Source: Nakamurella deserti
GTDB lineage: Bacteria > Actinomycetota > Actinomycetes > Mycobacteriales > Nakamurellaceae
Assembly (NCBI RefSeq): GCF_003260015.1
Contig: NZ_QCXS01000002.1
Span: forward strand, 620,001 to 684,000
Reading direction: 5' to 3'
Length of the DNA: 64,000 nucleotides
Under the pieces are notes generated by a model. The model was given only the letters and a program-made list of their open reading frames with translations, searched no databases and had not been told where the DNA came from. Positions 1 to 64,000 of this stretch are shown here, in pieces; position 1 is the stretch's first letter; each line of letters opens with the position of its first letter. Position numbers and translations under genes: made by a program.

Positions 1-758
1 ACGCCGAGGCCCAGCCCTGCGGGCGTTGCGACACCTGCGGAGGACTGACCCTCCCCGGGGCGCCCGAGGGGGCGGGCGTCGAGGCGGCCCGGGAGGTCCT
101 GCAACGTCCCGGGGTCGGCGTGGAACCCCGCAAGATGTGGCCGACGGGGATGGCCACGTTCGGCTCGTCCTTCACCGGCATGAGCGGCAAGATCCCCGCG
201 GCCGAGCAGTTCTCACCCGGCCGGGCCGTCGCGCGACTCGACGGTATCGGGTGGGGCACCGCCCTGCGGGAGCTGCTGGCCCCGGATCAGCCGGACGGCG
301 AGGTGCCGGTGCCGTTGCGGTATCCGATGGCCGATGTGCTGCGGTCCATGAACGGTCCTGACCGTCCTGACGGCCCTGGCGGCCCTGGCGGTCCTGACGG
401 CTCCTGGGGCGCCGGCGGATCCGCGTTCGACGGCGTGGTCTACGTGGACTCGACCGGCCGGCCGACCCTGGTGGGCCACCTGGCCACCGGCGCCGCGCGG
501 GTGCTGGGAGTTCCCGTGCTCGGCCGGTTGACGCCCCGACCCGACCGGCCGTCGGGCTCCCACGACGTCAACTCGGCCCAACGGCTCCGCGCCGTCGCCG
601 ATCGCTTCGAGCTCGACACGGACGCGCCGCTCACCGGCCGCCGCGTGCTGCTGGTCGACGATCGCACGGACTCCGGTTGGACGCTGGCCGTCGCCGCCCG
701 GGTGCTCCGCGCCGCCGGGGCGTCGACCGTCGTACCGTTCACACTGGCGATCGGGTGA
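1..758 (+). CDS. RecQ-family ATP-dependent DNA helicase, C-terminal part (5' end outside window)
   Basis: The frame is open from base 3 and starts mid-protein. It first reads a Cys-rich motif (CGRCDTCGG) typical of the RecQ zinc-binding subdomain. A long tail follows, with a phosphoribosyltransferase-like loop near the end (VLLVDDRTDSGWTLAVA, about 640-700), the type I PRTase PRPP-binding pattern. Actinobacterial RecQ-like helicases often carry such a tail. The helicase motor motifs lie upstream of the window, so only the C-terminal ~250 residues are visible. Within the tail, bases 350-415 encode a Gly/Pro/Asp low-complexity insert built from 9-base units. The role (ATP-driven 3'-5' DNA unwinding in recombination and repair) is inferred from the family; the function of the PRTase-like tail is unknown to me. 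Confidence 0.8.
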   Translation, partial: AEAQPCGRCDTCGGLTLPGAPEGAGVEAAREVLQRPGVGVEPRKMWPTGMATFGSSFTGMSGKIPAAEQFSPGRAVARLDGIGWGTALRELLAPDQPDGEVPVPLRYPMADVLRSMNGPDRPDGPGGPGGPDGSWGAGGSAFDGVVYVDSTGRPTLVGHLATGAARVLGVPVLGRLTPRPDRPSGSHDVNSAQRLRAVADRFELDTDAPLTGRRVLLVDDRTDSGWTLAVAARVLRAAGASTVVPFTLAIG

Positions 759-916
759 GACCGGATCGGATGCGTCCGCGCCGGTGATCCAGGACGCACG
801 CGACCGCACGCATGGTCGTCCGGGGCGTGGGGCACAAGTGGAGTGACGGCCGCATCGGCGGCCGCACCGGTCGTCGTCGGTCACCGTCGTCGTATGTCAT
901 GGAAGGAGCAGCCCGG

Positions 917-1849
917 ATGCCCCTTTCTGTGCTGGTCACCGGAGCCTCCGGCTTCATCGGATCCCATCTGGTCCCGGCCCTGCTTGCCCAGGGACATCAC
1001 GTCAGGGCGATGACCCGTCATCCCGACACGTACCAGGGTCAGGGCGAGGCCGTGGCCGGTGACGTCTTCGACCCGGACAGCCTGATCGCGCCCCTCGAGG
1101 GCGTCGACGTCGCCTACTACCTGGTGCACTCGTTGGATTCCAACGACTTCGTGGACAAGGACGCCAAGGCCGCGCAGGCGTTCTCGGCCGCGGCGGCCGC
1201 CGCCGGGGTCCGCCGCATCATCTACCTGGGCGGCCTCGGCAGCGACGACGACGCCCTGTCCCCGCACCTCAAGTCCCGCCGCGAGGTCGAGAAGCTGCTG
1301 GCCTCCGACGGCATCCCGGTGACGAGCCTGCGGGCGGCGGTGGTGATCGGCAACGGCGGTATCTCCTGGGAGATGACCCGGCAGCTGGTCAAGCACCTGC
1401 CTGCGATGCTGGCGCCGAAGTGGGTCTACACCCGCACCCAGCCCATCGCGCTGCCGGACGTCATCCGCTACCTCGTCGGCGTGCTGGACAAGCCCGAGAG
1501 CGAGGGTGTGTCGTACGAGATCGGCGGGCCCGACGTCCTGCGCTACATCGACATGATGCGGCGCGCGGCGAAGGTGATGAAGCACCGCAAGCTGCCGATC
1601 ATCCCGGTGCCGCTGCTGTCGCCGCGTCTGTCGTCGGGATGGCTCGCGCTGGTCACCGACGTGGACATGGCCACCGCGCGCAACCTGATCGACTCCATGA
1701 CCAACGAGGTGGTCGTCAAGGACGACAAGATCACCCGGCTGCTGCCCGGGCGGCTGATCGGCTACGACGAGGCCGTGGAACTCGCGCTGCAGAGCCAGGC
1801 GGAGGAACGCGAGCACGAGACGCAGGAGGAGGCGGCCGAACCCGCATGA
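917..1849 (+). CDS. NAD(P)-binding, NmrA/epimerase-like (atypical SDR) protein
   Basis: A 310-residue Rossmann-fold protein. The N-terminus has the dinucleotide-binding pattern TGASGFIG (residues 8-15), followed by the acidic-patch and 'YLGGLG' strands common in atypical short-chain dehydrogenase/NmrA-like proteins. I chose the ATG at 917 because GGAAGGAG lies 9 bases upstream and the Rossmann motif then begins at the usual distance; an open frame back to 812 has no such support. The stop overlaps the start of the next gene (ATGA), so the two are probably translationally coupled. Such proteins act as NAD(P)-dependent reductases, epimerases or redox sensors in the cytosol. The substrate cannot be told from sequence. 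Confidence 0.8.
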   Translation: MPLSVLVTGASGFIGSHLVPALLAQGHHVRAMTRHPDTYQGQGEAVAGDVFDPDSLIAPLEGVDVAYYLVHSLDSNDFVDKDAKAAQAFSAAAAAAGVRRIIYLGGLGSDDDALSPHLKSRREVEKLLASDGIPVTSLRAAVVIGNGGISWEMTRQLVKHLPAMLAPKWVYTRTQPIALPDVIRYLVGVLDKPESEGVSYEIGGPDVLRYIDMMRRAAKVMKHRKLPIIPVPLLSPRLSSGWLALVTDVDMATARNLIDSMTNEVVVKDDKITRLLPGRLIGYDEAVELALQSQAEEREHETQEEAAEPA

Positions 1850-2568
1850 TGCGACGCCTGCCGGATCGCTTCACCCGCTCGGTACGCCCACTGCTGATCG
1901 ACCGCGTCGAACGCGATCACCGGCAGTCCGACAGCGCGTTCCGGCGACGACGGATCGTCGTGGCGATCACCCTGGTGATCGGCGCGACCCTGCTCGGGGT
2001 CTCCCTCGCGGTGCGACCGGGCGATCCGGTCTTCTACCTCCTGACGTTCGGACTGGCCGCGGTGTGGGTCGTCGGTGGTTTCGCGTCCGGTCCGTTGCAC
2101 CTGGGTCGGATGTCGTGGCGAAACGCGTTGCGGCGGCCCGTGTGGCCGCCGATCCTGCTCGGGATCGCCGCCGCCGCGGTGTTCATCGCCGGTTCACTGA
2201 TCGTCGCGCAGATCCCGTCGTTGCGGGAGTACACCGAGAACGTGCTGGCGCACGCCCGGTACGGCTCACTCGCGCTGGTCGCGTTGATCACCGCGCTGAA
2301 CGGCATCGCCGAGGAGATCTTCTTCCGGGGGGCGCTGTTCGCCGCGATCGGCGTGCAGCACCCGGTCGCGATCTCCACCGTCGTGTACGGCTTGGCCACG
2401 GTCGCGTCGGGCAATCCGATGCTCGTGTTCGCCGCGCTCATCCTCGGAGTGGTCGTCGGCCTCCAGCGGCGGGCGACCGGCGGCATCCTGGCCCCCATAC
2501 TGACTCATGTGACCTGGTCCTCCATCATGCTGTTCGCGCTCCCTCCGCTGTTCTCGGCGGTGGGCTGA
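1846..2568 (+). CDS. CPBP family intramembrane glutamic endopeptidase
   Basis: A 240-residue membrane protein with about six hydrophobic segments. It has the CPBP (Abi) signature: EEIFFRG in the middle (the EExxxR motif) and a C-terminal THVTWS segment supplying the conserved His. The family (bacterial relatives of Rce1) cleaves substrates within the membrane; several members provide bacteriocin immunity or process short hydrophobic proteins. The start overlaps the previous stop by four bases, and the kynureninase start follows one base after this stop, so the three genes look like one transcript. The substrate is unknown, and nothing in the neighbourhood suggests a bacteriocin. Confidence 0.85.
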   Translation: MMRRLPDRFTRSVRPLLIDRVERDHRQSDSAFRRRRIVVAITLVIGATLLGVSLAVRPGDPVFYLLTFGLAAVWVVGGFASGPLHLGRMSWRNALRRPVWPPILLGIAAAAVFIAGSLIVAQIPSLREYTENVLAHARYGSLALVALITALNGIAEEIFFRGALFAAIGVQHPVAISTVVYGLATVASGNPMLVFAALILGVVVGLQRRATGGILAPILTHVTWSSIMLFALPPLFSAVG

Positions 2569-2569
2569 C

Positions 2570-3844
2570 ATGACCGACACCCTCCGCCCGACGGACGTCG
2601 CGCCGTCCGACCCGGCAGCGGTCGACTGGGCGGCGCGCGCCGCCGCACTCGACGCCGACGACCCGCTCGCCGCCCACGTCGCCGAGTTCCTTGTCGGTCC
2701 GCACTCCGACGTCGTCGCCTACCTCGACGGCAACTCGCTGGGCCGGCCCCTGCGCGCCACCGCCGAGCGGATGGCCGCCTTCATCGACGAGGAGTGGGCG
2801 GGCCGGCTGATCCGGGGCTGGACCGACGGCTGGCTGGACCGGCCGCTGGAACTGGGCGACCGACTCGGGGAACTGGCGCTGGGCGCCGCACCCGGACAGG
2901 TCGTCCTCGGTGACTCCACGACCGTCTGGCTCTACAAGCTGGCCCGCGCCGGCGTCGCTCAGCGGCCGGGCCGCAGCGAGATCGTCGTCGACACCGACAA
3001 TTTCCCGACCGACCGCTACGTGATGGACGGCATCGCCGGCGAACTCGGGATGACGGTCCGCTGGGTCGAGACCGACCCGGAGCTCGGCCTCACTCCCGAA
3101 CTGCTCGCCCCGGCGCTCGGCCCGCAGACCGCTCTGGTCGTCTTCAGTCACGTCGCGTACCGCTCGGGCTACCTCGCCGACGCCCGGGCACTGACCGAGC
3201 TGACGCATGCCGCCGGCGGTCTCGTGCTCGCCGACCTGTCGCACTCCGTCGGCTCGGTGCCCGTCGAGCTCGACGACTGGGGCGTCGACCTGGCCACCGG
3301 ATGCGGCTACAAGTACCTCAACGGCGGTCCGGGCGCACCTGCCTTCGGCTATGTGCGTGCCGAGCACCAGGCCGCCATGTCGCAGCCGATCTGGGGCTGG
3401 CTCGGGCGCAAGGACTCGTTCGTGATGGGGGCGGGCTACGAGAAGGCCGACGGCATCCGCGGTTTCGTCTCCGGGACCCCGCCGATCCTGGGACTCGTGC
3501 CGCTCGCGGCATCTCTGGAGCAGCTCGGCCGCGCGACGATGGCCGAGGTCCGCACCAAGTCGACGGCCCTGACCACCTTCGCGGTAGACCTGTCCGACGC
3601 CTGGCTCGCGCCCCTAGGCGTCCGGCTGACGACGCCCCGCGAGCCGGCGGCCCGCGGCGGGCACATCACCCTCCAGCGGGCGGGCTTCCGGGAGGTCAAC
3701 GACCGGCTCTGGGCCGACGGCGTGATCCCGGACTACCGGAACCCCGACGCGATCCGCATCGGGCTCGCACCGCTGTCGACCACCTTCACCGAGGTGCACC
3801 GCGGTCTCGCCGCGCTGCGGGACGCCATCCGCGACGTCGATTGA
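2570..3844 (+). CDS. kynU: Kynureninase (PLP-dependent)
   Basis: 424 residues, the usual length for kynureninase. The enzyme cleaves L-kynurenine to anthranilate and alanine (or 3-hydroxykynurenine to 3-hydroxyanthranilate) in tryptophan catabolism. Family marks are visible: YLDGNSLG near residue 50, the LADLSHSVG segment that positions the cofactor, and the PLP lysine in GCGYKYLNGGPG (Lys248). The ATG lies one base after the upstream stop, so it appears cotranscribed with the CPBP gene. No tryptophan dioxygenase or formamidase lies nearby, so the rest of the pathway must be elsewhere or this enzyme serves another route. A 590-base repeat region without genes follows. Confidence 0.9.
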   Translation: MTDTLRPTDVAPSDPAAVDWAARAAALDADDPLAAHVAEFLVGPHSDVVAYLDGNSLGRPLRATAERMAAFIDEEWAGRLIRGWTDGWLDRPLELGDRLGELALGAAPGQVVLGDSTTVWLYKLARAGVAQRPGRSEIVVDTDNFPTDRYVMDGIAGELGMTVRWVETDPELGLTPELLAPALGPQTALVVFSHVAYRSGYLADARALTELTHAAGGLVLADLSHSVGSVPVELDDWGVDLATGCGYKYLNGGPGAPAFGYVRAEHQAAMSQPIWGWLGRKDSFVMGAGYEKADGIRGFVSGTPPILGLVPLAASLEQLGRATMAEVRTKSTALTTFAVDLSDAWLAPLGVRLTTPREPAARGGHITLQRAGFREVNDRLWADGVIPDYRNPDAIRIGLAPLSTTFTEVHRGLAALRDAIRDVD

Positions 3845-3883
3845 GCTATGCCGCCGCGGGGCGATGCGGTGGCCGCCCGTGTC

Positions 3884-4405
3884 AACGGTCGAAACCGTGG
3901 GGGCTGACGGTGGTCGAGGGTCCCGGCAGGAAGTCGTGGGGGCGGCGGTGGCCGGGTGCGATGGGGACCGCGGTGGTTGTGTGGTCGGGTCGAATGCCGT
4001 GGGCGGCGGTGGCCGTGTGTCCCGGTCGGGTGCCATGGGGCCCGCGGCGGTTGTGTGGTCCGGTCGAATGCCGTGGGCGGCGGTGGCCGTGTGTCCCGGT
4101 CCGGTGCCATGGGGCCCGCGGCGGTTGTGTGGTCCGGTCGAATGCCATGGACGGCGGTGGCTGGGCGTCCCGGTCGGGTGCCATGGGGACCCGCGGCGGT
4201 TGTGTGGTCCGGTCGAATCCCGTGGGGGGCGGTGGTCAGGTGCTCCAGGCAGTAGCCGTAAGGCCTTGTGGTGGTCGGGTGATTCCAGCGCGGTGCCGGG
4301 GTCGGCGGTGGTCGGGGTGGTCCGGTCGGGATCCGTGGGGGCCAGCGGTGGTCGAGTGGTCGAATGCCGTGGGCGCCGACGGCGATCGGGTGTCCCGGCC
4401 GGGCC
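3884..4405 (+). repeat. Degenerate ~37-bp tandem repeat array (74-bp higher-order unit)
   Basis: The whole 3845-4432 interval between kynU and the GH76 gene carries no believable gene. It is a tandem array of a G/T-rich ~37-base unit with a core like GGTCGaatGCCGTGGGcGGC. Pairs of units form a near-identical 74-75-base unit at 3971, 4045, 4119 and 4194 (spacings 74, 74, 75). The copies decay into looser versions on both sides. Open frames cross the array on both strands, but 74 is not a multiple of three, so no frame keeps its repeat; I read them as artefacts. I see no CRISPR-like spacer structure and no terminal inverted repeats. Confidence 0.8.
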
Positions 4406-4432
4406 CGGAGCGCGCCGTGCAGGACGGGCACC

Positions 4433-5560
4433 ATGACCGGTGATCCGACGGACGTTCCTGCGGACGCACCGGCGCGCGCGGCGCTGGCCGAGCGAGCCGT
4501 GATCAGCCGGCATGTCCGGTCGCTTTACGGGATGCCCGGGACCGCGCTGGGTGTGGTCGGCTGGCCGCCGAGCCGGTCGGACCGGACCTACCGGCGCTGG
4601 CACTACTGGTGGCAGGCCCATCTGCTGGACTGCCTCGTCGATGCCGAGTTGCGAGACCCCGACCCGGTCCGCCGGGGGCGTGTCACCGCGGTGGCGCGGG
4701 GGATCCGCTGGCGTAACGGCGGTCGTTGGACGAACAACTACTACGACGACATGGCATGGCTGGGGTTGTCTCTGGAGCGGGCGCGGAGCGCGGGGATCGT
4801 CGACGCCTCGGGCGCAATCCGTCGGCTGACCGCGGAGCTGCTCGGCTCCTGGTCGGACACCGACGGCGGAATCCCGTGGCGTCGCGGCGACGACTTCCGC
4901 AACGCGCCCGCGAACGGGCCGGCCGCGGTCCTGCTGGCGAGACTCGGACACGTCCGTCGGGCGGCCGACACCGTCGATTGGCTGCTGGACCGGCTGCTCG
5001 ATCGACCGACCGGGCTGATCATGGACGGGATCCGCGCCGGCGGGGTCCTGCAGCGCGAGATCTACACCTACTGCCAGGGCGTGGTCCTCGGGGCGTGCGT
5101 GGAGCTCGCCCACCGGGGCGACGGGGATGACGCCACGCGTTTCGCGGCCCTGGTGCCGCCACTGGTCGCCGCCGTGGAGCGTCATCTGGCACCGGCCGGG
5201 GTGCTGCGCGGCCACGGTGGCGGTGACGGGGGACTGTTCACCGGCATCCTGGCCCGTTACCTGGCGCTGGTCGCCGTCGGGCTTCCGGGGGACGGAGCGG
5301 AGGCCGTCGTTACCCGCCACGCCGCCGGTCGGCTGGTCACCGCATCGGCTCAGGCTGCGTGGACCCACCGGGCCGAGGTCGCCGGCCTGCCGCTGTTCGG
5401 GGACGACTGGTCGAACGGCGCGCAGGTGCCCAGCAGCACCGGGGCCGGCTGGTTGGACGACGGGGCCACCGGCTCGTCCCGGCAACCTCAGCGCGATCTG
5501 TCGGTGCAGCTCGGCGGCTGGATGCTGCTCGAAGCGGCGGCCACGCTGCCGGTGGGCTGA
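4433..5560 (+). CDS. Glycoside hydrolase family 76 protein
   Basis: 375 residues with the GH76 hallmark: an aspartate pair in NNYYDDMAWLGL (Asp105-Asp106). Aromatic and glycine-rich helices of an (alpha/alpha)6 barrel follow, including REIYTYCQGVVLG and a GHGGGDGGLFTG segment. Known GH76 enzymes are endo-alpha-1,6-mannanases or mannan transglycosidases acting on mannans and lipomannan-like polymers. No signal peptide or membrane segment is visible from the ATG at 4433, so the protein may be cytosolic. The start gives the family N-terminus; the frame upstream runs into repeat DNA. The gene is sandwiched between two unrelated tandem-repeat arrays and stands alone on its strand. Confidence 0.85.
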   Translation: MTGDPTDVPADAPARAALAERAVISRHVRSLYGMPGTALGVVGWPPSRSDRTYRRWHYWWQAHLLDCLVDAELRDPDPVRRGRVTAVARGIRWRNGGRWTNNYYDDMAWLGLSLERARSAGIVDASGAIRRLTAELLGSWSDTDGGIPWRRGDDFRNAPANGPAAVLLARLGHVRRAADTVDWLLDRLLDRPTGLIMDGIRAGGVLQREIYTYCQGVVLGACVELAHRGDGDDATRFAALVPPLVAAVERHLAPAGVLRGHGGGDGGLFTGILARYLALVAVGLPGDGAEAVVTRHAAGRLVTASAQAAWTHRAEVAGLPLFGDDWSNGAQVPSSTGAGWLDDGATGSSRQPQRDLSVQLGGWMLLEAAATLPVG

Positions 5561-5744
5561 AGGCCGAGCTCGCGGCGTTCGCGCGACGGTGGCGATCCCT
5601 GACAAATGCGAGCGCGTCCGCGGGCACCCTCCCGGCGGCTGCAGGGCGAGCGGCGAGGGGCGAGCGTGCCCGGCCCCCACGCGGGCGGCCGCCCCGCAAC
5701 CGACCCGGCCGTCATCACCTGCGAGGACGTGGTCCTGCGTCAGC

Positions 5745-6258
5745 GCACCGGCGTCCGGAGCACCTGCCCGGGGCTTCGGCCGTCACGCGCCGGACGCGCT
5801 CGTCGCACCTGGGCGCGCCGGCATCAGGAGCACCTGCCCGGGGGCTTCCGCCGTCATGCGCCGGGCGACCTCGTCGCGCCTGGGCGCGCCGGCATGAGGA
5901 GCACCTACCCGGGGGCTTCGGCCATCACGCGCCGGACGACCTCGTCGCGCCTGGGCGCGCCGGCATGAGGAGCACCTGCCCGGGGCTTCGGCCGTCACGC
6001 GCCGGACGACCTCGTCGCGCCCGGGCGCGCCCGCATGAGGAGCACCTGCCCGGGGCTTCGGCCATCACGCGCCGGACGACCTCATCGCGCCCGGGCGCGC
6101 CGGCATGAAGAGCACCTGCCCGGGGGCTTCCGCCATCACGCGCCCAGCGCGTCACCGCACCGGCGTCAGGAGCACCTTCCGCCATCACGCGCCGGACGAC
6201 CTCGTTCCGCCTCAGCGCACCGGCATCAGGAGCACCTGCCCGGGGGACTCCCGGTACG
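5745..6258. repeat. 70-bp tandem repeat array, eight copies
   Basis: Between the GH76 gene and the small Cys/His gene, a unit of about 70 bases is repeated head to tail. Its marker GAGCACC occurs at 5758, 5828, 5899, 5970, 6040, 6110, 6170 and 6230. Spacings are 70, 71, 71, 70, 70, then 60 and 60 for two shortened copies. Each unit reads roughly GAGCACCTGCCCGGGGCTTC, then CGCCGGACGACCTCGTCGCG, then a GGGCGCGCCGGCAT end. No reading frame keeps the repeat period, so I do not call genes inside it, except that the last copy supplies the 3' end of the minus-strand gene at 6212-6565. Bases 5561-5744 hold nothing I recognise. Confidence 0.85.
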
Positions 6259-6565
6259 AGGGCGTCCGTCGCGGTCGGCGACGAGGAAGCCGCCGCTGCA
6301 TCCGAGCCGTGCCGGGGTCGGAGAGCGCCGCGTTGGACAGCCACACGGGTGGGACGTCCTCGAGCGCGGTGGCGTCGGGACGGGTGTAGTGGTCGATCTC
6401 CAGCAGCGGCTGGCGGTGCGACCGGCACAGCGGAACGCGGCGGTGGACGCGCTCGAAGGCGAACGAGCACAGGACCACGTCGACCCGCGAGCCGCACATC
6501 GCGCACGGGTGGGCACTCGGTGGTGGGAGGGGGTGAAGCGTTCGTATGTTCGACTCGGTGACCAT
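6212..6565 (-). CDS. Small Cys/His protein, possible zinc ribbon, unknown function
   Basis: A 117-residue frame with strong third-position G/C bias up to about residue 95, so I consider it real. It carries C21-x2-C24, C33 and C47-x2-H50, a plausible single zinc site, followed by a short acidic/aromatic stretch (LEIDHYTRP) and a basic patch. I start it at the ATG at 6565; an in-frame ATG at 6577 is possible and neither has a good ribosome site. The last ~15 residues (PGQVLLMPVR) are encoded by the terminal copy of the 70-bp repeat, so the C-terminus may have been rewritten by repeat expansion. I do not recognise the family. Confidence 0.6.
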   Translation of the reverse strand: MVTESNIRTLHPLPPPSAHPCAMCGSRVDVVLCSFAFERVHRRVPLCRSHRQPLLEIDHYTRPDATALEDVPPVWLSNAALSDPGTARMQRRLPRRRPRRTPSYRESPGQVLLMPVR

Positions 6566-6767
6566 GGCGCGAAGCATGGCACGCACCACCGACAATGCCG
6601 TCTGGCGAGCTCCGCGGCCGCTGGAGCGCCCCGCTCCCACGGCGTCGCAGCGCATCTGCCCCGACGCGGTCACCGTCATCGGCGGGCGCGGTCGCTTCCC
6701 GCCCGCGTAGCGTGGGTACCTGCCCAGAGCCGGCGACCGCCGTACTTCTGTGACCCGTGGAGGAATC

Positions 6768-7205
6768 ATGCCTGTCCGTACCGCCCGCACCGCCTGGAAC
6801 GGGACCCTGGAGGCCGGCAGCGGCCAGGTCGAGCTGTCCAGCTCCAAGGTCGGGACCTTCGAGGTCTCGTTCCCCAAGCGCGCGGCCGACGACGCCGGCG
6901 GGACCACCAGCCCCGAGGAACTGATCGCCGCCGCCCACTCGTCCTGCTACGCCATGCAGCTCTCGGCGCTGATCGGCCAGGCCGGCGGCACCCCGGAGTC
7001 GCTCGAGGTCACCGCAGACGTCACCCTCGGCCCGGACAACCCCGGCTTCAAGATCAGCACCATCAAGCTGACCGTCCGTGGTGAGGTCAGCGGACTGGAC
7101 GCGGCGGGCTTCGCCCAGGCCGCGCAGGCCGCCAAGGAGACCTGCCCGGTCTCCAAGGCGCTCGCCGGTGTCACCATCACCCTGGACGCCTCGCTCGAGA
7201 GCTGA
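6768..7205 (+). CDS. osmC: OsmC-family peroxiredoxin
   Basis: 145 residues, the normal OsmC length. OsmC/Ohr proteins are cytosolic thiol peroxidases that reduce organic hydroperoxides using two reactive cysteines. Both are present: Cys60 in AAHSSCYAM and Cys126 in KETCPVSKAL. The spacing and 'ISTIKLTV' strand resemble OsmC more than Ohr, but I cannot separate the subfamilies with certainty. The ATG at 6768 follows a GTGGAGGA ribosome site. A strong hairpin 20 bases after the stop suggests a monocistronic unit. Confidence 0.9.
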   Translation: MPVRTARTAWNGTLEAGSGQVELSSSKVGTFEVSFPKRAADDAGGTTSPEELIAAAHSSCYAMQLSALIGQAGGTPESLEVTADVTLGPDNPGFKISTIKLTVRGEVSGLDAAGFAQAAQAAKETCPVSKALAGVTITLDASLES

Positions 7206-7223
7206 ACCGAGCCGCACGGCCGA

Positions 7224-7260
7224 CGGAACCGGCGTCACCCTCGCGGTGGCGCCGGTTCCG
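7224..7260 (+). terminator. Hairpin terminator downstream of osmC
   Basis: CGGAACCGGCG at 7224-7234 pairs with CGCCGGTTCCG at 7250-7260. A G-T wobble and CACC/GGTG extend this to a 16-bp stem around a 5-base loop. There is no long T tract, which is usual in high-GC actinobacteria. Confidence 0.7.
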
Positions 7261-7336
7261 TGCTTCCGGGACCCGCGTAGGGTCCTGGGACGGTGAAACA
7301 GAGCGCCTGACGTACTGCTCGAAAGGCAGGGGCAGG

Positions 7337-7798
7337 ATGAGCAAGAACCAACGTCTGTTCCGGTGCAGTCCCGCGGCCGTGTTCCGGGTGATCAGCAACG
7401 GCTGGCTGTACCCGTCGTGGGTGGTCGGCGCCTCGCGGATGCGCCAGGTCGACGCCCACTGGCCGGCGGAGGGTTCTCAGCTGCACCACTCTTTCGGCAC
7501 CTGGCCCGTGCTCATCGACGACGTCACGACCGTCCTGAAATTCGTCCCCGACGAACTGATCATGATGCGGGCCAAGGGCTGGCCCGCCGGTGAGGCCGAC
7601 GTCATCATCGAAGCGACGCCGGCCCCGGGCGGCTGCACCGTGTCGCTGTACGAGGACGCCGTGAAGGGGCCGGGCACGCTGGTCCCCGGGGTCGTCCGGC
7701 ACCCGGTGCTGAAGTGGCGCAACGTGGAGACACTGCGGCGACTGGCGTTCATCGCGGAGGGGGAGTCCGGCCACACCAGCCCGGAGGCCGAGGACTGA
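7337..7798 (+). CDS. SRPBCC family (START/Bet v1-fold) protein
   Basis: 153 residues. The opening 'SPAAVFRVISNGWLYPSWVVG' and the spacing of later strands (GSQLHHSFGTWP, FVPDELIMMRAKGWP) match polyketide-cyclase/dehydrase-like SRPBCC proteins, which bind hydrophobic ligands in a helix-grip cavity. No signal peptide is present. The ATG at 7337 follows an AAAGGCAGGGG ribosome site. The gene is convergent with the MBL hydrolase at 7818-8951 and has no operon partner. The ligand is unknown. Confidence 0.75.
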   Translation: MSKNQRLFRCSPAAVFRVISNGWLYPSWVVGASRMRQVDAHWPAEGSQLHHSFGTWPVLIDDVTTVLKFVPDELIMMRAKGWPAGEADVIIEATPAPGGCTVSLYEDAVKGPGTLVPGVVRHPVLKWRNVETLRRLAFIAEGESGHTSPEAED

Positions 7799-7817
7799 GC
7801 GACCGACGGGCTGTCGG

Positions 7818-8951
7818 TCAGGACCGCTCGGCGAACTCCCACCAGGCGTCGTCACGGCTGTCGGTGACGGCGGTGACCCGCTCACCCGGGCGGGGGATCA
7901 GCACCGACACCCCGTGGGCGGCGGCGGCGGTCAGCAACCGGGTGACCGGTTCGACCCAGGCGTGGAAGGCCAGGTCGAACGTCGCCCAGTGGATCGGCAT
8001 CAACACCCCGCCCCGGACGTCGAGATGGGTGCGGACCGCCTCCTCCGGATTGAGGTGGATGTCGGCCCACCGCGGGTCGTAGGCACCGATCGGCATCAGC
8101 GTCAGGTCGAACGGGCCGAGCGCCGCGCCGACGTCGGCGAAGGTCGGCGTGTAGCCGGTGTCGCCACCGAAGAACACGCGGTGCCGCGGGCCGACCACTG
8201 CCCACGACGACCACAGGGTGTCGTCCCGTTTCAGGCTGCGTCCGGAGAAGTGCCGCGCCTGGATGCAGGTGAAGGTGAGGTCGCCGACGCGGTGCACCCC
8301 GTCCCAGTCCAGCTCGACGACACGGTCGTCCGGGACCCCCCACGACCGCAGGTGGCCGCCCACGCCGAGGGGAACCACGAAGGGTGCCGAGTGCCGGTCG
8401 CGCAGCATCCGCACGGTGTCGAGGTCGAGATGGTCGTAGTGGTCGTGCGAGATGACGATCGCGTCGATCGACGGCAGGTCGTCGAAGGCGATCGGCACCG
8501 CGTGCATCCGCTTCGGCCCGACCTGCTGCGACGGCGACACCCGCTCCGACCACACCGGGTCGGCCAGCACGCGCATTCCGTCGATCTCCAGCAGCGCGCT
8601 CGCGTGCCCCAGCCAGGTCACGGCGAGGTCCGCCGCCGGGCCGCGGTGGTCGGAGGCGACCAGTGGCACGGGGCGCGGCGGCTTGCCGATGTCGCCCCGC
8701 GTGAGCATCGCCGCCACCATGCCGGGCATCGACCCTGGGGAGATGACCCCGCTGGGCAACAGGTTGTGGAACGACGTGCCGTCGAAATGGTCGCTCACCG
8801 GCAGGCCGGCGGACGTGCGGCGCCAGCTCGCGCCGAACGCGGTGGTGACGCTGCTCCCCGTCCGGACGAGGAGGCCGGCGCCCACCGCGGCCGCCGACGC
8901 GGTGACCAGACGGGCGACGCACGGCAACAGGGAACGCGGGACGGAGACCAT
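7818..8951 (-). CDS. MBL-fold metal-dependent hydrolase (UlaG / NAPE-PLD-like)
   Basis: 377 residues. The metal-binding motif HDHYDH (His169, Asp170, His171, Asp173, His174) is complete. Further ligands are in FGGDTGYTP, PIGAYDPRW and PIHWATF, which together place it in the family with UlaG and N-acyl-phosphatidylethanolamine phospholipase D. The N-terminus has a hydrophobic stretch (residues 11-30, VARLVTASAAAVGAGLLV) that could anchor the protein, which would suit a phospholipase-type role. Two metal ions and phosphodiester or lactone hydrolysis are expected from the family; the substrate is not evident. It is transcribed alone. Confidence 0.8.
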   Translation of the reverse strand: MVSVPRSLLPCVARLVTASAAAVGAGLLVRTGSSVTTAFGASWRRTSAGLPVSDHFDGTSFHNLLPSGVISPGSMPGMVAAMLTRGDIGKPPRPVPLVASDHRGPAADLAVTWLGHASALLEIDGMRVLADPVWSERVSPSQQVGPKRMHAVPIAFDDLPSIDAIVISHDHYDHLDLDTVRMLRDRHSAPFVVPLGVGGHLRSWGVPDDRVVELDWDGVHRVGDLTFTCIQARHFSGRSLKRDDTLWSSWAVVGPRHRVFFGGDTGYTPTFADVGAALGPFDLTLMPIGAYDPRWADIHLNPEEAVRTHLDVRGGVLMPIHWATFDLAFHAWVEPVTRLLTAAAAHGVSVLIPRPGERVTAVTDSRDDAWWEFAERS

Positions 8952-9026
8952 CCCGACATTGTCACCCGGCCGCGCAGGCGGCCAGGCGGGTTCGGCGCAG
9001 GGCGCAATCCCCCGCTGAACTGCCGC

Positions 9027-9032
9027 TAGGCT
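9027..9032 (+). promoter_or_regulatory. Probable -10 box of the tRNA-Met promoter
   Basis: TAGGCT ends eight bases before the tRNA 5' end at 9040, the expected distance for a -10 element with transcription starting at or near the mature end. A matching -35 box is not obvious. Confidence 0.35.
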
Positions 9033-9039
9033 CTCCGGC

Positions 9040-9113
9040 GGGGCGGTAGCTCAGTCGGTCAGAGCAGCAGACTCATAACCTGCCAGGCGAGGGTTCGAGC
9101 CCCTCCCGCCCCA
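9040..9113 (+). tRNA. tRNA-Met (anticodon CAT), elongator type
   Basis: A full cloverleaf can be folded. Acceptor GGGGCGG (9040-9046) pairs with CCGCCCC (9106-9112), with discriminator A9113 and no encoded CCA. The D stem is GCTC/GAGC. The anticodon loop CTCATAA (9072-9078) has CAT at 9074-9076, and the T arm GAGGG-TTCGAGC-CCCTC is perfect. The anticodon stem GCAGA/CCTGC has an A-C mismatch at the loop-closing pair 31-39, where A-T is usual. The first acceptor pair is a normal G-C, not the C1-A72 mismatch of bacterial initiators, so I call it elongator. Confidence 0.92.
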
Positions 9114-9118
9114 CACTC

Positions 9119-9346
9119 GTGGTCGCCGACGTGACCGTGACCGAACCCGGCGCGCCCGGCACCATCGCGGCGTTCGCGGGACCGGACCGACCCGATGTCT
9201 CCGACCTGAACTTCGAGGGCGGCCAGACCGTGCCCGATCTGGTGGCAGTGCCCCGCGCCGCCGACGGCAGCGTCACCCTGGCGGACAACAGCACCGGTCC
9301 CAGCCACCTGATCGTCGACGTGGCCGACTGCTTCCGGGGCTGGTGA
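9119..9346 (+). pseudogene. Orphan fragment of a surface-protein repeat domain behind tRNA-Met
   Basis: About 75 codons that read as a single repeat module: VVADVTVTEPG, a 'DLNFEGGQTVPDLVAVP' strand and a closing 'HLIVDVADCF'. From memory, this matches the beta-rich module (LNFxxGQTVxNLVxVP...DVAGYF) that occurs in tandem at the C-termini of actinobacterial cell-wall hydrolases and surface proteins. Here it starts five bases after the tRNA, with no ribosome site, signal peptide or partner domain. I read it as the 3' remnant of a larger gene cut off by recombination at the tRNA, not a functional gene. Confidence 0.6.
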
Positions 9347-9511
9347 GGCCTCATCCGGTGGCCCGGACAGCGCCATCTGCCGTGATCGGGGTGACTGTCG
9401 GTGGGCGGTGCCATCATCGAAACCGGTTGACGAGGGCGTGACCGCGCGGGTGGACTGACCAGCGGCGACGTTTCGCGCAGGGTCAGCCGCCGGCATCGAC
9501 GAGAGGGGTCC

Positions 9512-10486
9512 GTCATCACCGCACCTGCCATCGAGGCGATCAATCTGGTCAAGCAGTTCGGCGACAACCGGGCTGTCGACGACGTGAGCTTCACCGTGCC
9601 GCAGGGCACCGTCCTGGGCCTGCTCGGGCCCAACGGCGCGGGCAAGACGACGACCGTCCGGATGATGACGACGCTGTCCAGGCCGACCTCGGGCCGGGCC
9701 CGGGTCGCCGGGTACGACGTCGCGACCCAGCCCGACGAGGTCCGCAGGTCGATGGGCCTCACCGGCCAGGCCGCCACCGTCGACGAGTTGCTGACCGGCC
9801 GGCAGAACCTCTGGATGATCGGCAAGCTGTACGGCCTGTCGACGAAGGACACCCGGCGGATCGCCGACGACCTGCTCGACCGGTTCGCGCTGTCCGACGC
9901 TGCCACCAAGGTGGTCAGGGAGTACTCCGGCGGCATGCGACGCCGCCTCGACCTGGCCGTCAGCCTGGTCGCGGTCCCGCCGGTGCTGTTCCTGGACGAA
10001 CCGACGACGGGTCTGGACCCCCGCAGCCGGTTGGAGTTGTGGGAGGTGCTGCGGCAGCTGGTGCGCGACGGGACGACGTTGCTGCTCACGACGCAGTACC
10101 TGGAGGAGGCCGACCGGTTGGCCGACGAGATCGTCGTCATCGACCACGGACGGGTCATCGCCGCCGGCACCCCGCTGCAGCTCAAGGATTCGTCGGGGGA
10201 GGCCGCGGTCGTCATCACCGTCTCGCACGTCGAGGACCTGCCGGCCGCGGCGGACCTGGTGCGCGCCCACGTCAGCGAGGTCTTCGTCGATGAGTCCGCC
10301 CGCCAGATCACCGCACCCGCAGGCGGTCTCGCAGACATGACCAGGATCGCCGTGCTCTTCGAGAACAGCACCATCGAGATCGACGACCTCGGGCTGAAGC
10401 GCCCGAGCCTGGACGACGTGTTCCTCGCCCTGACGGGTCACCGGGCCGAGAACACCCCCACCCACACGACGGGAGCCGCCTCATGA
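9512..10486 (+). CDS. ABC transporter ATP-binding protein, DrrA type
   Basis: About 324 residues. Nucleotide-binding motifs are complete: Walker A GPNGAGKTT, the signature YSGGMRRRLDLA, Walker B VLFLDEPTTGLDP, and a C-terminal DUF4162-like domain typical of daunorubicin-resistance ATPases. The product energises export by the permease encoded next. The start is unusual: conserved N-terminal sequence (PAIEAINLVKQFGDNRAV) lies upstream of the first ordinary start codon (GTG 9584). GAGAGGGG at 9501-9508 points instead to GTC (9512) or ATC (9515), neither a standard start. A CTG lies further up at 9455. I report 9512 as the best N-terminal limit. It overlaps the permease start by four bases. Confidence 0.85.
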   Translation, partial: VITAPAIEAINLVKQFGDNRAVDDVSFTVPQGTVLGLLGPNGAGKTTTVRMMTTLSRPTSGRARVAGYDVATQPDEVRRSMGLTGQAATVDELLTGRQNLWMIGKLYGLSTKDTRRIADDLLDRFALSDAATKVVREYSGGMRRRLDLAVSLVAVPPVLFLDEPTTGLDPRSRLELWEVLRQLVRDGTTLLLTTQYLEEADRLADEIVVIDHGRVIAAGTPLQLKDSSGEAAVVITVSHVEDLPAAADLVRAHVSEVFVDESARQITAPAGGLADMTRIAVLFENSTIEIDDLGLKRPSLDDVFLALTGHRAENTPTHTTGAAS

Positions 10487-11328
10487 CCACCACCACGGTC
10501 CGCAGCTTCGACGCGGTCGAGCGACCGCAGGCACGGCCCACCGGCGTGCTGCGGCAGGCGGGTGTCCTCGTCCGCCGCAACTTCACCCACATCCGCCGTC
10601 AGCCCGAGATGTTGATGGACGTGACCATCCAGCCCGTCATGTTCGTGCTGTTGTTCGCGTTCGTCTTCGGTGGTTCGATCCAGACCGACTCCGGCAGCTA
10701 CCGGGAGTGGCTGCTGCCCGGGATCATGGGCCAGACCATGGCGTTCGCGGCCTTCATCGTGGCCATCGGGCTGACCGCCGACCTTCAGAAGGGCATCATC
10801 GACCGCTTCCGGTCACTGCCCATCGCGCCCAGCGCGGTCCTGGTCGGCCGCAGCGTGTCCGCGCTCATCCACTCGAGCATCGGCATCGTGGTCATGGCGG
10901 TGACGGGCCTGCTGATCGGGTGGCGGATCCGTACCGGCGTCGGCGAAGCGGTCCTGGGGTTCGCGCTTCTGCTGCTGTTCGGCTTCGCCACCATCTGGCT
11001 GGGCATCTGGGTGGGCTCGGCCATGCGGTCGGTGGAAGCCGTGAACGGGGTCATGTTCACCACCATCTTCCCGGTGACCTTCCTGGCCAACACCTTCGCG
11101 CCGACCGACAACATGGTGACCTGGCTGCGCACCATCGCCGAGTGGAATCCGATCTCGGCGTTGGTGCAGGCCATGCGGGAGCTCTGGGGCAACGTGCCCG
11201 GACCCACTCCGGGCGCCGCCTGGCCACTGCAGCACGCTGAACTGGTGTCCGTCGGCTGGTCGGTGCTGCTGACCGCGATCTTCGCGCCGCTGGCCATCCG
11301 GTCGTACCGCCGGCGGACCACCGACTGA
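10483..11328 (+). CDS. ABC-2 type transporter permease, DrrB type
   Basis: 281 residues with six hydrophobic segments and the ABC-2 family pattern: a cytosolic N-terminus ending in NFTHIRRQPEMLMDV, and a conserved loop 'KGIIDRFRSLPIAPSAVLVGR' between the second and third segments. Together with the ATPase just upstream (ATGA overlap) it forms an exporter of the DrrAB class, which moves drugs, lipids or other amphipathic compounds out of the cell. No biosynthetic or regulatory gene nearby reveals the cargo. Confidence 0.88.
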   Translation: MTTTTVRSFDAVERPQARPTGVLRQAGVLVRRNFTHIRRQPEMLMDVTIQPVMFVLLFAFVFGGSIQTDSGSYREWLLPGIMGQTMAFAAFIVAIGLTADLQKGIIDRFRSLPIAPSAVLVGRSVSALIHSSIGIVVMAVTGLLIGWRIRTGVGEAVLGFALLLLFGFATIWLGIWVGSAMRSVEAVNGVMFTTIFPVTFLANTFAPTDNMVTWLRTIAEWNPISALVQAMRELWGNVPGPTPGAAWPLQHAELVSVGWSVLLTAIFAPLAIRSYRRRTTD

Positions 11329-11356
11329 CCGGGTGTCCCGGTCGCGGCGGGTCGGG

Positions 11357-12601
11357 TCAGCGGCGGCGCAGAACGTACGAGAGCCCGCCGGCGGCCACCA
11401 CGGCGGCGCCGGCGAGTACCGACGCCCCGGGGAGGGTGGCGGCGAGGACGAGGCAACCGACGACACCGGTGACGGGGACGAGCCGGGGCGGTCGGCCCTC
11501 GGCGGCGGACAGGGTCCACGCCGACACGTTGGCCACGGCGTAGTAGACGAGCACACCGAACGACGAGAAGCCGATCGCCGAACGGAGATCGACGACCGCC
11601 GCCACCGCCGCCACCACCACGCCGACGGCGAGCTCCGCACGGTGCGGTACGTGAAACCGCGGGTGCACCGCCGCCAGTGCCTTCGGCAGATGCCCGTCCC
11701 GGGCCATCGCCAAGGTCGTCCTGGACACCCCGAGGACCAGCGCGAGCAGGGAACCCGCCGCGGCGGCGACCGCGCCCGCCCGCACGACGGGCGCGAGTCC
11801 GGGGACACCGGCCGCCGATACGGCCCGGGCCAGCGGATCGGTGGCCGCGGCCAGACCGCCGGCGCCGAGCACGTGCAGCAGCGTGAGCAACACCGCCAGG
11901 TAGACCGCCACCGTCACACCCAACGCGATCGGGATCGCCCGCGGGATGGTCGTCGCCGGCTCCCGGACCTCTTCGCCGAGGGTGGCGATCCGCGCGTATC
12001 CGGCGAAGGCAAAGAACAACAGCCCTGCCGCCTGGAGCACGCCCGCGACGCCGACCGGAGCGACCGCATCGCGTGCGGCACCACGATCCGCGCCGGCGCC
12101 AGTCACGACCACTGTGATCAGCACCAGTAGCACGAACGCCACCACGAGTCGGCTCGCCAGCGCCGACTTCTGCACGCCCACGTAATTCACCGCGGTCAGC
12201 GTGAGCACCGCCGCCACCGCGACCGCGTGCGCATGGTCGGGCCTCAGGTAGGCGCCGACGGTCAACGCCATCGCCGCGCACGACGCCGACTTGCCCACGA
12301 CGAACGACCACCCCGCCAGATGACCCCAGAACGGGCCGAGCCGCTCACGGCCGTAGACGTACGTGCCGCCGGACGCCGGATACCGGGCGGCCAATCGGGC
12401 CGACGATGTCGCGTTGCAGTAGGCCACCACGGCGGCCACGGCCAGGGCGGCGGGCAGCCAGGCTCCGGCCGCCGCAGCCGCCGGCCCGAACGCGGCGAAG
12501 ACGCCGGCTCCGATCATCGCGCCCAGCCCGATCACCACGGCGTCGAAGGTGCCCAGCCGCCTGCTCAACGACGGACCGCCCGATCCGTCCGGTGCAGACA
12601 T
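11357..12601 (-). CDS. APC-superfamily amino-acid permease
   Basis: 414 residues with about twelve hydrophobic helices. The first helix carries the APC substrate/sodium-site motif GLGAMIGAGVFAAFGP, and 'ARYPASGGTYVYGRERLG' follows helix 2, as in amino acid-polyamine-organocation transporters. The ATG at 12601 follows GGGAGGGG at the right distance; upstream codons in frame look non-coding. It is divergent from the YdeI-like gene across 177 bases. The transported amino acid cannot be assigned. Confidence 0.85.
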   Translation of the reverse strand: MSAPDGSGGPSLSRRLGTFDAVVIGLGAMIGAGVFAAFGPAAAAAGAWLPAALAVAAVVAYCNATSSARLAARYPASGGTYVYGRERLGPFWGHLAGWSFVVGKSASCAAMALTVGAYLRPDHAHAVAVAAVLTLTAVNYVGVQKSALASRLVVAFVLLVLITVVVTGAGADRGAARDAVAPVGVAGVLQAAGLLFFAFAGYARIATLGEEVREPATTIPRAIPIALGVTVAVYLAVLLTLLHVLGAGGLAAATDPLARAVSAAGVPGLAPVVRAGAVAAAAGSLLALVLGVSRTTLAMARDGHLPKALAAVHPRFHVPHRAELAVGVVVAAVAAVVDLRSAIGFSSFGVLVYYAVANVSAWTLSAAEGRPPRLVPVTGVVGCLVLAATLPGASVLAGAAVVAAGGLSYVLRRR

Positions 12602-12778
12602 CGATCCCCTCCCGGTCGGCGGACGTCCGAGCCACATCCTGCCCCGAGGCCGTCCGTCGGCCGCATCCGACGGCGGTCCGCTGGTGGTCGTTCCCACCGG
12701 ACACCGATCGGTCGCACCCGCCGGACCGGGCGCCCGAGGGCCTGCCGCCCACCGGCGGGCTCGTCTAGGGTTTCGGCT

Positions 12779-13387
12779 GTGCCGGAGCCCAAGCCGCAAC
12801 AGCCCGAGTTGCTGCTGCCCGACGTCGCTGCGTGGCGGGACTGGCTGGCCGCCCACCACACCGAACCGCTCGGGGTGTGGCTGCGGCTGGCCAAGAAGGG
12901 CACCACCGACCCCACGTCGCTGACCTACCAGCAGGCCCTTCAGGAGGCGTTGTGCTACGGCTGGATCGACGGTCAGGCGCGTTCCTGCGATGCGGCCACG
13001 TCGTTCCAGCGGTTCACCCCCCGGCGGGCTCGCAGCCCGTGGTCGCAGCGCAACGTCGACTTCGTCGCCGCGCTCACCGCTGAGGGACGGATGCAGCCCT
13101 CGGGTCTCGCGGAGGTCGAGCGGGCCAAGGCCGACGGCCGCTGGGCCGCCGCCTACTCCCAGGCCAGCCTGGCCGATCCGCCGGACCTGATGGCTGCGAT
13201 CGCCGAGGTGCCGGCGGCGGCCGCGATGTACGAGATCCTCACCAAGCAGAACAGGTTCGCGCTCGCGTTCCGGCTGAACAGCCTGAAGCGACCCGAGACA
13301 CGGGCCCGCCGCATCGCCGAATTCGTCGACATGCTGGCCCGCGGCGAGACCCTGTACCCGCAGAAGCGCCGACCCACCGACAGCTGA
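12779..13387 (+). CDS. YdeI/OmpD-associated family protein
   Basis: 202 residues. The order of conserved segments (WRDWLAAHH, GVWLRLAKKG, EALCYGWIDGQ, FTPRRARSPWSQRN, ADGRWAAAY) is that of the YdeI/DUF1905-type family. Family members are small cytosolic proteins linked by some reports to stress and antimicrobial-peptide survival; the biochemistry is not established. I start at GTG 12779, where third-position G/C bias and family similarity begin. No clear ribosome site is present, so translation may be leaderless. Confidence 0.8.
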   Translation: MPEPKPQQPELLLPDVAAWRDWLAAHHTEPLGVWLRLAKKGTTDPTSLTYQQALQEALCYGWIDGQARSCDAATSFQRFTPRRARSPWSQRNVDFVAALTAEGRMQPSGLAEVERAKADGRWAAAYSQASLADPPDLMAAIAEVPAAAAMYEILTKQNRFALAFRLNSLKRPETRARRIAEFVDMLARGETLYPQKRRPTDS

Positions 13388-13608
13388 TCACGGCGCCGTC
13401 GCGCCGCGGTGGCGCCGCCCAGTACTTCGCGCAACCGCGGCGCGACGCCGGCCGGGTCGTCGGCGAGGCGGTGCGGTGCGGCCGCAAGGAGGCGGTGTCG
13501 GGTACTGGTGGTGCTCATCGGGACTCCCCGGTGCGGGGACCGGGCCGGGCCTTTCACGCACAGACCCGCCGGGTCCGGCAGACTCCTCGGTCGTGGGCGA
13601 TCTCTGAC

Positions 13609-14625
13609 GTGGACGCCGCCCCGGCGAACGACCTGACCCTCGCGCGGGCCGGTGACGACGACGCCTTCACCCGACTGGTCGCCCCGCTGCGCCCCGAGCT
13701 GCACGCCCACTGCTACCGGCTGCTGGGTTCGGCCCACGACGCCGACGACGCGCTGCAGGACGCGCTGCTGCGGGCCTGGAGAGGCGTGGCCGGGTTCGAG
13801 TCCCGCAGCTCGTGGCGCACCTGGATGTACACCGTCGTGACCCGGGTCTGCCTCGACGCATTGCGCGGCCGGTCCCGCCGGGCGCTGCCGATGGACCTCG
13901 GGCCGCCGTCGGCGCATCCGGTGCTCGACGACCGGCCGGCTACCGGGACCCACTGGCTGGAGCCGTACGCGGTCGCCGGCCTGGGGGAGGGGCCGCTGTC
14001 GCCCGCCGCCCGGTACGAGCAGCGGGAGGCGGTGGAAGTGGCGTTCGTCGCCGCGGTGTCGCACCTGCCGCCCAACCAACGCGCCGTGCTGGTGCTGTTC
14101 GACGTGCTCGGGATGTCGGCGGCCGAGATCGCCGACGTCGTCGGTACCTCCGTGCCCGCGGTGACGAGTGCGCTGCAGCGCGCCCGCCGGGTGGTCGCCG
14201 AACGCGTCCCGCCCCGCTCCCAGCAGCAGACGCTCCGACAGGTCGGGGATGGCCGGGTCCGCTCACTCGTCGAGGGCTTCGCCGCGGCGTTGGAGCAGGG
14301 TGACGTCCCCCGGCTGACCGCGCTGCTGACGGCCGACGTCACCTGGTCGATGCCGCCGCTGCCGCGCTGGTACGGCGGGCGAACGGCCGCCGTGGCCTTC
14401 GCCGCCGCCGTTCCGATGGCGACCTGCGGGGCGTGGCGGCACCGGGCGGTCACCGCCAACGGTCAGCCCGCCGTCGCGGGATACCTGTGCGCGGACGGCA
14501 GCGGGGTCTTCCGGGCCTGGGCGGTCACCGTGCTCACCGTCGACGGCGGACTGGTCGGCGGGATCACCTCGTTCCTCGGTGTGGACCACTTCCCGCGGTT
14601 CGGACTGCCGACCGAACTGCGCTGA
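13609..14625 (+). CDS. ECF sigma factor with C-terminal SnoaL-like domain (SigG/SigX5 type)
   Basis: 338 residues. Sigma region 2 (AHCYRLLGSAHDADDALQD with RAWRG) occupies about residues 20-90. Region 4 (LPPNQRAVLVLFDVLGMSAA, then ALQRARRVV) occupies about 150-200. The rest is an NTF2/SnoaL-like fold (LLTADVTWSMPPLPRWYGG to the end). This layout is that of SigG-like or TIGR02960 extracytoplasmic-function sigma factors, where the SnoaL domain, not a separate anti-sigma factor, is thought to modulate activity. Consistently, no anti-sigma gene is adjacent. The GTG start at 13609 gives a family-like N-terminus. Confidence 0.88.
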   Translation: MDAAPANDLTLARAGDDDAFTRLVAPLRPELHAHCYRLLGSAHDADDALQDALLRAWRGVAGFESRSSWRTWMYTVVTRVCLDALRGRSRRALPMDLGPPSAHPVLDDRPATGTHWLEPYAVAGLGEGPLSPAARYEQREAVEVAFVAAVSHLPPNQRAVLVLFDVLGMSAAEIADVVGTSVPAVTSALQRARRVVAERVPPRSQQQTLRQVGDGRVRSLVEGFAAALEQGDVPRLTALLTADVTWSMPPLPRWYGGRTAAVAFAAAVPMATCGAWRHRAVTANGQPAVAGYLCADGSGVFRAWAVTVLTVDGGLVGGITSFLGVDHFPRFGLPTELR

Positions 14626-14653
14626 CGAGACCGGACGCGACCCACGGCTGCGG

Positions 14654-15706
14654 TCAGGTCGCCGCGGGGTCCAGCGCCTCCCTGGGGTTCTGAGCCTCCC
14701 CGAGATCCTGAGCCTCCGCCGGGTCCGCCTCGGCGGCCCGCTGCGCGGCGGCCCGTTTCCGCCGCTTGCCTTCGTGCATGGCCTGCACCCGGGCCACCGG
14801 GATGGTGTGTCCCTCGGCGACGAGGGCCTGCGGAAGTCGTTGCCGCGCCGGCAGGGTCGCCGACCACGGGTCGTGCGCGCCCAGCAGGCCGGGCACCGTG
14901 CGGACGGTCAGCTCGTCGGGCACGACGTCGTCGAGTCCGTCCCACCCAACCGGGAACGACACCGGCACGCCGGGACGGGCCCGCGGGCTGTAGGTGGCCA
15001 CCAGCGTCGCCCCGCCGGACCGGGTCGAGTCGACGAACACCCGGCCGCCGCGGTCGTCCTTGATGTAGGCGACGGTGGCGAGCTCCGGGTCGAGGGCCGC
15101 GGCGCGGGCACCGAGGGCGCGGGTCGCGGCGGCCGCGTCGTCCACCGTGGTGTCGGGAGCGACCGGCACCAGGATGTGCAGGCCCTTCGACCCGCTGGTC
15201 TTCACCGCGCCGACGAGGCCCGCATCGGCCAGCGCCTGCTGCACGAGTCGCGCAGTCCGCACCACCGTGCCGTCGCGACCCCACCGCTCCCGACCGTCCG
15301 ACTCGGGCGGGTCGAGGTCGAGAACCACCCAGGACACGGTGTTCTCGGGTGCGGTGAGCACGGTGACGTGGTACTCCACCGCGCGTTGGTTGCCGAACCA
15401 CAGCAGCGTCCGGGGATCGTCGGCCACCGCGTAGGCGATCTCCCGGTGCGAGGCCGACGACCACACCGGCAGCCGGGGGATCCAGGCCGGAGCGGTCGGC
15501 GGGAGGTTCTTCTGCATGAACGGCGGTTGCCCCGGCCGGATGCGCACGACCGACAACGGGCGGCCGGACAGCCCCGGCAGCATCCGGTCGGCCATCACCT
15601 CCAGGTAGTCGACGAGGTCGCGCTTCGTCGCGCCCGCCCCGTCGAAGAGGGTCTGGTCGAGGTTGGTCAGCTCGACGCCGAACCGGGTCTCCACCGTGCG
15701 CGCCAT
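14654..15706 (-). CDS. LigD-type DNA polymerase/primase domain protein (NHEJ)
   Basis: 350 residues of archaeo-eukaryotic-primase fold, as in the polymerase domain of LigD. Catalytic acidic residues are in VVLDLDPP (Asp130, Asp132), and the nucleotide-binding SGSKGLHILVP (171-181, His177) is intact. Such domains add ribonucleotides to broken DNA ends and work with Ku and a ligase in non-homologous end joining. Here it is a stand-alone polypeptide: no ligase, nuclease or ku gene is in the window. The last ~40 residues are a Lys/Arg then Ala/Glu-rich tail with repeated 'EAQD/EAQN/EALD' units. Start ATG 15706. Confidence 0.85.
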   Translation of the reverse strand: MARTVETRFGVELTNLDQTLFDGAGATKRDLVDYLEVMADRMLPGLSGRPLSVVRIRPGQPPFMQKNLPPTAPAWIPRLPVWSSASHREIAYAVADDPRTLLWFGNQRAVEYHVTVLTAPENTVSWVVLDLDPPESDGRERWGRDGTVVRTARLVQQALADAGLVGAVKTSGSKGLHILVPVAPDTTVDDAAAATRALGARAAALDPELATVAYIKDDRGGRVFVDSTRSGGATLVATYSPRARPGVPVSFPVGWDGLDDVVPDELTVRTVPGLLGAHDPWSATLPARQRLPQALVAEGHTIPVARVQAMHEGKRRKRAAAQRAAEADPAEAQDLGEAQNPREALDPAAT

Positions 15707-15967
15707 GTGTCTCCGCTCGTGGTACCGACACCGCCGTGTCCGACCGTAACGCGTGCACCGCCGGGCGGATCTCGTCCGGGCTGATCGCACCGCCAGACCC
15801 ACCTGATCGACGGAACACGGCCCGCCGTTGACGACGTTCAGTCAGCGCAGATCTGCACTCGCCCTCTGGTGCATCACCCGTTCGTGACTTACAGTCCTAT
15901 TCCTCCCCGCTGATCCGACATGTCCGTGTCGTGTGTCCGAGCGGGCTGGAGACAAAGGGGTCGGCGC

Positions 15968-17479
15968 GTGAAGAAGTGGTTGACGGCTGGGGTGGCGGTC
16001 GTGGTGGGGATGACGGTGGTGTTGCCAGGGGTGGCGCACGCCGCCGACAAGGTCATCGTGGTGCCGCAGGATTTCGTCAGGAGTCTGAGCGACACCCGGG
16101 CGACCGGGCACTACGAGATCGCGGGCACCGGGCTGCACATCTCCACCGAAGGGTCCACCAGCACGGACAAGGTCGCGGAGTACGTCTCGAGCAGCAGGGC
16201 GCTCGCCGGGGTGGGGGAGCCGTCACTCGACTACACCCCGACTTTCGGTGGCCTGCCCGGCTTCCAGTTGATCGTCGACTTCGACAACGACAAGGCGGCG
16301 GACGGGATCCTCGTCGGTGAGAAGATCTACGGCAACGACTGGTGGGCCAGCAACGGGTCGGCGCAGTTCGTCAAGAATGCCGCCCCCTCCCACGCGCCCG
16401 GGTCGGGCAGCGACAACCACGGGACCCTGGACGAGTGGCGCACGGCGTTCCCGGCCGCCACCGTTCTCGCGTTTGGCTTCTCGCTCGGCTCCGGCGTGCA
16501 CGGCGACGGAGTTCTGAACGCCATCAACCTGGGCGGCGACCGCTACACCTTCACCGACAAGGCTCCCGACACCACCGCCCCCACGGTGACCTGCGACATC
16601 GCCCTCCCCGGACCTGACGTCGCCTTCGGCAGCACCACCCTGGTGACCGCCACCGTCACCGACGCCGGCTCCGGCCCGGCGGCGGTCGCGGTCTCCGGCG
16701 CAGCCGACACGGCCTCCCTCGGGACCAAGACCATCACGCTGACCGGAACCGACAACGCGGGGAACACGGCCTCCGCCACGTGTGCCTACACCGTGGTCGC
16801 CGGAGCCCCCACCCAGCTGACCGTGGTGTCGGGAAGCGGCCAGAAGGCCGCCGTCGGAACCGCCTTCGCCCAGCCGGTACGGATCCGGGTGACCGACGCG
16901 GGCGGCAACCCGGTCGGCAACGTCGGCGTCACCTTCACGGCGCCGCCGAACACGGGGGCGTCGGGCACGTTCACGTCGACGACGGTCACCACCGGGCAGG
17001 ACGGCATCGCCTCCGTCAATGTCACCGCCAACGCGAAAACCGGTGTCTGGCAGGGGTCGGCCACCACGGGCGACCTCACCGCCGGGTTCTCGCTGACCAA
17101 CACACCGGCGCCGCCGAAGAAGGCCGACCTGCGGGTCACCCTGACCGGTCCGTCGGAGATCGCCAGGAACAAGAGCGGCACCTACACGGTGACCGTCCGC
17201 AATCTCGGCCCGGACACGGCGACCGACGTCCTCACGTCCGTGGTGCTGCCCTGCACGATCGTCTCCGTCACCTTGACGGGCGGCGGGCAGCGCGCCGGCA
17301 GCCTGGTGGTGTTCCCGACCGCGAAGTCCCTGGCCTCGGGCGCCTCGGTGACCTACACCGTGACGGTGAAGGCGACCGCGAAGGGCAGCGGTGTCGTGGC
17401 CGCCGGAGCCGCCTCGCTGCGGACCGGGGATCCCGTGCTCGCCAACAACGCCGCGGCGGTGAAGCTCACCGTCCGGTGA
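15968..17479 (+). CDS. Secreted Ig-like / DUF11 repeat protein
   Basis: 503 residues starting at GTG 15968, with an ACAAAGGGG ribosome site. A clear signal peptide (KKWLTAGVAVVVGMTVVLPG) ends at AHA-A near residue 26. The first ~190 residues form an unrecognised globular domain containing DWWASNGSAQFV. Then come a HYR/Ig-like module (about 200-275), a Big-1-like Ig module (280-380, TQLTVVSGSGQKAAVG) and a C-terminal DUF11 module (385-503, SGTYTVTVRNLGPDTATD). No LPXTG or membrane anchor is present, so it is probably released or wall-associated. A hairpin follows the stop. Confidence 0.75.
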   Translation: MKKWLTAGVAVVVGMTVVLPGVAHAADKVIVVPQDFVRSLSDTRATGHYEIAGTGLHISTEGSTSTDKVAEYVSSSRALAGVGEPSLDYTPTFGGLPGFQLIVDFDNDKAADGILVGEKIYGNDWWASNGSAQFVKNAAPSHAPGSGSDNHGTLDEWRTAFPAATVLAFGFSLGSGVHGDGVLNAINLGGDRYTFTDKAPDTTAPTVTCDIALPGPDVAFGSTTLVTATVTDAGSGPAAVAVSGAADTASLGTKTITLTGTDNAGNTASATCAYTVVAGAPTQLTVVSGSGQKAAVGTAFAQPVRIRVTDAGGNPVGNVGVTFTAPPNTGASGTFTSTTVTTGQDGIASVNVTANAKTGVWQGSATTGDLTAGFSLTNTPAPPKKADLRVTLTGPSEIARNKSGTYTVTVRNLGPDTATDVLTSVVLPCTIVSVTLTGGGQRAGSLVVFPTAKSLASGASVTYTVTVKATAKGSGVVAAGAASLRTGDPVLANNAAAVKLTVR

Positions 17480-17491
17480 CCCCACCGCGAC

Positions 17492-17520
17492 GCCGGCGGG
17501 GCCGTCAGGGCCCCGCCGGC
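17492..17520. terminator. Bidirectional hairpin between convergent genes
   Basis: GCCGGCGGGGCC (17492-17503) pairs with GGCCCCGCCGGC (17509-17520) around a 5-base loop. It lies between the secreted Ig/DUF11 gene (+) and the peptidase gene (-), so it can serve both. Confidence 0.7.
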
Positions 17521-17540
17521 ACCGGTGCGGCTACGACGGG

Positions 17541-19598
17541 TCAGTGGCTCAGCTGCCGCCACAGGAATTCGTAGGCCAGTGCGGTCTTGAAGGCCAGCTG
17601 CCGGTTGTCGGCGGCACCGCCGTGCCCGCCCTCGATGTTCTCGTAGTAGGCGACCGGCTGTCCGGTCTCGGCGAGGCGGGCGGCCATCTTGCGGGCGTGC
17701 CCCGGATGGACCCGGTCGTCGCGGGTCGAGGTGGTGATCAGCACGGGCGGGTAGGGCCGACTCGCGCGGTCCGGGGCGACGTTCTGGTACGGCGACCACG
17801 TCGCGATCGACGCCCACGCGTCCGGGTCGTCGGGGTCGCCGTACTCGGCCACCCAGGACGCGCCCGCGAGAAGCAGGTGGAAGCGACGCATGTCGAGTAG
17901 TGGCACCTGACACACCAACGCGGCGAACAACTCCGGGTAGCGGGTCAGCATGATGCCCATCAGCAGACCGCCGTTGCTGCCGCCCTGGGCGCCGAGCCGG
18001 TCGGGGGTGGTGATGCCGCGGGCCACGAGATCCCTGGCCACCGCGGCGAAGTCCTCGTGCACCTTGTGCCGGCCGGCCTTGAGCACCTGGGTGTGCCACG
18101 CGGGGCCGTACTCGCCGCCGCCCCGGATGTTGGCCACGACATAGGTGCCACCGCGTTCCAGCCACGCCAGCCCCATCGCGCCGCTGTAGGCCGGCGTCAA
18201 CGAGATCTCGAAGCCGCCGTAGCCGTACAACAGGGTCGGCCCAGGGCCGGCCTCCGGGCGCCCGACCACGAAATAGGGGATCGCGGTGCCGTCCTCGGAG
18301 GTCGCGAAGTACTGGTCCACCCGCAGTCCGGCGGCGTCGAAGAACGCGGGCGTCCCGCGCATCACCGCGGGGGCCGCGCGGTCGGTCAGGTCGCCGCGGA
18401 GCAGCGACGCCGGCGTCAGGTAGCCACTGGCGTTGAGCCAGAACGCGTCCCCGGCGTCGTCGCCGAGTTCGTCCGCGGCGTCGGGATCCGTGGCCGTGAC
18501 GCCGATGTCGGTGAGCGGCGGCAGGCCGGTGAGCTCGGCCGTGGTGAACCCGTCCGGCCCCGGCGTGGCCACCAGCACACTCGACGCGACGTCGCGCAGC
18601 ACCACCAGCAGCAGGTGGTGGCGGGTCCAGGCGTACTGGTGGAGTGCGGTGTGCGCGTCGGGGGCGAACACCACGTGCAGGGTGCGGTCACCGGCGAGGA
18701 AGTCGTCGAACCGCGCGGCGAGCAACGCGCCGGCAGGATATTCGGTGTCGGCGACCGTCCAGGGGGTCATCAGCCGGATCAGCAGCCATTCCCGTTCCAC
18801 CGACAGGGACGCGTCGGTGGGGGCGTCCACCCGGGTGAGGGCGTCGTCGGGTCCGACCAGGTACTGCTCGGAGTTGAAGAAGTCGACCGCCCGGCTGACG
18901 AAACCCCGCTCGTGACCACGGGTCCGGTCGTGCCAGGCCGACACGGCGACGTCGGCGGACTCGCCGGCGAAGACGGTCACCGCCTCGCCGATCGGGGTAC
19001 CGCGCCGCCAACGCAGGGCCAGCCGCGGGTATCCGGAGTCGGTCAGCGATCCATCGCCGAGATCGGTTCCGACGTAGACGGTGTCGTCGTCGATCCAACC
19101 GATGTCGGTCTTGGCCTCGGGCAGGTGGAAGCCGCCGTCCGCGGGATCCACGAACGCCCGGCGCAGCAGCGAGAACTCACGCACCACGACCGCGTCGGCG
19201 CCGCCCCGGGACAGCGACACCAGGACCCGGTCCTGGGCCGGCCGCAGCACCTGGGCCGACGACCACACCCAATTCTCGTTCTCGGCGGCGGCGAGCGCGT
19301 CGACGTCGATCAGCACGTCCCAGTCCGGCGACCCGTCGCGGTAGGCGTCCAGGGTGGTCCGCCGCCAGAGTCCCCGCGGGTGCTCGGCGTCCTTCCAGAA
19401 GTTGTACAGGTGCGGTCCCCGCGGCGTCACATACGGGATGCGCGCGTCGGTGTCGAGCACGGCGAGGACGCGCGCCTCCAGGGCGCGGAACGTGTCGTCG
19501 TCGGCCCACACGGACACGGTCTCGGCGTTGCGCGCCCGGACCCAGTCCAGCGCGGTGTCACCGGTGACGTCTTCCAACCACAGAAAGGGATCGTCCAT
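17541..19598 (-). CDS. Prolyl oligopeptidase family serine peptidase (S9A)
   Basis: 685 residues, the typical S9A length. A beta-propeller occupies roughly residues 60-400 and an alpha/beta hydrolase domain the remainder. The nucleophile Ser541 is in GAQGGSNGG. The triad is completed by Asp in STRDDRVHPGH and by His659 in EGGHGGAADN. The YGYGGFEISL oxyanion region is also present. The enzyme cuts short peptides after proline, normally in the cytosol, and no signal peptide is seen. I start at ATG 19598 (MDDPFLWLEDV, a family-typical N-terminus). It is monocistronic, 45 bases downstream of no other gene on its strand. Confidence 0.9.
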   Translation of the reverse strand: MDDPFLWLEDVTGDTALDWVRARNAETVSVWADDDTFRALEARVLAVLDTDARIPYVTPRGPHLYNFWKDAEHPRGLWRRTTLDAYRDGSPDWDVLIDVDALAAAENENWVWSSAQVLRPAQDRVLVSLSRGGADAVVVREFSLLRRAFVDPADGGFHLPEAKTDIGWIDDDTVYVGTDLGDGSLTDSGYPRLALRWRRGTPIGEAVTVFAGESADVAVSAWHDRTRGHERGFVSRAVDFFNSEQYLVGPDDALTRVDAPTDASLSVEREWLLIRLMTPWTVADTEYPAGALLAARFDDFLAGDRTLHVVFAPDAHTALHQYAWTRHHLLLVVLRDVASSVLVATPGPDGFTTAELTGLPPLTDIGVTATDPDAADELGDDAGDAFWLNASGYLTPASLLRGDLTDRAAPAVMRGTPAFFDAAGLRVDQYFATSEDGTAIPYFVVGRPEAGPGPTLLYGYGGFEISLTPAYSGAMGLAWLERGGTYVVANIRGGGEYGPAWHTQVLKAGRHKVHEDFAAVARDLVARGITTPDRLGAQGGSNGGLLMGIMLTRYPELFAALVCQVPLLDMRRFHLLLAGASWVAEYGDPDDPDAWASIATWSPYQNVAPDRASRPYPPVLITTSTRDDRVHPGHARKMAARLAETGQPVAYYENIEGGHGGAADNRQLAFKTALAYEFLWRQLSH

Positions 19599-19645
19599 GC
19601 GCTCATTGTGTCCGAGAGCGCGCCGGTGCCGGGCCGGCGCCCCGG

Positions 19646-20323
19646 TCAGGGGCCACCCAGCCAGTGGTCGATGCGGTGGTGGTCGGGCGTGAAACCGTGG
19701 TCGACTCCCCACAGCACCGCCTGCGTGCGGCTCTCCACGCCGATCTTGCGGTAGACGCTGCGGATGTAGGACTTGACGGTGTTGGGGCTGAGATAGGTCA
19801 GCGAGGCCACCTCGGCGTTGCTCTTGCCCTGGGTGATCAGGGCCAGGATCTCGGCCTCCCGGTCGGTGATGCCCTCGCGCCGGCCGGGCCAGTCCAGACC
19901 GAGCGCGCTGCCGGCCCGCCGCGGCGGCTCGCTGATGACCACCTCGCCCCGGTGGACCCGCTCCAGGGCCTCGACGAGTTCCCGCGCGGGCAGTGTCTTG
20001 GACAGGTACCCGCCCACCCCCTGATCGCGGGCCTGCTGGACCAGGTCGGGGTGGAAGTTCCAGGTGTACATCACCACCCGGCCCGCCCGGCTGCTCCGGG
20101 CCAGCTCGTGCAACTCGGGATGATCGGACTCCGGCTGCGCGAAGGAGTCGTACAGCACGATGTCCACTCTGTCGGTCAGAGTGGCGTTGGCGTCGATCTC
20201 GGCGATCAGGATGCGGTCGCGGTAGTCGTCGAACATGTGCGCCAACCCCTTCAGCACCACGTCGTAGTCGTCGACGAGGGCGACCAGGATGGGCGGCGGC
20301 GAGGGCACCGGTGACGGGGTCAT
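19646..20323 (-). CDS. Response regulator, NarL/LuxR family
   Basis: 225 residues. The receiver domain (about 10-130) has the acidic pair in LVDDYDVV, a phospho-acceptor candidate at the end of DIVLYD, and the conserved Lys in GGYLSKTLPA. The C-terminal LuxR helix-turn-helix (about 160-215) reads ITDREAEILALITQGKSNAE and NTVKSYIRSVYRKIGV. No histidine kinase gene is adjacent, so this is an orphan regulator. ATG 20323 is preferred; a GTG three bases earlier is also possible. It is divergent from the GlsB-like gene across 155 bases that carry a direct repeat, so it may control that gene or itself. Confidence 0.88.
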   Translation of the reverse strand: MTPSPVPSPPPILVALVDDYDVVLKGLAHMFDDYRDRILIAEIDANATLTDRVDIVLYDSFAQPESDHPELHELARSSRAGRVVMYTWNFHPDLVQQARDQGVGGYLSKTLPARELVEALERVHRGEVVISEPPRRAGSALGLDWPGRREGITDREAEILALITQGKSNAEVASLTYLSPNTVKSYIRSVYRKIGVESRTQAVLWGVDHGFTPDHHRIDHWLGGP

Positions 20324-20337
20324 CACCTGACGTTAAA

Positions 20338-20374
20338 CCTCCCTAGGGGTGTAGTGGCACACCTCCAGGGGTGG
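20338..20374. promoter_or_regulatory. Direct-repeat operator candidate between luxR-type and glsB-type genes
   Basis: CCTCCCTAGGGGTG (20338-20351) and CCTCCAGGGGTGG (20362-20374) repeat with AGGGGTG cores 22 bases apart, about two helical turns. A partial palindrome (GGTGT-N6-ACACC) lies between. The site is in the shared promoter region of two divergent genes, one encoding a DNA-binding response regulator. Confidence 0.4.
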
Positions 20375-20478
20375 TTGTGTCATCGGAGTCAGAGAAGACG
20401 CGGCGTTCCACCGGATCGTCGATCAGCCGCCTTCACCCGCAGGACGCACGGGATCCCGTGCTGTACAGGAGGCTTCTC

Positions 20479-20757
20479 ATGCTCGGACTCATCATCGGCA
20501 TCATCGTGGTCGGCCTCGTCGCCGGCGCCCTCGCCCGGCTGATCGTGCCCGGCTCACAGCACATCTCGATCCTGGCGACGATCGTGCTCGGCATCGTCGG
20601 ATCCTTCGTCGGTGGCTTCCTCGGCTACCTGATCTTCCACAAGGACGCGCAGGAAGGGTTCCTGCAGCCGTCGGGCATCATCGGCTCGGTCATCGGCGCC
20701 GTCATCGTCCTGGTCCTCTACCTGAAGTTCGGCAGCCGCAACGCCGTCCGGCGCTGA
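20479..20757 (+). CDS. GlsB/YeaQ/YmgE family stress-response membrane protein
   Basis: 92 residues with three hydrophobic helices and glycine-rich segments (IVGSFVGGFLGYLIF, GSVIGAVIVLVLYL), the transglycosylase-associated protein family. The first ~15 residues could double as a signal anchor. ATG 20479 follows an AGGAGG ribosome site; the frame extends further upstream but without support. These small inner-membrane proteins are commonly induced by stress or stationary phase; their molecular role is unsettled. A strong hairpin 150 bases downstream may end the transcript. Confidence 0.85.
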   Translation: MLGLIIGIIVVGLVAGALARLIVPGSQHISILATIVLGIVGSFVGGFLGYLIFHKDAQEGFLQPSGIIGSVIGAVIVLVLYLKFGSRNAVRR

Positions 20758-20907
20758 CCCCCGGCCGCCGGACCGCCGTCCCGACCGGCACCCCCCGGCG
20801 GCCGGTACCCGGCCCGCCCCGACGGGCGGCCGCACCCCACCCGATCGCGACGACCGCGCAGACGCCCTGCGCTCCGGAGGTCGTCGCAGTCGGGCAGCGG
20901 GGAAGAG

Positions 20908-20936
20908 GCGCCCCACCGGTCCGTCCGGTGGGGCGC
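20908..20936 (+). terminator. Hairpin terminator in the gap after the glsB-like gene
   Basis: A perfect 12-bp stem GCGCCCCACCGG (20908-20919) and CCGGTGGGGCGC (20925-20936) with a 5-base loop, followed by TTCGTG. It sits within the 397-base gap 20758-21154. I see nothing else there except a GC-rich stretch and, near its 3' end, the AAGGAG ribosome site of the marR gene. Confidence 0.65.
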
Positions 20937-21154
20937 TTCGTGCGTCCCGGGTGCCTGCCCTGGGCGCGCCCCGATGGGCCGGGTCCACGTCGCCACCCAT
21001 CCGGCCGGTCACCGGAACCGAAGCACTCCACGGGCTCCGGTGGTGTCCGCACCCCGGGGACGCCCCGTGACCCGACCGCGCATCCCGCGGACGACGAGAT
21101 TCGATCACCTCCGATGCAGGTGAGAAACCACCGCCCAGCGGGCAAGGAGAACGC

Positions 21155-21571
21155 ATGGAGGCAGGGCGCCTGTACCGGCTCATCCGTCAGCTGCGCAGCG
21201 TGGCGGGTGCGGCGACCGGTGATTCAGCGGAGACGGTGTCACCGAGCATCATCGCGGTGATGGAGGATCTGGCCGAGCATCCGGACAGTTCGATCACCGA
21301 GATCGTCGGCCGGACCGGTCTCGTCCAGAGCATGGTGTCCACCGCCGTCGCCCAGTTGCGTTCCGACGGGGTGTTGCGGACGACGGCCGACCCCCGTGAC
21401 CGCCGCCGGACCCTCGTCTCGATGGTGCCGTCGGCGTCCGACGGGGTGGTGCCCCGCCCCGGGCGCTCCGTCGACGACGCGTTGCGTCAGGTCCGGCCCG
21501 AGCTCGACGACGACCGGCGGGCCGAGGTGGTCCGCCACCTCGAGCAGGTGGCGGCCCTGCTGGAACACTGA
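21155..21571 (+). CDS. MarR-family transcriptional regulator
   Basis: 138 residues. A winged helix-turn-helix lies at about residues 45-95 (SITEIVGRTGLVQSMVSTAV, then DGVLRTTADPRDRRRTLVSM, whose DxRD/R wing is the MarR mark). The N-terminal dimerisation helix is short and the C-terminal one compact, so the protein is slightly smaller than typical MarR members. ATG 21155 has AAGGAG seven bases upstream. It is convergent with copA, 16 bases apart, so it is not part of the copper operon. The ligand and targets are unknown. Confidence 0.75.
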   Translation: MEAGRLYRLIRQLRSVAGAATGDSAETVSPSIIAVMEDLAEHPDSSITEIVGRTGLVQSMVSTAVAQLRSDGVLRTTADPRDRRRTLVSMVPSASDGVVPRPGRSVDDALRQVRPELDDDRRAEVVRHLEQVAALLEH

Positions 21572-21587
21572 CCGCCGGGTGCGGCGC

Positions 21588-23876
21588 TCACGCCGCGGCG
21601 CGGAACGCGCGCAGCCGCAGGCTGTTGGTGACCACGAAGACCGAGCTGAGGGCCATCGCCGCCCCGGCCAGCATCGGGTTGAGCAGTCCCGCCGCGGCGA
21701 GCGGGATGGCTGCGACGTTGTAGGCGAAGGCCCAGAACAGGTTGCCGCGGATCGTGCCCAGGGTCCGCCGGGCCAGCCGGATGGCCGTCGGTGCCGTCCG
21801 CAGGTCGCCGCGGACGAGGGTGAGATCGGACGCCTCGATGGCCACGTCGGTGCCGGTGCCCATGGACAGTCCGAGGTCCGCGGCGGCGAGCGCGGCGGCG
21901 TCGTTGACCCCGTCACCCACCATGGCCACCACGTGTCCCCGCTCCTGCAGCCGCCGGACCGTGGCCACCTTGTCGGCCGGCAGCACCTCCGCGACGACGT
22001 CGGCCCCGGCGATCCCGACCTCCCGGGCGACCTCCGCGGCGACGGCGGCGCTGTCCCCGGTCAGCAGCATCGGTCGCAGCCCGAGCGCCCGTAGCTCGGC
22101 GACGGCCTGCGCCGAGGACGGCTTGACGGTGTCGGCGACGGCCAGCACCCCCCGGGCCCGGCCGTCCCAGCCGACGACGACGGGTGTGCGCCCGGCCGTT
22201 CCGGCGGCGCGGACCGCGGCGGCGAGCTCGGCGGGCAACGCCGACCCGTCGTCGACGACCATCCGCGGGGACCCCACGACGACGCGTCGGCCCTCGACCG
22301 TGCCCCGCACTCCGCGACCCGGAACGGCCACGAAGCCGCTGACGCCGGGCAGGGGTGCGGACCCGGCCGCGGCCGTGACGGCGGCGGCGATGGGGTGCTC
22401 CGAGGACTGCTCGAGCGCACCGGCCAGCCGCGCGACCAGCGCGGGGTCCTCTCCGTCGGCGGCGGTGACGTCCACGACGCCCATCCGGCCGCTGGTCACG
22501 GTGCCGGTCTTGTCCAGCAGCACCGTGTCGACCCGGCGGGTGGACTCCAGGACCTGTGGGCCCTTGATGAGGATGCCCAGCTGCGCGCCCCGGCCTGTGC
22601 CGACCAGGAGGGCGGTCGGCGTGGCGAGCCCCAGGGCGCACGGACAGGCGATGATCAGCACCGCGACGGCGGCCGAGAACGCCGTCACAGCCGGGGCGCC
22701 GTTGCCCAGCCAGAAGCCGAGAGTGCCGACGGACAGCGCGATCACGATGGGCACGAACACCGCCGACACCCGGTCCGCCAGCCGCTGCACCTGGGTCTTG
22801 CCGTTCTGCGCGTCCTCGACGAGACGGGCCATCTGCGCGAGCCGGGTGTCGGCGCCGATCCGGGTGGCCCGGACGACGAGCCGACCGCCGGCGTTGACGG
22901 TGGCCCCGACGACCGGGTCACCCGGACCCACGTCCACGGGCACCGACTCGCCGGTCAGCAGCGACACGTCCACCGCCGACGCCCCCGTCACGACGACGCC
23001 GTCGGTGGCGACCTTCTCTCCCGGGCGCACCACGAAGTGGTCGTCGACCGCGAGCCGGTCGACCGGGATCATCACCTCGACCCCGGACCGCAGCACGGCC
23101 ACCTCCTTGGCGCCGAGGGCCAGTAGCGCCCGCAGGGCGGCTCCGGACCGCCGCTTCGCGCGGGCCTCGGCGTAGCGGCCGGCCAACAGGAAGACCGTGA
23201 CGCCGGCAGCGACCTCGAGGTAGATCTCGTCCGCGCCGCCGCCGCGGGGGGCGAACAGGGTGAACGGCATGGTCATCCCCGGCTCGCCCGCGTCACCGAC
23301 GAACAGGGCGAACAGCGACCAGCCGAACGCGGCCAGCACCCCCGTGGAGATGAGCGTGTCCATGGTGGCGGCACCGTGCCGCAGGTTGGTCCATGCCGCC
23401 CGATGGAACGGCCAGGCGCCCCAGACGACGACGGGGGCGGCCAGGGTCAGCGAGAGCCACTGCCAGTGCCGGAACTGCAGCCCCGGCACCATCGCCATCG
23501 CCACCACCGGGACGGCGAGTGCGAGCGTGACCAGCAGGCGGTGCCGCAGCGCGGCCGCCGGATCGTCGTCGGGTCGGACGTCGTCGTCCACCCGCGGGTC
23601 GGCGGCGGACGGAGCCGGCGGCGGCGGCAGGGTGGCGGTGTACCCGGTGGCCTCGACCGTGGCGATCAGATCGGCGGGTGCGGTGTCGGCGCCGTAGGTG
23701 ACCCGTGCCTTCTCGGTGGCGTAGTTGACCGTGGCGCTGACGCCGGGCATCCGGTTGAGTTTCTTCTCGACCCGGGCGGCACACGAGGCGCACGTCATGC
23801 CGCCGATGGTGAGTTCGACGTCGGTGCCGTCCAGGTCGGGCACCCCGGTGGGAGTCGTGGTGGTGGGGGTGGTCAT
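21588..23876 (-). CDS. copA: Copper-translocating P1B-type ATPase
   Basis: 762 residues. The N-terminal heavy-metal domain has GMTCASC (Cys29, Cys32). The membrane metal site is [10 protein letters not shown], the CPC motif of Cu(I)-ATPases. The phosphorylation site is DKTGTVTSG, the P1B SEHP motif is in [10 protein letters not shown], and the hinge is [17 protein letters not shown]. It exports Cu(I) from the cytosol, driven by ATP. ATG 23876 follows GGGAGGG; an in-frame ATG 39 bases upstream lacks a ribosome site. It is the last gene of the csoR-copZ operon, 35 bases after the small membrane-protein gene, and should be induced by copper through CsoR. Confidence 0.92.
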
Positions 23877-23911
23877 CCGGTCCCTCCCGGGGGTCGGTGC
23901 GGAGGTCGTGC

Positions 23912-24133
23912 TCAACCGGGATGCGGTGCGCTTCCGGTCGTGTCGGTCAGGTCGCCCATCGGCGGGTGGTCGGTCGATCGGGGCGCCGGGACGGCCGTCG
24001 CGGGCTCGACCCGTGGGGGACCGACCGCGGGCACGGCCCGGCCGAGCCCGAACGCCGCGGCGAAGACCACGGCGAGCGCGCCGGCGAAGCCGGCCAGGAC
24101 CACGCCGGTCCGCGGGGCGCGGTCGCCGGTCAC
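23912..24133 (-). CDS. Small single-pass membrane protein of the copper operon
   Basis: 73 residues with one hydrophobic helix (residues 12-34, [20 protein letters not shown]) and a Pro/Ala/Thr-rich outer tail containing HPPMGDLTD and a final HPG. I do not recognise the family. Its GTG start overlaps the copZ stop (GTGA) and copA follows, so it is translated as part of the copper operon. His and Met in the exported tail would suit weak copper handling, but that is only inference from location. Confidence 0.6.
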
Positions 24134-24354
24134 GCCGGAACGGGGGCCAGCTCGTAGCCGGCCTCGTCGACGGCGGCGCGGACGGCCTCCCGGTCGAGAT
24201 CGGCGGTGCTGTCCACCGTCACGGTGGACACGCCGCCGGCGGCGAGGTCGACGACGACGTGCGCGACGCCGGGCAGGCGGCCGAGCTCCTCGGTGACGGC
24301 CGCGACGCAGTGACCGCAGGTCATGCCGGTGACGCCGTAGGTGCTGGTGCTCAT
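24130..24354 (-). CDS. copZ: Copper chaperone, heavy-metal-associated domain protein
   Basis: 74 residues, a single ferredoxin-like HMA domain. The Cu(I)-binding GMTCGHC (Cys13, Cys16) sits at the usual place after the first strand, and [10 protein letters not shown] closes the fold. CopZ proteins carry Cu(I) in the cytosol and hand it to CopA and CsoR. The gene lies 38 bases after csoR and overlaps the next start by four bases. Confidence 0.92.
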
Positions 24355-24392
24355 GGAGTGCTCCTCGAGAGGGTGGGTGGGTGACCGGACGG

Positions 24393-24701
24393 TCAGCTGC
24401 GGACCAGGCGGGCGATCGCGGCGGAGGCCTCGCGCACCTTGACCTGAGCTTCGTCGCCGCCCTTGGCGGCCGCCTCGACCACGCAGTGACCCAGGTGCTC
24501 GTCCAGCAGCTCGAGGGAGAACGCCTGCAGCGCCTTGGTCGCCGCCGACACCTGGGTCAGCACGTCGATGCAGTACTTGTCCTCCTCGACCATCCGTTGC
24601 AGGCCGCGCACCTGTCCCTCGATGCGGCGCAGCCGCTTGAGGTGGCTGTCCCGCCGGGCGGAGTACCCGGGTGCGGTGCTGTGGTCGTGCGGTTCGGTCA
24701 T
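24393..24701 (-). CDS. csoR: Copper-sensing repressor CsoR
   Basis: 102 residues from ATG 24701, or 106 from ATG 24713. It is an all-helical DUF156/CsoR protein: HLKRLRRIEGQVRGLQRMVE in helix 1, then the Cu(I) ligands Cys in DKYCIDVL and His/Cys in DEHLGHCVVEAA. Apo-CsoR tetramers bind GC-rich palindromes and leave DNA when Cu(I) binds. Two such palindromes lie immediately upstream (24713-24750), the first touching the longer start, which favours the shorter start or a leaderless transcript. It heads the csoR-copZ-copA operon and should repress itself and that operon. Confidence 0.92.
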   Translation of the reverse strand: MTEPHDHSTAPGYSARRDSHLKRLRRIEGQVRGLQRMVEEDKYCIDVLTQVSAATKALQAFSLELLDEHLGHCVVEAAAKGGDEAQVKVREASAAIARLVRS

Positions 24702-24712
24702 ACCGTCGACCA

Positions 24713-24750
24713 TACCCCCAAGGGGTACCGGACACTACCCCCCGGGGGTA
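24713..24750. promoter_or_regulatory. Two CsoR-type operator palindromes
   Basis: TACCCCCAAGGGGTA (24713-24727) and TACCCCCCGGGGGTA (24736-24750) are both close matches to the TACCCC-N3-GGGGTA type of CsoR site. Their centres are 23 bases apart, close to two helical turns, so two CsoR tetramers could bind the same face. They sit directly upstream of csoR. Confidence 0.8.
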
Positions 24751-24809
24751 CCGGACGACCGGCCCGCCCCGGTCGGCCGTGACGTCGCGGGCCGGTGGAG
24801 GCGGCCCGG

Positions 24810-26747
24810 TCAGCCCAGCTGGACGTCGTCGAACCAGGCCGTCCCGGAGTTGTACGCCGACTTCAGGTGGATCTGGAACGACGTCGCCGCGGCCGGAGCC
24901 CGGCCGGTGACGGTGATCCGCTGCCACCCGGACCGGTCGTTGCGGGCGTTGACGCTCTCGCTGCTGCCGAGATAGGTGGCGCCGTCGAACCAGGCGACGG
25001 CGATCCGGGAGAACCCCGTGGCTGCCTCCAGCCGGATGCTCACGCCGGCGGTCACCGTGCGGGCGCCGGACAGCAGCAGGAAGGTCTGACACACCGCGGG
25101 CACCATCGAGGGGCTGCCGCCGGTCCGGGTCAGCATCATCGCGGCGCCACTCACCCCCGCCCCGGCGACGGCACCGACACCGCCGATCTGGGCGGCGTCG
25201 AACACCCGCCAGGACCCCAGCCGGCCGGCCGACGACGGCGTCGGATCGGCCCGCTCGAAGCCGCCGTCGGCGTCGAGAGCGGTCGCCGCCGGTCGCGCCG
25301 GGTCCACCGCCGGCACCCCGGTGGGACCGAACATCCGGCGGACCAGGTCGGCGGCGGGCTTCCAGCTGCCGTCCAGCCGCCGCAGTCCGAACGAGGCCTC
25401 CGACGGCGTCCGGAACGCGGCCGGCATCGTGTCGAGGGCGAAGTCGGTCAGGGTCCAGGGGGCGAACACCCCGATCCCGGCGTCGCGGGTCAGCTGCGCG
25501 ACCGCGGCGTAGTGGGCCAGCTGGCCCTGCTCGGACCCGGCCGTCCCGCCGTCACCGGTCGACCGGCCCGCTTCGCCGACGATGACCGGCCGTCCGGCGG
25601 CGACGGCCCGGGCCGCGGCGACGTAGGCGGGCATGGTGGACAGATCGCCGTACAGGTGGATGTCGATGACGTCCAGGGACGACCTCGGGATGGCGGCGTC
25701 GAGCGCCCGCAGGGCCGTGACGGTGTTGGTGGACATCGATCGCGGTACCCCCGGCAGCACGATCGCCAGGTAGGGCAGCATCTCCTGCGCCCAGGCGACG
25801 GCCGGCGGGTGACCGAAGGTCATCTCGTTCTCGAGCTCGACGAGGACGATGCGCGGATCATCCCGGTACGGCGAGAGCAGTTGCGCCACCCACGCCTTGG
25901 ACGCGGCCAGCTCGGACCAGGAGTACCAGAGGTCGAACAGGGTCAGCTCCACCGTCAGCCCGTGGGCGGCGGCGATGTCGACCGTGTCCCGCAGGGCCGC
26001 CGCGCCGGCCGGCGTCACCGTCGGCCACCCGACCCCGGCGGGCTGCACGATGATCCGCACGGTGGTCGCGTTCAGGGAGGCGATGGCCGCGAAGTCGGCG
26101 TCGGTGCGGGCGGCGGAGTACGAGGTCCACATCGAGGTCCACGGAGCGTCCGCCGGGTAGTAGTTGACGATCCGGAGCTCCTCCGGGGCGAGCCGCACAG
26201 GTGCCGCGGGGGCGTCGGACGCGGCGCTCGACGGGGTGGCACCGCCACCGGGGGTGCCGGTCGGGTCGGCGGGACCGGTCGGACCGCGGACGTCGGTGGG
26301 GCCGGCAGGGTCGGACGGTCCGGTGGTCGCGGTGGCGGGTACGGCCGTTCCGGGGGTGGCCGGCAGGGGAGGCGTCGGGCCTCCTCCGTCGGCGGGCAGT
26401 GGTCCAGTCGGTGTCGGCGGATCCGGTGACGTGGTGGTGCCGGCAGTGGACGGTGGCGGTACGGGATCGGCGGGGAACGCCTCCACGGCCGTCCCCGCCG
26501 TCGACGACACCGTCGTGCCGGCGAGCACCGTGCCGGTCGTGCCGGTGGGTACGGCGCCGGTCGTGCCGGTGGGTGCGGCTCCGGTCGTGCCGGTGGGTGC
26601 GGCTCCGGTCGTGCCGGTCGTGCCGGTGGGTACGGCGCCGGCCGGTACGGCGACCGTGAGTGCCCACAGAGCCACCCCGACCGCCAGGAGGGCGGCGGAG
26701 AGCGGGCCGCGGCGCGCGCTCCGCGCGACGGTGGGGCGGGAGATCAT
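24810..26747 (-). CDS. Secreted GH5-like glycoside hydrolase with C-terminal carbohydrate-binding-like domain
   Basis: 645 residues from ATG 26747. A signal peptide (SAALLAVGVALWALTVAVPA) ends at AGA near residue 37. Residues 38-165 are a Thr/Pro/Gly linker with tandem PTGTTGA units. The catalytic TIM barrel (about 185-470) has a likely acid/base Glu in VELENEMTFG and a nucleophile Glu in PVIVGEAGRS, plus DIHLYGD, as in clan GH-A cellulase-like enzymes. The last ~150 residues form a beta-sandwich (FLLLSGARTVTAGVSIRLEA) resembling a galactose-binding or CBM fold. It probably cuts an exported polysaccharide, perhaps that of the neighbouring locus. The exact GH family and substrate are not certain. 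Confidence 0.75.
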   Translation of the reverse strand: MISRPTVARSARRGPLSAALLAVGVALWALTVAVPAGAVPTGTTGTTGAAPTGTTGAAPTGTTGAVPTGTTGTVLAGTTVSSTAGTAVEAFPADPVPPPSTAGTTTSPDPPTPTGPLPADGGGPTPPLPATPGTAVPATATTGPSDPAGPTDVRGPTGPADPTGTPGGGATPSSAASDAPAAPVRLAPEELRIVNYYPADAPWTSMWTSYSAARTDADFAAIASLNATTVRIIVQPAGVGWPTVTPAGAAALRDTVDIAAAHGLTVELTLFDLWYSWSELAASKAWVAQLLSPYRDDPRIVLVELENEMTFGHPPAVAWAQEMLPYLAIVLPGVPRSMSTNTVTALRALDAAIPRSSLDVIDIHLYGDLSTMPAYVAAARAVAAGRPVIVGEAGRSTGDGGTAGSEQGQLAHYAAVAQLTRDAGIGVFAPWTLTDFALDTMPAAFRTPSEASFGLRRLDGSWKPAADLVRRMFGPTGVPAVDPARPAATALDADGGFERADPTPSSAGRLGSWRVFDAAQIGGVGAVAGAGVSGAAMMLTRTGGSPSMVPAVCQTFLLLSGARTVTAGVSIRLEAATGFSRIAVAWFDGATYLGSSESVNARNDRSGWQRITVTGRAPAAATSFQIHLKSAYNSGTAWFDDVQLG

Positions 26748-27228
26748 CGGCGGTTCTCGTTCCGTCGGAGGTCGCAGTCGTGTCCGTCGACGGTGACGGC
26801 GAGGACGCGCACCGCGCGCGTCGGCGGGTCGCGGGCGGCAACCGGCGGTGACGCTACCGCGGAGGCGGACGACACGGCGCACCTCAGCGGCCCTCCGGTG
26901 TCACGCTGCGTCACCGGAGGGTCGTGGGGCTGTCGCGGTGTCCGCGTCCGGGTGGGTGCACCGGCACTGTGCTGACGCACCGTGCCCGCCGACCGGCCGC
27001 GTCGGCGTCCGACGCGCCGTGATCTCGGCGAACGGAGGATTTTCGTCCCCGCACGGAGTCTTCCGCGACCGAACCCCTCACGGCCCCTGTCAACGGGCGA
27101 ACACACTGGGTAGCCTTACGTCACTATCAGTATGCGGTCAGCGGTCACCCCCGGTCACCCTGCGCCGCAGGCCCCGCGGTGCATCGAGACCACCCGAACC
27201 CCGGGTGACGGCCAGAGAAGAGAGACGA
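26748..27228. promoter_or_regulatory. Divergent intergenic region, 481 bases
   Basis: It separates the GH5-like gene (-) from the LamG-like gene (+). I see no gene in it. The stretch 27040-27135 is less GC-rich, and TGTCAA (27089-27094) with TAGCCT (27111-27116), 16 bases apart, is a candidate plus-strand promoter fitting TAnnnT. Closer to 26800-26950 I see nothing recognisable. Confidence 0.35.
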
Positions 27229-28770
27229 GTGTCGGTCGGTACGGAACCCGTGCAGGACAGCGCGGTGCGCCAGGCATTGGCCGGCCCGGTCGCCCCGGTC
27301 GCGCCGGCAGCCGGCCCGGTCGCGCCGGCGGCCGCTCCGGTCGCGCCGGCAGCCGTCCCGGTCGCGCCGACAGCCGCCCCCGTCGCGCCGACGGCCGGCC
27401 CGACGGTCGCCCCGGTCTTGGGCGCAGCCCAGGTACCGGCGTCACCCGCGGTGACGGACCCGCCGACCGACGCCGCCGCACCGACCACGCCGGCCGGCTC
27501 CGCACCGGCGCGTCCCGGTACCTGGGTGCTGGGAACGCAGGCGCGCACCGCCCTGCTGGTCGTGCTCGTCGCCCTCGCAGCGTTCCTGCTGGTCGCGCCG
27601 CCGTCGGCCGGCGCCCCACGGGACTTCGACGTCACCGCCGCCTCGATCTCGACCGCGATGGCCGGTCAGGCCGGCGTCACCCAGGCCTCCGGCGGCTATC
27701 TGCCCGGCACCGGGATCGTCCTGGTCAGTGCGGTCACCGGCGTCACCGCCACGCAGCTCAACGGCGTCCTGGCGGCCGCCCTCGGCCCGGTGGCCGCGCA
27801 GTTGGCCGACCTGCCGGACCGGGAGGCGGTCTCCTGGCAGACCATGCTCACCGCGACCGACGGCACCGTGACGACCTGGCTGATCCGGGTCGCCGCCGAC
27901 GCCGTGTCCGACCAGTCCCGGTGGGTGGCGGTTCCGGTCGCCGCCGGCGGGTCCGGGTCGGGCCCGGCACCGGTGGCCGGCCCCGCTCCCGCGGCGGCCG
28001 CATCGGCCACCGCTGCGACCACCTCGACCGCCACCACCACCGCGCCTGCCACCACCACCGCGCCTGCCACCACCGCCGCGGCTGCCACCGCCGCCGCCCC
28101 CTCGGCCGCGACCGGCACCGGGGCCCCGCCGGCCGGCGCCGCGGAAGCCACGCCCGCCGGCACCACGGACGCCGGCGGCGATCCGGCCTCCGCGGCCGGC
28201 ACCGCGCCGGCGAGCGCCGCTCCGGCCGGGGACGCGGGCGCCGTCGCCGTGTCCGGTCCGCAGTCCGACGACTTCGCCGGTGACGCCGCCGCCTGGAAGG
28301 CCCTCACCGGGACGTGGGCGGTCGTCGACGGCACCTACCAGCAGACTGACGCCTCCGGATACGACTACATCAGCCAGTTCACCTCGACACTGCCCGCGGC
28401 GTATACGGTCTCGGTCCGGATGAAGGGCATCGGGGACACCGTGAACGGCGGTCTCATCATCGGCCAGCCGGCGCTCGGATCCCGGAAGGGCGCCACCATC
28501 GTGGATCTCGCCAGCAAGGACTACGTCCGGTGGGGAAGCTACGACGCGAGCTCCAGCACCTACAAGTTCACCGGCGGGGCGGCGCTCGGTGCCGCCCAGG
28601 CGCCCGCCGACTGGCACACCCTGAGCATCACGGTGAAGGCCGACGCCACCGTGGTCAGCTGGGACGGCACGCAGGTGGGCACCTTCGCCGCCGTCGCGCC
28701 CGGCAGCGCGGGCCTGGTGTCCTCGCAGTCGGCCGTGGCCTTCGACGACTTCACCGTGACGGCGTCGTGA
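27229..28770 (+). CDS. Membrane-anchored or secreted protein with PVAP repeats and LamG-like C-terminal domain
   Basis: 513 residues from GTG 27229, with AGAGAAGAG upstream. The first ~65 residues are tandem 7-residue units (GPVAPAA-like) on the cytosolic side. Next are a Pro/Thr stretch, a hydrophobic helix (about 105-125, TALLVVLVALAAFLLVAP) and an outer region. An A/T/P-rich linker (about 250-335) leads to a C-terminal concanavalin-like jelly-roll (about 340-513: DDFAGDAAAWKALTGTWAVV, then VSWDGTQVGTFAAV). Such jelly-rolls bind carbohydrate. Its stop overlaps the start of the acyltransferase fusion gene (GTGA), so the two are coupled. No enzyme motif is visible. Confidence 0.7.
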   Translation: MSVGTEPVQDSAVRQALAGPVAPVAPAAGPVAPAAAPVAPAAVPVAPTAAPVAPTAGPTVAPVLGAAQVPASPAVTDPPTDAAAPTTPAGSAPARPGTWVLGTQARTALLVVLVALAAFLLVAPPSAGAPRDFDVTAASISTAMAGQAGVTQASGGYLPGTGIVLVSAVTGVTATQLNGVLAAALGPVAAQLADLPDREAVSWQTMLTATDGTVTTWLIRVAADAVSDQSRWVAVPVAAGGSGSGPAPVAGPAPAAAASATAATTSTATTTAPATTTAPATTAAAATAAAPSAATGTGAPPAGAAEATPAGTTDAGGDPASAAGTAPASAAPAGDAGAVAVSGPQSDDFAGDAAAWKALTGTWAVVDGTYQQTDASGYDYISQFTSTLPAAYTVSVRMKGIGDTVNGGLIIGQPALGSRKGATIVDLASKDYVRWGSYDASSSTYKFTGGAALGAAQAPADWHTLSITVKADATVVSWDGTQVGTFAAVAPGSAGLVSSQSAVAFDDFTVTAS

Positions 28771-31295
28771 CCACCCTCCTCGAGCGACCGACCGGCCCGG
28801 CCGACCCGGCCGGTTCCGCCGACCCGGCCGGTTCCGCCGACCCGGCCGGTTCCGCCGGCCCCGCCGCATCCGTCGGCGCCGACTCCGCCGCCGTTCCCGC
28901 GGCGGGCCGACCGCAGGCCCGCCCCGCCCGGGACGGCTTCCTGGACACGGTCCGGGCGGTCGCGTTGATCCGCGTCATCGTCTGGCACACCCTGGCCGCG
29001 GTCGCGATCAGCTGGTTCGTGGCGTCCATGCCGGCCATGTTCTTCGTGGCCGGCAGTCTCCTCGCGCGGTCGCTGGACCGGCGCCCGTGGCGGCAGCTGC
29101 TGCGGACCCGGTTGCGGCGGCTGCTGCTGCCGTTCTGGACGTTCGGCGCCGTCGTCCTTGTCGCGCTGCTCGTCGTCGCGCGGCTGGAACCCGGTGCGGA
29201 CACGGCCCTCTCGCCGCTGTCGCTGCTGGCCTGGGTGTTCCCGTTGACCGATCCCCACGGGTCGACCTGGGAGGCGGGCTGGGCGACGACGCCGCTGTGG
29301 TACCTGCGCTGCTACCTGTGGCTGCTGTTGCTGTCGCCGTTGATGCGGCGGGCGCACCGCCGGTGGGGGCTGCGGGTGCTCATCGTCCCGATCGTCGGGA
29401 TCTTCGCGGTCGACCAGCTCATGCGGCATCCCGAGCTGGCGCCGGCCGCGTTCGACGCGGTCAAGTACTACGCCGGTGACCTGGCCTGTTTCAGCTTCTT
29501 CTGGGTGCTGGGGTTCAGTCACAGCGACGGCGCCCTCGCCGGTCTCGACCGGCGCGCGCGCCTGGAGTGGGCCGTCATCGGCGGCGTGGCGGCACTGGTG
29601 TGGGTGCGGTTCGTCCGACCCACCGATCTGGTGGTCAACGACCACTACCCGCTGCTGCTGTTCGTCGGGATCGCCTGGCTGGCGGTGTTCCTCGCCTTCG
29701 AGGGCTGGATCGGCCGGGCCACCGCACACCGCATCCTGGGTCCGGTCGTCGCCTGGCTGGGGCGACGGTCGATCACCGTCTACCTGTGGCATCCGATCGC
29801 CATCGTCGGTGCCTACTGGCTGCGCGCCACCTTCGCCCCGTCGCTGCCCCGGCCCCTCGTGCTGGTCCTGGTCTTCCCGTTGGTCCTGGTGCTCACCGTG
29901 CTGTTCGGCCGGGTCGAGGACTTCTCCGCCGGACGCCCCGCCCAGTGGTGGCCCGGTCGTGACGACGGGACGCGGGTCCGCCGGGTCGGCGACGCGCTGG
30001 GCCGGCACCTGCCGCGCCGGCTGTCGCCGGTGACCGCCCTCGTCGTCGGCGGCGTGATCGGCGCCGTCGTGCTGAACGTGGTCGTCCCGTCCGGGGCGGC
30101 CACCGCCGCGGTGGGCGCCGCGACGACCCCGACCGGAACGGTCGACGCCGGCGGCACCTCGGGCACCGCCGGGGGTCTCGCGCTCCCGCCGGCCCCCTCG
30201 GCGAAACCCGACCAGGCCGATTTCGGTGGCGCCGACGGCGCCGGCCCGGTGCCGGCCGCCTCCCCGGCCACCGCGGTTTCGGCCACCATGGTCCCGGCCA
30301 CCACGACGGTGCCGGCGGCGGCGCCCGCCGACGACACCGACATCGCCGCGCTCACCGCGGACCTGCAGGCCGTCACCGACTCCTGGCGCACCGGCAAGGT
30401 GGTCGACGGTGTCGAGCTGGGCGTCATGCTGCCCGACGGCCGGACCGTCACCCTGACCAGTGGAACCGAGACCGGCGGTGCCGCGCTGGATCCGGCGCAG
30501 GACTTCCCGATCACCTCGATCACCAAGACGATGACGGCCGCCATCGTCCTGCAGCTGGTCCACGACGGGAAGCTCGCCCTCGACGACCCGCTGCCCGAGA
30601 TCGACGCGGTTCCGGGGTTGTCCTACGTCGGCAAGGTGACCGTCCGGCAGATCCTCGACCACACCGCCGGTATCGAGCCCTACGACCAGAGCGCGGCCTA
30701 CCAGGCCGCTCGGAACGGGCCGCTCACCGCGGCGACCGCGCTCGCCCTGATCAAGGACGAGCCGCTGGAGTGGGCACCCGGCACGCAGGTCGGCTACTCC
30801 AACTCCGGCTACCTGACGCTGGGCCTGCTGGCCGAGCAGCTCACCGGGCAGACGTACCAGGACCTGTTGCAGCAGCGCATCTTCGACGTCGCGGGCATGG
30901 ACCACAGCACCCTGGACACCACGCCGAGCGCCGGCTGGGCCGGGTTCTCCGCCGGGGGCGTGAAGTCGACCATCGGTGACCTGCTGGCCTACGGCGACGC
31001 CCTCTACCGCGAGAAGGCCATCCTGACCGCGGACTCGCTGGCCGCCATGCTCGACATCGAGAACCCGTTCAACACCGGCCTCGGCGCCTTTCCGTACTGC
31101 CCGTGCGACACCGTCGACGGGAAGAAGGTCTACAGCTCGATCGGGCACAACGGGGGGTCGGCCACCCTGCAGTGGGCGCCCGCGCAGGACATCGTGATCG
31201 CGGTGGACCTGACCGAGTCGCTGTTCACCGACGAGCTGAAGCAGGCCGACGTGGCGGAACTGCTGACCGCCGTCGAGGCGGCGGTGGGGACGTGA
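28767..31295 (+). CDS. Membrane acyltransferase (family 3) fused to a beta-lactamase-like serine hydrolase
   Basis: 842 residues in one frame. The N-terminal leader has PADPAGSA units (18-base repeats, 28802-28858). Residues 55-400 form an acyltransferase-3 domain with about ten helices and the catalytic-type His74 in RVIVWHTLAAV. Residues 435-530 are an Ala/Thr/Pro linker. Residues 535-842 form a class C beta-lactamase/esterase-like domain with S584-I-T-K587, Y677-S-N679 and HNGG from His794, all three active-site motifs. Acyltransferase-3 proteins move acyl groups onto exported glycans; serine hydrolases of this fold often remove esters or act on peptides. Coupled to the upstream LamG-like gene. 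Joint glycan decoration and trimming is my inference. Confidence 0.82.
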   Translation: MTTLLERPTGPADPAGSADPAGSADPAGSAGPAASVGADSAAVPAAGRPQARPARDGFLDTVRAVALIRVIVWHTLAAVAISWFVASMPAMFFVAGSLLARSLDRRPWRQLLRTRLRRLLLPFWTFGAVVLVALLVVARLEPGADTALSPLSLLAWVFPLTDPHGSTWEAGWATTPLWYLRCYLWLLLLSPLMRRAHRRWGLRVLIVPIVGIFAVDQLMRHPELAPAAFDAVKYYAGDLACFSFFWVLGFSHSDGALAGLDRRARLEWAVIGGVAALVWVRFVRPTDLVVNDHYPLLLFVGIAWLAVFLAFEGWIGRATAHRILGPVVAWLGRRSITVYLWHPIAIVGAYWLRATFAPSLPRPLVLVLVFPLVLVLTVLFGRVEDFSAGRPAQWWPGRDDGTRVRRVGDALGRHLPRRLSPVTALVVGGVIGAVVLNVVVPSGAATAAVGAATTPTGTVDAGGTSGTAGGLALPPAPSAKPDQADFGGADGAGPVPAASPATAVSATMVPATTTVPAAAPADDTDIAALTADLQAVTDSWRTGKVVDGVELGVMLPDGRTVTLTSGTETGGAALDPAQDFPITSITKTMTAAIVLQLVHDGKLALDDPLPEIDAVPGLSYVGKVTVRQILDHTAGIEPYDQSAAYQAARNGPLTAATALALIKDEPLEWAPGTQVGYSNSGYLTLGLLAEQLTGQTYQDLLQQRIFDVAGMDHSTLDTTPSAGWAGFSAGGVKSTIGDLLAYGDALYREKAILTADSLAAMLDIENPFNTGLGAFPYCPCDTVDGKKVYSSIGHNGGSATLQWAPAQDIVIAVDLTESLFTDELKQADVAELLTAVEAAVGT

Positions 31296-31531
31296 GCGAC
31301 GCGCTCAGGGGGACGGTCACCGCATCGGAACGTGCCGCTCGGACCGCCGTCGGTGTCGCGCCCGGTTCGTCGCGCCACCGTGGATTTCCGCTCCTTGATT
31401 GCGTAGCGTGAACGGATGACTACCGCGCTCCAGTCGCCACCGACGGTCGCGAGGGATCTGCCGGGGGCGCGGTCCGCCGGCGCCGGTCGACGCGGCACGG
31501 TGCCGCGCGCCGGGCGCTCCGGGAGGGACCG

Positions 31532-31942
31532 ATGACCAGCACCGATCCGGCCACGACGCCCGTGCATCTCGTGGTCGTCGCCGACGACGACGCCGCCATC
31601 CGCGGACTGGTGGAGGTGGCCGTGCGCAAGGCGGGCGCCCGCGTCGCGACCGCCGTGGGCGACGGCGCCGCCGCCGTCGCGGCCATCCGGGAACTGGAGC
31701 CGCACCTGGCGGTCCTGGACGTGTCGATGCCGGTGATGAGCGGGCTCGAGGCGTGCCAACAGGTCCGGACGGATCCGCGTTTCGCCACGCTCCCCGTCGT
31801 CATGCTGTCCGCCGCCGTGCACCCCGCCGCCGTGCAGTCCGGGATGGACGCGGGCGCCGACCTGTACCTCGAGAAGCCGTTCAGCCCCAGGGCGCTGGCC
31901 GCGACCCTGCGTGAGCTGCTGGCGCAGCGGTACGGGCCGTGA
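31532..31942 (+). CDS. Single-domain response regulator (CheY-like)
   Basis: 136 residues comprising only a receiver domain: VVADDDAAIR supplies the acidic pocket, the phospho-acceptor Asp is in LAVLDVSMPVMSG, and the conserved Thr/Ser and Lys positions are in VVMLSAAV and YLEKPFSP. No output domain is present, so it must act by protein contact or as a phosphate shuttle. A GGGAGGG ribosome site precedes ATG 31532. Its stop overlaps the start of the following histidine kinase gene (GTGA), making the pair a likely two-component unit. Confidence 0.9.
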   Translation: MTSTDPATTPVHLVVVADDDAAIRGLVEVAVRKAGARVATAVGDGAAAVAAIRELEPHLAVLDVSMPVMSGLEACQQVRTDPRFATLPVVMLSAAVHPAAVQSGMDAGADLYLEKPFSPRALAATLRELLAQRYGP

Positions 31943-33804
31943 CCACCGGCACCGCGACGCTGACGCCGCGCACCGCCGGGGCGGACCGCCCGGGGCTGCG
32001 CGAACTCGTCCGTCGGCGCTTCCGGGATCCGCACGCCGTCTTCCAGCGACAGCTGGCCATCTCCGTCGTGGTGCTGGTCTCGCTGCTCATGCTCGTGCGG
32101 TCGGACATCAACGCCAACCCCGACTGGATCGTCGCGCTGGCCGTGGCGCTGGTGGTCTCGGCGCTGGCCGTGTCGTTCGCGATGCCGCTGCGTCACCGGC
32201 CACGCTGGTTGCTCGTCGCCATCCCGCTCACCGACCTGCTGGCCGTCGGGCTGCTGCGGCACGCCACCGGCGGCGGTGCCTCCCTGTTCAGCGCTCTGCT
32301 GATCCTGCCGTGCATCTCGCTGGGGATCGAACGGGGCCGGTTGCCGGTCGCGGCCGCCGCGCTGGGCTGCGCCGCGGTGATCGGCGTACCGCTGGCCTTC
32401 ACGCCCACCCCGGACGACTGGCTGCGGGTGATCAGCACGCCGACCGTGCTGATGCTGACCGCGTTCACGGTCAGCGTGCTGACCAACCGGCTCCGCGACC
32501 GGGTGCGGTCGGAGAACCGGTTGCGCCGCGAGCTGGAGGAGCTGCTGGCCGAGGCGGAACAGCACGCCACCGCGACCGCGGAGGTGGCCGCCCTGCTGCG
32601 GCAGTCCGCGGCGCTGATGTCGGGTGTCGTCGACGCGGTCACCGAGCAGTTCATCATCGCCACCGACGCCGCCGGTCGGGTCGAGGTGTTCAACCGGGGG
32701 GCCGAGCGGATGCTGGCCGTGCCCGCCGCCGAGGCGCTCGGCCGGGCGATGTTCAGCCGACTCGGTGACCGCTTCGTGGAGCGGCCGCACGGCCCGCCGA
32801 CCGCCCTGGGGCACGAGAAGCCCCGGACGCTGGCCGAGGTCGGCTTCGACGCGCTGGTCGCCGACGCCCGCCACGGCCGGGCCGCCGCCAGCGTGTGGAC
32901 CTACCACCGACCCGGCGGGACGACCGCGACGATCGAGATGTCGGTGACCGTACGCTCGGACCGCCGGGGCGACGTCGACGGCTTCCTCGTCGTGGGGACC
33001 GACGTCAGCGAGATGTACGAGCAGGCCCGGCTCAAGGACGAGTTCGTCAGCCTCATCTCCCACGAGCTGCGGACGCCGCTCAGTTCCATCCTCGGCTACC
33101 TCGAGCTGATCGGCGACGACGACGAGGCGCCGCTGTCCCACGAGCAGCGGCAGTACCTGGACATCGTCGAGCGCAACGCCCACCGGCTGCTGCGGCTCGT
33201 CGGGGACCTGCTGTTCACCGCGTCGCTGGAGGCCGGGAAGCTGCACCTGGTGACGTCGCCGGTGGATCTCGCGACCATCGCCGAGGCGTCCGTGCAGTCG
33301 GCCCGGCCGGCGGCCGCCGGCGCGGGGATCACCGTCACCCTCGAGGTGCCCAGGACACCTGTCGTGGTGGCCGCGGACGCCACCCGGCTCGGGCAGATCT
33401 GCGACAACCTGTTGTCCAACGCCATCAAGTTCACCCCGCGCGACGGCACCATCAGGGTCGTCCTGGCCCCGGCCGACCCGTTCCCGGGGCGGCCCATCCG
33501 GCTGGCGGTCCACGATTCCGGGATGGGCATCCCGGCCGCCGAGCTGGACAAACTGTTCTCCCGCTTCTTCCGGACGTCCACCGCGACCACGAACGCGGTG
33601 CCGGGCATCGGCCTCGGACTGTCCATCAGCCGGGCCATCGCCGTCGCGCACGGTGGCGCGATCCGGGTCGAGAGCACACCAGGGGAGGGCAGCGTCTTCA
33701 CCCTGGAGCTGCCGACACCCGCCGCCGCGCCGGCACCCGCCGCCGCGCCGGCACCCGCCGCCGCGCCGGCACCCGCCGCCGCCCCGGCACCCGCCGACCG
33801 GTAG
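31939..33804 (+). CDS. Membrane PAS histidine kinase
   Basis: 621 residues. Five or six hydrophobic helices (about 35-195) form a MASE-like membrane sensor. A short coiled coil (RLRRELEELLAEAEQHA) leads to a PAS domain (about 230-360, FIIATDAAGRVEVFNRG). HisKA has phospho-His375 in LISHELRTPLSSI. The HATPase_c has N-box QICDNLLSNAIKF, G1 DSGMGIP and G2 GIGLGLSIS. The last ~28 residues are a tandem PAPAAA tail encoded by 18-base repeats (33718-33797), outside any domain. It should phosphorylate the receiver encoded just upstream. The signal is unknown; its place next to surface-glycan genes suggests envelope status. Confidence 0.9.
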   Translation: MTTGTATLTPRTAGADRPGLRELVRRRFRDPHAVFQRQLAISVVVLVSLLMLVRSDINANPDWIVALAVALVVSALAVSFAMPLRHRPRWLLVAIPLTDLLAVGLLRHATGGGASLFSALLILPCISLGIERGRLPVAAAALGCAAVIGVPLAFTPTPDDWLRVISTPTVLMLTAFTVSVLTNRLRDRVRSENRLRRELEELLAEAEQHATATAEVAALLRQSAALMSGVVDAVTEQFIIATDAAGRVEVFNRGAERMLAVPAAEALGRAMFSRLGDRFVERPHGPPTALGHEKPRTLAEVGFDALVADARHGRAAASVWTYHRPGGTTATIEMSVTVRSDRRGDVDGFLVVGTDVSEMYEQARLKDEFVSLISHELRTPLSSILGYLELIGDDDEAPLSHEQRQYLDIVERNAHRLLRLVGDLLFTASLEAGKLHLVTSPVDLATIAEASVQSARPAAAGAGITVTLEVPRTPVVVAADATRLGQICDNLLSNAIKFTPRDGTIRVVLAPADPFPGRPIRLAVHDSGMGIPAAELDKLFSRFFRTSTATTNAVPGIGLGLSISRAIAVAHGGAIRVESTPGEGSVFTLELPTPAAAPAPAAAPAPAAAPAPAAAPAPADR

Positions 33805-33808
33805 CGCA

Positions 33809-33833
33809 CCGCGAGTGGGACCTACACTCGCGG
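33809..33833 (+). terminator. Hairpin after the histidine kinase gene
   Basis: CCGCGAGTG (33809-33817) pairs with CACTCGCGG (33825-33833) around a 7-base loop, five bases after the stop codon. Confidence 0.5.
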
Positions 33834-33961
33834 GATCGTTCCCGACGGACCCGTCGCACACCGCGTCCGGACCGACGCAGCGACCGGTGCGGCCGTTGCG
33901 CGGGCCTGGTGGCCGGGCGGAACTCCAGCGTCGGTGCCGTGCACGGGAGGCGGAGGTCCAG

Positions 33962-34417
33962 GTGTCCGGAGCGTTCCCGGTACGGAGCCTGCTGTGGTGC
34001 GCGGTCGTCTCCGCACTGATCGCGGCACCCGCGTGCGGCTCACCTCGGGTCTGCACCCTCGTCGGGGGACACACCGGGTTCTTCGTCGACGTCCCGGGAT
34101 TTCCGTTGCCTCCGGTCGAACCGGGCGTCAGTGTGGCCGGCGCCGGACCGATCATCACCGTCTGCATCGCCGGGGAGTGCCGGGACACCACCCTGGGCGG
34201 GCAGCCCGGGCCGTGGATCGTCCCGGACGACCGGCTCACCGGGGAACCGGCGGAGGTGACCGTCACGGTGTCGTCCGGCGCCGGCTTCTCGACCTCGGGG
34301 ACCGGCAGGGTGACGCCGGCACGGCAGGAGCCGAACGGCCCCGGCTGCGGCACCTTCCTCTCGGCCGCCGTGACCCTCCCCGGCGACGGGACGCTGGTGC
34401 CGTCGGCGCCGCGTTGA
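33962..34417 (+). CDS. Putative lipoprotein, unknown function
   Basis: 151 residues from GTG 33962, preceded by GGGAGGCGGAGG. The N-terminus (SLLWCAVVSALIAAPACGSP) ends in a lipobox-like APAC with Cys25. The mature part is a beta-rich ~125 residues with four further cysteines (including VCIAGEC and GCGTF) that could form disulfides, a 'TVTVSSGAGFS' strand and no catalytic motif that I recognise. It stands between the histidine kinase and the end of the minus-strand polysaccharide operon, with which it is convergent. Confidence 0.65.
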   Translation: MSGAFPVRSLLWCAVVSALIAAPACGSPRVCTLVGGHTGFFVDVPGFPLPPVEPGVSVAGAGPIITVCIAGECRDTTLGGQPGPWIVPDDRLTGEPAEVTVTVSSGAGFSTSGTGRVTPARQEPNGPGCGTFLSAAVTLPGDGTLVPSAPR

Positions 34418-34432
34418 CCCGGGTCCGACGGG

Positions 34433-34450
34433 GGTGGGCGGGCGCCCACC
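34433..34450. terminator. Hairpin at the end of the polysaccharide operon (convergent)
   Basis: GGTGGGC (34433-34439) pairs with GCCCACC (34444-34450) around a 4-base loop, between the lipoprotein gene (+) and the last gene of the minus-strand operon. It could end both transcripts. Confidence 0.5.
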
Positions 34451-34454
34451 GGAC

Positions 34455-36272
34455 TCAGCCGGCCGGTACCGCCGGCGCCCGCCGGGATCGCCGGCGCCAC
34501 CGGAGCACCAGGGCGACCACGATCACGGCAACCGACCCGGACACCGAGACCGCCTGCCAGAACCGTGATCCCAGGTAGTCGCCCAGGCCCGGCCCGGACA
34601 CGGCGGTGAGGACGGCGTCCGGGGTCAGCAGGGCCGCGGCAGGCTTGGCGGTGCCGTCGGCGGCGACCACCCCCCGCGCGCCGGTGGTGGGTGAGTCCAC
34701 CACGGCCGCCGTGCTGAGCCGACCGACCCCGTCGGCCCGGGCCGCCGACAGCACCTCGGCCAGCGTCGCCGCCTGGGCCGCCGGCGTCCGGGGGGCCGGA
34801 CCCCAGCCACCGTCGGTGGCGGGCCCCGCGGAGACCCACGACAGCGGTCGCCCGTCGGCGGCCGCCGTCATCGGGGCCACCGTCGCGGCCAGCTCGTCCG
34901 GGTCCGTCCCGTCCACCCGCAGCGACACCAGGTCGACCAGTCCCACCATCGCGGGGTCGGTCGCGCCGGCCAGGTCGGGCCAGGTGATCGTCACCGGCGT
35001 CGCCGGGTCGAGGCCGTGCAGCCGGGTCGCCGCGATCACCAGGAACGCCCGGACGTCGGTCGCGGTGGCCCCGGCGGCGCGCCGGCCGTCGGGGTCGTCC
35101 ATCAGGTCCCACGCGGTCAGCGCGGGACTGTCGCGCACCACGGAGACGATCCGCTGCAGGTGACGGTCCGCGCCCGCCCACGTGGCGGGGGAGAGATCGG
35201 CCAGCCCGTCGAACAGCACCGGCACCACGCCGATGCCGGCCGCCTGCGCCTGGGCGAGGACCGTCGCGAGATTGTCCAGCGCGGCGTCGGTCGGGTCAGC
35301 GCCCCCCATCGCCGCGTAGTCGATCGGCACCCGCACCGCGGTCAGCCCCAGCTCGACGGCCCGGCGGAGGACGTCGCCGACGGCGGTCACCTCGGCGGGT
35401 GTCCAGTGGCCGTCGGGAGCGGGGGCAGGCGCGGCGGTGCCGGTGCCGGTGCCGGTGCCGGTGCCGGTGCCGGTGGGCGGTTCCGCGGTCCCGCCGGGAA
35501 CGGCGGTGGTCGCGGGGACGACGACCCCGGCGCCGTCGACGCCCAGAGTGGCGTCCCAGCGGTCCGGCCGGAACTCCGCGGCCCGGAACTCCGGCGCCTC
35601 GACCGGCTCCCGCGGGTCGGCGCCGGTGACCGAGGTGATGACCGTGTCGTCGGCGGTCGTGGTGCGCACCGTGACGACGCCGCCGTCCCCGCCGCGGCGC
35701 AACTGGTCGATCCGCCAGTACCCGTCCACCAGCGCCATCACCACGTCGTACCGCTCGTGCGTGACCAGGACGGTCTGCGTGTCGCCGCTGCGGACCGTGC
35801 GGGCGAGTGCGGCGTCACCGTCGGTGAAGGCGACGGTGCCACCGTCCAGCGCGTAGAACTGCAGGGTCAGCTCATGACCGAGATCGAAGGTGGCGACGGC
35901 GGAGTCACGGGGCGTCGCGAGCACCTGGGCACGGGCCCGGGCGGTGAAGGTGTCGGTCAGCGGCTCGTCGGAGCCGGTGGTCTGCAGGTGGCCGAGGGCG
36001 GCCCACGCGCGGATGTAGGCGGCCTCGACGAGCGTCCGGTTGGCGGGCTCGAGCTGACGGTCCCGCGTCCAGGCGTCGGGCTCCCACCGCACGAGGTGCT
36101 GCGCGTCCGGCGGCAGCGTGGCCACCTCGTGGAGTGCGGACGCGCTGTCGGCGCCCTGGGAGGCCTGCAGGACGAAGCGGCCGGCCACGACCACGGCACC
36201 CAGCGCCACGACGGCCCCGAGGACCAGGACCAGCTGCGCGACCAGCCGCTTGGCCCGGATGCGGCTGATCAT
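34455..36272 (-). CDS. Membrane-anchored protein: NTF2-like domain plus degenerate GH-A-like TIM barrel
   Basis: 605 residues. A first helix (residues 11-34) anchors the N-terminus. Residues 45-200 look NTF2/SnoaL-like (TRDRQLEPANRTLVEAAYIR, GYWRIDQL). A (Gly-Thr)6 linker at about 268-280 is encoded by a hexamer repeat. Residues 290-530 fit a TIM barrel of the GH5 type (LTAVRVPIDYAAM, GIGVVPVLFDG). The expected acid/base 'NEP' reads WDLMDDPDG, and the expected nucleophile strand reads LSWVSAGPATDGG, so both catalytic glutamates appear absent. A C-terminal helix (about 571-592) ends in RWRRRSRR. I infer a glycan-binding or scaffold role. Last gene of the operon; ATGA overlap with the one before. 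Confidence 0.7.
   Translation of the reverse strand: MISRIRAKRLVAQLVLVLGAVVALGAVVVAGRFVLQASQGADSASALHEVATLPPDAQHLVRWEPDAWTRDRQLEPANRTLVEAAYIRAWAALGHLQTTGSDEPLTDTFTARARAQVLATPRDSAVATFDLGHELTLQFYALDGGTVAFTDGDAALARTVRSGDTQTVLVTHERYDVVMALVDGYWRIDQLRRGGDGGVVTVRTTTADDTVITSVTGADPREPVEAPEFRAAEFRPDRWDATLGVDGAGVVVPATTAVPGGTAEPPTGTGTGTGTGTGTAAPAPAPDGHWTPAEVTAVGDVLRRAVELGLTAVRVPIDYAAMGGADPTDAALDNLATVLAQAQAAGIGVVPVLFDGLADLSPATWAGADRHLQRIVSVVRDSPALTAWDLMDDPDGRRAAGATATDVRAFLVIAATRLHGLDPATPVTITWPDLAGATDPAMVGLVDLVSLRVDGTDPDELAATVAPMTAAADGRPLSWVSAGPATDGGWGPAPRTPAAQAATLAEVLSAARADGVGRLSTAAVVDSPTTGARGVVAADGTAKPAAALLTPDAVLTAVSGPGLGDYLGSRFWQAVSVSGSVAVIVVALVLRWRRRSRRAPAVPAG
35435..35470. repeat. Hexanucleotide repeat (CGGTGC)6 inside a coding region
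   Basis: Six perfect copies of CGGTGC plus a partial copy, encoding a Gly-Thr run on the minus strand. Gain or loss of copies would keep frame and change linker length by two residues per copy. Confidence 0.8.
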
Positions 36273-37504
36273 CCGACGTCGACCGTGGTCGTGGTGCCCA
36301 GGACGGTCACCGCGGCGGTGACCGGTCCGGACAGTGCCGCCACCGGCAGCGACACGGTGCCGCTGCCGTCGACCAGCCCGACGGACGCCTGCACGTCGTT
36401 GCGCCGCAGGTCGCTCAGCGTCACGGTGGCGACCGTGCCGTCCGGGACGAAGGTGCCCCCCGTGCGGTTCACCGGGCCCACCGTGACCACCAGACCCCGC
36501 TCGTCGGCGGCGATGTCGACCGGGACCGTGGCCACCACCGACGGGAAGTCCAGCGTCAGCGGCGCCGCGGTGGAGGTGCCCCGCGAGAACGCGGTCAGCG
36601 TCACCGTTCCCGGCGCGGTGGGGGCCTGCACCGACAGTTCGGCGACGCCGGAGATGGTGACCGCCGACGACCGGGAGCGACCGCCGGGGCCCTCCCACTC
36701 CACCGTCACCAGCGTGCCGTCGGGCTGCACGTTGCCGAAGCGGTCGGCCAGCACCGACGTCCGCACCGTCACCAGGGCCTGGCCGTCCGCGCCCAGCCGG
36801 GCGGGCAGCGTCGGGTCCACCGCCGCCAGGGTGAAGGGCAGCGGTGGCCCGGCGACCTCGTCGAGACTGACCTGCTGGCCGGTCACGGTGTCGTCGGGTC
36901 CGGTCCGCAGCCAGACCGCCCCCCGGCCGGCCACGGTCCCCGACGTGAGCTCGAGCCAGCCCAGCAGGTGACGCACCTCGGTGCTCCCGGTGCTCGTGGT
37001 GCCCGTCGGGTCACGGTGCACCACGGTCACCGCCGACCCCTCGGCCACGGCGTTGCCCCAGCGGTCCACCGGCAGCGCCACCACCATCGACCGGTCGGCG
37101 GCGTCGGCGACGATGGAGCGGGCGCCGACGACCGGCAGCAACGGGCCGACGGCCGGACCCGGCAGGACGGCGACCGAACCCGTGGCCGACCGTCCACCGG
37201 ACTCGGCGATCACGGTGAGCGTGCCCGCCGCCTGGCTCAGCGCCGACTCCAGCGCGAACGTCGCCGCCCCGCCGGTGGTGGCGGCCGTGCGGACGACGGT
37301 GCCCAGGGAGCCGATCACGGTGAGCGTCACCGTGCCGTCGACCCCCGTAACGGTGACCGGCAGCCCGGTGCCCGCGGTCAGCTCGCCCGGCAGCTCGACG
37401 ACCGGGCCGTCGGACCGGTCGACCGCCGCGACGGCCGCGCCGCCGGCGGGGGCCGGCAGTGCGAGCAGCAGCGCGGCCACCAGCGACAGGACGGAGCGGC
37501 GCAC
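36269..37504 (-). CDS. Secreted Ig-like beta-sandwich protein
   Basis: 411 residues from GTG 37504. A signal peptide (RRSVLSLVAALLLALPAPAG) is followed by three or four beta-sandwich units (for example GLPVTVTGVDGTVTLTVIG, GVAELSVQAPTAPGTVTLTA, VSLPVAALSGPVTAAVTVL). These resemble invasin/Big-1-like Ig modules, and there is no enzyme motif or wall anchor. It lies in the polysaccharide operon: one base separates its start from the upstream stop, and its stop overlaps the next start by four bases. A structural or accessory role at the cell surface with its two membrane-protein neighbours is inferred. Confidence 0.7.
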   Translation of the reverse strand: MRRSVLSLVAALLLALPAPAGGAAVAAVDRSDGPVVELPGELTAGTGLPVTVTGVDGTVTLTVIGSLGTVVRTAATTGGAATFALESALSQAAGTLTVIAESGGRSATGSVAVLPGPAVGPLLPVVGARSIVADAADRSMVVALPVDRWGNAVAEGSAVTVVHRDPTGTTSTGSTEVRHLLGWLELTSGTVAGRGAVWLRTGPDDTVTGQQVSLDEVAGPPLPFTLAAVDPTLPARLGADGQALVTVRTSVLADRFGNVQPDGTLVTVEWEGPGGRSRSSAVTISGVAELSVQAPTAPGTVTLTAFSRGTSTAAPLTLDFPSVVATVPVDIAADERGLVVTVGPVNRTGGTFVPDGTVATVTLSDLRRNDVQASVGLVDGSGTVSLPVAALSGPVTAAVTVLGTTTTVDVG

Positions 37505-37505
37505 C

Positions 37506-40500
37506 TCAGCCGCCCCGGATGAAGGCGGTGGCCAGCAGCGACACCCCGGCGAACCCGGTGTCGGCCGGCAGCGACAGCATCGGGGGCAGGCCGCCGACCG
37601 CGGCGTCCGGCCCGTCGACAGGGGTGTGCGCCGGCCCCGCGAAGCCGGCGGTCGGTACCCCGGACGCGGTGATGCCCGCGGAATCGGCGACGGCGATGCG
37701 GAACGTCGTCGACGACTGTGCGGCGACACTGTGCTCGAGGTAGGCGTGGTCGACCCAGACGAGGTCGCCGGCGGCGTCGGTGTAGCCGAGCAGCAGGTGC
37801 GGGACCGCGGCGGCCACGGCGGTGTCGTTGCGCAGGGACCCGGTGACGAACGAGCCGTCGGCGTTGGTGTCCAGGCGGAGGTCGGTCACCTGCAGACCGC
37901 GCGTCGAGGTGTGGGGGGTGACGACCGCGCGGGCGTAGACCCCGACCGAGGCGACGTCGGCGCCGGGACGGAGCACCAGCGGTGTGATGGTCTGCGGGTC
38001 GAACTCGACCGGTCCCTTGACGTTGGACGTCTTCTGCACCGGCGGGGCGACGGTCAACGCGCCGCCGGTGCCGGTGTCCTTGACCCCGCCGTCGGCCTCG
38101 GTGCCGTAGCTGCCGGTGCCGGCGATGCTCTGGAACTCGATGCGGAACGGGCTGCTCTCGCCGGGCAGCAACTTGTGCACCATCACCTGCGAGGCGTCCC
38201 AGGAGGCGAGCAGCTCACCCTCCGGGTCACGCAGCTGGGCGCTCACGGTGACGTCGGCGGGATCGACGTCGGCGTTGGTGACCTGGCCGATCACCACCCA
38301 CCGGCCGTTCACCAGCATCGAGCGGACCTGGGTCAGGGTCAGCTCCGGCCGGTCCAGGATGTCCGCGGTGGACGTCTCGGTGTTGCCAGGGGTGCGTCGG
38401 CCCAGGGCGAGGAATCCCACCTCGGGACGGCTGGTGAATTCGTCGGGGGCCACCGAGGCGTCGGCGGCGGGCAGATCGATGTACCAGCGGTCGTCCTCCT
38501 GCAGCAGCACCACCTCACCGGTCACCTGGTAGGACTGCAGCGAGGTCAGGTAGTCGGCGGTGGTGGTCAGCACCGTCCGGCCCGGGGAGCTCGCGGTCGG
38601 CACGGCGGTCACCGACGCCAGCTTGGCGAAGGATGCCACGAGCCCACCGTCGCGGCCGAGATCCTTCTGGTACTGCATGAAGTCGGGCCGGGTCCGGGGG
38701 TCCAGCAGCGCCCAGGCGTCGGCGAACCGCCGGAAGTCCAGGTGGTCGTAGTAGTCGGTCACGACCTGTTCGGGGGTGCGCTCCGGCGGGCGCACCAGCA
38801 CCGCGGCCCCGCCGGTCCCCGCGACGGCGAGCACGGCCACCACGGCCAGGGCCTGCAGCCGGCGGCGCCGCCGCGGGATCCGCGCCGCCGACAGGCCGCG
38901 CAGCCGCTCGAGGGTGGGCCGCCACGGCTGCCAGCGGTCGCCGGCACCGGCCGTCGCCGCGGGGACGGCGGCCGCGGCCCCCGTGTGCGGCGCGGACAGC
39001 GGGGCGGCGGCCCGTGCGAGCCGGCGGTCGACGCGACGGCCGGCCGACCGGAGCGGGGCGGTGGTCCATCGCCCGATGCGCCGCCCCCGGCTCGAGATCC
39101 ACCGCAGCCAGCGCCATCCCGGCAGACGCCCGGGTTGCCCGAGGGCGGACCAGAACAGCACGCACAGCGCGAACAGCAACGACGCGGGCGGCACCGTGCC
39201 CCACATCAGCCGCTGCCACAGTGGGGCCTGGTGCGACCCGATGTCCACGGCCAGCGGGGTGACGTCGGCCCGCTCCCACACCTCGATGCCGTTCTCCAGC
39301 GGACCCAGATCCGTCCAGCCGTTGGCGTCCAGCAGCGGGGAGTAGAAGTCGTCGTTGGAGAACACGTACTTCAGGCTGTACCGCTCGGGGACGGCGAGGA
39401 ACTGCTGCAGGGAACCGATCCCGGGGACGCCGGAGTACTTCGCCCCCTCCAGGCGCTCCACCGGCCGCGTGGTGAGCTCGGGGAGCTGGCGGGCCGAGTG
39501 GTAGTTGCCGTCGACGGTGCCGGCGGTGGTGTTGGCGCCGAGCCAGGCCATCTGGTCGCCGAAGCCGAGCGTGAGATACCGCCAGTTGCCGTGGTTGTCC
39601 TTGTCGATGAACGTGGTGATGGGCGTGACGTCGATGGCGGCGGGCTGGAACGCCCGGTAGTGGGTCAGGTTGGCCGCGAACAGGGTGGTCGCCAGGTGGG
39701 CGGCCAGCAGCAGCAGCGGCAGCAGTGCGGCCAGCACCGTCCCCACCTGGCCGACCAGCCAGCGCCGCACGGTGCCGCCGACCACGCTGGCCACGAACCG
39801 TCCGGCCAGCGGCAGGATCGAGATGGTGGCCCAGAAGGTGAACCGGTCCAGCGTCAGGATGTCGTACGCGCCGCCCAGCAGCAGTTTCGGGAACGGGGTG
39901 GTGCCGCCGGTGCCGAAGAACGCGAGCACGCCGAGCGACAGCGCGAGCGGCCACGCCTTCGACGCCAGCCCACGGACGATCGCGTAGGGCAGCACGAGGA
40001 GCGTGGTGCCCCAGGGGATCAGCCAGAAGACCAGTCCGGCGTTGACGTTGACCAGGAAGTTGTCGCGGCTGGCGTGCGGGATGGAGATCTGGGTGATGGG
40101 GTCGCTGCGTGAGTACAGCCAGTAGGGCAGCACCACGGTCAGCAGCGCCATCACCAGCAGCGTCCCGTAGACGCCGGCCCGCAGCACCGCCGGCAGCATC
40201 CGGCGCAGCCGCCGGGCGACCAGGGGCCACAGCAGCCTGCGCCCCACCCGCACCGGATGCCCGGCGGCTTCGTCGGGATGCGGGGTCCGCAGCGCCCCCA
40301 CCACCCCGGAGACCAGCACCGGCCCGAGGAAGAACACCGCCCCGAAGAGCGTCGTGACGTGGTGCCCGGCGGTGGTGGCCATCGTGCAGGCGATGCCGGC
40401 GAGCAGCGCCCGGCGGTCACCGGTGCGCACCCAGCGGTCGGCGAACGGCAGCGAGTTCAGCAGGAAACCCAGCGAGAAGGTGGTGGGCAGCTGCCCGAAG

Positions 40501-41042
40501 ACGTGCACCGTCTCCGCGATCGAGGACGACAGCACCAGCAGGACGGCCGCCCAGCCGGCGGACCGCCGGTCCACCCAGATCATCGACCAGCGGTAGACGC
40601 CGATCGTGAGGTTGAGCAGCGCGCACAGCTGCACGACGACGAACCCGCCGCGCAGCCCGAACACCGCGCTCACCGCGGCGATGGCCTGGTGGCTGCCCGG
40701 CGGGTAGCTCAGCACCGAGAAGCCGGTGTACCAGCGGGTGTCCCAGCTGGAGAACCAGTCGCGCCGGTAGTGGTCGCCGAAGAAGATGTGCACGTAGGCG
40801 TCGTAGGTGCGCTGGTAGCTGCCCGAGAGCAGCAGCGCACCGTGGAACACCAGCACCAGCACCAGGGCCAGCAGCAGCAGCCGGTGCCGGCGGGCGAACC
40901 CGCCGGTCCGGGCGGCGGCCGTGGCGGCACCGTCCGGGCGGGTGCCCGGGACGGCGGCCGGCTCCGGGACGGGAACCCCGTCGGCCGGGGACACCGGCGG
41001 GTCGTCGGGCCGCGTCGGGCGGTCGTCGAGCGTGCGGGTCAC
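37506..41042 (-). CDS. Large GT-C-like polytopic membrane protein with extracytoplasmic NTF2-like and beta domains
   Basis: 1178 residues from GTG 41042. The first helix starts near residue 53. About eleven helices continue to ~residue 460, with an early outer loop DAYVHIFFGDHYRRDWFSSW rich in Asp and aromatics, as in GT-C or PTPS-related membrane proteins that use lipid-phosphate sugars. A ~150-residue outer domain (NWRYLTLGFGDQMAWLG) and another helix follow, then a basic loop. Residues ~728-748 are a further helix, ~755-880 NTF2-like (VTDYYDHLDFRRFADAWALL), and ~885-1178 beta-rich. It overlaps the EEP-hydrolase gene by four bases. It may be a transferase or polymerase of the exported glycan; catalytic residues are not proven. 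Confidence 0.7.
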   Translation of the reverse strand: MTRTLDDRPTRPDDPPVSPADGVPVPEPAAVPGTRPDGAATAAARTGGFARRHRLLLLALVLVLVFHGALLLSGSYQRTYDAYVHIFFGDHYRRDWFSSWDTRWYTGFSVLSYPPGSHQAIAAVSAVFGLRGGFVVVQLCALLNLTIGVYRWSMIWVDRRSAGWAAVLLVLSSSIAETVHVFGQLPTTFSLGFLLNSLPFADRWVRTGDRRALLAGIACTMATTAGHHVTTLFGAVFFLGPVLVSGVVGALRTPHPDEAAGHPVRVGRRLLWPLVARRLRRMLPAVLRAGVYGTLLVMALLTVVLPYWLYSRSDPITQISIPHASRDNFLVNVNAGLVFWLIPWGTTLLVLPYAIVRGLASKAWPLALSLGVLAFFGTGGTTPFPKLLLGGAYDILTLDRFTFWATISILPLAGRFVASVVGGTVRRWLVGQVGTVLAALLPLLLLAAHLATTLFAANLTHYRAFQPAAIDVTPITTFIDKDNHGNWRYLTLGFGDQMAWLGANTTAGTVDGNYHSARQLPELTTRPVERLEGAKYSGVPGIGSLQQFLAVPERYSLKYVFSNDDFYSPLLDANGWTDLGPLENGIEVWERADVTPLAVDIGSHQAPLWQRLMWGTVPPASLLFALCVLFWSALGQPGRLPGWRWLRWISSRGRRIGRWTTAPLRSAGRRVDRRLARAAAPLSAPHTGAAAAVPAATAGAGDRWQPWRPTLERLRGLSAARIPRRRRRLQALAVVAVLAVAGTGGAAVLVRPPERTPEQVVTDYYDHLDFRRFADAWALLDPRTRPDFMQYQKDLGRDGGLVASFAKLASVTAVPTASSPGRTVLTTTADYLTSLQSYQVTGEVVLLQEDDRWYIDLPAADASVAPDEFTSRPEVGFLALGRRTPGNTETSTADILDRPELTLTQVRSMLVNGRWVVIGQVTNADVDPADVTVSAQLRDPEGELLASWDASQVMVHKLLPGESSPFRIEFQSIAGTGSYGTEADGGVKDTGTGGALTVAPPVQKTSNVKGPVEFDPQTITPLVLRPGADVASVGVYARAVVTPHTSTRGLQVTDLRLDTNADGSFVTGSLRNDTAVAAAVPHLLLGYTDAAGDLVWVDHAYLEHSVAAQSSTTFRIAVADSAGITASGVPTAGFAGPAHTPVDGPDAAVGGLPPMLSLPADTGFAGVSLLATAFIRGG

Positions 41043-42022
41043 GATCGGCTCGTCAGCGCCAGTTCCGCGACCAGCCTGCGGTGGTCGCTGCCGGCACTGA
41101 CGGCCTCGTCCACCGACACCACCGCGACGCCGTCGCCGACGAGCACGTGGTCCAGCCGCATGACCGGCACCGTCGGGCCACCCCAGGACGGCCAGGTCGC
41201 GCCGTAGCCGGAACCGGCCTCCAGGAAGGCGTCCCGCTTCCCGGCGGCCAGCACCCGCTGGAAGGGAGCGTGGTCGACGGTGGCGTTGAAGTCGCCCGCC
41301 ATCACCAGGGCGGAACCGGCCGGGGCCGACATCGTGGCCAGCGCCTCCATCTGGGCCAGCCACACGGCGGTGTTCTCGCGGTTGACCGGAGCCACGGCGT
41401 GCACGTCCACCACGCGCACCGGGCCCGCCGCGGTCTGCAGGTCGGCCCGGGTCATCGGGCGGCCGGCCACGTCGAAGGCGCGGCCCCCGGTGATCGGCAG
41501 CCGGGACAGGATCAGGGAGCCGTGGAAGCCCGGCAACGCATTGTCGACGCGTCCGGGATAGGCCGTCCACAGCGGGGTGGTGGCGAGGGTCGCGGCGATC
41601 TCCGGCGTGATCTCCTGGAGCAGGATGACGTCCGCGCCGCTGGCCAGCAGCTCGTCGGCGAGCTCGGGGATCGCCGGGTTGTCCATCAGCACGTTCGCCG
41701 TGACCACCCGCAGGGGCACGGAACCGCCGGGTGCGGGCTGTGGGCCGTGCCAGCCCGTCGCGGCGCCGATCCAGCCGAGCTGGACGACGGTGATCGCGGC
41801 GGCCACCGCCGCCATCACCCGGCGCCGTCGCCACAGCGCCAGCCCGGCCAGCGGCAGCGCCGGCGCGAGCAGGAACACCGCCACCCCCTGCAGGCCGATC
41901 AGCAGCGGGACGTGCTCGGGCCGCACGGCCCGGTTGACCGTGACCAGCGCCAGCGCCGCGGTGAGCGACCAGCCGGCGACCGGACCGACACGCCGCCACC
42001 GGATGCGGCGGCCGGTCGTCAC
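41039..42022 (-). CDS. Endonuclease/exonuclease/phosphatase (EEP) family membrane protein
   Basis: 327 residues from GTG 42022. Three N-terminal helices (about 10-85) place the catalytic domain outside. The EEP fold has its marks in order: VVTANVLMDNP, the metal-binding Glu in VILLQEITPE, VVDVHAVAPVNRE, MAGDFNATVDHAPF, MRLDHVLV and the final His in AGSDHRRLVAEL. Members hydrolyse phosphodiesters in nucleic acids, phospholipids or sugar phosphates. An extracytoplasmic EEP enzyme within a glycan operon could release a lipid-phosphate carrier or act on a phosphate-linked glycan; that is inference. GTGA overlap with the receiver gene upstream. Confidence 0.8.
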   Translation of the reverse strand: MTTGRRIRWRRVGPVAGWSLTAALALVTVNRAVRPEHVPLLIGLQGVAVFLLAPALPLAGLALWRRRRVMAAVAAAITVVQLGWIGAATGWHGPQPAPGGSVPLRVVTANVLMDNPAIPELADELLASGADVILLQEITPEIAATLATTPLWTAYPGRVDNALPGFHGSLILSRLPITGGRAFDVAGRPMTRADLQTAAGPVRVVDVHAVAPVNRENTAVWLAQMEALATMSAPAGSALVMAGDFNATVDHAPFQRVLAAGKRDAFLEAGSGYGATWPSWGGPTVPVMRLDHVLVGDGVAVVSVDEAVSAGSDHRRLVAELALTSRS

Positions 42023-42405
42023 CGCCCTGGTCCGCCGGACATGATGGTGGCCAGGCACTGCTGCAGGGCCCGCGTGCTGATCGGCTTGGTGAGCTGGGCG
42101 TCCACGCGGTGACCCGGGTCGTCGGCCGGGCCGGTGTGCTGGACGACCCCGGTGATGAGCACGAACAGCGGCCGCGGCGCGTGCAACGAGGCCAGCAGGT
42201 CCATCCCGGTGCCGCCCGGCATCGAGTAGTCGCTGAACACGGCGGTGTAGTCGAACTCGGCCAGCAGGGAGCGGGCCGGTGCGACGTCGTCGGCCTCGTC
42301 GACCTCCCAGCCGGACCGGCGCAGCATGTGGGCGAGCACCAGCCGCGACACCGTGTCGTCGTCGACGACCAGCGCGGTCCGGACGTCCCCGGCGGCTGCC
42401 GTCAC
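42019..42405 (-). CDS. Single-domain response regulator of the partner-switch module
   Basis: 128 residues, receiver domain only. LVVDDDTVSRLVL supplies the acidic residues, the phospho-acceptor Asp is in AVFSDYSMPGGTGMD, and the later conserved positions are in VLITGVV and LTKPIS. It overlaps the STAS gene upstream and the EEP gene downstream, each by four bases, so it is firmly part of this operon. With no output domain it must work by protein contact. The divergent hybrid kinase with an HPt domain (49306-52659) is a candidate phosphodonor. Confidence 0.88.
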   Translation of the reverse strand: MTAAAGDVRTALVVDDDTVSRLVLAHMLRRSGWEVDEADDVAPARSLLAEFDYTAVFSDYSMPGGTGMDLLASLHAPRPLFVLITGVVQHTGPADDPGHRVDAQLTKPISTRALQQCLATIMSGGPGR

Positions 42406-42773
42406 GACGTCGCCACGGGGGCCGGCGGGAGGATGGTGAAGACGCGGTCGAACTGGGTCAACCGGAACACCCGGGTCGCGTCGACGGAGCGCGGGCCCAC
42501 CAGGACGACGTCGCCGTCCTGCAATCGGGTCTCGCGGCGGGACCGGACCAACACGGCGAGACCGGCGCTGTCCACGAAGGTCACGTCGGACAGGTCCACG
42601 GTGAGGTGCGGGTACCCGTCGGCGAGCAGACCCGCGAGCGCCTCGTGCAGCTCCGGGGCCGCGACCGCGTCCAGCCGGCCCGCGACCACCGCGGTGGCCG
42701 TGTTCCCGGCGGTCACGGCGGTTGTCACGGTGAGAGGTGCGTGCGACGGCGGGGTCGCGTGCGGTGGGGGCAT
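42402..42773 (-). CDS. STAS-domain anti-anti-sigma-like protein (second of two)
   Basis: 123 residues. A STAS fold with the regulatory serine in TFVDSAGLAVLVRSRR, the site phosphorylated by RsbW/SpoIIAB-type kinases, preceded by HLTVDLSDV. The N-terminal ~15 residues are a Pro/His/Ala tail. ATG 42773 has GGAG 11 bases upstream. In a partner switch the unphosphorylated STAS protein binds the kinase or another client. It lies 57 bases after the ATPase gene and overlaps the receiver gene. Confidence 0.88.
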   Translation of the reverse strand: MPPPHATPPSHAPLTVTTAVTAGNTATAVVAGRLDAVAAPELHEALAGLLADGYPHLTVDLSDVTFVDSAGLAVLVRSRRETRLQDGDVVLVGPRSVDATRVFRLTQFDRVFTILPPAPVATS

Positions 42774-42830
42774 GGAGGCGCTCCGGATGGATCGTCGGTC
42801 GGGCGGGGTCGGTGCGGGGCGGGGCGGGGC

Positions 42831-43283
42831 TCAGGGCGGTGTGGCGGCGGCGCCGGTCTGCGGTGTCCGGTGCAGCTCGAGCACCCAGGTGTTGTGGCCC
42901 TCGGTGCGTCGGTAGTCGACGGTGTCGACCAGCTGCCGGACGATCATCAGACCGTAACCCCGCACCTGGGCCACGCCCGGCACCGGCTCCGGCACGCCGC
43001 TCGGATCGAACGGCGACCCGTCGTCGTGGATCTCGATCCGGACGCGGTCGGCGGTGACGGCACCTCGCAGTCCCAGCGCGGCCCCCGGCGGCAGCCCGGC
43101 GTGGTCGACGACGTTCATGCACACCTCGTGGACCGCGAGTTCCAGTCGGGCGACGAGGGTCTCGGCCTCGGTGGGAGTGGTCGCGGTCAGCAGCGCCCGC
43201 AGCCAGGGCCCGATGTCGCGGACGGCCAGCGGGTTCGCGTCGATGGACAGCGTCGACACCGGGGCACTCATCGGCGCGGTCAC
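42831..43283 (-). CDS. RsbW/SpoIIAB-like serine kinase (HATPase_c)
   Basis: 150 residues. GHKL ATPase boxes are complete: N box LELAVHEVCMNVVDHA, G1 IHDDGSPFDP, G2 RGYGLMIVRQLVDTVDY. Proteins of this kind phosphorylate STAS antagonists on Ser/Thr and sequester a partner, classically a sigma factor. GTG 43283 gives 150 residues; ATG 43271 is an alternative, and neither has a clear ribosome site. It sits between the SpoIIE phosphatase and the second STAS gene, completing a kinase/phosphatase/antagonist set. No sigma factor gene accompanies it. Confidence 0.88.
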   Translation of the reverse strand: MTAPMSAPVSTLSIDANPLAVRDIGPWLRALLTATTPTEAETLVARLELAVHEVCMNVVDHAGLPPGAALGLRGAVTADRVRIEIHDDGSPFDPSGVPEPVPGVAQVRGYGLMIVRQLVDTVDYRRTEGHNTWVLELHRTPQTGAAATPP

Positions 43284-43317
43284 CGGGCGCCGGCCGGGAC
43301 GGTTCGGGTAACGGGGT

Positions 43318-44700
43318 TCATGCCTGGCCCTCCCTGCGGATCACCGCGAGTGTGCAGTCGTCCGAGGGTGGAGTCCCGTCGGCGAACGCCGAGACCGCGG
43401 CGATCAGCATCCGCCCGAGGTCGTCGGCGGAGGTGGTACCGGCGCCGGAGTCGATGCCGGCGGCGGCGACGCAGAGGTTCTGGAACCGTTCGTAGCCGAA
43501 CAGGTCGCCGTCGCCGTTCTCCTGCTCGGCCAGGCCGTCGGAGCCCAGCAGCAGTGCGTCACCGGGGGCGAGGGTGATGACGGTGCCGCGCGCCGGCGGA
43601 TCGGCCATGATGCCCAACGGCGGGACCGACGCCGGGACCGCCATGACCCCGGCGCCGCTGACGGTCAGCACCGGGGAGTGGCCCGCGTTGCACAGGTGCA
43701 GCTCGCCGGTGTCCGGGTGGAAGGCGCCGAGCACGGTGGTGACGAACAGCCCGACCTCGTCGAGGTAGTCGTAGAGCTCCCGGCCCATGGCCAGGAGCGC
43801 GCCGACCGCGTCGTCGGGGCGGTGGGTCAGGAAGGCGACGCGGGCGGCGCTGACCGCACGCGTCATCACCATCGCCGCGGGCAGTCCCTTGCCGGCGACG
43901 TCACCGACGGCGAACCACAGGATGCCGTCCACGTCCATGAACGTCATGAAGTCGCCGCCCGCCAGGCTGGCCGGCGTGGACGAGGCGAACACGTCGATGC
44001 CGTCCATCAGCGGGATGGGCGCCTCCAGCACGGCCTGGGCGAGGCTGGAGGCGAACTGGTGCTCGCGCTCGATGGTGGCCCGCCGGACGCCCTGCAGGTG
44101 CAGCCGGGTCAGGGTGTGCATCATCTCGGTGGCCGAGGCGACCGCTTCGATGAGGCCCAGGTCGCCGGTGTTGAAGGGGGCACCGTCGCGGCGGAGGAAG
44201 CCGAGAACGATGCGACGGCCGGCGTTCTCGGCCAGCCGGACGATGACGGTGCGGCCGTTGTCGGTGGGCCACAGGCCCGGGGCGTGGTCGGACTCGGCCG
44301 CGGCGGCCAGTTGCAGCACCAGCTCGGTGGCGGCGAGGTCGTCGCCACTGACGTGCACGCTGCCGTCCTCGGACAGCAGCACCACGGCGTCGGAATCGGT
44401 GAGGGCCAGGGCCTCGTCGAGCACCCGCTCGGTGGAGCCGTCGGCCCCGAGGGTGTCGACGTTGACCCGGGTCAGCGCGCGCAGTGCGAGCAGCCGGTCC
44501 TGGCTGGTCACCAGCGCCTCGGTCATGCCCTCGGCGGCGTCGGTGAGAGTGCGCACCGTGCGGCGGATCTCGGCGGCGGCGTGCAGCAGCGGATCGGACG
44601 GCGCCGCGGTGGCGCCGAGGAGCAGGTCGAGCGCGGCGTCGACGGGGGTCCGCCGCGTCCGGCCGGCGCGGGCGCCCGGCGGGGCGGCGGTCATCGTCAC
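43318..44700 (-). CDS. GAF-domain PP2C/SpoIIE-type serine phosphatase
   Basis: 460 residues from GTG 44700 (ATG 44694 also possible). A GAF-like sensor domain covers about 65-200. The SpoIIE/PPM phosphatase covers about 240-455, with metal-binding motifs intact: LAGGDFMTFMDV, WFAVGDVAGKGLPAAMVM, LLLGSDGLAEQEN and PSDDCTLAVI. It would dephosphorylate the STAS protein(s), countering the RsbW-like kinase. A ligand of the GAF domain could set the switch. GTGA overlap with the first STAS gene. Confidence 0.9.
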   Translation of the reverse strand: MTMTAAPPGARAGRTRRTPVDAALDLLLGATAAPSDPLLHAAAEIRRTVRTLTDAAEGMTEALVTSQDRLLALRALTRVNVDTLGADGSTERVLDEALALTDSDAVVLLSEDGSVHVSGDDLAATELVLQLAAAAESDHAPGLWPTDNGRTVIVRLAENAGRRIVLGFLRRDGAPFNTGDLGLIEAVASATEMMHTLTRLHLQGVRRATIEREHQFASSLAQAVLEAPIPLMDGIDVFASSTPASLAGGDFMTFMDVDGILWFAVGDVAGKGLPAAMVMTRAVSAARVAFLTHRPDDAVGALLAMGRELYDYLDEVGLFVTTVLGAFHPDTGELHLCNAGHSPVLTVSGAGVMAVPASVPPLGIMADPPARGTVITLAPGDALLLGSDGLAEQENGDGDLFGYERFQNLCVAAAGIDSGAGTTSADDLGRMLIAAVSAFADGTPPSDDCTLAVIRREGQA

Positions 44701-45020
44701 GAGACCGCCCCGGCGTCGGGGATCCGGATGGTGAACACCTGGCTCAACGCGGTGAGCTCCAGGATGACCCGGACCGGGTCCGAGAGCGCGGTGATCACCA
44801 GCGTGCCGCCGCACGCGTGGGCCGACTTCTGCGCCCGGACCAGCTCGGCCAGCGCGCTGGAGTCGACGAACACCACCTGGGCGAGGTCCAGGTCGACGGT
44901 GTCCCCGTCGCGCAGCAGCGGGTCGATGGCGGTCCGGAAGGCGGGCAGTTCGTGCGCGTCGAAGCGGCCGGCGAGTTCGATCTGGTGGGAGCCGTTCCCG
45001 GTCTCGGTGCGGATTCTCAT
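44697..45020 (-). CDS. STAS-domain anti-anti-sigma-like protein (first of two)
   Basis: 107 residues, a compact STAS domain with the phospho-site region VVFVDSSALAELVRAQK (two adjacent serines) and IELAGRFDAHELPAF. It overlaps the GT2 gene (ATGA) and the phosphatase gene (GTGA), so it is translated with both a glycosyltransferase and its own regulator. It may be the switch protein whose client is the adjacent glycan machinery. It diverges well beyond the second STAS protein, so the two are not a recent duplication. Confidence 0.88.
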   Translation of the reverse strand: MRIRTETGNGSHQIELAGRFDAHELPAFRTAIDPLLRDGDTVDLDLAQVVFVDSSALAELVRAQKSAHACGGTLVITALSDPVRVILELTALSQVFTIRIPDAGAVS

Positions 45021-45910
45021 CGGGCGGTCCTGTCCTGGGCGTCGTCGGTGCGGGGAGCGGTGCGGTCGGTGGCGGTGGGGGCGTAGCGGCCGCGCAGGTC
45101 GTACCACCTGATGGTCACCAGGTCCCGGAGGAACTGCAGGGTCACCTTGGCGGCGTCGACCGTGGACCCGGGGGCGTCGATCCACTCGACCGGCACCTCG
45201 GTGGTGGCCAGTCCGCGTCTGGCGGCGAGGTAGAGCACCTCGAGGTCGAACGAGAAGCCGTCCACCTTCTGGGCGGTGAACAGCTGGCGGGCCGCGTCGG
45301 CGGTGAAGAGCTTAAAGCCGCACTGGGTGTCGCGGACGCGGATGCCGAAGCCGACCGACACGATCACCCGCAGTCCGTTGCTCAGCAGCTTGCGCAGTGC
45401 CGACTTCCCGCTCACCTCGGCGCCGGTGGCGGCGCGCGAGCCGACGACCACGTCGTAGCCGTCGTCGATGCGGTCCATCAGCTCGCCGAACTGCTCGATC
45501 GGCGTGGACTGGTCGGCGTCGGCGAAGAGCACGACGTCACCCCGGGCGGCGAGCACTCCGCGGCGTACCGCCGATCCCTTGCCGCCGTTGGCCTCGGCGA
45601 CCAGGACCCGCATGTTGGGGAACCGCAGGTCCTGCAGCAGCGACACCGTCGTGTCGGTCGAGCCGTCGTCGGCGACGATCAGCTCCCACGGTTCGCCACG
45701 CGACGACAGGTGGGTGGCGATGGCCCCCACCGTCGGCAGGATGCGGAACTCCTCGTTGTAGGCCGGGATCACCACCGAGATCCGCGGCCGCTCGGTGAGT
45801 GGCCGGGACACCCAGTCCCGGTAGGCCTGGTAGGCCGCGCTGGCCGGTCCCGCGGGCCGGGCGGCCGGCGGGGACTCCGGGTGGACGCGGGTCGATTCGG
45901 TGGTGGTCAT
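45017..45910 (-). CDS. GT2 glycosyltransferase, dolichyl-phosphate glucosyltransferase-like
   Basis: 297 residues. A GT-A fold with ISVVIPAYNEEFRI, the nucleotide-sugar site VADDGSTDTT, the metal-binding DADQS in VLFADADQSTP, and GFKLFTADAARQLF followed by DLEVLYLAARRG, the layout of Alg5/DPG-synthase-like enzymes. These transfer a sugar from UDP- or GDP-sugar to a polyprenyl phosphate on the inner face of the membrane. The product would be a substrate for a GT-C enzyme, and a GT-C-like protein is encoded in the same operon. ATGA overlaps on both sides. Confidence 0.88.
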   Translation of the reverse strand: MTTTESTRVHPESPPAARPAGPASAAYQAYRDWVSRPLTERPRISVVIPAYNEEFRILPTVGAIATHLSSRGEPWELIVADDGSTDTTVSLLQDLRFPNMRVLVAEANGGKGSAVRRGVLAARGDVVLFADADQSTPIEQFGELMDRIDDGYDVVVGSRAATGAEVSGKSALRKLLSNGLRVIVSVGFGIRVRDTQCGFKLFTADAARQLFTAQKVDGFSFDLEVLYLAARRGLATTEVPVEWIDAPGSTVDAAKVTLQFLRDLVTIRWYDLRGRYAPTATDRTAPRTDDAQDRTAR

Positions 45911-47298
45911 GCGCCGGCCTCCGTCGGGCTGGTGGTCGCGGGGGCCGACGGCCGGGCCCCGCGGAGATGGTCGACCGTCAGGACGACGAGAAGCAGGGCC
46001 ATGGCCGTCAACTGGGCCGTGATCAGTTGCACGGCCGAGCCGTGCCGGAACAGCAGGAGCACCAGACCCAGGACCGCCCCGCCGAGCAGCAGCCAGGACG
46101 GCCGGGCGTTGCCCAGGGACAACTGGTGGCTGGCGATGAGGTTGCCGACCGCGAACAGCGTCGTCATCCCCGCGTACAGCGCGAGCAGCCCCGACAGGCC
46201 CGCGTACGCCGGACCGAGGACCACCCCGAGCACCGGGCCGCCCACCGTCCACGCCGCCGCCGCGCAGACCGCGCCGATTGCGGTGACCGCCAGGATGCCG
46301 CCCCGGAGCAGGCTGTCGGTGTTCCCGCCACCGGCGTGCCGGGCGGCGACCGCCGGGAACACCACGGTCGCCACCGACCAGGACAGGAAGAAGACCGCGC
46401 GGCCGATGAGCGCCACCGCGGCGAAGATGCCGGCGGCGGTGGGCGTCAGGTACGCCTTCGCCACCAGCACGTCGGAGTTGTTGGCGATCATCTGGCCGAC
46501 CAGCAGCACCGAGGTGAACCCGATGTAGGCCCGCACCTCGCCCAGCGGCGGCCGCGGTCCGGCCGTCGGCCGGTGGGCTCCGGACAGCACGTGCACGACG
46601 AGCCCGGTGGCCACGAACGACGCGGCCAGACCGACGGTCGCCCCGACGACCCCGAAACCGAGCGTGACCAGCAGCGCGCCGAGCCCGAGCCGTACCACCA
46701 TCTCCACGACGAAGGTGACCGCCAGCGGTCGGAACCGCAGCCGGCCCTGCATGACGCCACGCCCGACGGACTGCACGAGGTAGAACGGCATCCCGGCGCC
46801 GAGGATCACGAACGGCACCCACGACTCGGTGTGGAACACCTCCCGCCACCAGACCGCCGGGGCGGCCAGCAGTACCGCGCAGCCGAGGCCGGCGACGAGG
46901 GCCCCGCGGCGCAGCGTGCGGGCCAGCCGGTCCGAGCGCTCCGGGGTGCCCGCGGCGTCGTAGGAACCCACGAAGCGGGCCGCGACCAGCTGCAGGCACA
47001 GCGTGAGGGAGGTCAGGGTCAGCATCAACGTGACCATCAGCGTGGCGTCGGAGAACTGGGCCGGGGTGAGCCACCGGCCGAGCAGCAGGTTGAGCGCGTA
47101 GTTGCCGGCGTTGGCCACCAGCATCGCCAGGCCCAGGATGCTGCCGCCGGCCAGCAGCGCGCGACCGCTGGTCGGGTCGGCGATCGCGTCACCCGGATCG
47201 TCCACGGTCGGCACGACCGCGCCGGCCGGTGGGAGTGTCCCGGTCGCTACCCCCGGCACCGGGGCGCCGACGGAGCGGACCGACTGCGGCGCGGTCAT
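45907..47298 (-). CDS. Polysaccharide flippase, Wzx/MurJ-like (MATE/MVF superfamily)
   Basis: 463 residues with twelve to fourteen hydrophobic helices from residue ~50. The first reads LLAGGSILGLAMLVANAGNY, with RWLTPAQFSDATLMVTLMLT next, typical of O-antigen/polysaccharide flippases. Such proteins move lipid-linked sugars across the membrane. The ATG at 47298 overlaps the stop of the GT4 gene. With the two glycosyltransferases it forms the assembly/export core of the operon. Confidence 0.85.
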   Translation of the reverse strand: MTAPQSVRSVGAPVPGVATGTLPPAGAVVPTVDDPGDAIADPTSGRALLAGGSILGLAMLVANAGNYALNLLLGRWLTPAQFSDATLMVTLMLTLTSLTLCLQLVAARFVGSYDAAGTPERSDRLARTLRRGALVAGLGCAVLLAAPAVWWREVFHTESWVPFVILGAGMPFYLVQSVGRGVMQGRLRFRPLAVTFVVEMVVRLGLGALLVTLGFGVVGATVGLAASFVATGLVVHVLSGAHRPTAGPRPPLGEVRAYIGFTSVLLVGQMIANNSDVLVAKAYLTPTAAGIFAAVALIGRAVFFLSWSVATVVFPAVAARHAGGGNTDSLLRGGILAVTAIGAVCAAAAWTVGGPVLGVVLGPAYAGLSGLLALYAGMTTLFAVGNLIASHQLSLGNARPSWLLLGGAVLGLVLLLFRHGSAVQLITAQLTAMALLLVVLTVDHLRGARPSAPATTSPTEAGA

Positions 47299-48509
47299 GC
47301 CGGCACCGTCGCGCGCCGGTCGAGCAGGCGCCGGACGTGCACCAGGTGCCAGTGCACGACCTCGCTCATCGGGATACCGGAGGCCGCCGCGAAGTTGGTC
47401 CGGCCCAACGCGATGCGCTGCTGTGGGTCGTCGAGGACCGTGGCGATCGCGTCGGCCAGGCTGCCCGGGTCACCGGGTTCGAAGTAGACGCCGCGGAAGC
47501 CCTCCTCCTCGATGATGTCCACGAGGTCGCCGATGCGGGGGAGCACCGCGGCCCGGCCGTACTCACCGGCCTGGTGCAGCACCCCCGAGCTGCCGGTCGT
47601 CGACGTGTACGGGAACGCCACGACCGAGGAGGACGCGAACAGCGGGGCCACGTCCTCCTCGGCGACGTAGCCGGTGAAGGTCAGGTGGTCGAGATCGGCG
47701 TGCTCGGCGGCGACACCGGCCATGTAGCCGGCGGAGTTCGGGCTGTCGGTGCCGGCGAGGACCAGCTCCAGGTCGTCGTAACCGCGTGCGAGCAGCTCGC
47801 GGTAGGCGTCGACGAGGATGTCGACCGTCTTGTAGGTCCCCCACTTGCCGAAGGCCATGATCCGACGGCGGCCGGCCGGCACGTCGAAGGACGGGACGGC
47901 GACCTCCTCGAAGCTGCCGTGCGGCGCCAGGATCGCGTTGTCGGCGCCGTAAGAGCGCTGCAGGAACTCGACGTAACGCGGAATGGTCAACGCCACCAGA
48001 TCCGCCCGCAGCAGGGCGCGGGTGAGCAACCGGCCGGCGGTGCGCAGGATCCGTGCGGACAGCGCCGAGGTGGCGAAGCCGGCGTCGCGCATGTCCACGT
48101 TGTCGGCCAGGTTGTGCAGGATCACGATGGTGCGCACCCGCAGCATCCGCAGGACGGCCGGGATCAGCAGCCCGGTGCCGCCCGCGATGCGGGTGTCGCC
48201 GAACGTCGCGAACTGCAGGTTGAGCAGCACGGCGTCGGGTCGGTCGGCCCGTACCGCGCGCACGACCCGCCACAGATTGGCCAGGCTGTTGAAGCGCCAG
48301 CAGGGCACCGCCACCACACCGGGCACCGGGGTGGGCGGTCCGGCCTCGGTCTCGTCGGCGTAGAGCACGACCTCGGACACCTCGGCCGACCGGGCCAGGT
48401 GATTGACCAGGTGCAGCCCGAACTCGTTGAGGCTGTTGCGCCCGGGTGGGAAGGCCGACAGCACCCCGATGCGCAACGGCGCGTCGCGCAGCCGGCGTGG
48501 AACGGTCAC
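47295..48509 (-). CDS. GT4-like glycosyltransferase
   Basis: 404 residues from GTG 48509. A GT-B fold with LRIGVLSAFPPGRNSLNEFG at the N-terminus, the mid-domain APHGSFEEVAVPSF, then IMAFGKWGTYKTVDILVDAY and the donor-site stretch FPYTSTTGSSGVLHQAGEYG, as in family-4 transferases using nucleotide sugars. It leads the assembly genes of the operon. Its GTG overlaps the stop of a small upstream frame (48506-48730), as at most other junctions of this operon. Confidence 0.85.
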   Translation of the reverse strand: MTVPRRLRDAPLRIGVLSAFPPGRNSLNEFGLHLVNHLARSAEVSEVVLYADETEAGPPTPVPGVVAVPCWRFNSLANLWRVVRAVRADRPDAVLLNLQFATFGDTRIAGGTGLLIPAVLRMLRVRTIVILHNLADNVDMRDAGFATSALSARILRTAGRLLTRALLRADLVALTIPRYVEFLQRSYGADNAILAPHGSFEEVAVPSFDVPAGRRRIMAFGKWGTYKTVDILVDAYRELLARGYDDLELVLAGTDSPNSAGYMAGVAAEHADLDHLTFTGYVAEEDVAPLFASSSVVAFPYTSTTGSSGVLHQAGEYGRAAVLPRIGDLVDIIEEEGFRGVYFEPGDPGSLADAIATVLDDPQQRIALGRTNFAAASGIPMSEVVHWHLVHVRRLLDRRATVPA

Positions 48510-48730
48510 GACGCGTCGGCCCGCAGTGCCGGCGCCGTCGAGGGCCGGGTCACGCGGTCGCTGTCCTGCACCGCATGGAGGTGACTCACGGTGACCGACA
48601 TCAGGCGCCCGGGGTCGAGGTCCACCGGTCGCCGCGACCGCCGTGTGTACCGATGACCGGGTGTGCCGGCCGACGTGGCGCCGGAGAGCTGAACGGGTGA
48701 CGCGGGGGCGGATCGTCGGTGGAGTGGCAT
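48506..48730 (-). CDS. Possible small leader protein of the polysaccharide operon
   Basis: 74 residues from ATG 48730, with AGAGGA eight bases upstream and good third-position G/C bias. Its TGA overlaps the glycosyltransferase GTG in the same GTGA style as other junctions of the operon. The product is Arg/Pro/Ser-rich with a '[18 protein letters not shown]' segment near the end; I recognise no family, signal peptide or helix. It may be a real small protein or a translated leader that couples the operon. Confidence 0.4.
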
Positions 48731-49305
48731 CGCGGGAATCCTCTTCGGGGCACGGGCGGGGCGGCTCCGCCACCCGGTGCCCTCGCCGCGGTCGACACCC
48801 GGTCGGGGTGCTCCGTGACGATTCGGTCCGATCGGAGCGCCGACCCGGAGGCGAACCTCCGGGCCGACGCGTCCACCAGCGGCGTCTTCCCTGTTCATAC
48901 TGCCGCAAAACATCGACGTTGGGTAGTATTCGAATTACTCTGAGTGTCATTTCCCGCTCAGCGACCCCGCCGGGGTTGGTGCGCCTGCGCCACCTCCGGG
49001 GCCGCGTTCCGCGATCGCGGAATCCGTCCTCGCGGGTCGCCGGGCCCCGCCCGAAGCCAGGAAGAGGTGGACCCGTCGATGCCGGCGACCCTGACGCCCC
49101 TCCACGGGGACGCGCCCGGACGGGGTGGATCGCGCCGCGCGGGCGTCGCTGCGTCCTCCCGGCCGGGTCGGCGTCCGTGCCGCCCCGGTGTTCCGATCGA
49201 CGTCCGATGACCCGATTGCCCGCCGACGAGCCGTCGGCCGTGACCTCCGGGGCGGACGGCCGACCCGATGGGACGCGACCCCCGTCCGCCTTTCGTGTAC
49301 AGAGA
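48731..49305. promoter_or_regulatory. Divergent regulatory region between polysaccharide operon and hybrid kinase
   Basis: Most of this 575-base interval looks non-coding. An unusually A/T-rich island at 48890-48955 stands out from its surroundings. On the plus strand it has TAGTAT (48924-48929), a good TAnnnT -10. On the minus strand TGACAC and TACTAC are 15 bases apart. It is therefore a likely promoter zone, perhaps for both directions. Bases 48960-49305 are GC-rich with no gene I can support. Confidence 0.45.
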
Positions 49306-52300
49306 GTGACGGCAGCAGGCCCGGCTCCGCACCCGCTGTCGGAGCACCCCGCGTCCCCGGCGGGCGTGCCGGGCGGCGGTGCCGCCGCCGGCGGGATCGC
49401 CGCCGGCACCGGTTCCGGCGACGCCGTCTGGTGGGCGCGGGCGGGGGACCCGGTGCCGGACATCGACGCCCGGGGCGGCATCGGACGTCCCGTCGACGGC
49501 GGTGTGATGTCTCTCACCGACGAGCCCGACGCGGCGCCGCAGAACGACGGGCGGATCCCGCGTCCCACCGTGCCCACCGCGGTGCGGGCCCTGCTGGTGG
49601 TGCTGGGTGCGGGCTGCGGTGCCTACGCGGTCGGGTCGGCGTTGCCGACCACCCTGCCCGGTTGGTGGCGGGACGGGGTGTACGTCGCACTGGAGGCGCT
49701 CGCGACGGCGCTGATCGCGGCCCGGGCGGTCCGGGTCCGCACCGAGCGCACCGCCTGGGCGGTGCTGCCCGCCGGTCTGTCGATGCTGGTCGTCGGGGAC
49801 GTGCTGATCACCGGTCCACGGTCCTCGGGGATGGTGTCCCCGCCCGACGTCCTCTACATCGGCTTCTTCGTGCTGACGTTCCTGTCGATGGTGCTGCTGC
49901 TGCGGCAGCGGTTGCCGCGCGCCAGCTCGTCCGTGTGGCTGGACGGGCTGATCGCCGGGTTCGGGCTGGTGGCGGTCGCCGCGGCGTTCAGTCTCTCGCC
50001 GGTCGACGGCGTGACGATGAACCAGGTGGCGGTGCTGGCCTACTCGGTGAGCCTGCTGATGCTGGTGGCGCTGATGATCGGGGCGGCGACCGTGCTCGGA
50101 CGGCGGCCGAGCACCGTGTGGTGGCTGATCAGCGCCGCGTTCGCGCTGATGGCGGCGTCCAACGTGGTGATCGCCCCGGCGGTCGCGGCGGGGACCTACG
50201 TCCGGGGCGCTCCCGTCGACGCGGTCTGGCCGGTGGCGTGCCTGCTGCTGGCGATCGCGGCCTGGCGGGCCGGGCGGCCGCCACGGTCGTCGACGGACGT
50301 CTCGCCGCTGACCGTCGCCGCCCCCACCGTGTTCATCGTGCTGGCGTTGTGCGTGCTCGCGGTCAACGAGCTCGCCGGTCTGCAGCCCTTCTCGGTGCTG
50401 TTCGCGCTGGCCACCCTGGTGGCCGGAGCGGTGCGCTTCACGATGGCCGTCGGAGCGGCGGTACGGCTGACCCGCAGGGAGATCGAGCTGAACCGCAGCC
50501 TGGCCCGCGCCCGCGACGAGGCCGTCGCGGCGACGACCGCGAAGTCGGAGTTCCTGGCGACGATGAGCCACGAGATCCGGACACCGATGAACGCCATCAT
50601 CGGGATGACCGGTCTGCTGCTGGACACCGGCCTGACCCCGGTCCAGCGCGACTACGTGGACACCGTCCGCCGGGGCGGTGACCTGCTGCTCGAGGTCATC
50701 AACGACATCCTGGACTTCTCCAAGATCGAATCCGGTCAGCTGGAGCTGGAGAACCGGCCCTTCGACCTGGTGTCGGCGTTCGAGGACGTGCTCGGGCTGC
50801 TCGCCGTCACCGCGGACGGCAAGGACGTCGCGCTGCTCTGCGACTTCGCCGACGGCTGCCCGACGTGGGTCTCCGGTGACCGCACCCGGCTGCGGCAGGT
50901 GCTGCTGAACCTGGCCGGCAACGCGGTCAAGTTCACCGCGTCCGGCAGCGTCACCGTCCGCATCGAGCCCGTGCCGACCGCCGACCCCGCGCGGATCGCC
51001 CTGCGGGTCGACGTCACCGACACCGGCATCGGCATCCCCGCCGACCGGATGCACCGCCTGTTCCGGGCGTTCAGCCAGGTCGAGGCGTCCACCACCCGTG
51101 AGCACGGCGGGTCGGGCCTCGGTCTCGCGATCAGCCGCGCGATCGTGGAGCGCATGGGCGGCGGCATCACCGTCCGCAGCGAGGCCGGCGTCGGTTCGGT
51201 CTTCTCCTTCACCACCGTCCTCGACCGCTGCCCCGTCCCCGAAGGGGCCACCATGACCAACACCGTGTCGCTGACCGGCCGGACCGCACTCGTCGTCGAC
51301 GACAACGCGGCCAACCGGCGCATCCTGACCGAGCAGATGACCCGCTGGGGCATGCGGGTCGCGGCGGTGGCGAGCGCCGCCGAGGCGCTGCGACTCGTCG
51401 ACACCGCCCCACCGGACGTGGCGCTGGTCGACATGCAGCTGCCCGACCTCGACGGCGCCGAACTGGCCGGGATGCTGCACGACGACCCGCGCTGGGCCGA
51501 CGTGCCGCTGATCCTGTTGACCAGCCTCAGCCGCTCGCTGACCGCCGACCGGCGGGAGAACTTCGCCGCCACGATGACCAAACCGGTCCGCAACGCCGAG
51601 CTGCGGCGGGCCGTGATGGCCGTGCTCTCGGGGCTCGCGCCGGGGCTGGACGAGCTGGTCCGCGCGCCGGTGGAACGGCACGGGCTGCGCGTCCTGCTGG
51701 TCGAGGACAACCTGGTGAACCAGCGCGTCGGGCAGCTGCTGCTCAGCCGTGCCGGACACGAGGTGGAACTGGTCGGCAACGGCCGCGAGGCACTGGCCGC
51801 CGTGCAAAACCAGCACTACGACGTCGTCCTGATGGACGTGCACATGCCCGTGATGGACGGACTCACCGCGACGCGGGAGATCCGGGCCCTGGGGACCGGC
51901 CTGCGGCAGCCGCGGATCGTCGCGCTGACCGCCAGCGTCACCACCGAGGACCGGCGGGCCTGTCGGAAGGCCGGCATGGACGGCTACCTGAGCAAGCCCA
52001 TCCGGGCCGAGGAGCTCAACGCCACCCTCGCCGACATCGCCGCCGCGATCGGGGCGCCGTCCGACCCGGACACCACCCCCGACCGCCCAGGTGCCACCGA
52101 TGGTCCGGACGCGGGTGCGGGCGCCGGCCGGACCGACGGGGGCCACGCGACGGGGGCCGGCACCGCCGGTGCGTCGGTCGCGCCGGTCGTGGACGGGGAC
52201 GGGGGGCCGCCGACCGTCGAACCGGACGGGGGGCCGCCGGCCGTCGGACCGGACGGGCCGCTGCCGAGCGTAGACCGGGACGGGCTGCCGTCGGTCGCGC

Positions 52301-52659
52301 CGGTCGTGGTCGGGGAGCCGGCGCTCGACGAGGAGCGCTTCGCCGAGCTCGCCGAGCTGCCCGAGGAGATCCGGCGCCCGATGATCCGGTCGTGGCTCGC
52401 CGAGGTCGTCGGCTTCGACGCGGCGCTGCGCGCGGAACTCGCCGCCGGTGACACCGAGGCGGTGCGCTTCCGCTGCCACCGGCTCAAGGGCAGCAGCGGC
52501 ACCCTGGGAGCGATGGCGGTCTCCCGCGGCTGCGCCGGCATCGAGGACGCCGTGCGCCGGGGGGAACCGGTCGACGCCGCTCAGGTGGACGCTTTGCGGG
52601 GGAGTCTCCGCGACGTCGCCGCGGTGCTCGCCGGCCGTGGCTACCACCCCGCCGGGTGA
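49306..52659 (+). CDS. Hybrid sensor histidine kinase with two receivers and an HPt domain
   Basis: 1117 residues from GTG 49306, where third-position bias begins; ATG 49207 and 49507 are alternatives. About nine helices (residues ~90-380) form a membrane sensor. HisKA has phospho-His422 in [17 protein letters not shown]. HATPase boxes are [17 protein letters not shown] and GSGLGLAIS. Receiver 1 has [14 protein letters not shown] and receiver 2 has [14 protein letters not shown], both with intact Asp and Lys. An acidic Pro/Gly repeat linker (~920-1000) leads to the HPt domain with His1058 in [14 protein letters not shown] full phosphorelay in one chain, divergent from the partner-switch operon. 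Its HPt could pass phosphate to a stand-alone receiver such as 42019-42405. Confidence 0.88.
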
Positions 52660-52751
52660 CGCCGGTCGTCTCGCGCTGAACCGAGACAGCCTGCGGGACT
52701 TCGCGATCGGTGTTAGGCATAGACGACGAACGGCCGACCGGGAGGTGGCGG

Positions 52752-53240
52752 ATGAGCGGTACCACGGGCGGCCCCGACGGCGGAGCGCGATCCGGCGGTG
52801 CCGGTCCGGCCGCCGACCGACCCGGTGACGGTCCGGCCCCGCCGGCGGCCCCGGGCGCCACGGACGACGAGGCGCTGCGCCGGGCGTTGGAGAACGCCGA
52901 GGACCGGCTCCGGCACGCCATGCTGGACGGCGACGTCGTCACCCTCGGGGAACTGCTGGACGACCACATCGTCTACACCGGACCCGACGGCCGGCAGGTC
53001 TCCAAACAGCAGGATCTCGACGCCTACGCCAGCGGCGCCGTGGAGATCACCGACTACGACGAGCAGCACCGGTCGGTGCGGGTCATCGGCCGCACCGGGC
53101 TGACGTGGATCCTCACGGAGGTGCGCGGCCGGGCGGGTGCCCAGCCGTTCGGGGCCCGGCTCCGCTACACCCGCACCTGGGTCTACGACACCGGCTGGCG
53201 GGTCGTCGCCGCGCACGCGAGCTTCGCCCACCAGCGCTGA
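52752..53240 (+). CDS. NTF2-like / DUF4440 protein
   Basis: 162 residues from ATG 52752, with GGAGGTGG upstream. After a ~50-residue Gly/Pro/Asp-rich disordered leader, the NTF2-like fold begins: ALRRALENAEDRLRHAMLDG, then LLDDHIVYTGPDGRQVSKQQ and TRTWVYDTGWRVVAAHAS. Such proteins bind small molecules or act as SnoaL-type accessory domains; no catalytic residues are assigned. It follows the hybrid kinase by 92 bases and may be read through from it. Confidence 0.75.
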   Translation: MSGTTGGPDGGARSGGAGPAADRPGDGPAPPAAPGATDDEALRRALENAEDRLRHAMLDGDVVTLGELLDDHIVYTGPDGRQVSKQQDLDAYASGAVEITDYDEQHRSVRVIGRTGLTWILTEVRGRAGAQPFGARLRYTRTWVYDTGWRVVAAHASFAHQR

Positions 53241-53387
53241 CCGTCCGTCGTCCGGGCTCGGGGTGGTGGCGCCCGCCGGCTCTGGCGCAACAGCTGTCAC
53301 ACAGTGCACAATGATCACAACACCCGGTACGTCGCAGTGCGCTCCCACGTCGGGGAAGACGACGGAGCTCCGCGAAGGGTGTGACAT

Positions 53388-53879
53388 ATGCAGACGAGTG
53401 GCGTCATCTACGTCCATTCGGCGCTGCCGGCGATCTGCCCGCACGTCGAGTGGGCTCTTTCGGGCATCCTCAAGACGAGGGTGTCGCTGTCCTGGACGGC
53501 GCAGCCGGCCGCTCCCGGCCACCTGCGCGCGGAAGCGTCCTGGGTGGGCGACCGGGGGACCGGCGCGCGGCTGGCCGCTGCGCTGCGCTCGTGGAAGATG
53601 CTGCGCTTCGAGGTCACCGAGAACCCCAGCGCGGGTCAGGACGGGGAGCGCATCTGTGTCGTCCCCGGACGGCCCCTGTGGCGCGCGACCATGTCGGCCA
53701 ACGGCGACGTCCTGATCGGGGAGGACCAGCTCCGGTCCCTCGTCCTCGCCCACCCGTCGGTGGACGCGCTCCGGCATGCGCTGTCCCAGGCCCTCGGGGA
53801 ACACATCGACGACGAGCTGGAGGCCTTCCGCAGTGCCGGCGAGGGCTCCGAGGTGACCTGGCTGCACCAGGTCGGCTGA
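53388..53879 (+). CDS. DUF3145 family protein
   Basis: 163 residues. The opening GVIYVHSALPAICPHVEWAL and LSWTAQPAAPGHLRAEASW are typical of DUF3145, an actinobacterial family often found near fatty-acid synthesis genes, as here (3 kb from fabF). The rest has FEVTENPSAGQDGERICVVP and an acidic C-terminus. No enzyme motif is known to me. ATG 53388 is preceded by GAAGGGTG. It is monocistronic. Confidence 0.85.
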   Translation: MQTSGVIYVHSALPAICPHVEWALSGILKTRVSLSWTAQPAAPGHLRAEASWVGDRGTGARLAAALRSWKMLRFEVTENPSAGQDGERICVVPGRPLWRATMSANGDVLIGEDQLRSLVLAHPSVDALRHALSQALGEHIDDELEAFRSAGEGSEVTWLHQVG

Positions 53880-53956
53880 CCCGCTCCGCCGCACGCCCCC
53901 CGGATGCCACACTGGTGACCGGCCGACAGCCGACAGGACGACGACGGGGGTGACCG

Positions 53957-54685
53957 GTGACGGGTGACGCGGCGTCCCGTCGGCTCACCGTCATCCTGAG
54001 CACCGGACTGGTCCTGGTCATCGCGCTCGGGATCTCCCTCGGCGTGCTGCTCGGCCGGCGCACCGCCGAGCCCGACGCGCCCGCCACCGACAGCGGCCCG
54101 AGCGTGGTCACCGGCGACACCCCGACCACGCCGGCACCGACCACCGGTCCGGGCACCACCCCGCCGCCGGTCACCGACGCCCCGTCCACCGCGTCCACCA
54201 CGAGCGGGCCGGCGACGAGCGAGGACACCTCCGCCCCGGCGACCACCCCTGACCCGGGCACGTCGGACGCCACCACGCCGAGCACCGGCGACCCGTCCTC
54301 CGAGGCACCGACCACCACCGGCGGCGACGACGGTGACGACAGCGGTGGCGGTGACGGCGGCGGCGGTGACGACGACGGCGGTGACGACGGCAGCGGCGGT
54401 GGGGACGACGGCGGAACCACCGAGGCGCCGGCGACCGACGGGACCACCCCCGCCACCCCCACCACGCCCGGCGACGACGCCGCCGGCGCCACGACCTCCG
54501 CCGCGTCCGCCGCGCCTTCCGACGTCGGGGTCCGCGATCCCGACCTCCCCCCGGCCGCCGGCACCGAGGCGGCGCCCACGACCTCCGCGGCGGCCGCTGC
54601 TCCCGCTCGGCCCGGCGGCACCGTCGGGTCCACCTCCGACACCACGACCCGGGCCGCGGCCGTCCCGCCGGTCGACCGACGATGA
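53957..54685 (+). CDS. Single-pass membrane protein with long low-complexity outer domain
   Basis: 242 residues. One helix (residues 9-33, LTVILSTGLVLVIALGISLG) is followed by ~200 residues of Thr/Pro/Ser/Asp/Gly, including a (Gly/Asp)-rich core at about 115-155 and Ala/Thr-rich flanks. No folded domain is visible. The stop overlaps the start of the GH3 gene (ATGA), so this may be a wall-spanning spacer working with it. Third-position bias is normal, so the frame is probably real, although composition alone would favour many frames here. Confidence 0.65.
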   Translation: MTGDAASRRLTVILSTGLVLVIALGISLGVLLGRRTAEPDAPATDSGPSVVTGDTPTTPAPTTGPGTTPPPVTDAPSTASTTSGPATSEDTSAPATTPDPGTSDATTPSTGDPSSEAPTTTGGDDGDDSGGGDGGGGDDDGGDDGSGGGDDGGTTEAPATDGTTPATPTTPGDDAAGATTSAASAAPSDVGVRDPDLPPAAGTEAAPTTSAAAAAPARPGGTVGSTSDTTTRAAAVPPVDRR

Positions 54686-56196
54686 CCACCCGTCGCCGGT
54701 GGGTCGTCGCCGCGTCGGCCGCGCTGGTGCTGGCGGCCTGCGGCAGCCCCGACGCCGAGCGCTTCGAGGCCACCGTCGCCCCGCCGACCACCGTCAGCGC
54801 GTCCGGGCTGTCCGGGTCGGCCGAGGCCCCAGAACCCTCACAACCGTCCGAACCCTCACAAACCTCTGGAATTCCCGAGACCTCCGGGCCCGGGTCCCCT
54901 CCGTCGTCGGAGCCGACCCCGCCGTCGACCTCGGCCACCGACAGCCCGACCGCCGAGCTCCCTCCGGTTCCCCCGGTCGACCCGGCGGTCGCGCTCGGTG
55001 CGGGCGGGGTGGTGCCGTGGGGGCCGGTCACCGCCGACGATGTGAGCCGCGCCGTGACCCAGGTCGCCGGGATGACCGTCGCCGCCCGGGCGGGCTCGGT
55101 GGTGATGGCCGCGTCCGGCGCCGTCGTCGGCACCAGCACGATCGGCGACCTCGGGCTCGGCGGCGTCAACCTGCTGGGTACCCGTGGCGTGCTGGACGGC
55201 ACGTCGGGCGGCCGGCCCGCCGAGGTCGCCGAGGTGACCGCCGCGTTCGCCGCCCAGCTACCCGCCGACCAGACCGGGTTCCCGTTGCTGATCGCCACCG
55301 ATCAGGAGAACGGCGACGTCACCCGGATGGTCAACGGCTTCACCGAGCTCCCCGGCGCCGGGGACCTCGGGAGCATCGACGATCTCGACGCCGCGGTGCG
55401 GGCGACCACCGGGACCGCCGCGATCAGCGCCGCCGAGCTGGCCGCGGTGGGCGTCAACCTCGACTTCGCCCCGGTGTCGGACCTGCTGCCGGTCCGCGGA
55501 TCCTCGGCGATCGCCGACCGCTCGTTCGGGTCCGACCCCGACCGGACCGCCGCCCTGGTCGCCGCGGCCGTCCGGGGCTACCAGGACGCCGGTGTGGCCG
55601 CCAGCCTCAAGCACTTCCCGGGCCTGGGTGAGGTGGCCGCCGACAGCCACGTCACGCTCGCCACCCTGACCACCGACTGCGACGCCTGGAACGCGCGGGC
55701 GTCGGTTCCGGTCCGCGCCGGGGTCGCCGCCGGCGTCGGGCTGGTGATGACCGGGCACACGCTGTTCCCCGCCGTGGACGACGGCTCCGAGCCGACGTCG
55801 TTGTCCCGGGTCATCCTGCAGGACCTGCTGCGCGGCGATCCCGCCGTGCCGCTGCCGAGCGGCTGCACGCCCGTCGGGTTCCGCGGTCTCGCCATCAGCG
55901 ACTCGGTCGTGATGGCCCCGGTGGCGGACAACTACTCGACCGGGGAGGCCGCCTGGCGCTCGCTGGGCGCGGGCGAGGACATCGTGCTGATGCCGGCCAG
56001 CCCGGCGGCCGCGGTGGCCGGCATCACCGACGCGGTCGCGGACGGCCGACTGGCCGAGACGCGGTTGAACGAGGCCTCGGTGCGGGTGTTCGCCCTGCGT
56101 TCGGCGCTGAGCCGCTCGGTGCGACCACCGCTGGACGTGGTCGGATCCGCGGCGAATCAGGCTGCGGCACAGGCGATCTGGGACCGGATCGGCTGA
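54682..56196 (+). CDS. GH3 beta-N-acetylhexosaminidase-like lipoprotein (NagZ/LpqI type)
   Basis: 504 residues. The N-terminus (VVAASAALVLAAC) ends in a lipobox with Cys20. A Ser/Pro/Thr linker continues to ~120. The GH3 domain has LIATDQENGDVTRM, LDFAPVSDLLPV, SFGSDPDRTAALV, KHFPGLG and the Asp-Ser-His catalytic dyad of NagZ enzymes in AADSHVTLATL, with a nucleophile Asp in GLAISDSVVMAP. The usual KHFPGHGD reads KHFPGLGE, a change next to but not in the dyad. It likely trims GlcNAc-type sugars from wall material outside the cell. ATGA overlap with the preceding membrane-protein gene. Confidence 0.85.
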   Translation: MTTRRRWVVAASAALVLAACGSPDAERFEATVAPPTTVSASGLSGSAEAPEPSQPSEPSQTSGIPETSGPGSPPSSEPTPPSTSATDSPTAELPPVPPVDPAVALGAGGVVPWGPVTADDVSRAVTQVAGMTVAARAGSVVMAASGAVVGTSTIGDLGLGGVNLLGTRGVLDGTSGGRPAEVAEVTAAFAAQLPADQTGFPLLIATDQENGDVTRMVNGFTELPGAGDLGSIDDLDAAVRATTGTAAISAAELAAVGVNLDFAPVSDLLPVRGSSAIADRSFGSDPDRTAALVAAAVRGYQDAGVAASLKHFPGLGEVAADSHVTLATLTTDCDAWNARASVPVRAGVAAGVGLVMTGHTLFPAVDDGSEPTSLSRVILQDLLRGDPAVPLPSGCTPVGFRGLAISDSVVMAPVADNYSTGEAAWRSLGAGEDIVLMPASPAAAVAGITDAVADGRLAETRLNEASVRVFALRSALSRSVRPPLDVVGSAANQAAAQAIWDRIG

Positions 56197-56260
56197 GAAC
56201 CGGTCCGGTGGCGGGCCGGTCGTCCGAGCGCGGCCGGGCGCGTTGTGCCGCACGGACGAC

Positions 56261-56294
56261 GACACCGCCGGCCCCGAAGGGAACCGGCGGTGTC
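56261..56294. terminator. Bidirectional hairpin between nagZ-like and fabF genes
   Basis: GACACCGCCGG (56261-56271) pairs with CCGGCGGTGTC (56284-56294), a 12-base loop, in the convergent gap between the GH3 gene (+) and fabF (-). Confidence 0.7.
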
Positions 56295-56309
56295 GGTGAC
56301 GCGGAGCGG

Positions 56310-57536
56310 TCAGGCCTTGGTGAACACCAGGGCCACGTTGTGGCCGCCGAAGCCGAACGAGTCGTTGATGGCGGCGTCGATGGTGACCTTGCGGGTCTCC
56401 TGAGCCACGTCGACCTCGATGGCCGGGTCCAGGTTCTGGATGTTGCGGGTGCCGGGGACGATGTCGTCACGGACCGACAGCACGGTGGCGATGGCCTCCA
56501 GCGCCCCGGACGCGCCGAGCATGTGGCCGGTCATCGACTTGGTCGCGGTCACCACCGGGTGCTCGCCGAGCACCTTGCGGATGGTGCGCGACTCGGCGAC
56601 GTCGCCGACCGGGGTGGAGGTGGCGTGCGCGTTGACGTGGGCGATGTCCTTCGGGCCGAGGCCGGCCATCTTCAGCGCCTTGTTGATGGCGCGGGACGAG
56701 CCCTCGCCCTCCGGCTCCGGCGCGGTGATGTGGAAGGCGTCGTTGGTCATGCCGATGCCGGCCAGCGTGCCGTAGATCTTCGCGCCACGGCCCTCGGCGT
56801 GCGAACGCCGCTCCAGCACCATGATGCCGGCGCCCTCTCCGATGACGAAGCCGTCACGGCCGGTGTCGAACGGCCGGGACGCGGTCGCCGGATCGTCGTT
56901 GCGGGTGCTCATCGCGCGCATCTGCGAGAAGCCGGCCATCGGCAGCGGGTGGATGCAGCCCTCGGCGCCACCGGCGAGGGCGATGTCGATCTCGCCCTCC
57001 TTGATGAGCTTGTAGGCCCAGGCGATGCCCTCGGCGCCGGCCGCACAGGCCGAGACCGGGGCGTGCACCGCACCCCTCGAGGTGTTCCACAGGCCGACGG
57101 CGGCGGCCGGGCCGTTGGGCATCAGCATCGGCACGGTCATCACCGACACCTTGCGGATGCCCTGCGTCTCCAGCAGGTCGTCCTGGTCGAGCAGGGTGAC
57201 CGCGCCGCCGATGCCGGTGCCGATGACGGTGCCCCGCCGCAGCGGGTCGATCTCGTCGGGGCTGCCGGCGTCGGCCCACGCCTCGCGGGCGGCGATGATC
57301 GCCGCCTGCTGGCTGCGGTCCAGCCGGCGCGCCTCGACCCGCGGGAGGACCTCCAGCGGGTCGACGGCGAGCGGCGCGTGCAGGTTCACCGTGAGCTGGT
57401 ACTTCTCCACCCACGGCTGGTTGATGTTCCTGACCCCGACGGTGCCCGCGAGCAACGCCTCCCAGGTCTCCGGAGCGGTCCCGCCGAGTGGCGTGGTTGC
57501 CCCGATCCCGGTGACGACGACGTCATCAGCACTCAT
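56310..57536 (-). CDS. fabF: Beta-ketoacyl-ACP synthase II
   Basis: 408 residues. The thiolase-fold active site is complete: Cys164 in PVSACAAGAEG, His304 in VNAHATSTPVGD, Lys333 and His338 in ATKSMTGHMLGA. It condenses acyl-ACP with malonyl-ACP to extend fatty acids. In mycolate-free relatives it is the main elongating synthase; whether this one behaves like KasA is not decidable here. It is the last gene of the FAS-II cluster, 94 bases after acpP, with its own AAGGAG-like site upstream of ATG 57536. Confidence 0.93.
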   Translation of the reverse strand: MSADDVVVTGIGATTPLGGTAPETWEALLAGTVGVRNINQPWVEKYQLTVNLHAPLAVDPLEVLPRVEARRLDRSQQAAIIAAREAWADAGSPDEIDPLRRGTVIGTGIGGAVTLLDQDDLLETQGIRKVSVMTVPMLMPNGPAAAVGLWNTSRGAVHAPVSACAAGAEGIAWAYKLIKEGEIDIALAGGAEGCIHPLPMAGFSQMRAMSTRNDDPATASRPFDTGRDGFVIGEGAGIMVLERRSHAEGRGAKIYGTLAGIGMTNDAFHITAPEPEGEGSSRAINKALKMAGLGPKDIAHVNAHATSTPVGDVAESRTIRKVLGEHPVVTATKSMTGHMLGASGALEAIATVLSVRDDIVPGTRNIQNLDPAIEVDVAQETRKVTIDAAINDSFGFGGHNVALVFTKA

Positions 57537-57630
57537 GGTGAAAGCTCCTTCGATACAACGGGAGACGCCGGCTCAGCGCGACGTCGGGGTACGGCAGCGA
57601 CCGACCGGCCGCCGCCTGCGGTGCGGCGTC

Positions 57631-57870
57631 CTACTTGTGGGCGTCGATGTAGGTGACGGCGTCGTTGACGGTCTTGAGGTTCGCCAGCTCGTCGTCGGGG
57701 ATCTTGACGCCGAAACGGTCCTCGGCCTGCACGGCGATCTCGACCATCGACAGCGAGTCGATGTCCAGGTCGTCGGTGAAGGTCTTGTCGGCGGTCACGT
57801 CGGCCGCGGGCACGCCGGCGACCTCTTCGACGATCTCGGCGAATCCGGTGAGGGTGTCCTCGTTTGCCAC
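57631..57870 (-). CDS. acpP: Acyl carrier protein
   Basis: 79 residues with the phosphopantetheine site Ser39 in LDIDSLSMVEI. This is the normal ACP length and acidic composition. It carries growing acyl chains as thioesters among FabD, FabH and FabF in the cytosol. It sits between fabH (105 bases) and fabF (94 bases). GGAAA upstream of ATG 57870 provides the ribosome site. Confidence 0.95.
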   Translation of the reverse strand: MANEDTLTGFAEIVEEVAGVPAADVTADKTFTDDLDIDSLSMVEIAVQAEDRFGVKIPDDELANLKTVNDAVTYIDAHK

Positions 57871-57975
57871 GGTGTGTTTCCTTTCCTAGAACGCCGGCTC
57901 ATCGGTTGAGCAGGCGGGGTGAAGCTCGGGAAATCGTAGTGGCCTGCGGTGCCCGGTGGTGGGAACCGCAACCGG

Positions 57976-58956
57976 TCACGGAACCCGGTAGACCTGGCCG
58001 GCGAAGGTGAGCCCGGCGCCGAAGCCGACCGAGAGCACCAGGTCGCCGGAGACGATGGAGCCCTCGTCGCGGGCCCGGCACAGGGCCACCGGCACCGAGG
58101 CCGACGAGGTGTTGCCGGTGGTGACGATGTCGCGGGCGATGTGCACGTCGGGACGGGCCCCGGCCGCGTTCAGTCGTTTGGCGATCGCGTCGATGATGCG
58201 CAGGTTGGCCTGGTGGGTGACCACGGCGTCGATGTCGGACATCTCCAGTCCCGCCGCCTCGACGGCGCGCAGGCCGACCGGCGCGATCTGGGTGGTCGCC
58301 CAGCGGAAGACGGCCTGCCCGTCCTGGTACATCGAGGAGTTGCGGTCGGCGATGTGGATCGCCTGCGTCTGCGTCTCGTCGCTGCCCCAGGACACCGGGC
58401 CGATCTCCTCGGTGTCCGAGCCGGTCACCACGACCGCGCCGGCGGCGTCGGCGAAGATGATCGCCGTCGACCGGTCGGTCAGGTCGGTCCAGTCGGTCAG
58501 CTTGTCCACGCCGACCAGCAGCACGTTCTTCCCGGCCCCGGCCCGGACGGTGTGCGAGGCCACCGCCAGCCCGTAGCAGAACCCCGCGCACGCGGCGTTG
58601 AGATCGAACGAGCCGGGAGCGTGGATGCCGAGGTCCCGCGCGATCTGGGTGGCCGCGTGCGGGACCTGGGTGGGCAGCGAGCAGGTCGCCACGATCACGG
58701 TGTCGATGTCGGCGGCGGTCAGACCGGCGTCGGCGATCGCCTTGCGGCCCGCCTCGGCGCCCATGAACACCGCGGTCTCGGTCGCCGAGGCCCAGCGGCG
58801 CTCCTGGATACCGACCCGGGTGCGGATCCACTCGTCGTTGGTGTCCATCGTGGTGGACAGCTCGTCGTTGGTGACGACCCGCTCGGGGCGGTGGTAGCCC
58901 ATGCCGGCGATGCGGGTACCGGCCGGGGCGTCCCGGCGGGCGATCGAGGCGGTCAC
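57976..58956 (-). CDS. fabH: Beta-ketoacyl-ACP synthase III
   Basis: 326 residues from GTG 58956. The catalytic triad is visible: Cys123 in LNAACAGFCYG, His248 in VVTHQANLRIID, Asn282 in TTGNTSSASVP. It starts fatty-acid synthesis by condensing an acyl-CoA with malonyl-ACP; actinobacterial enzymes often favour branched-chain primers, but the specificity is not readable here. Its start overlaps the fabD stop (GTGA), so the two are coupled. Confidence 0.94.
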   Translation of the reverse strand: MTASIARRDAPAGTRIAGMGYHRPERVVTNDELSTTMDTNDEWIRTRVGIQERRWASATETAVFMGAEAGRKAIADAGLTAADIDTVIVATCSLPTQVPHAATQIARDLGIHAPGSFDLNAACAGFCYGLAVASHTVRAGAGKNVLLVGVDKLTDWTDLTDRSTAIIFADAAGAVVVTGSDTEEIGPVSWGSDETQTQAIHIADRNSSMYQDGQAVFRWATTQIAPVGLRAVEAAGLEMSDIDAVVTHQANLRIIDAIAKRLNAAGARPDVHIARDIVTTGNTSSASVPVALCRARDEGSIVSGDLVLSVGFGAGLTFAGQVYRVP

Positions 58957-59879
58957 GCGGACGCCCCGACGGCGCTGTGCTCGGCGATGAAGGCGGCGGC
59001 GGCCGGGAGGTCGTCCGGGGTCCTGAGGGCCATCGTGGCGGTTCCTTTGAGTTCGCGCTTGACCAGTCCGACGAGTGCACCGGCCGGCGGGAGTTCCAGT
59101 ACCCCGGTGACGCCCAGACGCGCGAAGGTGGCCATGCACAGATCCCAGCGCACCGGACGGGTGACCTGCCGGACGAGCAACGACACGAACTCGGGGCCGG
59201 ACGCCACGGGGTCGCCGGTGGCGTTGGTGAGCAGGGTGAACGCGGGGTCGGCGGGGGACAGGTCGCCGACCGGGTCGGCCAGCGCGTCCTCGGCCGGGGC
59301 CATGTAGCGGGTGTGGAAGGCGCCCGCGACGGGCAGCGGCATCACCCGGGCACCGGCCGGCGGGTCGGCCTGCAGGGCCGCGATCGCGTCGGCGGCACCG
59401 GCGGCGACGATCTGGCCGCCGCCGTTGCGGTTGGCGCCGACCAGGTCCAGTGCGGCCAGTGCGGCCAGCACCGTGTCGGGATCACCACCGAGGACGGCGG
59501 CCATCGACGTGGGCTCCAGGTCGCAGGCGCGGGCCATTTCCCGGCCGCGCACCCCGGCGAGGGTGACGGCGGGCCCGGAGTCCAGCACGCCGGCGAGGGC
59601 GGCCGCGGCGAGTTCACCGACCGAGTGGCCGGCGACGACGGTGCCGGGCGGCAGCTCGAGTTCACCGGCGGCGAGCAACGCGGCCGCCACGACCAGTGGC
59701 TGGGTGACGGCGGTGTCCTTGATCTCGTCGGCGGTCGCGGTGGTGCCGAGCCGGGTGAGGTCCAGTCCGGCGGCGGCGCCGAAGGCGTCGAGGCGGGCGG
59801 CGAGGTGCTCCCGCTCGAGCCACGGGGCGAGCATTCCGGGTTTCTGCGATCCCTGGCCGGGTGCGACGACTGCCAACAT
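58953..59879 (-). CDS. fabD: Malonyl-CoA:ACP transacylase
   Basis: 308 residues. VVAPGQGSQKPGML opens the protein and the nucleophile Ser86 lies in VVAGHSVGELAAA, with His in the later PVAGAFHTRYM. It loads malonyl groups onto ACP. ATG 59879 gives the family N-terminus; GTG 59888 in frame would add three residues. The 111-base gap to the upstream regulator gene is less GC-rich, with TTGGAG and TACAAA-like elements on the minus strand, so a promoter for the fab genes is likely there. Confidence 0.93.
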   Translation of the reverse strand: MLAVVAPGQGSQKPGMLAPWLEREHLAARLDAFGAAAGLDLTRLGTTATADEIKDTAVTQPLVVAAALLAAGELELPPGTVVAGHSVGELAAAALAGVLDSGPAVTLAGVRGREMARACDLEPTSMAAVLGGDPDTVLAALAALDLVGANRNGGGQIVAAGAADAIAALQADPPAGARVMPLPVAGAFHTRYMAPAEDALADPVGDLSPADPAFTLLTNATGDPVASGPEFVSLLVRQVTRPVRWDLCMATFARLGVTGVLELPPAGALVGLVKRELKGTATMALRTPDDLPAAAAFIAEHSAVGASA

Positions 59880-59999
59880 GCGGTCCACTCAACCACCCGG
59901 TTCCCCGGTTCGCCGGGTGGCGAGTTACCAAGTCGTGATCGGCCTTTTGTAGGGACCCTCCAAGTTCTCGCGACGATAGCGCCAAAGATCACACGGTGA

Positions 60000-61277
60000 T
60001 CAGGGGAGCAACGGCGTGCCGTGGAGACTTTCGCGGTGCAGGCGCCCCAGGATCAGCGCCACCCGCAGGACGGCCACGTCACGGGCGTTCCACGGATCGG
60101 TCCCGGTCAGCTCGGCCACCCGGTGCAGGCGGTACCGCAGCGTGTTGGGATGGATGAACAGGCTCCGGGCGGCCGGTTCCAGGGCGGCGCCGTGGTCGAG
60201 GTAGGCGTCCAGGGTCTCCAGCAGCGGCGTGGTCGCGGCCGCCAGTGGCGCGTAGACGTGGTCCCGGAGCCGTCGCACCGCGGTGCCGTCGCCGGCCAGC
60301 ACGCGTTCCACGAGCAGATCGGCGGCGCTGAGCAAGCGGGTGCCACCGCTCCAGGCGTGGGCCACCCGCAGCCCGGCAAAGGCCTCCTCGGACGACCGGA
60401 CGGCGCCGGCCAGGCCCAGCGCCGGCGGCCCGTGCACGATCGGCCCGTCGCCGAAGAGCGTATCGATGTCGGCCGGGAACGGATGCTCCTTCAGCAGTGC
60501 GGCCCGGCCCCCCGGGGTGCCGGCCAGGTCGGCGTCCTCGACGGGCCAGGCGTTGAGCACGACGACGAGGCGCCCGCCCTGCACCCCCGACAGCGCGCTG
60601 AGCACGTGCCGGCCGGCCCAGTCGGCGACCAGCCGCGCCTCCCGACCGCCGCTGGGGGCCGCACCGACGACCACCGCGACGGGCCCGGACGGGTCCCAGC
60701 CGAGCGCGGCCGCGCGCGACGCCAGCGAGTCGGGTGCCTCGCCGCGGACGATGCCGTCGACGAGGGCCGCCTCCACCCGGGCGTCCCAGGCACCGCGGGT
60801 CTCGGCGGCGGTGGCGTAGACCGCGGCGGCGGCGAAGGCGATCTCCCGGCTGTAGCGCAGCAGGGAGTCCCGCAGCGCGACGGTCTCGGCGGGGGTGTCG
60901 CCGAGTGCGGGGATGCGCTCCTCGGCGACGTCGATGGCGACGCGCACCAGCTCGACGGTGCGTCGCAGCGACACCGAGCGCAGCAGGTCGCGCGGGGCGC
61001 TGCCGAAGACGGTGTCGGTGAGCCGCAGGTCCGAACGGGCGCTGTCGACCCAGGGGACGTAGCCGCCGATACCGGCCTGCGCGACCAGGGTGACCCAGGA
61101 CCGCTCCTCGGCGGTCAGGGTCCGGAACCACGGCAGCCGGTCGTCCATCATGGCGACGGCGCGGGTGGCCATCCCGCCGGTGGCGCGTTGCACCCGGCGT
61201 AGGGTCGCCTCGCTGACACCGTCGCCGCCGTGCGCCGGGGCGGGCCGGGCGCGCGCAGCCGGGTCGGTGGGGGTCAT
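60000..61277 (-). CDS. PucR-type transcriptional regulator, FasR-like
   Basis: 425 residues from ATG 61277. The C-terminal PucR helix-turn-helix reads SLFIHPNTLRYRLHRVAELT (about 375-400). The central region (QSAL-like, about 150-330) is a degenerate sensory/GGDEF-like domain seen in this family. In Streptomyces a PucR-type protein called FasR activates the fabD-fabH-acpP-fabF genes, and this gene has exactly that position. An activator of fatty-acid synthesis is therefore the best call; binding has not been shown for this organism. Confidence 0.85.
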   Translation of the reverse strand: MTPTDPAARARPAPAHGGDGVSEATLRRVQRATGGMATRAVAMMDDRLPWFRTLTAEERSWVTLVAQAGIGGYVPWVDSARSDLRLTDTVFGSAPRDLLRSVSLRRTVELVRVAIDVAEERIPALGDTPAETVALRDSLLRYSREIAFAAAAVYATAAETRGAWDARVEAALVDGIVRGEAPDSLASRAAALGWDPSGPVAVVVGAAPSGGREARLVADWAGRHVLSALSGVQGGRLVVVLNAWPVEDADLAGTPGGRAALLKEHPFPADIDTLFGDGPIVHGPPALGLAGAVRSSEEAFAGLRVAHAWSGGTRLLSAADLLVERVLAGDGTAVRRLRDHVYAPLAAATTPLLETLDAYLDHGAALEPAARSLFIHPNTLRYRLHRVAELTGTDPWNARDVAVLRVALILGRLHRESLHGTPLLP

Positions 61278-61316
61278 CGCGTTCGGCACGGGCGCAGGAC
61301 CGGCAGACAGACGAAC

Positions 61317-61344
61317 AGGGCCGGTGCCCGGAGGCACCGGCCCT
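61317..61344 (-). terminator. Hairpin terminator between csp and the fasR-like gene
   Basis: A perfect 12-bp stem AGGGCCGGTGCC (61317-61328) and GGCACCGGCCCT (61333-61344) with a 4-base loop lies 20 bases after the csp stop on the minus strand. It probably separates csp transcription from the fas regulator. Confidence 0.75.
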
Positions 61345-61365
61345 GAACGGTGGGTTGCTGTCGGA

Positions 61366-61569
61366 TCAGATCGCGACGACGCCGCTGGCCTGCGGGCCCT
61401 TGGGCGACTGTTCGACCTCGAACTGGACCCGCTGGCTCTCCTCGAGGGAGCGGTAGCCGGATCCGCCGATGGCCGAGTAGTGGACGAAGACGTCCGCCGA
61501 ACCGTCATCGGGAGAGATGAAGCCGTAGCCCTTCTCCGCGTTGAACCACTTCACAGTGCCCTGCGCCAT
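61366..61569 (-). CDS. Cold-shock protein (CspA family)
   Basis: 67 residues, the standard size. The RNA-binding motifs RNP1 (KGYGFISPD) and RNP2 (VFVHYSAI) are intact. It is a single OB-fold RNA/ssDNA chaperone. CCAGGAGAACAGGT provides a strong ribosome site before ATG 61569. About 255 bases separate it from aceE, with A/T-richer sequence at 61700-61740 that may hold its promoter, and a hairpin ends it, so it is an independent unit inside the aceE-fas block. Confidence 0.95.
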
Positions 61570-61824
61570 ACCTGTTCTCCTGGTGCATGTCCGGGCCGCA
61601 TCCGCGGACCGGTTCCGAAAGCACTCCGGGGGGAGCGTGTTCCCCCCGAAGGGATCACCGTCCCGATGGTCCGACGGCCGGGGCGAGGGCCCCGGTCGCC
61701 GTCTTTCGGTTCGACATCGGTCGAATAGTAACTGTGGGTGGTGGCTCCGGCTAGGCCGAACGGCCACCGAAGTCGCCCCGCACGGTCACGATTCAGCCTC
61801 GGAACCGACCCGGCGCGCAACCCG

Positions 61825-64000
<2,176 letters not shown>

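What the first reader, a model, noticed from the sequence alone, without database searches (positions are those of the whole stretch)
34455..52659. Partner-switch phosphorylation module built into a polysaccharide assembly operon
Seen: twelve minus-strand genes, nearly all joined by 4-base overlaps, mix assembly functions (GT4, flippase, GT2, GT-C-like, EEP hydrolase, surface proteins) with two STAS proteins, a GAF-SpoIIE phosphatase, an RsbW-like kinase and a receiver. A hybrid kinase with HPt is divergent. Known: SpoIIE/RsbW/STAS sets classically free a sigma factor, but some bacteria use STAS proteins to control biofilm or polysaccharide functions directly. Inferred: no sigma gene accompanies the set, and the first STAS gene is translationally coupled to the GT2 gene, so the client may be a glycan enzyme or the flippase. 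Pairing with a full phosphorelay would give two-layer control of export. This is my best candidate for an undescribed system.
Basis: partly seen in the sequence, partly recalled or inferred. Interest (0 to 1): 0.78.

Follow-up and report, generated by a model that had tools for sequence, protein, structure and literature searches.

The report
Phospho-switch wired into sugar-polymer assembly operon
A set of genes that makes and exports a cell-surface sugar polymer carries its own on/off protein-phosphorylation switch, and comparison with related bacteria suggests the switch acts on the polymer machinery itself rather than on gene expression.

Summary
Twelve minus-strand genes (34455-48464) join a GT4, flippase, GT2, GT-C-like protein, EEP hydrolase and two surface proteins to two STAS proteins, a SpoIIE phosphatase, an RsbW kinase and a receiver; a hybrid kinase with HPt is divergent. 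The core GT4-flippase-GT2-STAS1-SpoIIE-RsbW-STAS2-receiver recurs in this order in 19 loci of scattered Actinomycetota, including a second class. One sigma query found no sigma gene in 35 stretches. A sister group (9 loci, 8 genomes) shows no SpoIIE or RsbW in the stretches held; the seven uncut loci keep two STAS genes beside the glycan genes. The phospho-serine is present in 38 of 38 STAS proteins with the switch and 0 of 15 without, though this may be one evolutionary change. One related locus, L071, shows no STAS. Best reading: the STAS pair serves the cytosolic glycan machinery (GT2/GT4/flippase), and RsbW/SpoIIE make that switchable. The client is inferred, not shown. Syp and Sia/Hsb switches are known relatives in kind, so this is a new variant of a known kind.

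The parts
47295..48464 (-). GT4 glycosyltransferase (first gene of the operon, g42)
   Evidence: Pfam Glyco_trans_1_4 69.8 bits; 62-76% identical to the six other rows aligned
45907..47298 (-). Wzx/MOP-type flippase (g41)
   Evidence: Pfam Polysacc_synt 33.8 bits, cut-off 28.2; 10 hydrophobic segments
45017..45910 (-). GT2 glycosyltransferase (g40)
   Evidence: Pfam Glycos_transf_2 99 bits; best NCBIfam match, far below its cut-off, is dolichyl-phosphate hexose transferase (68 of 375 bits)
44697..45020 (-). STAS1 protein with phospho-acceptor-type Ser54 (g39)
   Evidence: Pfam STAS_2 56 bits; Ser54 in 19 of 19 switch loci
43318..44694 (-). SpoIIE/PP2C phosphatase with GAF-like N-terminal part (g38); start may be GTG 44700
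   Evidence: Pfam SpoIIE 123 bits; model and Foldseek matches to the RsbU domain of Rv1364c and to SiaA; Asp 248, 265, 386, 445, 446 invariant in 18 rows; the only SpoIIE match in the genome
42831..43283 (-). RsbW-type serine kinase (g37)
   Evidence: Pfam HATPase_c_2 68.7 bits; ATP-binding motifs as in 9 rows aligned
42402..42728 (-). STAS2 protein with Ser54 (g36)
   Evidence: Pfam STAS 61.8 bits; Ser54 in 19 of 19 switch loci
42019..42405 (-). Stand-alone receiver (g35)
   Evidence: Pfam Response_reg 48.9 bits; acceptor Asp and Lys kept in 9 of 9 aligned
41039..42022 (-). Membrane-anchored EEP-family hydrolase (g34)
   Evidence: Pfam Exo_endo_phos 97 bits; two hydrophobic segments; homologues in 3 other switch loci and in G1111
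37506..41042 (-). GT-C-like polytopic membrane protein, 1178 aa (g33)
   Evidence: No Pfam family over cut-off; low-confidence model matches AglB/STT3; 11 homologues from other loci aligned
36269..37504 (-). Probably exported surface protein (g32)
   Evidence: Invasin_D3 match below cut-off; homologues in G008, G1120, G1252, G1111, G1257 and Ww501
34455..36272 (-). Membrane-anchored surface protein (g31)
   Evidence: no Pfam family over cut-off; homologues next to g32 homologues in G008, G1120, G1252, G1111 and Ww501
49366..52659 (+). Divergent membrane hybrid histidine kinase HisKA-HATPase-REC-REC-HPt (g43); start uncertain
   Evidence: Pfam; kinase matches beside 13 of 19 switch loci, HPt matches beside 11 of 19

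Best explanation
The operon is a surface-polysaccharide assembly line with a self-contained partner switch. The two STAS proteins serve the cytosolic glycan machinery (GT2, GT4 or the inner face of the flippase). RsbW phosphorylates Ser54 of the STAS proteins; SpoIIE removes the phosphate. The hybrid kinase, through its HPt, feeds the stand-alone receiver and/or the SpoIIE input domain. Unphosphorylated STAS is probably the active form, so the phosphatase turns assembly on. Shown: gene content, order, conservation, intact catalytic motifs, no sigma gene found nearby, and the match between phospho-serine and kinase. Inferred: the client, the direction of the switch and the phosphorelay wiring.
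For: Eight-gene core in the same order in 19 loci. Sister loci: no SpoIIE or RsbW in the stretches held, and two STAS genes beside GT2, GT4 and flippase genes in the 7 that are not cut by contig ends. STAS1 and STAS2 overlap by 1-4 nt in 6 of the 6 loci where both were called; STAS2 overlaps the flippase gene by 4 nt in 3 of these 6. Ser54 in 38 of 38 STAS with the switch, 0 of 15 without; the replacements are R, A, M, Q, T, L, G, P, never D or E, while STAS1 Asp53 stays in 7 of 7. No sigma gene found in 35 stretches. The genome has one SpoIIE match, in this operon, and its best RsbW-type match is here (68.6 bits; next 38.8 bits in a 496-aa frame). Precedent: SypA is active when unphosphorylated and acts below transcription on an unknown target (passages).
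Against: No interaction or phenotype data. Type A is one clade on the GT4 tree, so serine and switch may have changed together only once. Type B STAS proteins are divergent: by score 5 of 7 STAS1 assignments are clear, G1280b and G553 are ambiguous, and unrelated STAS proteins score as high in absolute terms. One of the 15 replacements is Thr (G553), which could be phosphorylated. L071 has GT2, GT4 and a flippase gene (read in two frames) and no STAS in its 10.5-kb contig. In 3 of 6 sister loci STAS2 does not overlap the flippase gene (98-nt gap in G1257; flippase on the other strand in G171 and G1398). GT2-STAS1 overlap is available in 10 of 19.
Confidence: 0.6

Rival explanations
1. Classical partner switch in trans: RsbW holds an unlinked SigB/SigF-type sigma factor, freed by unphosphorylated STAS, and the sigma transcribes the operon and other genes.
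For: A SigB/F/G-like sigma gene exists elsewhere in the genome (C3:1018970, 204.8 bits, below the 234 cut-off); seven neighbours scanned, of 19 other genes called in its 20-kb stretch, include no RsbW or STAS, so a partner in trans is conceivable. A STAS_2-like gene below cut-off (25.9 bits) lies about 37 kb from it. A match to this sigma at E <= 1e-40 occurs in 17 of 17 genus genomes, G008 and G012 included. RsbW and STAS proteins look canonical.
Against: No sigma gene found in 35 stretches (one query). The two other carriers in the genus, G008 and G012, have best matches of only 43% identity, while G007 (55%) and G015 (48%), which show no match to the operon's GT4 at E <= 1e-100, have closer ones. 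The STAS pair persists beside glycan genes where no kinase is in view.
Confidence: 0.2
2. The client is a diguanylate cyclase or other signalling enzyme elsewhere, as with HsbA-HsbD or SiaC-SiaD in Pseudomonas, and glycan control is indirect.
For: Published precedents (abstracts). Sub-threshold matches only: MASE11 in the EEP protein, Diguanyl_cycl_sensor in the L071 kinase.
Against: No GGDEF match among the 20 window proteins scanned or the 30 neighbours scanned; not every neighbour was scanned, and the rest of the genome was not searched for GGDEF. The STAS pair stays with glycan genes.
Confidence: 0.12
3. The switch genes are an ordinary regulatory cassette kept in the operon for co-expression only, with a target unrelated to the glycan.
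For: Linkage alone does not prove interaction; no binding data exist.
Against: Same eight-gene order across two classes, with patchy distribution that fits transfer as a unit; STAS pair beside the glycan genes also where no kinase is in view.
Confidence: 0.08

Closest known systems
Vibrio fischeri SypA/SypE in the syp polysaccharide locus (PMC4517449, PMC10120452; passages seen)
   Same: STAS protein with one phospho-serine, encoded inside a polysaccharide locus under a hybrid-kinase phosphorelay, with no evidence for a sigma client; target reported as unknown
   Different: SypE is one protein with kinase, receiver and phosphatase parts; here kinase, phosphatase and receiver are separate genes and there are two STAS proteins; different phylum and glycan genes
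Pseudomonas SiaABCD and HptB-HsbA-HsbD biofilm switches (PMC7647112, PMC5085249; abstracts and outlines seen)
   Same: SiaABC: phosphatase, kinase and anti-sigma-antagonist-like substrate controlling biofilm; HptB cascade: an anti-anti-sigma protein acting with a non-sigma partner. The phosphatase here has a weak NCBIfam match to SiaA (20 of 700 bits) and a Foldseek match to its PP2C domain
   Different: Output is a diguanylate cyclase; that the genes are not in a glycan operon is recalled
Nostoc HmpU/HmpV/HmpW (through the review PMC8256260; passage seen)
   Same: Separate phosphatase, STAS and kinase in a motility and polysaccharide locus; target unknown
   Different: One STAS protein named in the passage; cyanobacterial; no GT4-flippase-GT2 order mentioned there
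Bacillus SigB/SigF modules (RsbU-RsbV-RsbW; SpoIIE-SpoIIAA-SpoIIAB) (recalled)
   Same: Same three protein families and presumed chemistry
   Different: Sigma gene linked there (recalled); none found nearby here
MlaB, STAS subunit of the Mla lipid transporter (recalled; NCBIfam matches of 28 and 31 bits, cut-off 90)
   Same: Precedent for a STAS protein as a fixed subunit of envelope machinery, as proposed for the kinase-less sister loci
   Different: Works with an ABC transporter, not with glycan genes (recalled)

Membership tests
Sigma-factor partner switch (SigB/SigF type) | HATPase_c_2 serine kinase, STAS substrate with conserved serine, PP2C/SpoIIE phosphatase | tested here: met
Sigma-factor partner switch (SigB/SigF type) | linked sigma factor gene as client | tested here: not met
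   no match to one SigB/F-like query in 35 stretches; the control stretch was found
Sigma-factor partner switch (SigB/SigF type) | kinase binds sigma factor | not testable with these tools
   no complex prediction or binding assay available
Syp-type polysaccharide partner switch | STAS protein with phospho-serine encoded inside a polysaccharide assembly locus | tested here: met
Syp-type polysaccharide partner switch | kinase, receiver and phosphatase in one SypE-like protein | tested here: not met
   three separate genes; a fused form exists at L064 beside a cellulose-synthase-like gene
Syp-type polysaccharide partner switch | STAS acts below transcription | not testable with these tools
   needs mutants and a glycan assay
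Wzx-type polysaccharide assembly | MOP-family flippase with glycosyltransferases | tested here: met
   Pfam
Wzx-type polysaccharide assembly | Wzy polymerase | tested here: inconclusive
   no Wzy family hit among the twelve proteins scanned with Pfam (ten of them also with NCBIfam); GT-C-like g33 may take that place

The most novel reading that the evidence does not exclude
A STAS pair is a dedicated non-sigma subunit of a GT2/GT4/flippase assembly complex. In one lineage a kinase-phosphatase pair sits between the two STAS genes and makes the complex phospho-switchable; in sister lineages without the pair the phospho-site is gone and the subunits are locked in an unphosphorylated, presumably active, state.
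Probability: 0.45. Interest if true: 0.8.

Novelty: new variant of a known kind. Interest (0 to 1): 0.62.

Why it matters
What non-sigma STAS proteins in polysaccharide loci bind is an open question: papers of 2015 and 2023 call SypA's target unknown (passages), and a listing of ten papers from 2022 on showed no title naming it (of these I saw passages of the 2023 paper only). This family offers natural with-kinase and without-kinase versions of the same machine, which narrows the likely client to GT2, GT4 or the flippase and gives direct tests (S54A, S54D, swap of a kinase-less STAS pair). If right, partner switching would be a direct post-translational gate on glycan assembly in actinobacteria.

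Tried and rejected
Translational coupling as proof of a GT2 client: rejected, the four-base overlap is available in 10 of 19 loci. Raw STAS HMM scores as proof of orthology: rejected, unrelated STAS proteins from L063 and L064 score as high; only the STAS1-minus-STAS2 difference and gene order help. Mirror-tree tests among operon genes were not run, since all genes are co-inherited. GAF domain by Pfam: no hit; kept only as a model-based reading. A second structural comparison of g38 was not possible. Transglutaminase matches in the g33 fold search were set aside as beta-domain matches with TM-scores near 0.06.

Dropped rows: in the serine count the fragment G1280a was left out as a near copy of G1280b; loci cut by contig ends (G1141, G1252, G1233, G1353) and the distant Ww501 (L070) and bin25 (L071) were counted as neither type. 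The SpoIIE alignment holds 17 of the 19 switch loci plus the G008 paralogue; G1204 and G1120 were not put in. Sigma detection rests on one query at E <= 1e-3; stretches were 3.1 to 64 kb.
Full report
What is there. The window is 64 kb of a 4.6-Mb high-GC genome, contig C2:620001-684000. Gene calling gives twelve minus-strand genes from 48464 down to 34455 and a divergent plus-strand gene, 49366-52659. Pfam names them in order: GT4, flippase, GT2, STAS1, SpoIIE phosphatase, RsbW-type kinase, STAS2, receiver, EEP hydrolase, a 1178-aa membrane protein without a Pfam family over cut-off, and two probably exported proteins; the divergent gene is a hybrid kinase with two receivers and an HPt. Seven of 11 junctions are four-base overlaps with default starts, eight with an alternative GTG start of the SpoIIE gene. 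One SigB/F-like query found no sigma gene in the window.

The switch looks competent. Five aspartates of the SpoIIE protein (248, 265, 386, 445, 446), whose metal-binding role is recalled, are invariant in 18 rows: 17 of the 19 switch loci and the G008 paralogue. Its model (mean pLDDT 84) matches the RsbU domain of Rv1364c and SiaA, with a GAF-like N-terminal part by my reading of the secondary structure. In nine aligned RsbW proteins the motifs of the ATP site are recognisable (names recalled); 8 of 9 keep the aspartate of the first glycine box, G008 does not. Both STAS proteins carry the serine of the DS motif and the receiver keeps its acceptor residues. In the own genome there is one SpoIIE match; of 15 HATPase_c_2 matches the one here is best (68.6 bits, next 38.8 bits in a 496-aa frame). 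Two further STAS_2 matches, both below cut-off, lie elsewhere.

Conservation. A scan of named genomes with the GT2 alignment returned Rhodococcus sp. KRD162 (L066), Agreia bicolorata (L067), Actinokineospora sp. NBRC 105648 (L068) and an Acidimicrobiales MAG (L069) as its four best loci. All four carry GT4-flippase-GT2-STAS1-SpoIIE-RsbW-STAS2-receiver in this order, as do two of the 16 other genus members searched, G008 and G012. GT4-alignment searches at E <= 1e-100 found matches in 6 of 397 genomes of the order, 3 of 396 of the phylum and 4 of 394 of the class, samples that overlap and include the own genome; at E <= 1e-90, with a wider alignment, in 19 of 248 genomes of the order of G427 and 4 of 218 of the genus of G171. 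Reading the neighbourhoods with profiles built here gave 19 loci with the complete eight-gene core. Of the 34 GT4 rows found, 19 are of this type A, 9 of the type B below, and 6 are undecided or cut. Distribution is patchy, which fits transfer as a unit (inference).

Surrounding genes. In the GT4 tree the window groups with six other loci (100/100). Around the core, two polymer sets occur: g33, in several loci with g32 and g31 (window, G008, several loci of the order of G427), and a membrane protein of about 1060-1110 aa with a polysaccharide pyruvyl transferase (Rhodococcus, Agreia, Actinokineospora, G012, G1038, and in the sister group G171 and G1398). Histidine kinase matches lie beside 13 of 19 core loci and HPt matches beside 11 of 19; G012 has a receiver-HPt protein only; G427, G1038 and G1204 show neither in the stretch held, and contig ends limit others. 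g33 has a low-confidence model (mean pLDDT 59) whose membrane part matches AglB and STT3 oligosaccharyltransferases (E about 1e-4, query TM-score about 0.2), so GT-C-like is likely but not firm.

The sister group. Nine GT4 loci in eight genomes (G1111, G1151, G1257, G1280 twice, G1398, G171, G182, G553) show no SpoIIE or RsbW in the stretch fetched (3.1 to 20 kb), and the seven that are not cut show two STAS genes beside the glycan genes. Whether these genomes have such genes elsewhere was not searched. In the six loci where both STAS genes were called, they overlap by one to four bases; STAS2 overlaps the flippase gene by four bases in three of the six (G1111, G1280b, G553), lies 98 bases from it in G1257, and the flippase is on the other strand in G171 and G1398. 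In G1111 and G1257 the GT2 and GT4 are fused in one protein. So the STAS pair goes with GT2, GT4 and the flippase even where no kinase is in view. L071 is an exception: all three glycan genes, the flippase read in two frames, and no STAS in 10.5 kb.

Phospho-serine and kinase go together. At STAS position 54 the 19 switch loci have serine in 19 of 19 STAS1 and 19 of 19 STAS2. The kinase-less loci have it in 0 of 7 STAS1 (R three times, A, M, Q, T) and 0 of 8 STAS2 (L three times, A twice, G twice, P); the threonine in G553 could in principle be phosphorylated. The neighbouring STAS1 Asp53 stays in 7 of 7. No replacement is acidic, which suggests that the kinase-less STAS resembles the unphosphorylated form; that in turn suggests the unphosphorylated form is active, as published for SypA (passages). 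Caveats: the switch loci form one clade (100/99), so this may be a single evolutionary change; type B STAS proteins are divergent and two of seven STAS1 assignments are ambiguous.

Mechanism. STAS1, STAS2, RsbW, SpoIIE, GT2 and the receiver have no membrane segment by a simple hydropathy scan and GT4 has one possible one, so the STAS proteins can reach GT2, GT4 and the inner face of the flippase. The best reading is that unphosphorylated STAS licenses the GT/flippase complex, RsbW switches it off by phosphorylating Ser54, SpoIIE switches it on, and the hybrid kinase tunes the switch through the receiver. Gene content, order and residue conservation are shown; client, direction and wiring are inferred.

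Sigma rival. The genome has a SigB/F-like sigma gene on another contig; seven neighbours scanned, of 19 other genes called in its 20-kb stretch, are not switch genes, while a sub-threshold STAS_2 gene lies about 37 kb away. All 17 genus genomes have some match to this sigma at E <= 1e-40; the closest are in G007 (55%) and G015 (48%), not in the operon carriers G008 and G012 (43% each). No sigma gene was found in 35 stretches with one query. The rival stays possible because RsbW could act in trans.

What is known. Review and primary papers describe STAS switches for polysaccharide or biofilm: SypA/SypE (passages of PMC4517449 and PMC10120452), HmpU/V/W (passage of PMC8256260), SiaABC (abstract of PMC7647112) and HptB/HsbA/HsbD (abstract of PMC5085249). 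The review also names an Anabaena protein, all4160, with a STAS domain joined to a glycosyltransferase, a useful hint of direct contact. Searches of the held open-access library for STAS or partner-switch terms with glycosyltransferase, flippase, SpoIIE or polysaccharide terms listed no paper whose title or abstract start describes this actinobacterial locus; most subscription journals are not covered. I therefore call it a new variant of a known kind.

Noticed in passing
L064:6751-11820 and L063:8757-13759 (same genus, G006 and G001): A cellulose-synthase-like GT2 lies beside a STAS gene and a SpoIIE gene; in G006 kinase, receiver and SpoIIE are one protein and the next gene joins a receiver to a PIG-L deacetylase. 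A second link of partner switch and glycan synthesis in this genus.
   Followed up: partly
L057:4906-16961 (G008) and window 24810-31295: G008 has a second SpoIIE gene directly after homologues of window genes g26-g27 (acyltransferase joined to a serine hydrolase) and an RsbW gene about 4 kb further on; in the window g25-g27 have no SpoIIE gene beside them.
   Followed up: partly
31532-33804: Receiver and histidine kinase g28-g29 resemble the pair next to the L063 and L064 switches (47-55% identity).
   Followed up: no
L189:12808-14763 and L192:12837-14789: GT2 and GT4 of this family are one protein, which suggests they act together.
   Followed up: yes
L056:11905-12333 (G008): RsbW seems to have lost the aspartate of the first glycine box, so its kinase activity may be reduced; the paralogue in L057 keeps it.
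   Followed up: no
48465-49365: About 900 bases between the divergent GT4 and hybrid-kinase genes; the kinase start is uncertain (longest frame begins at 48643).
   Followed up: no
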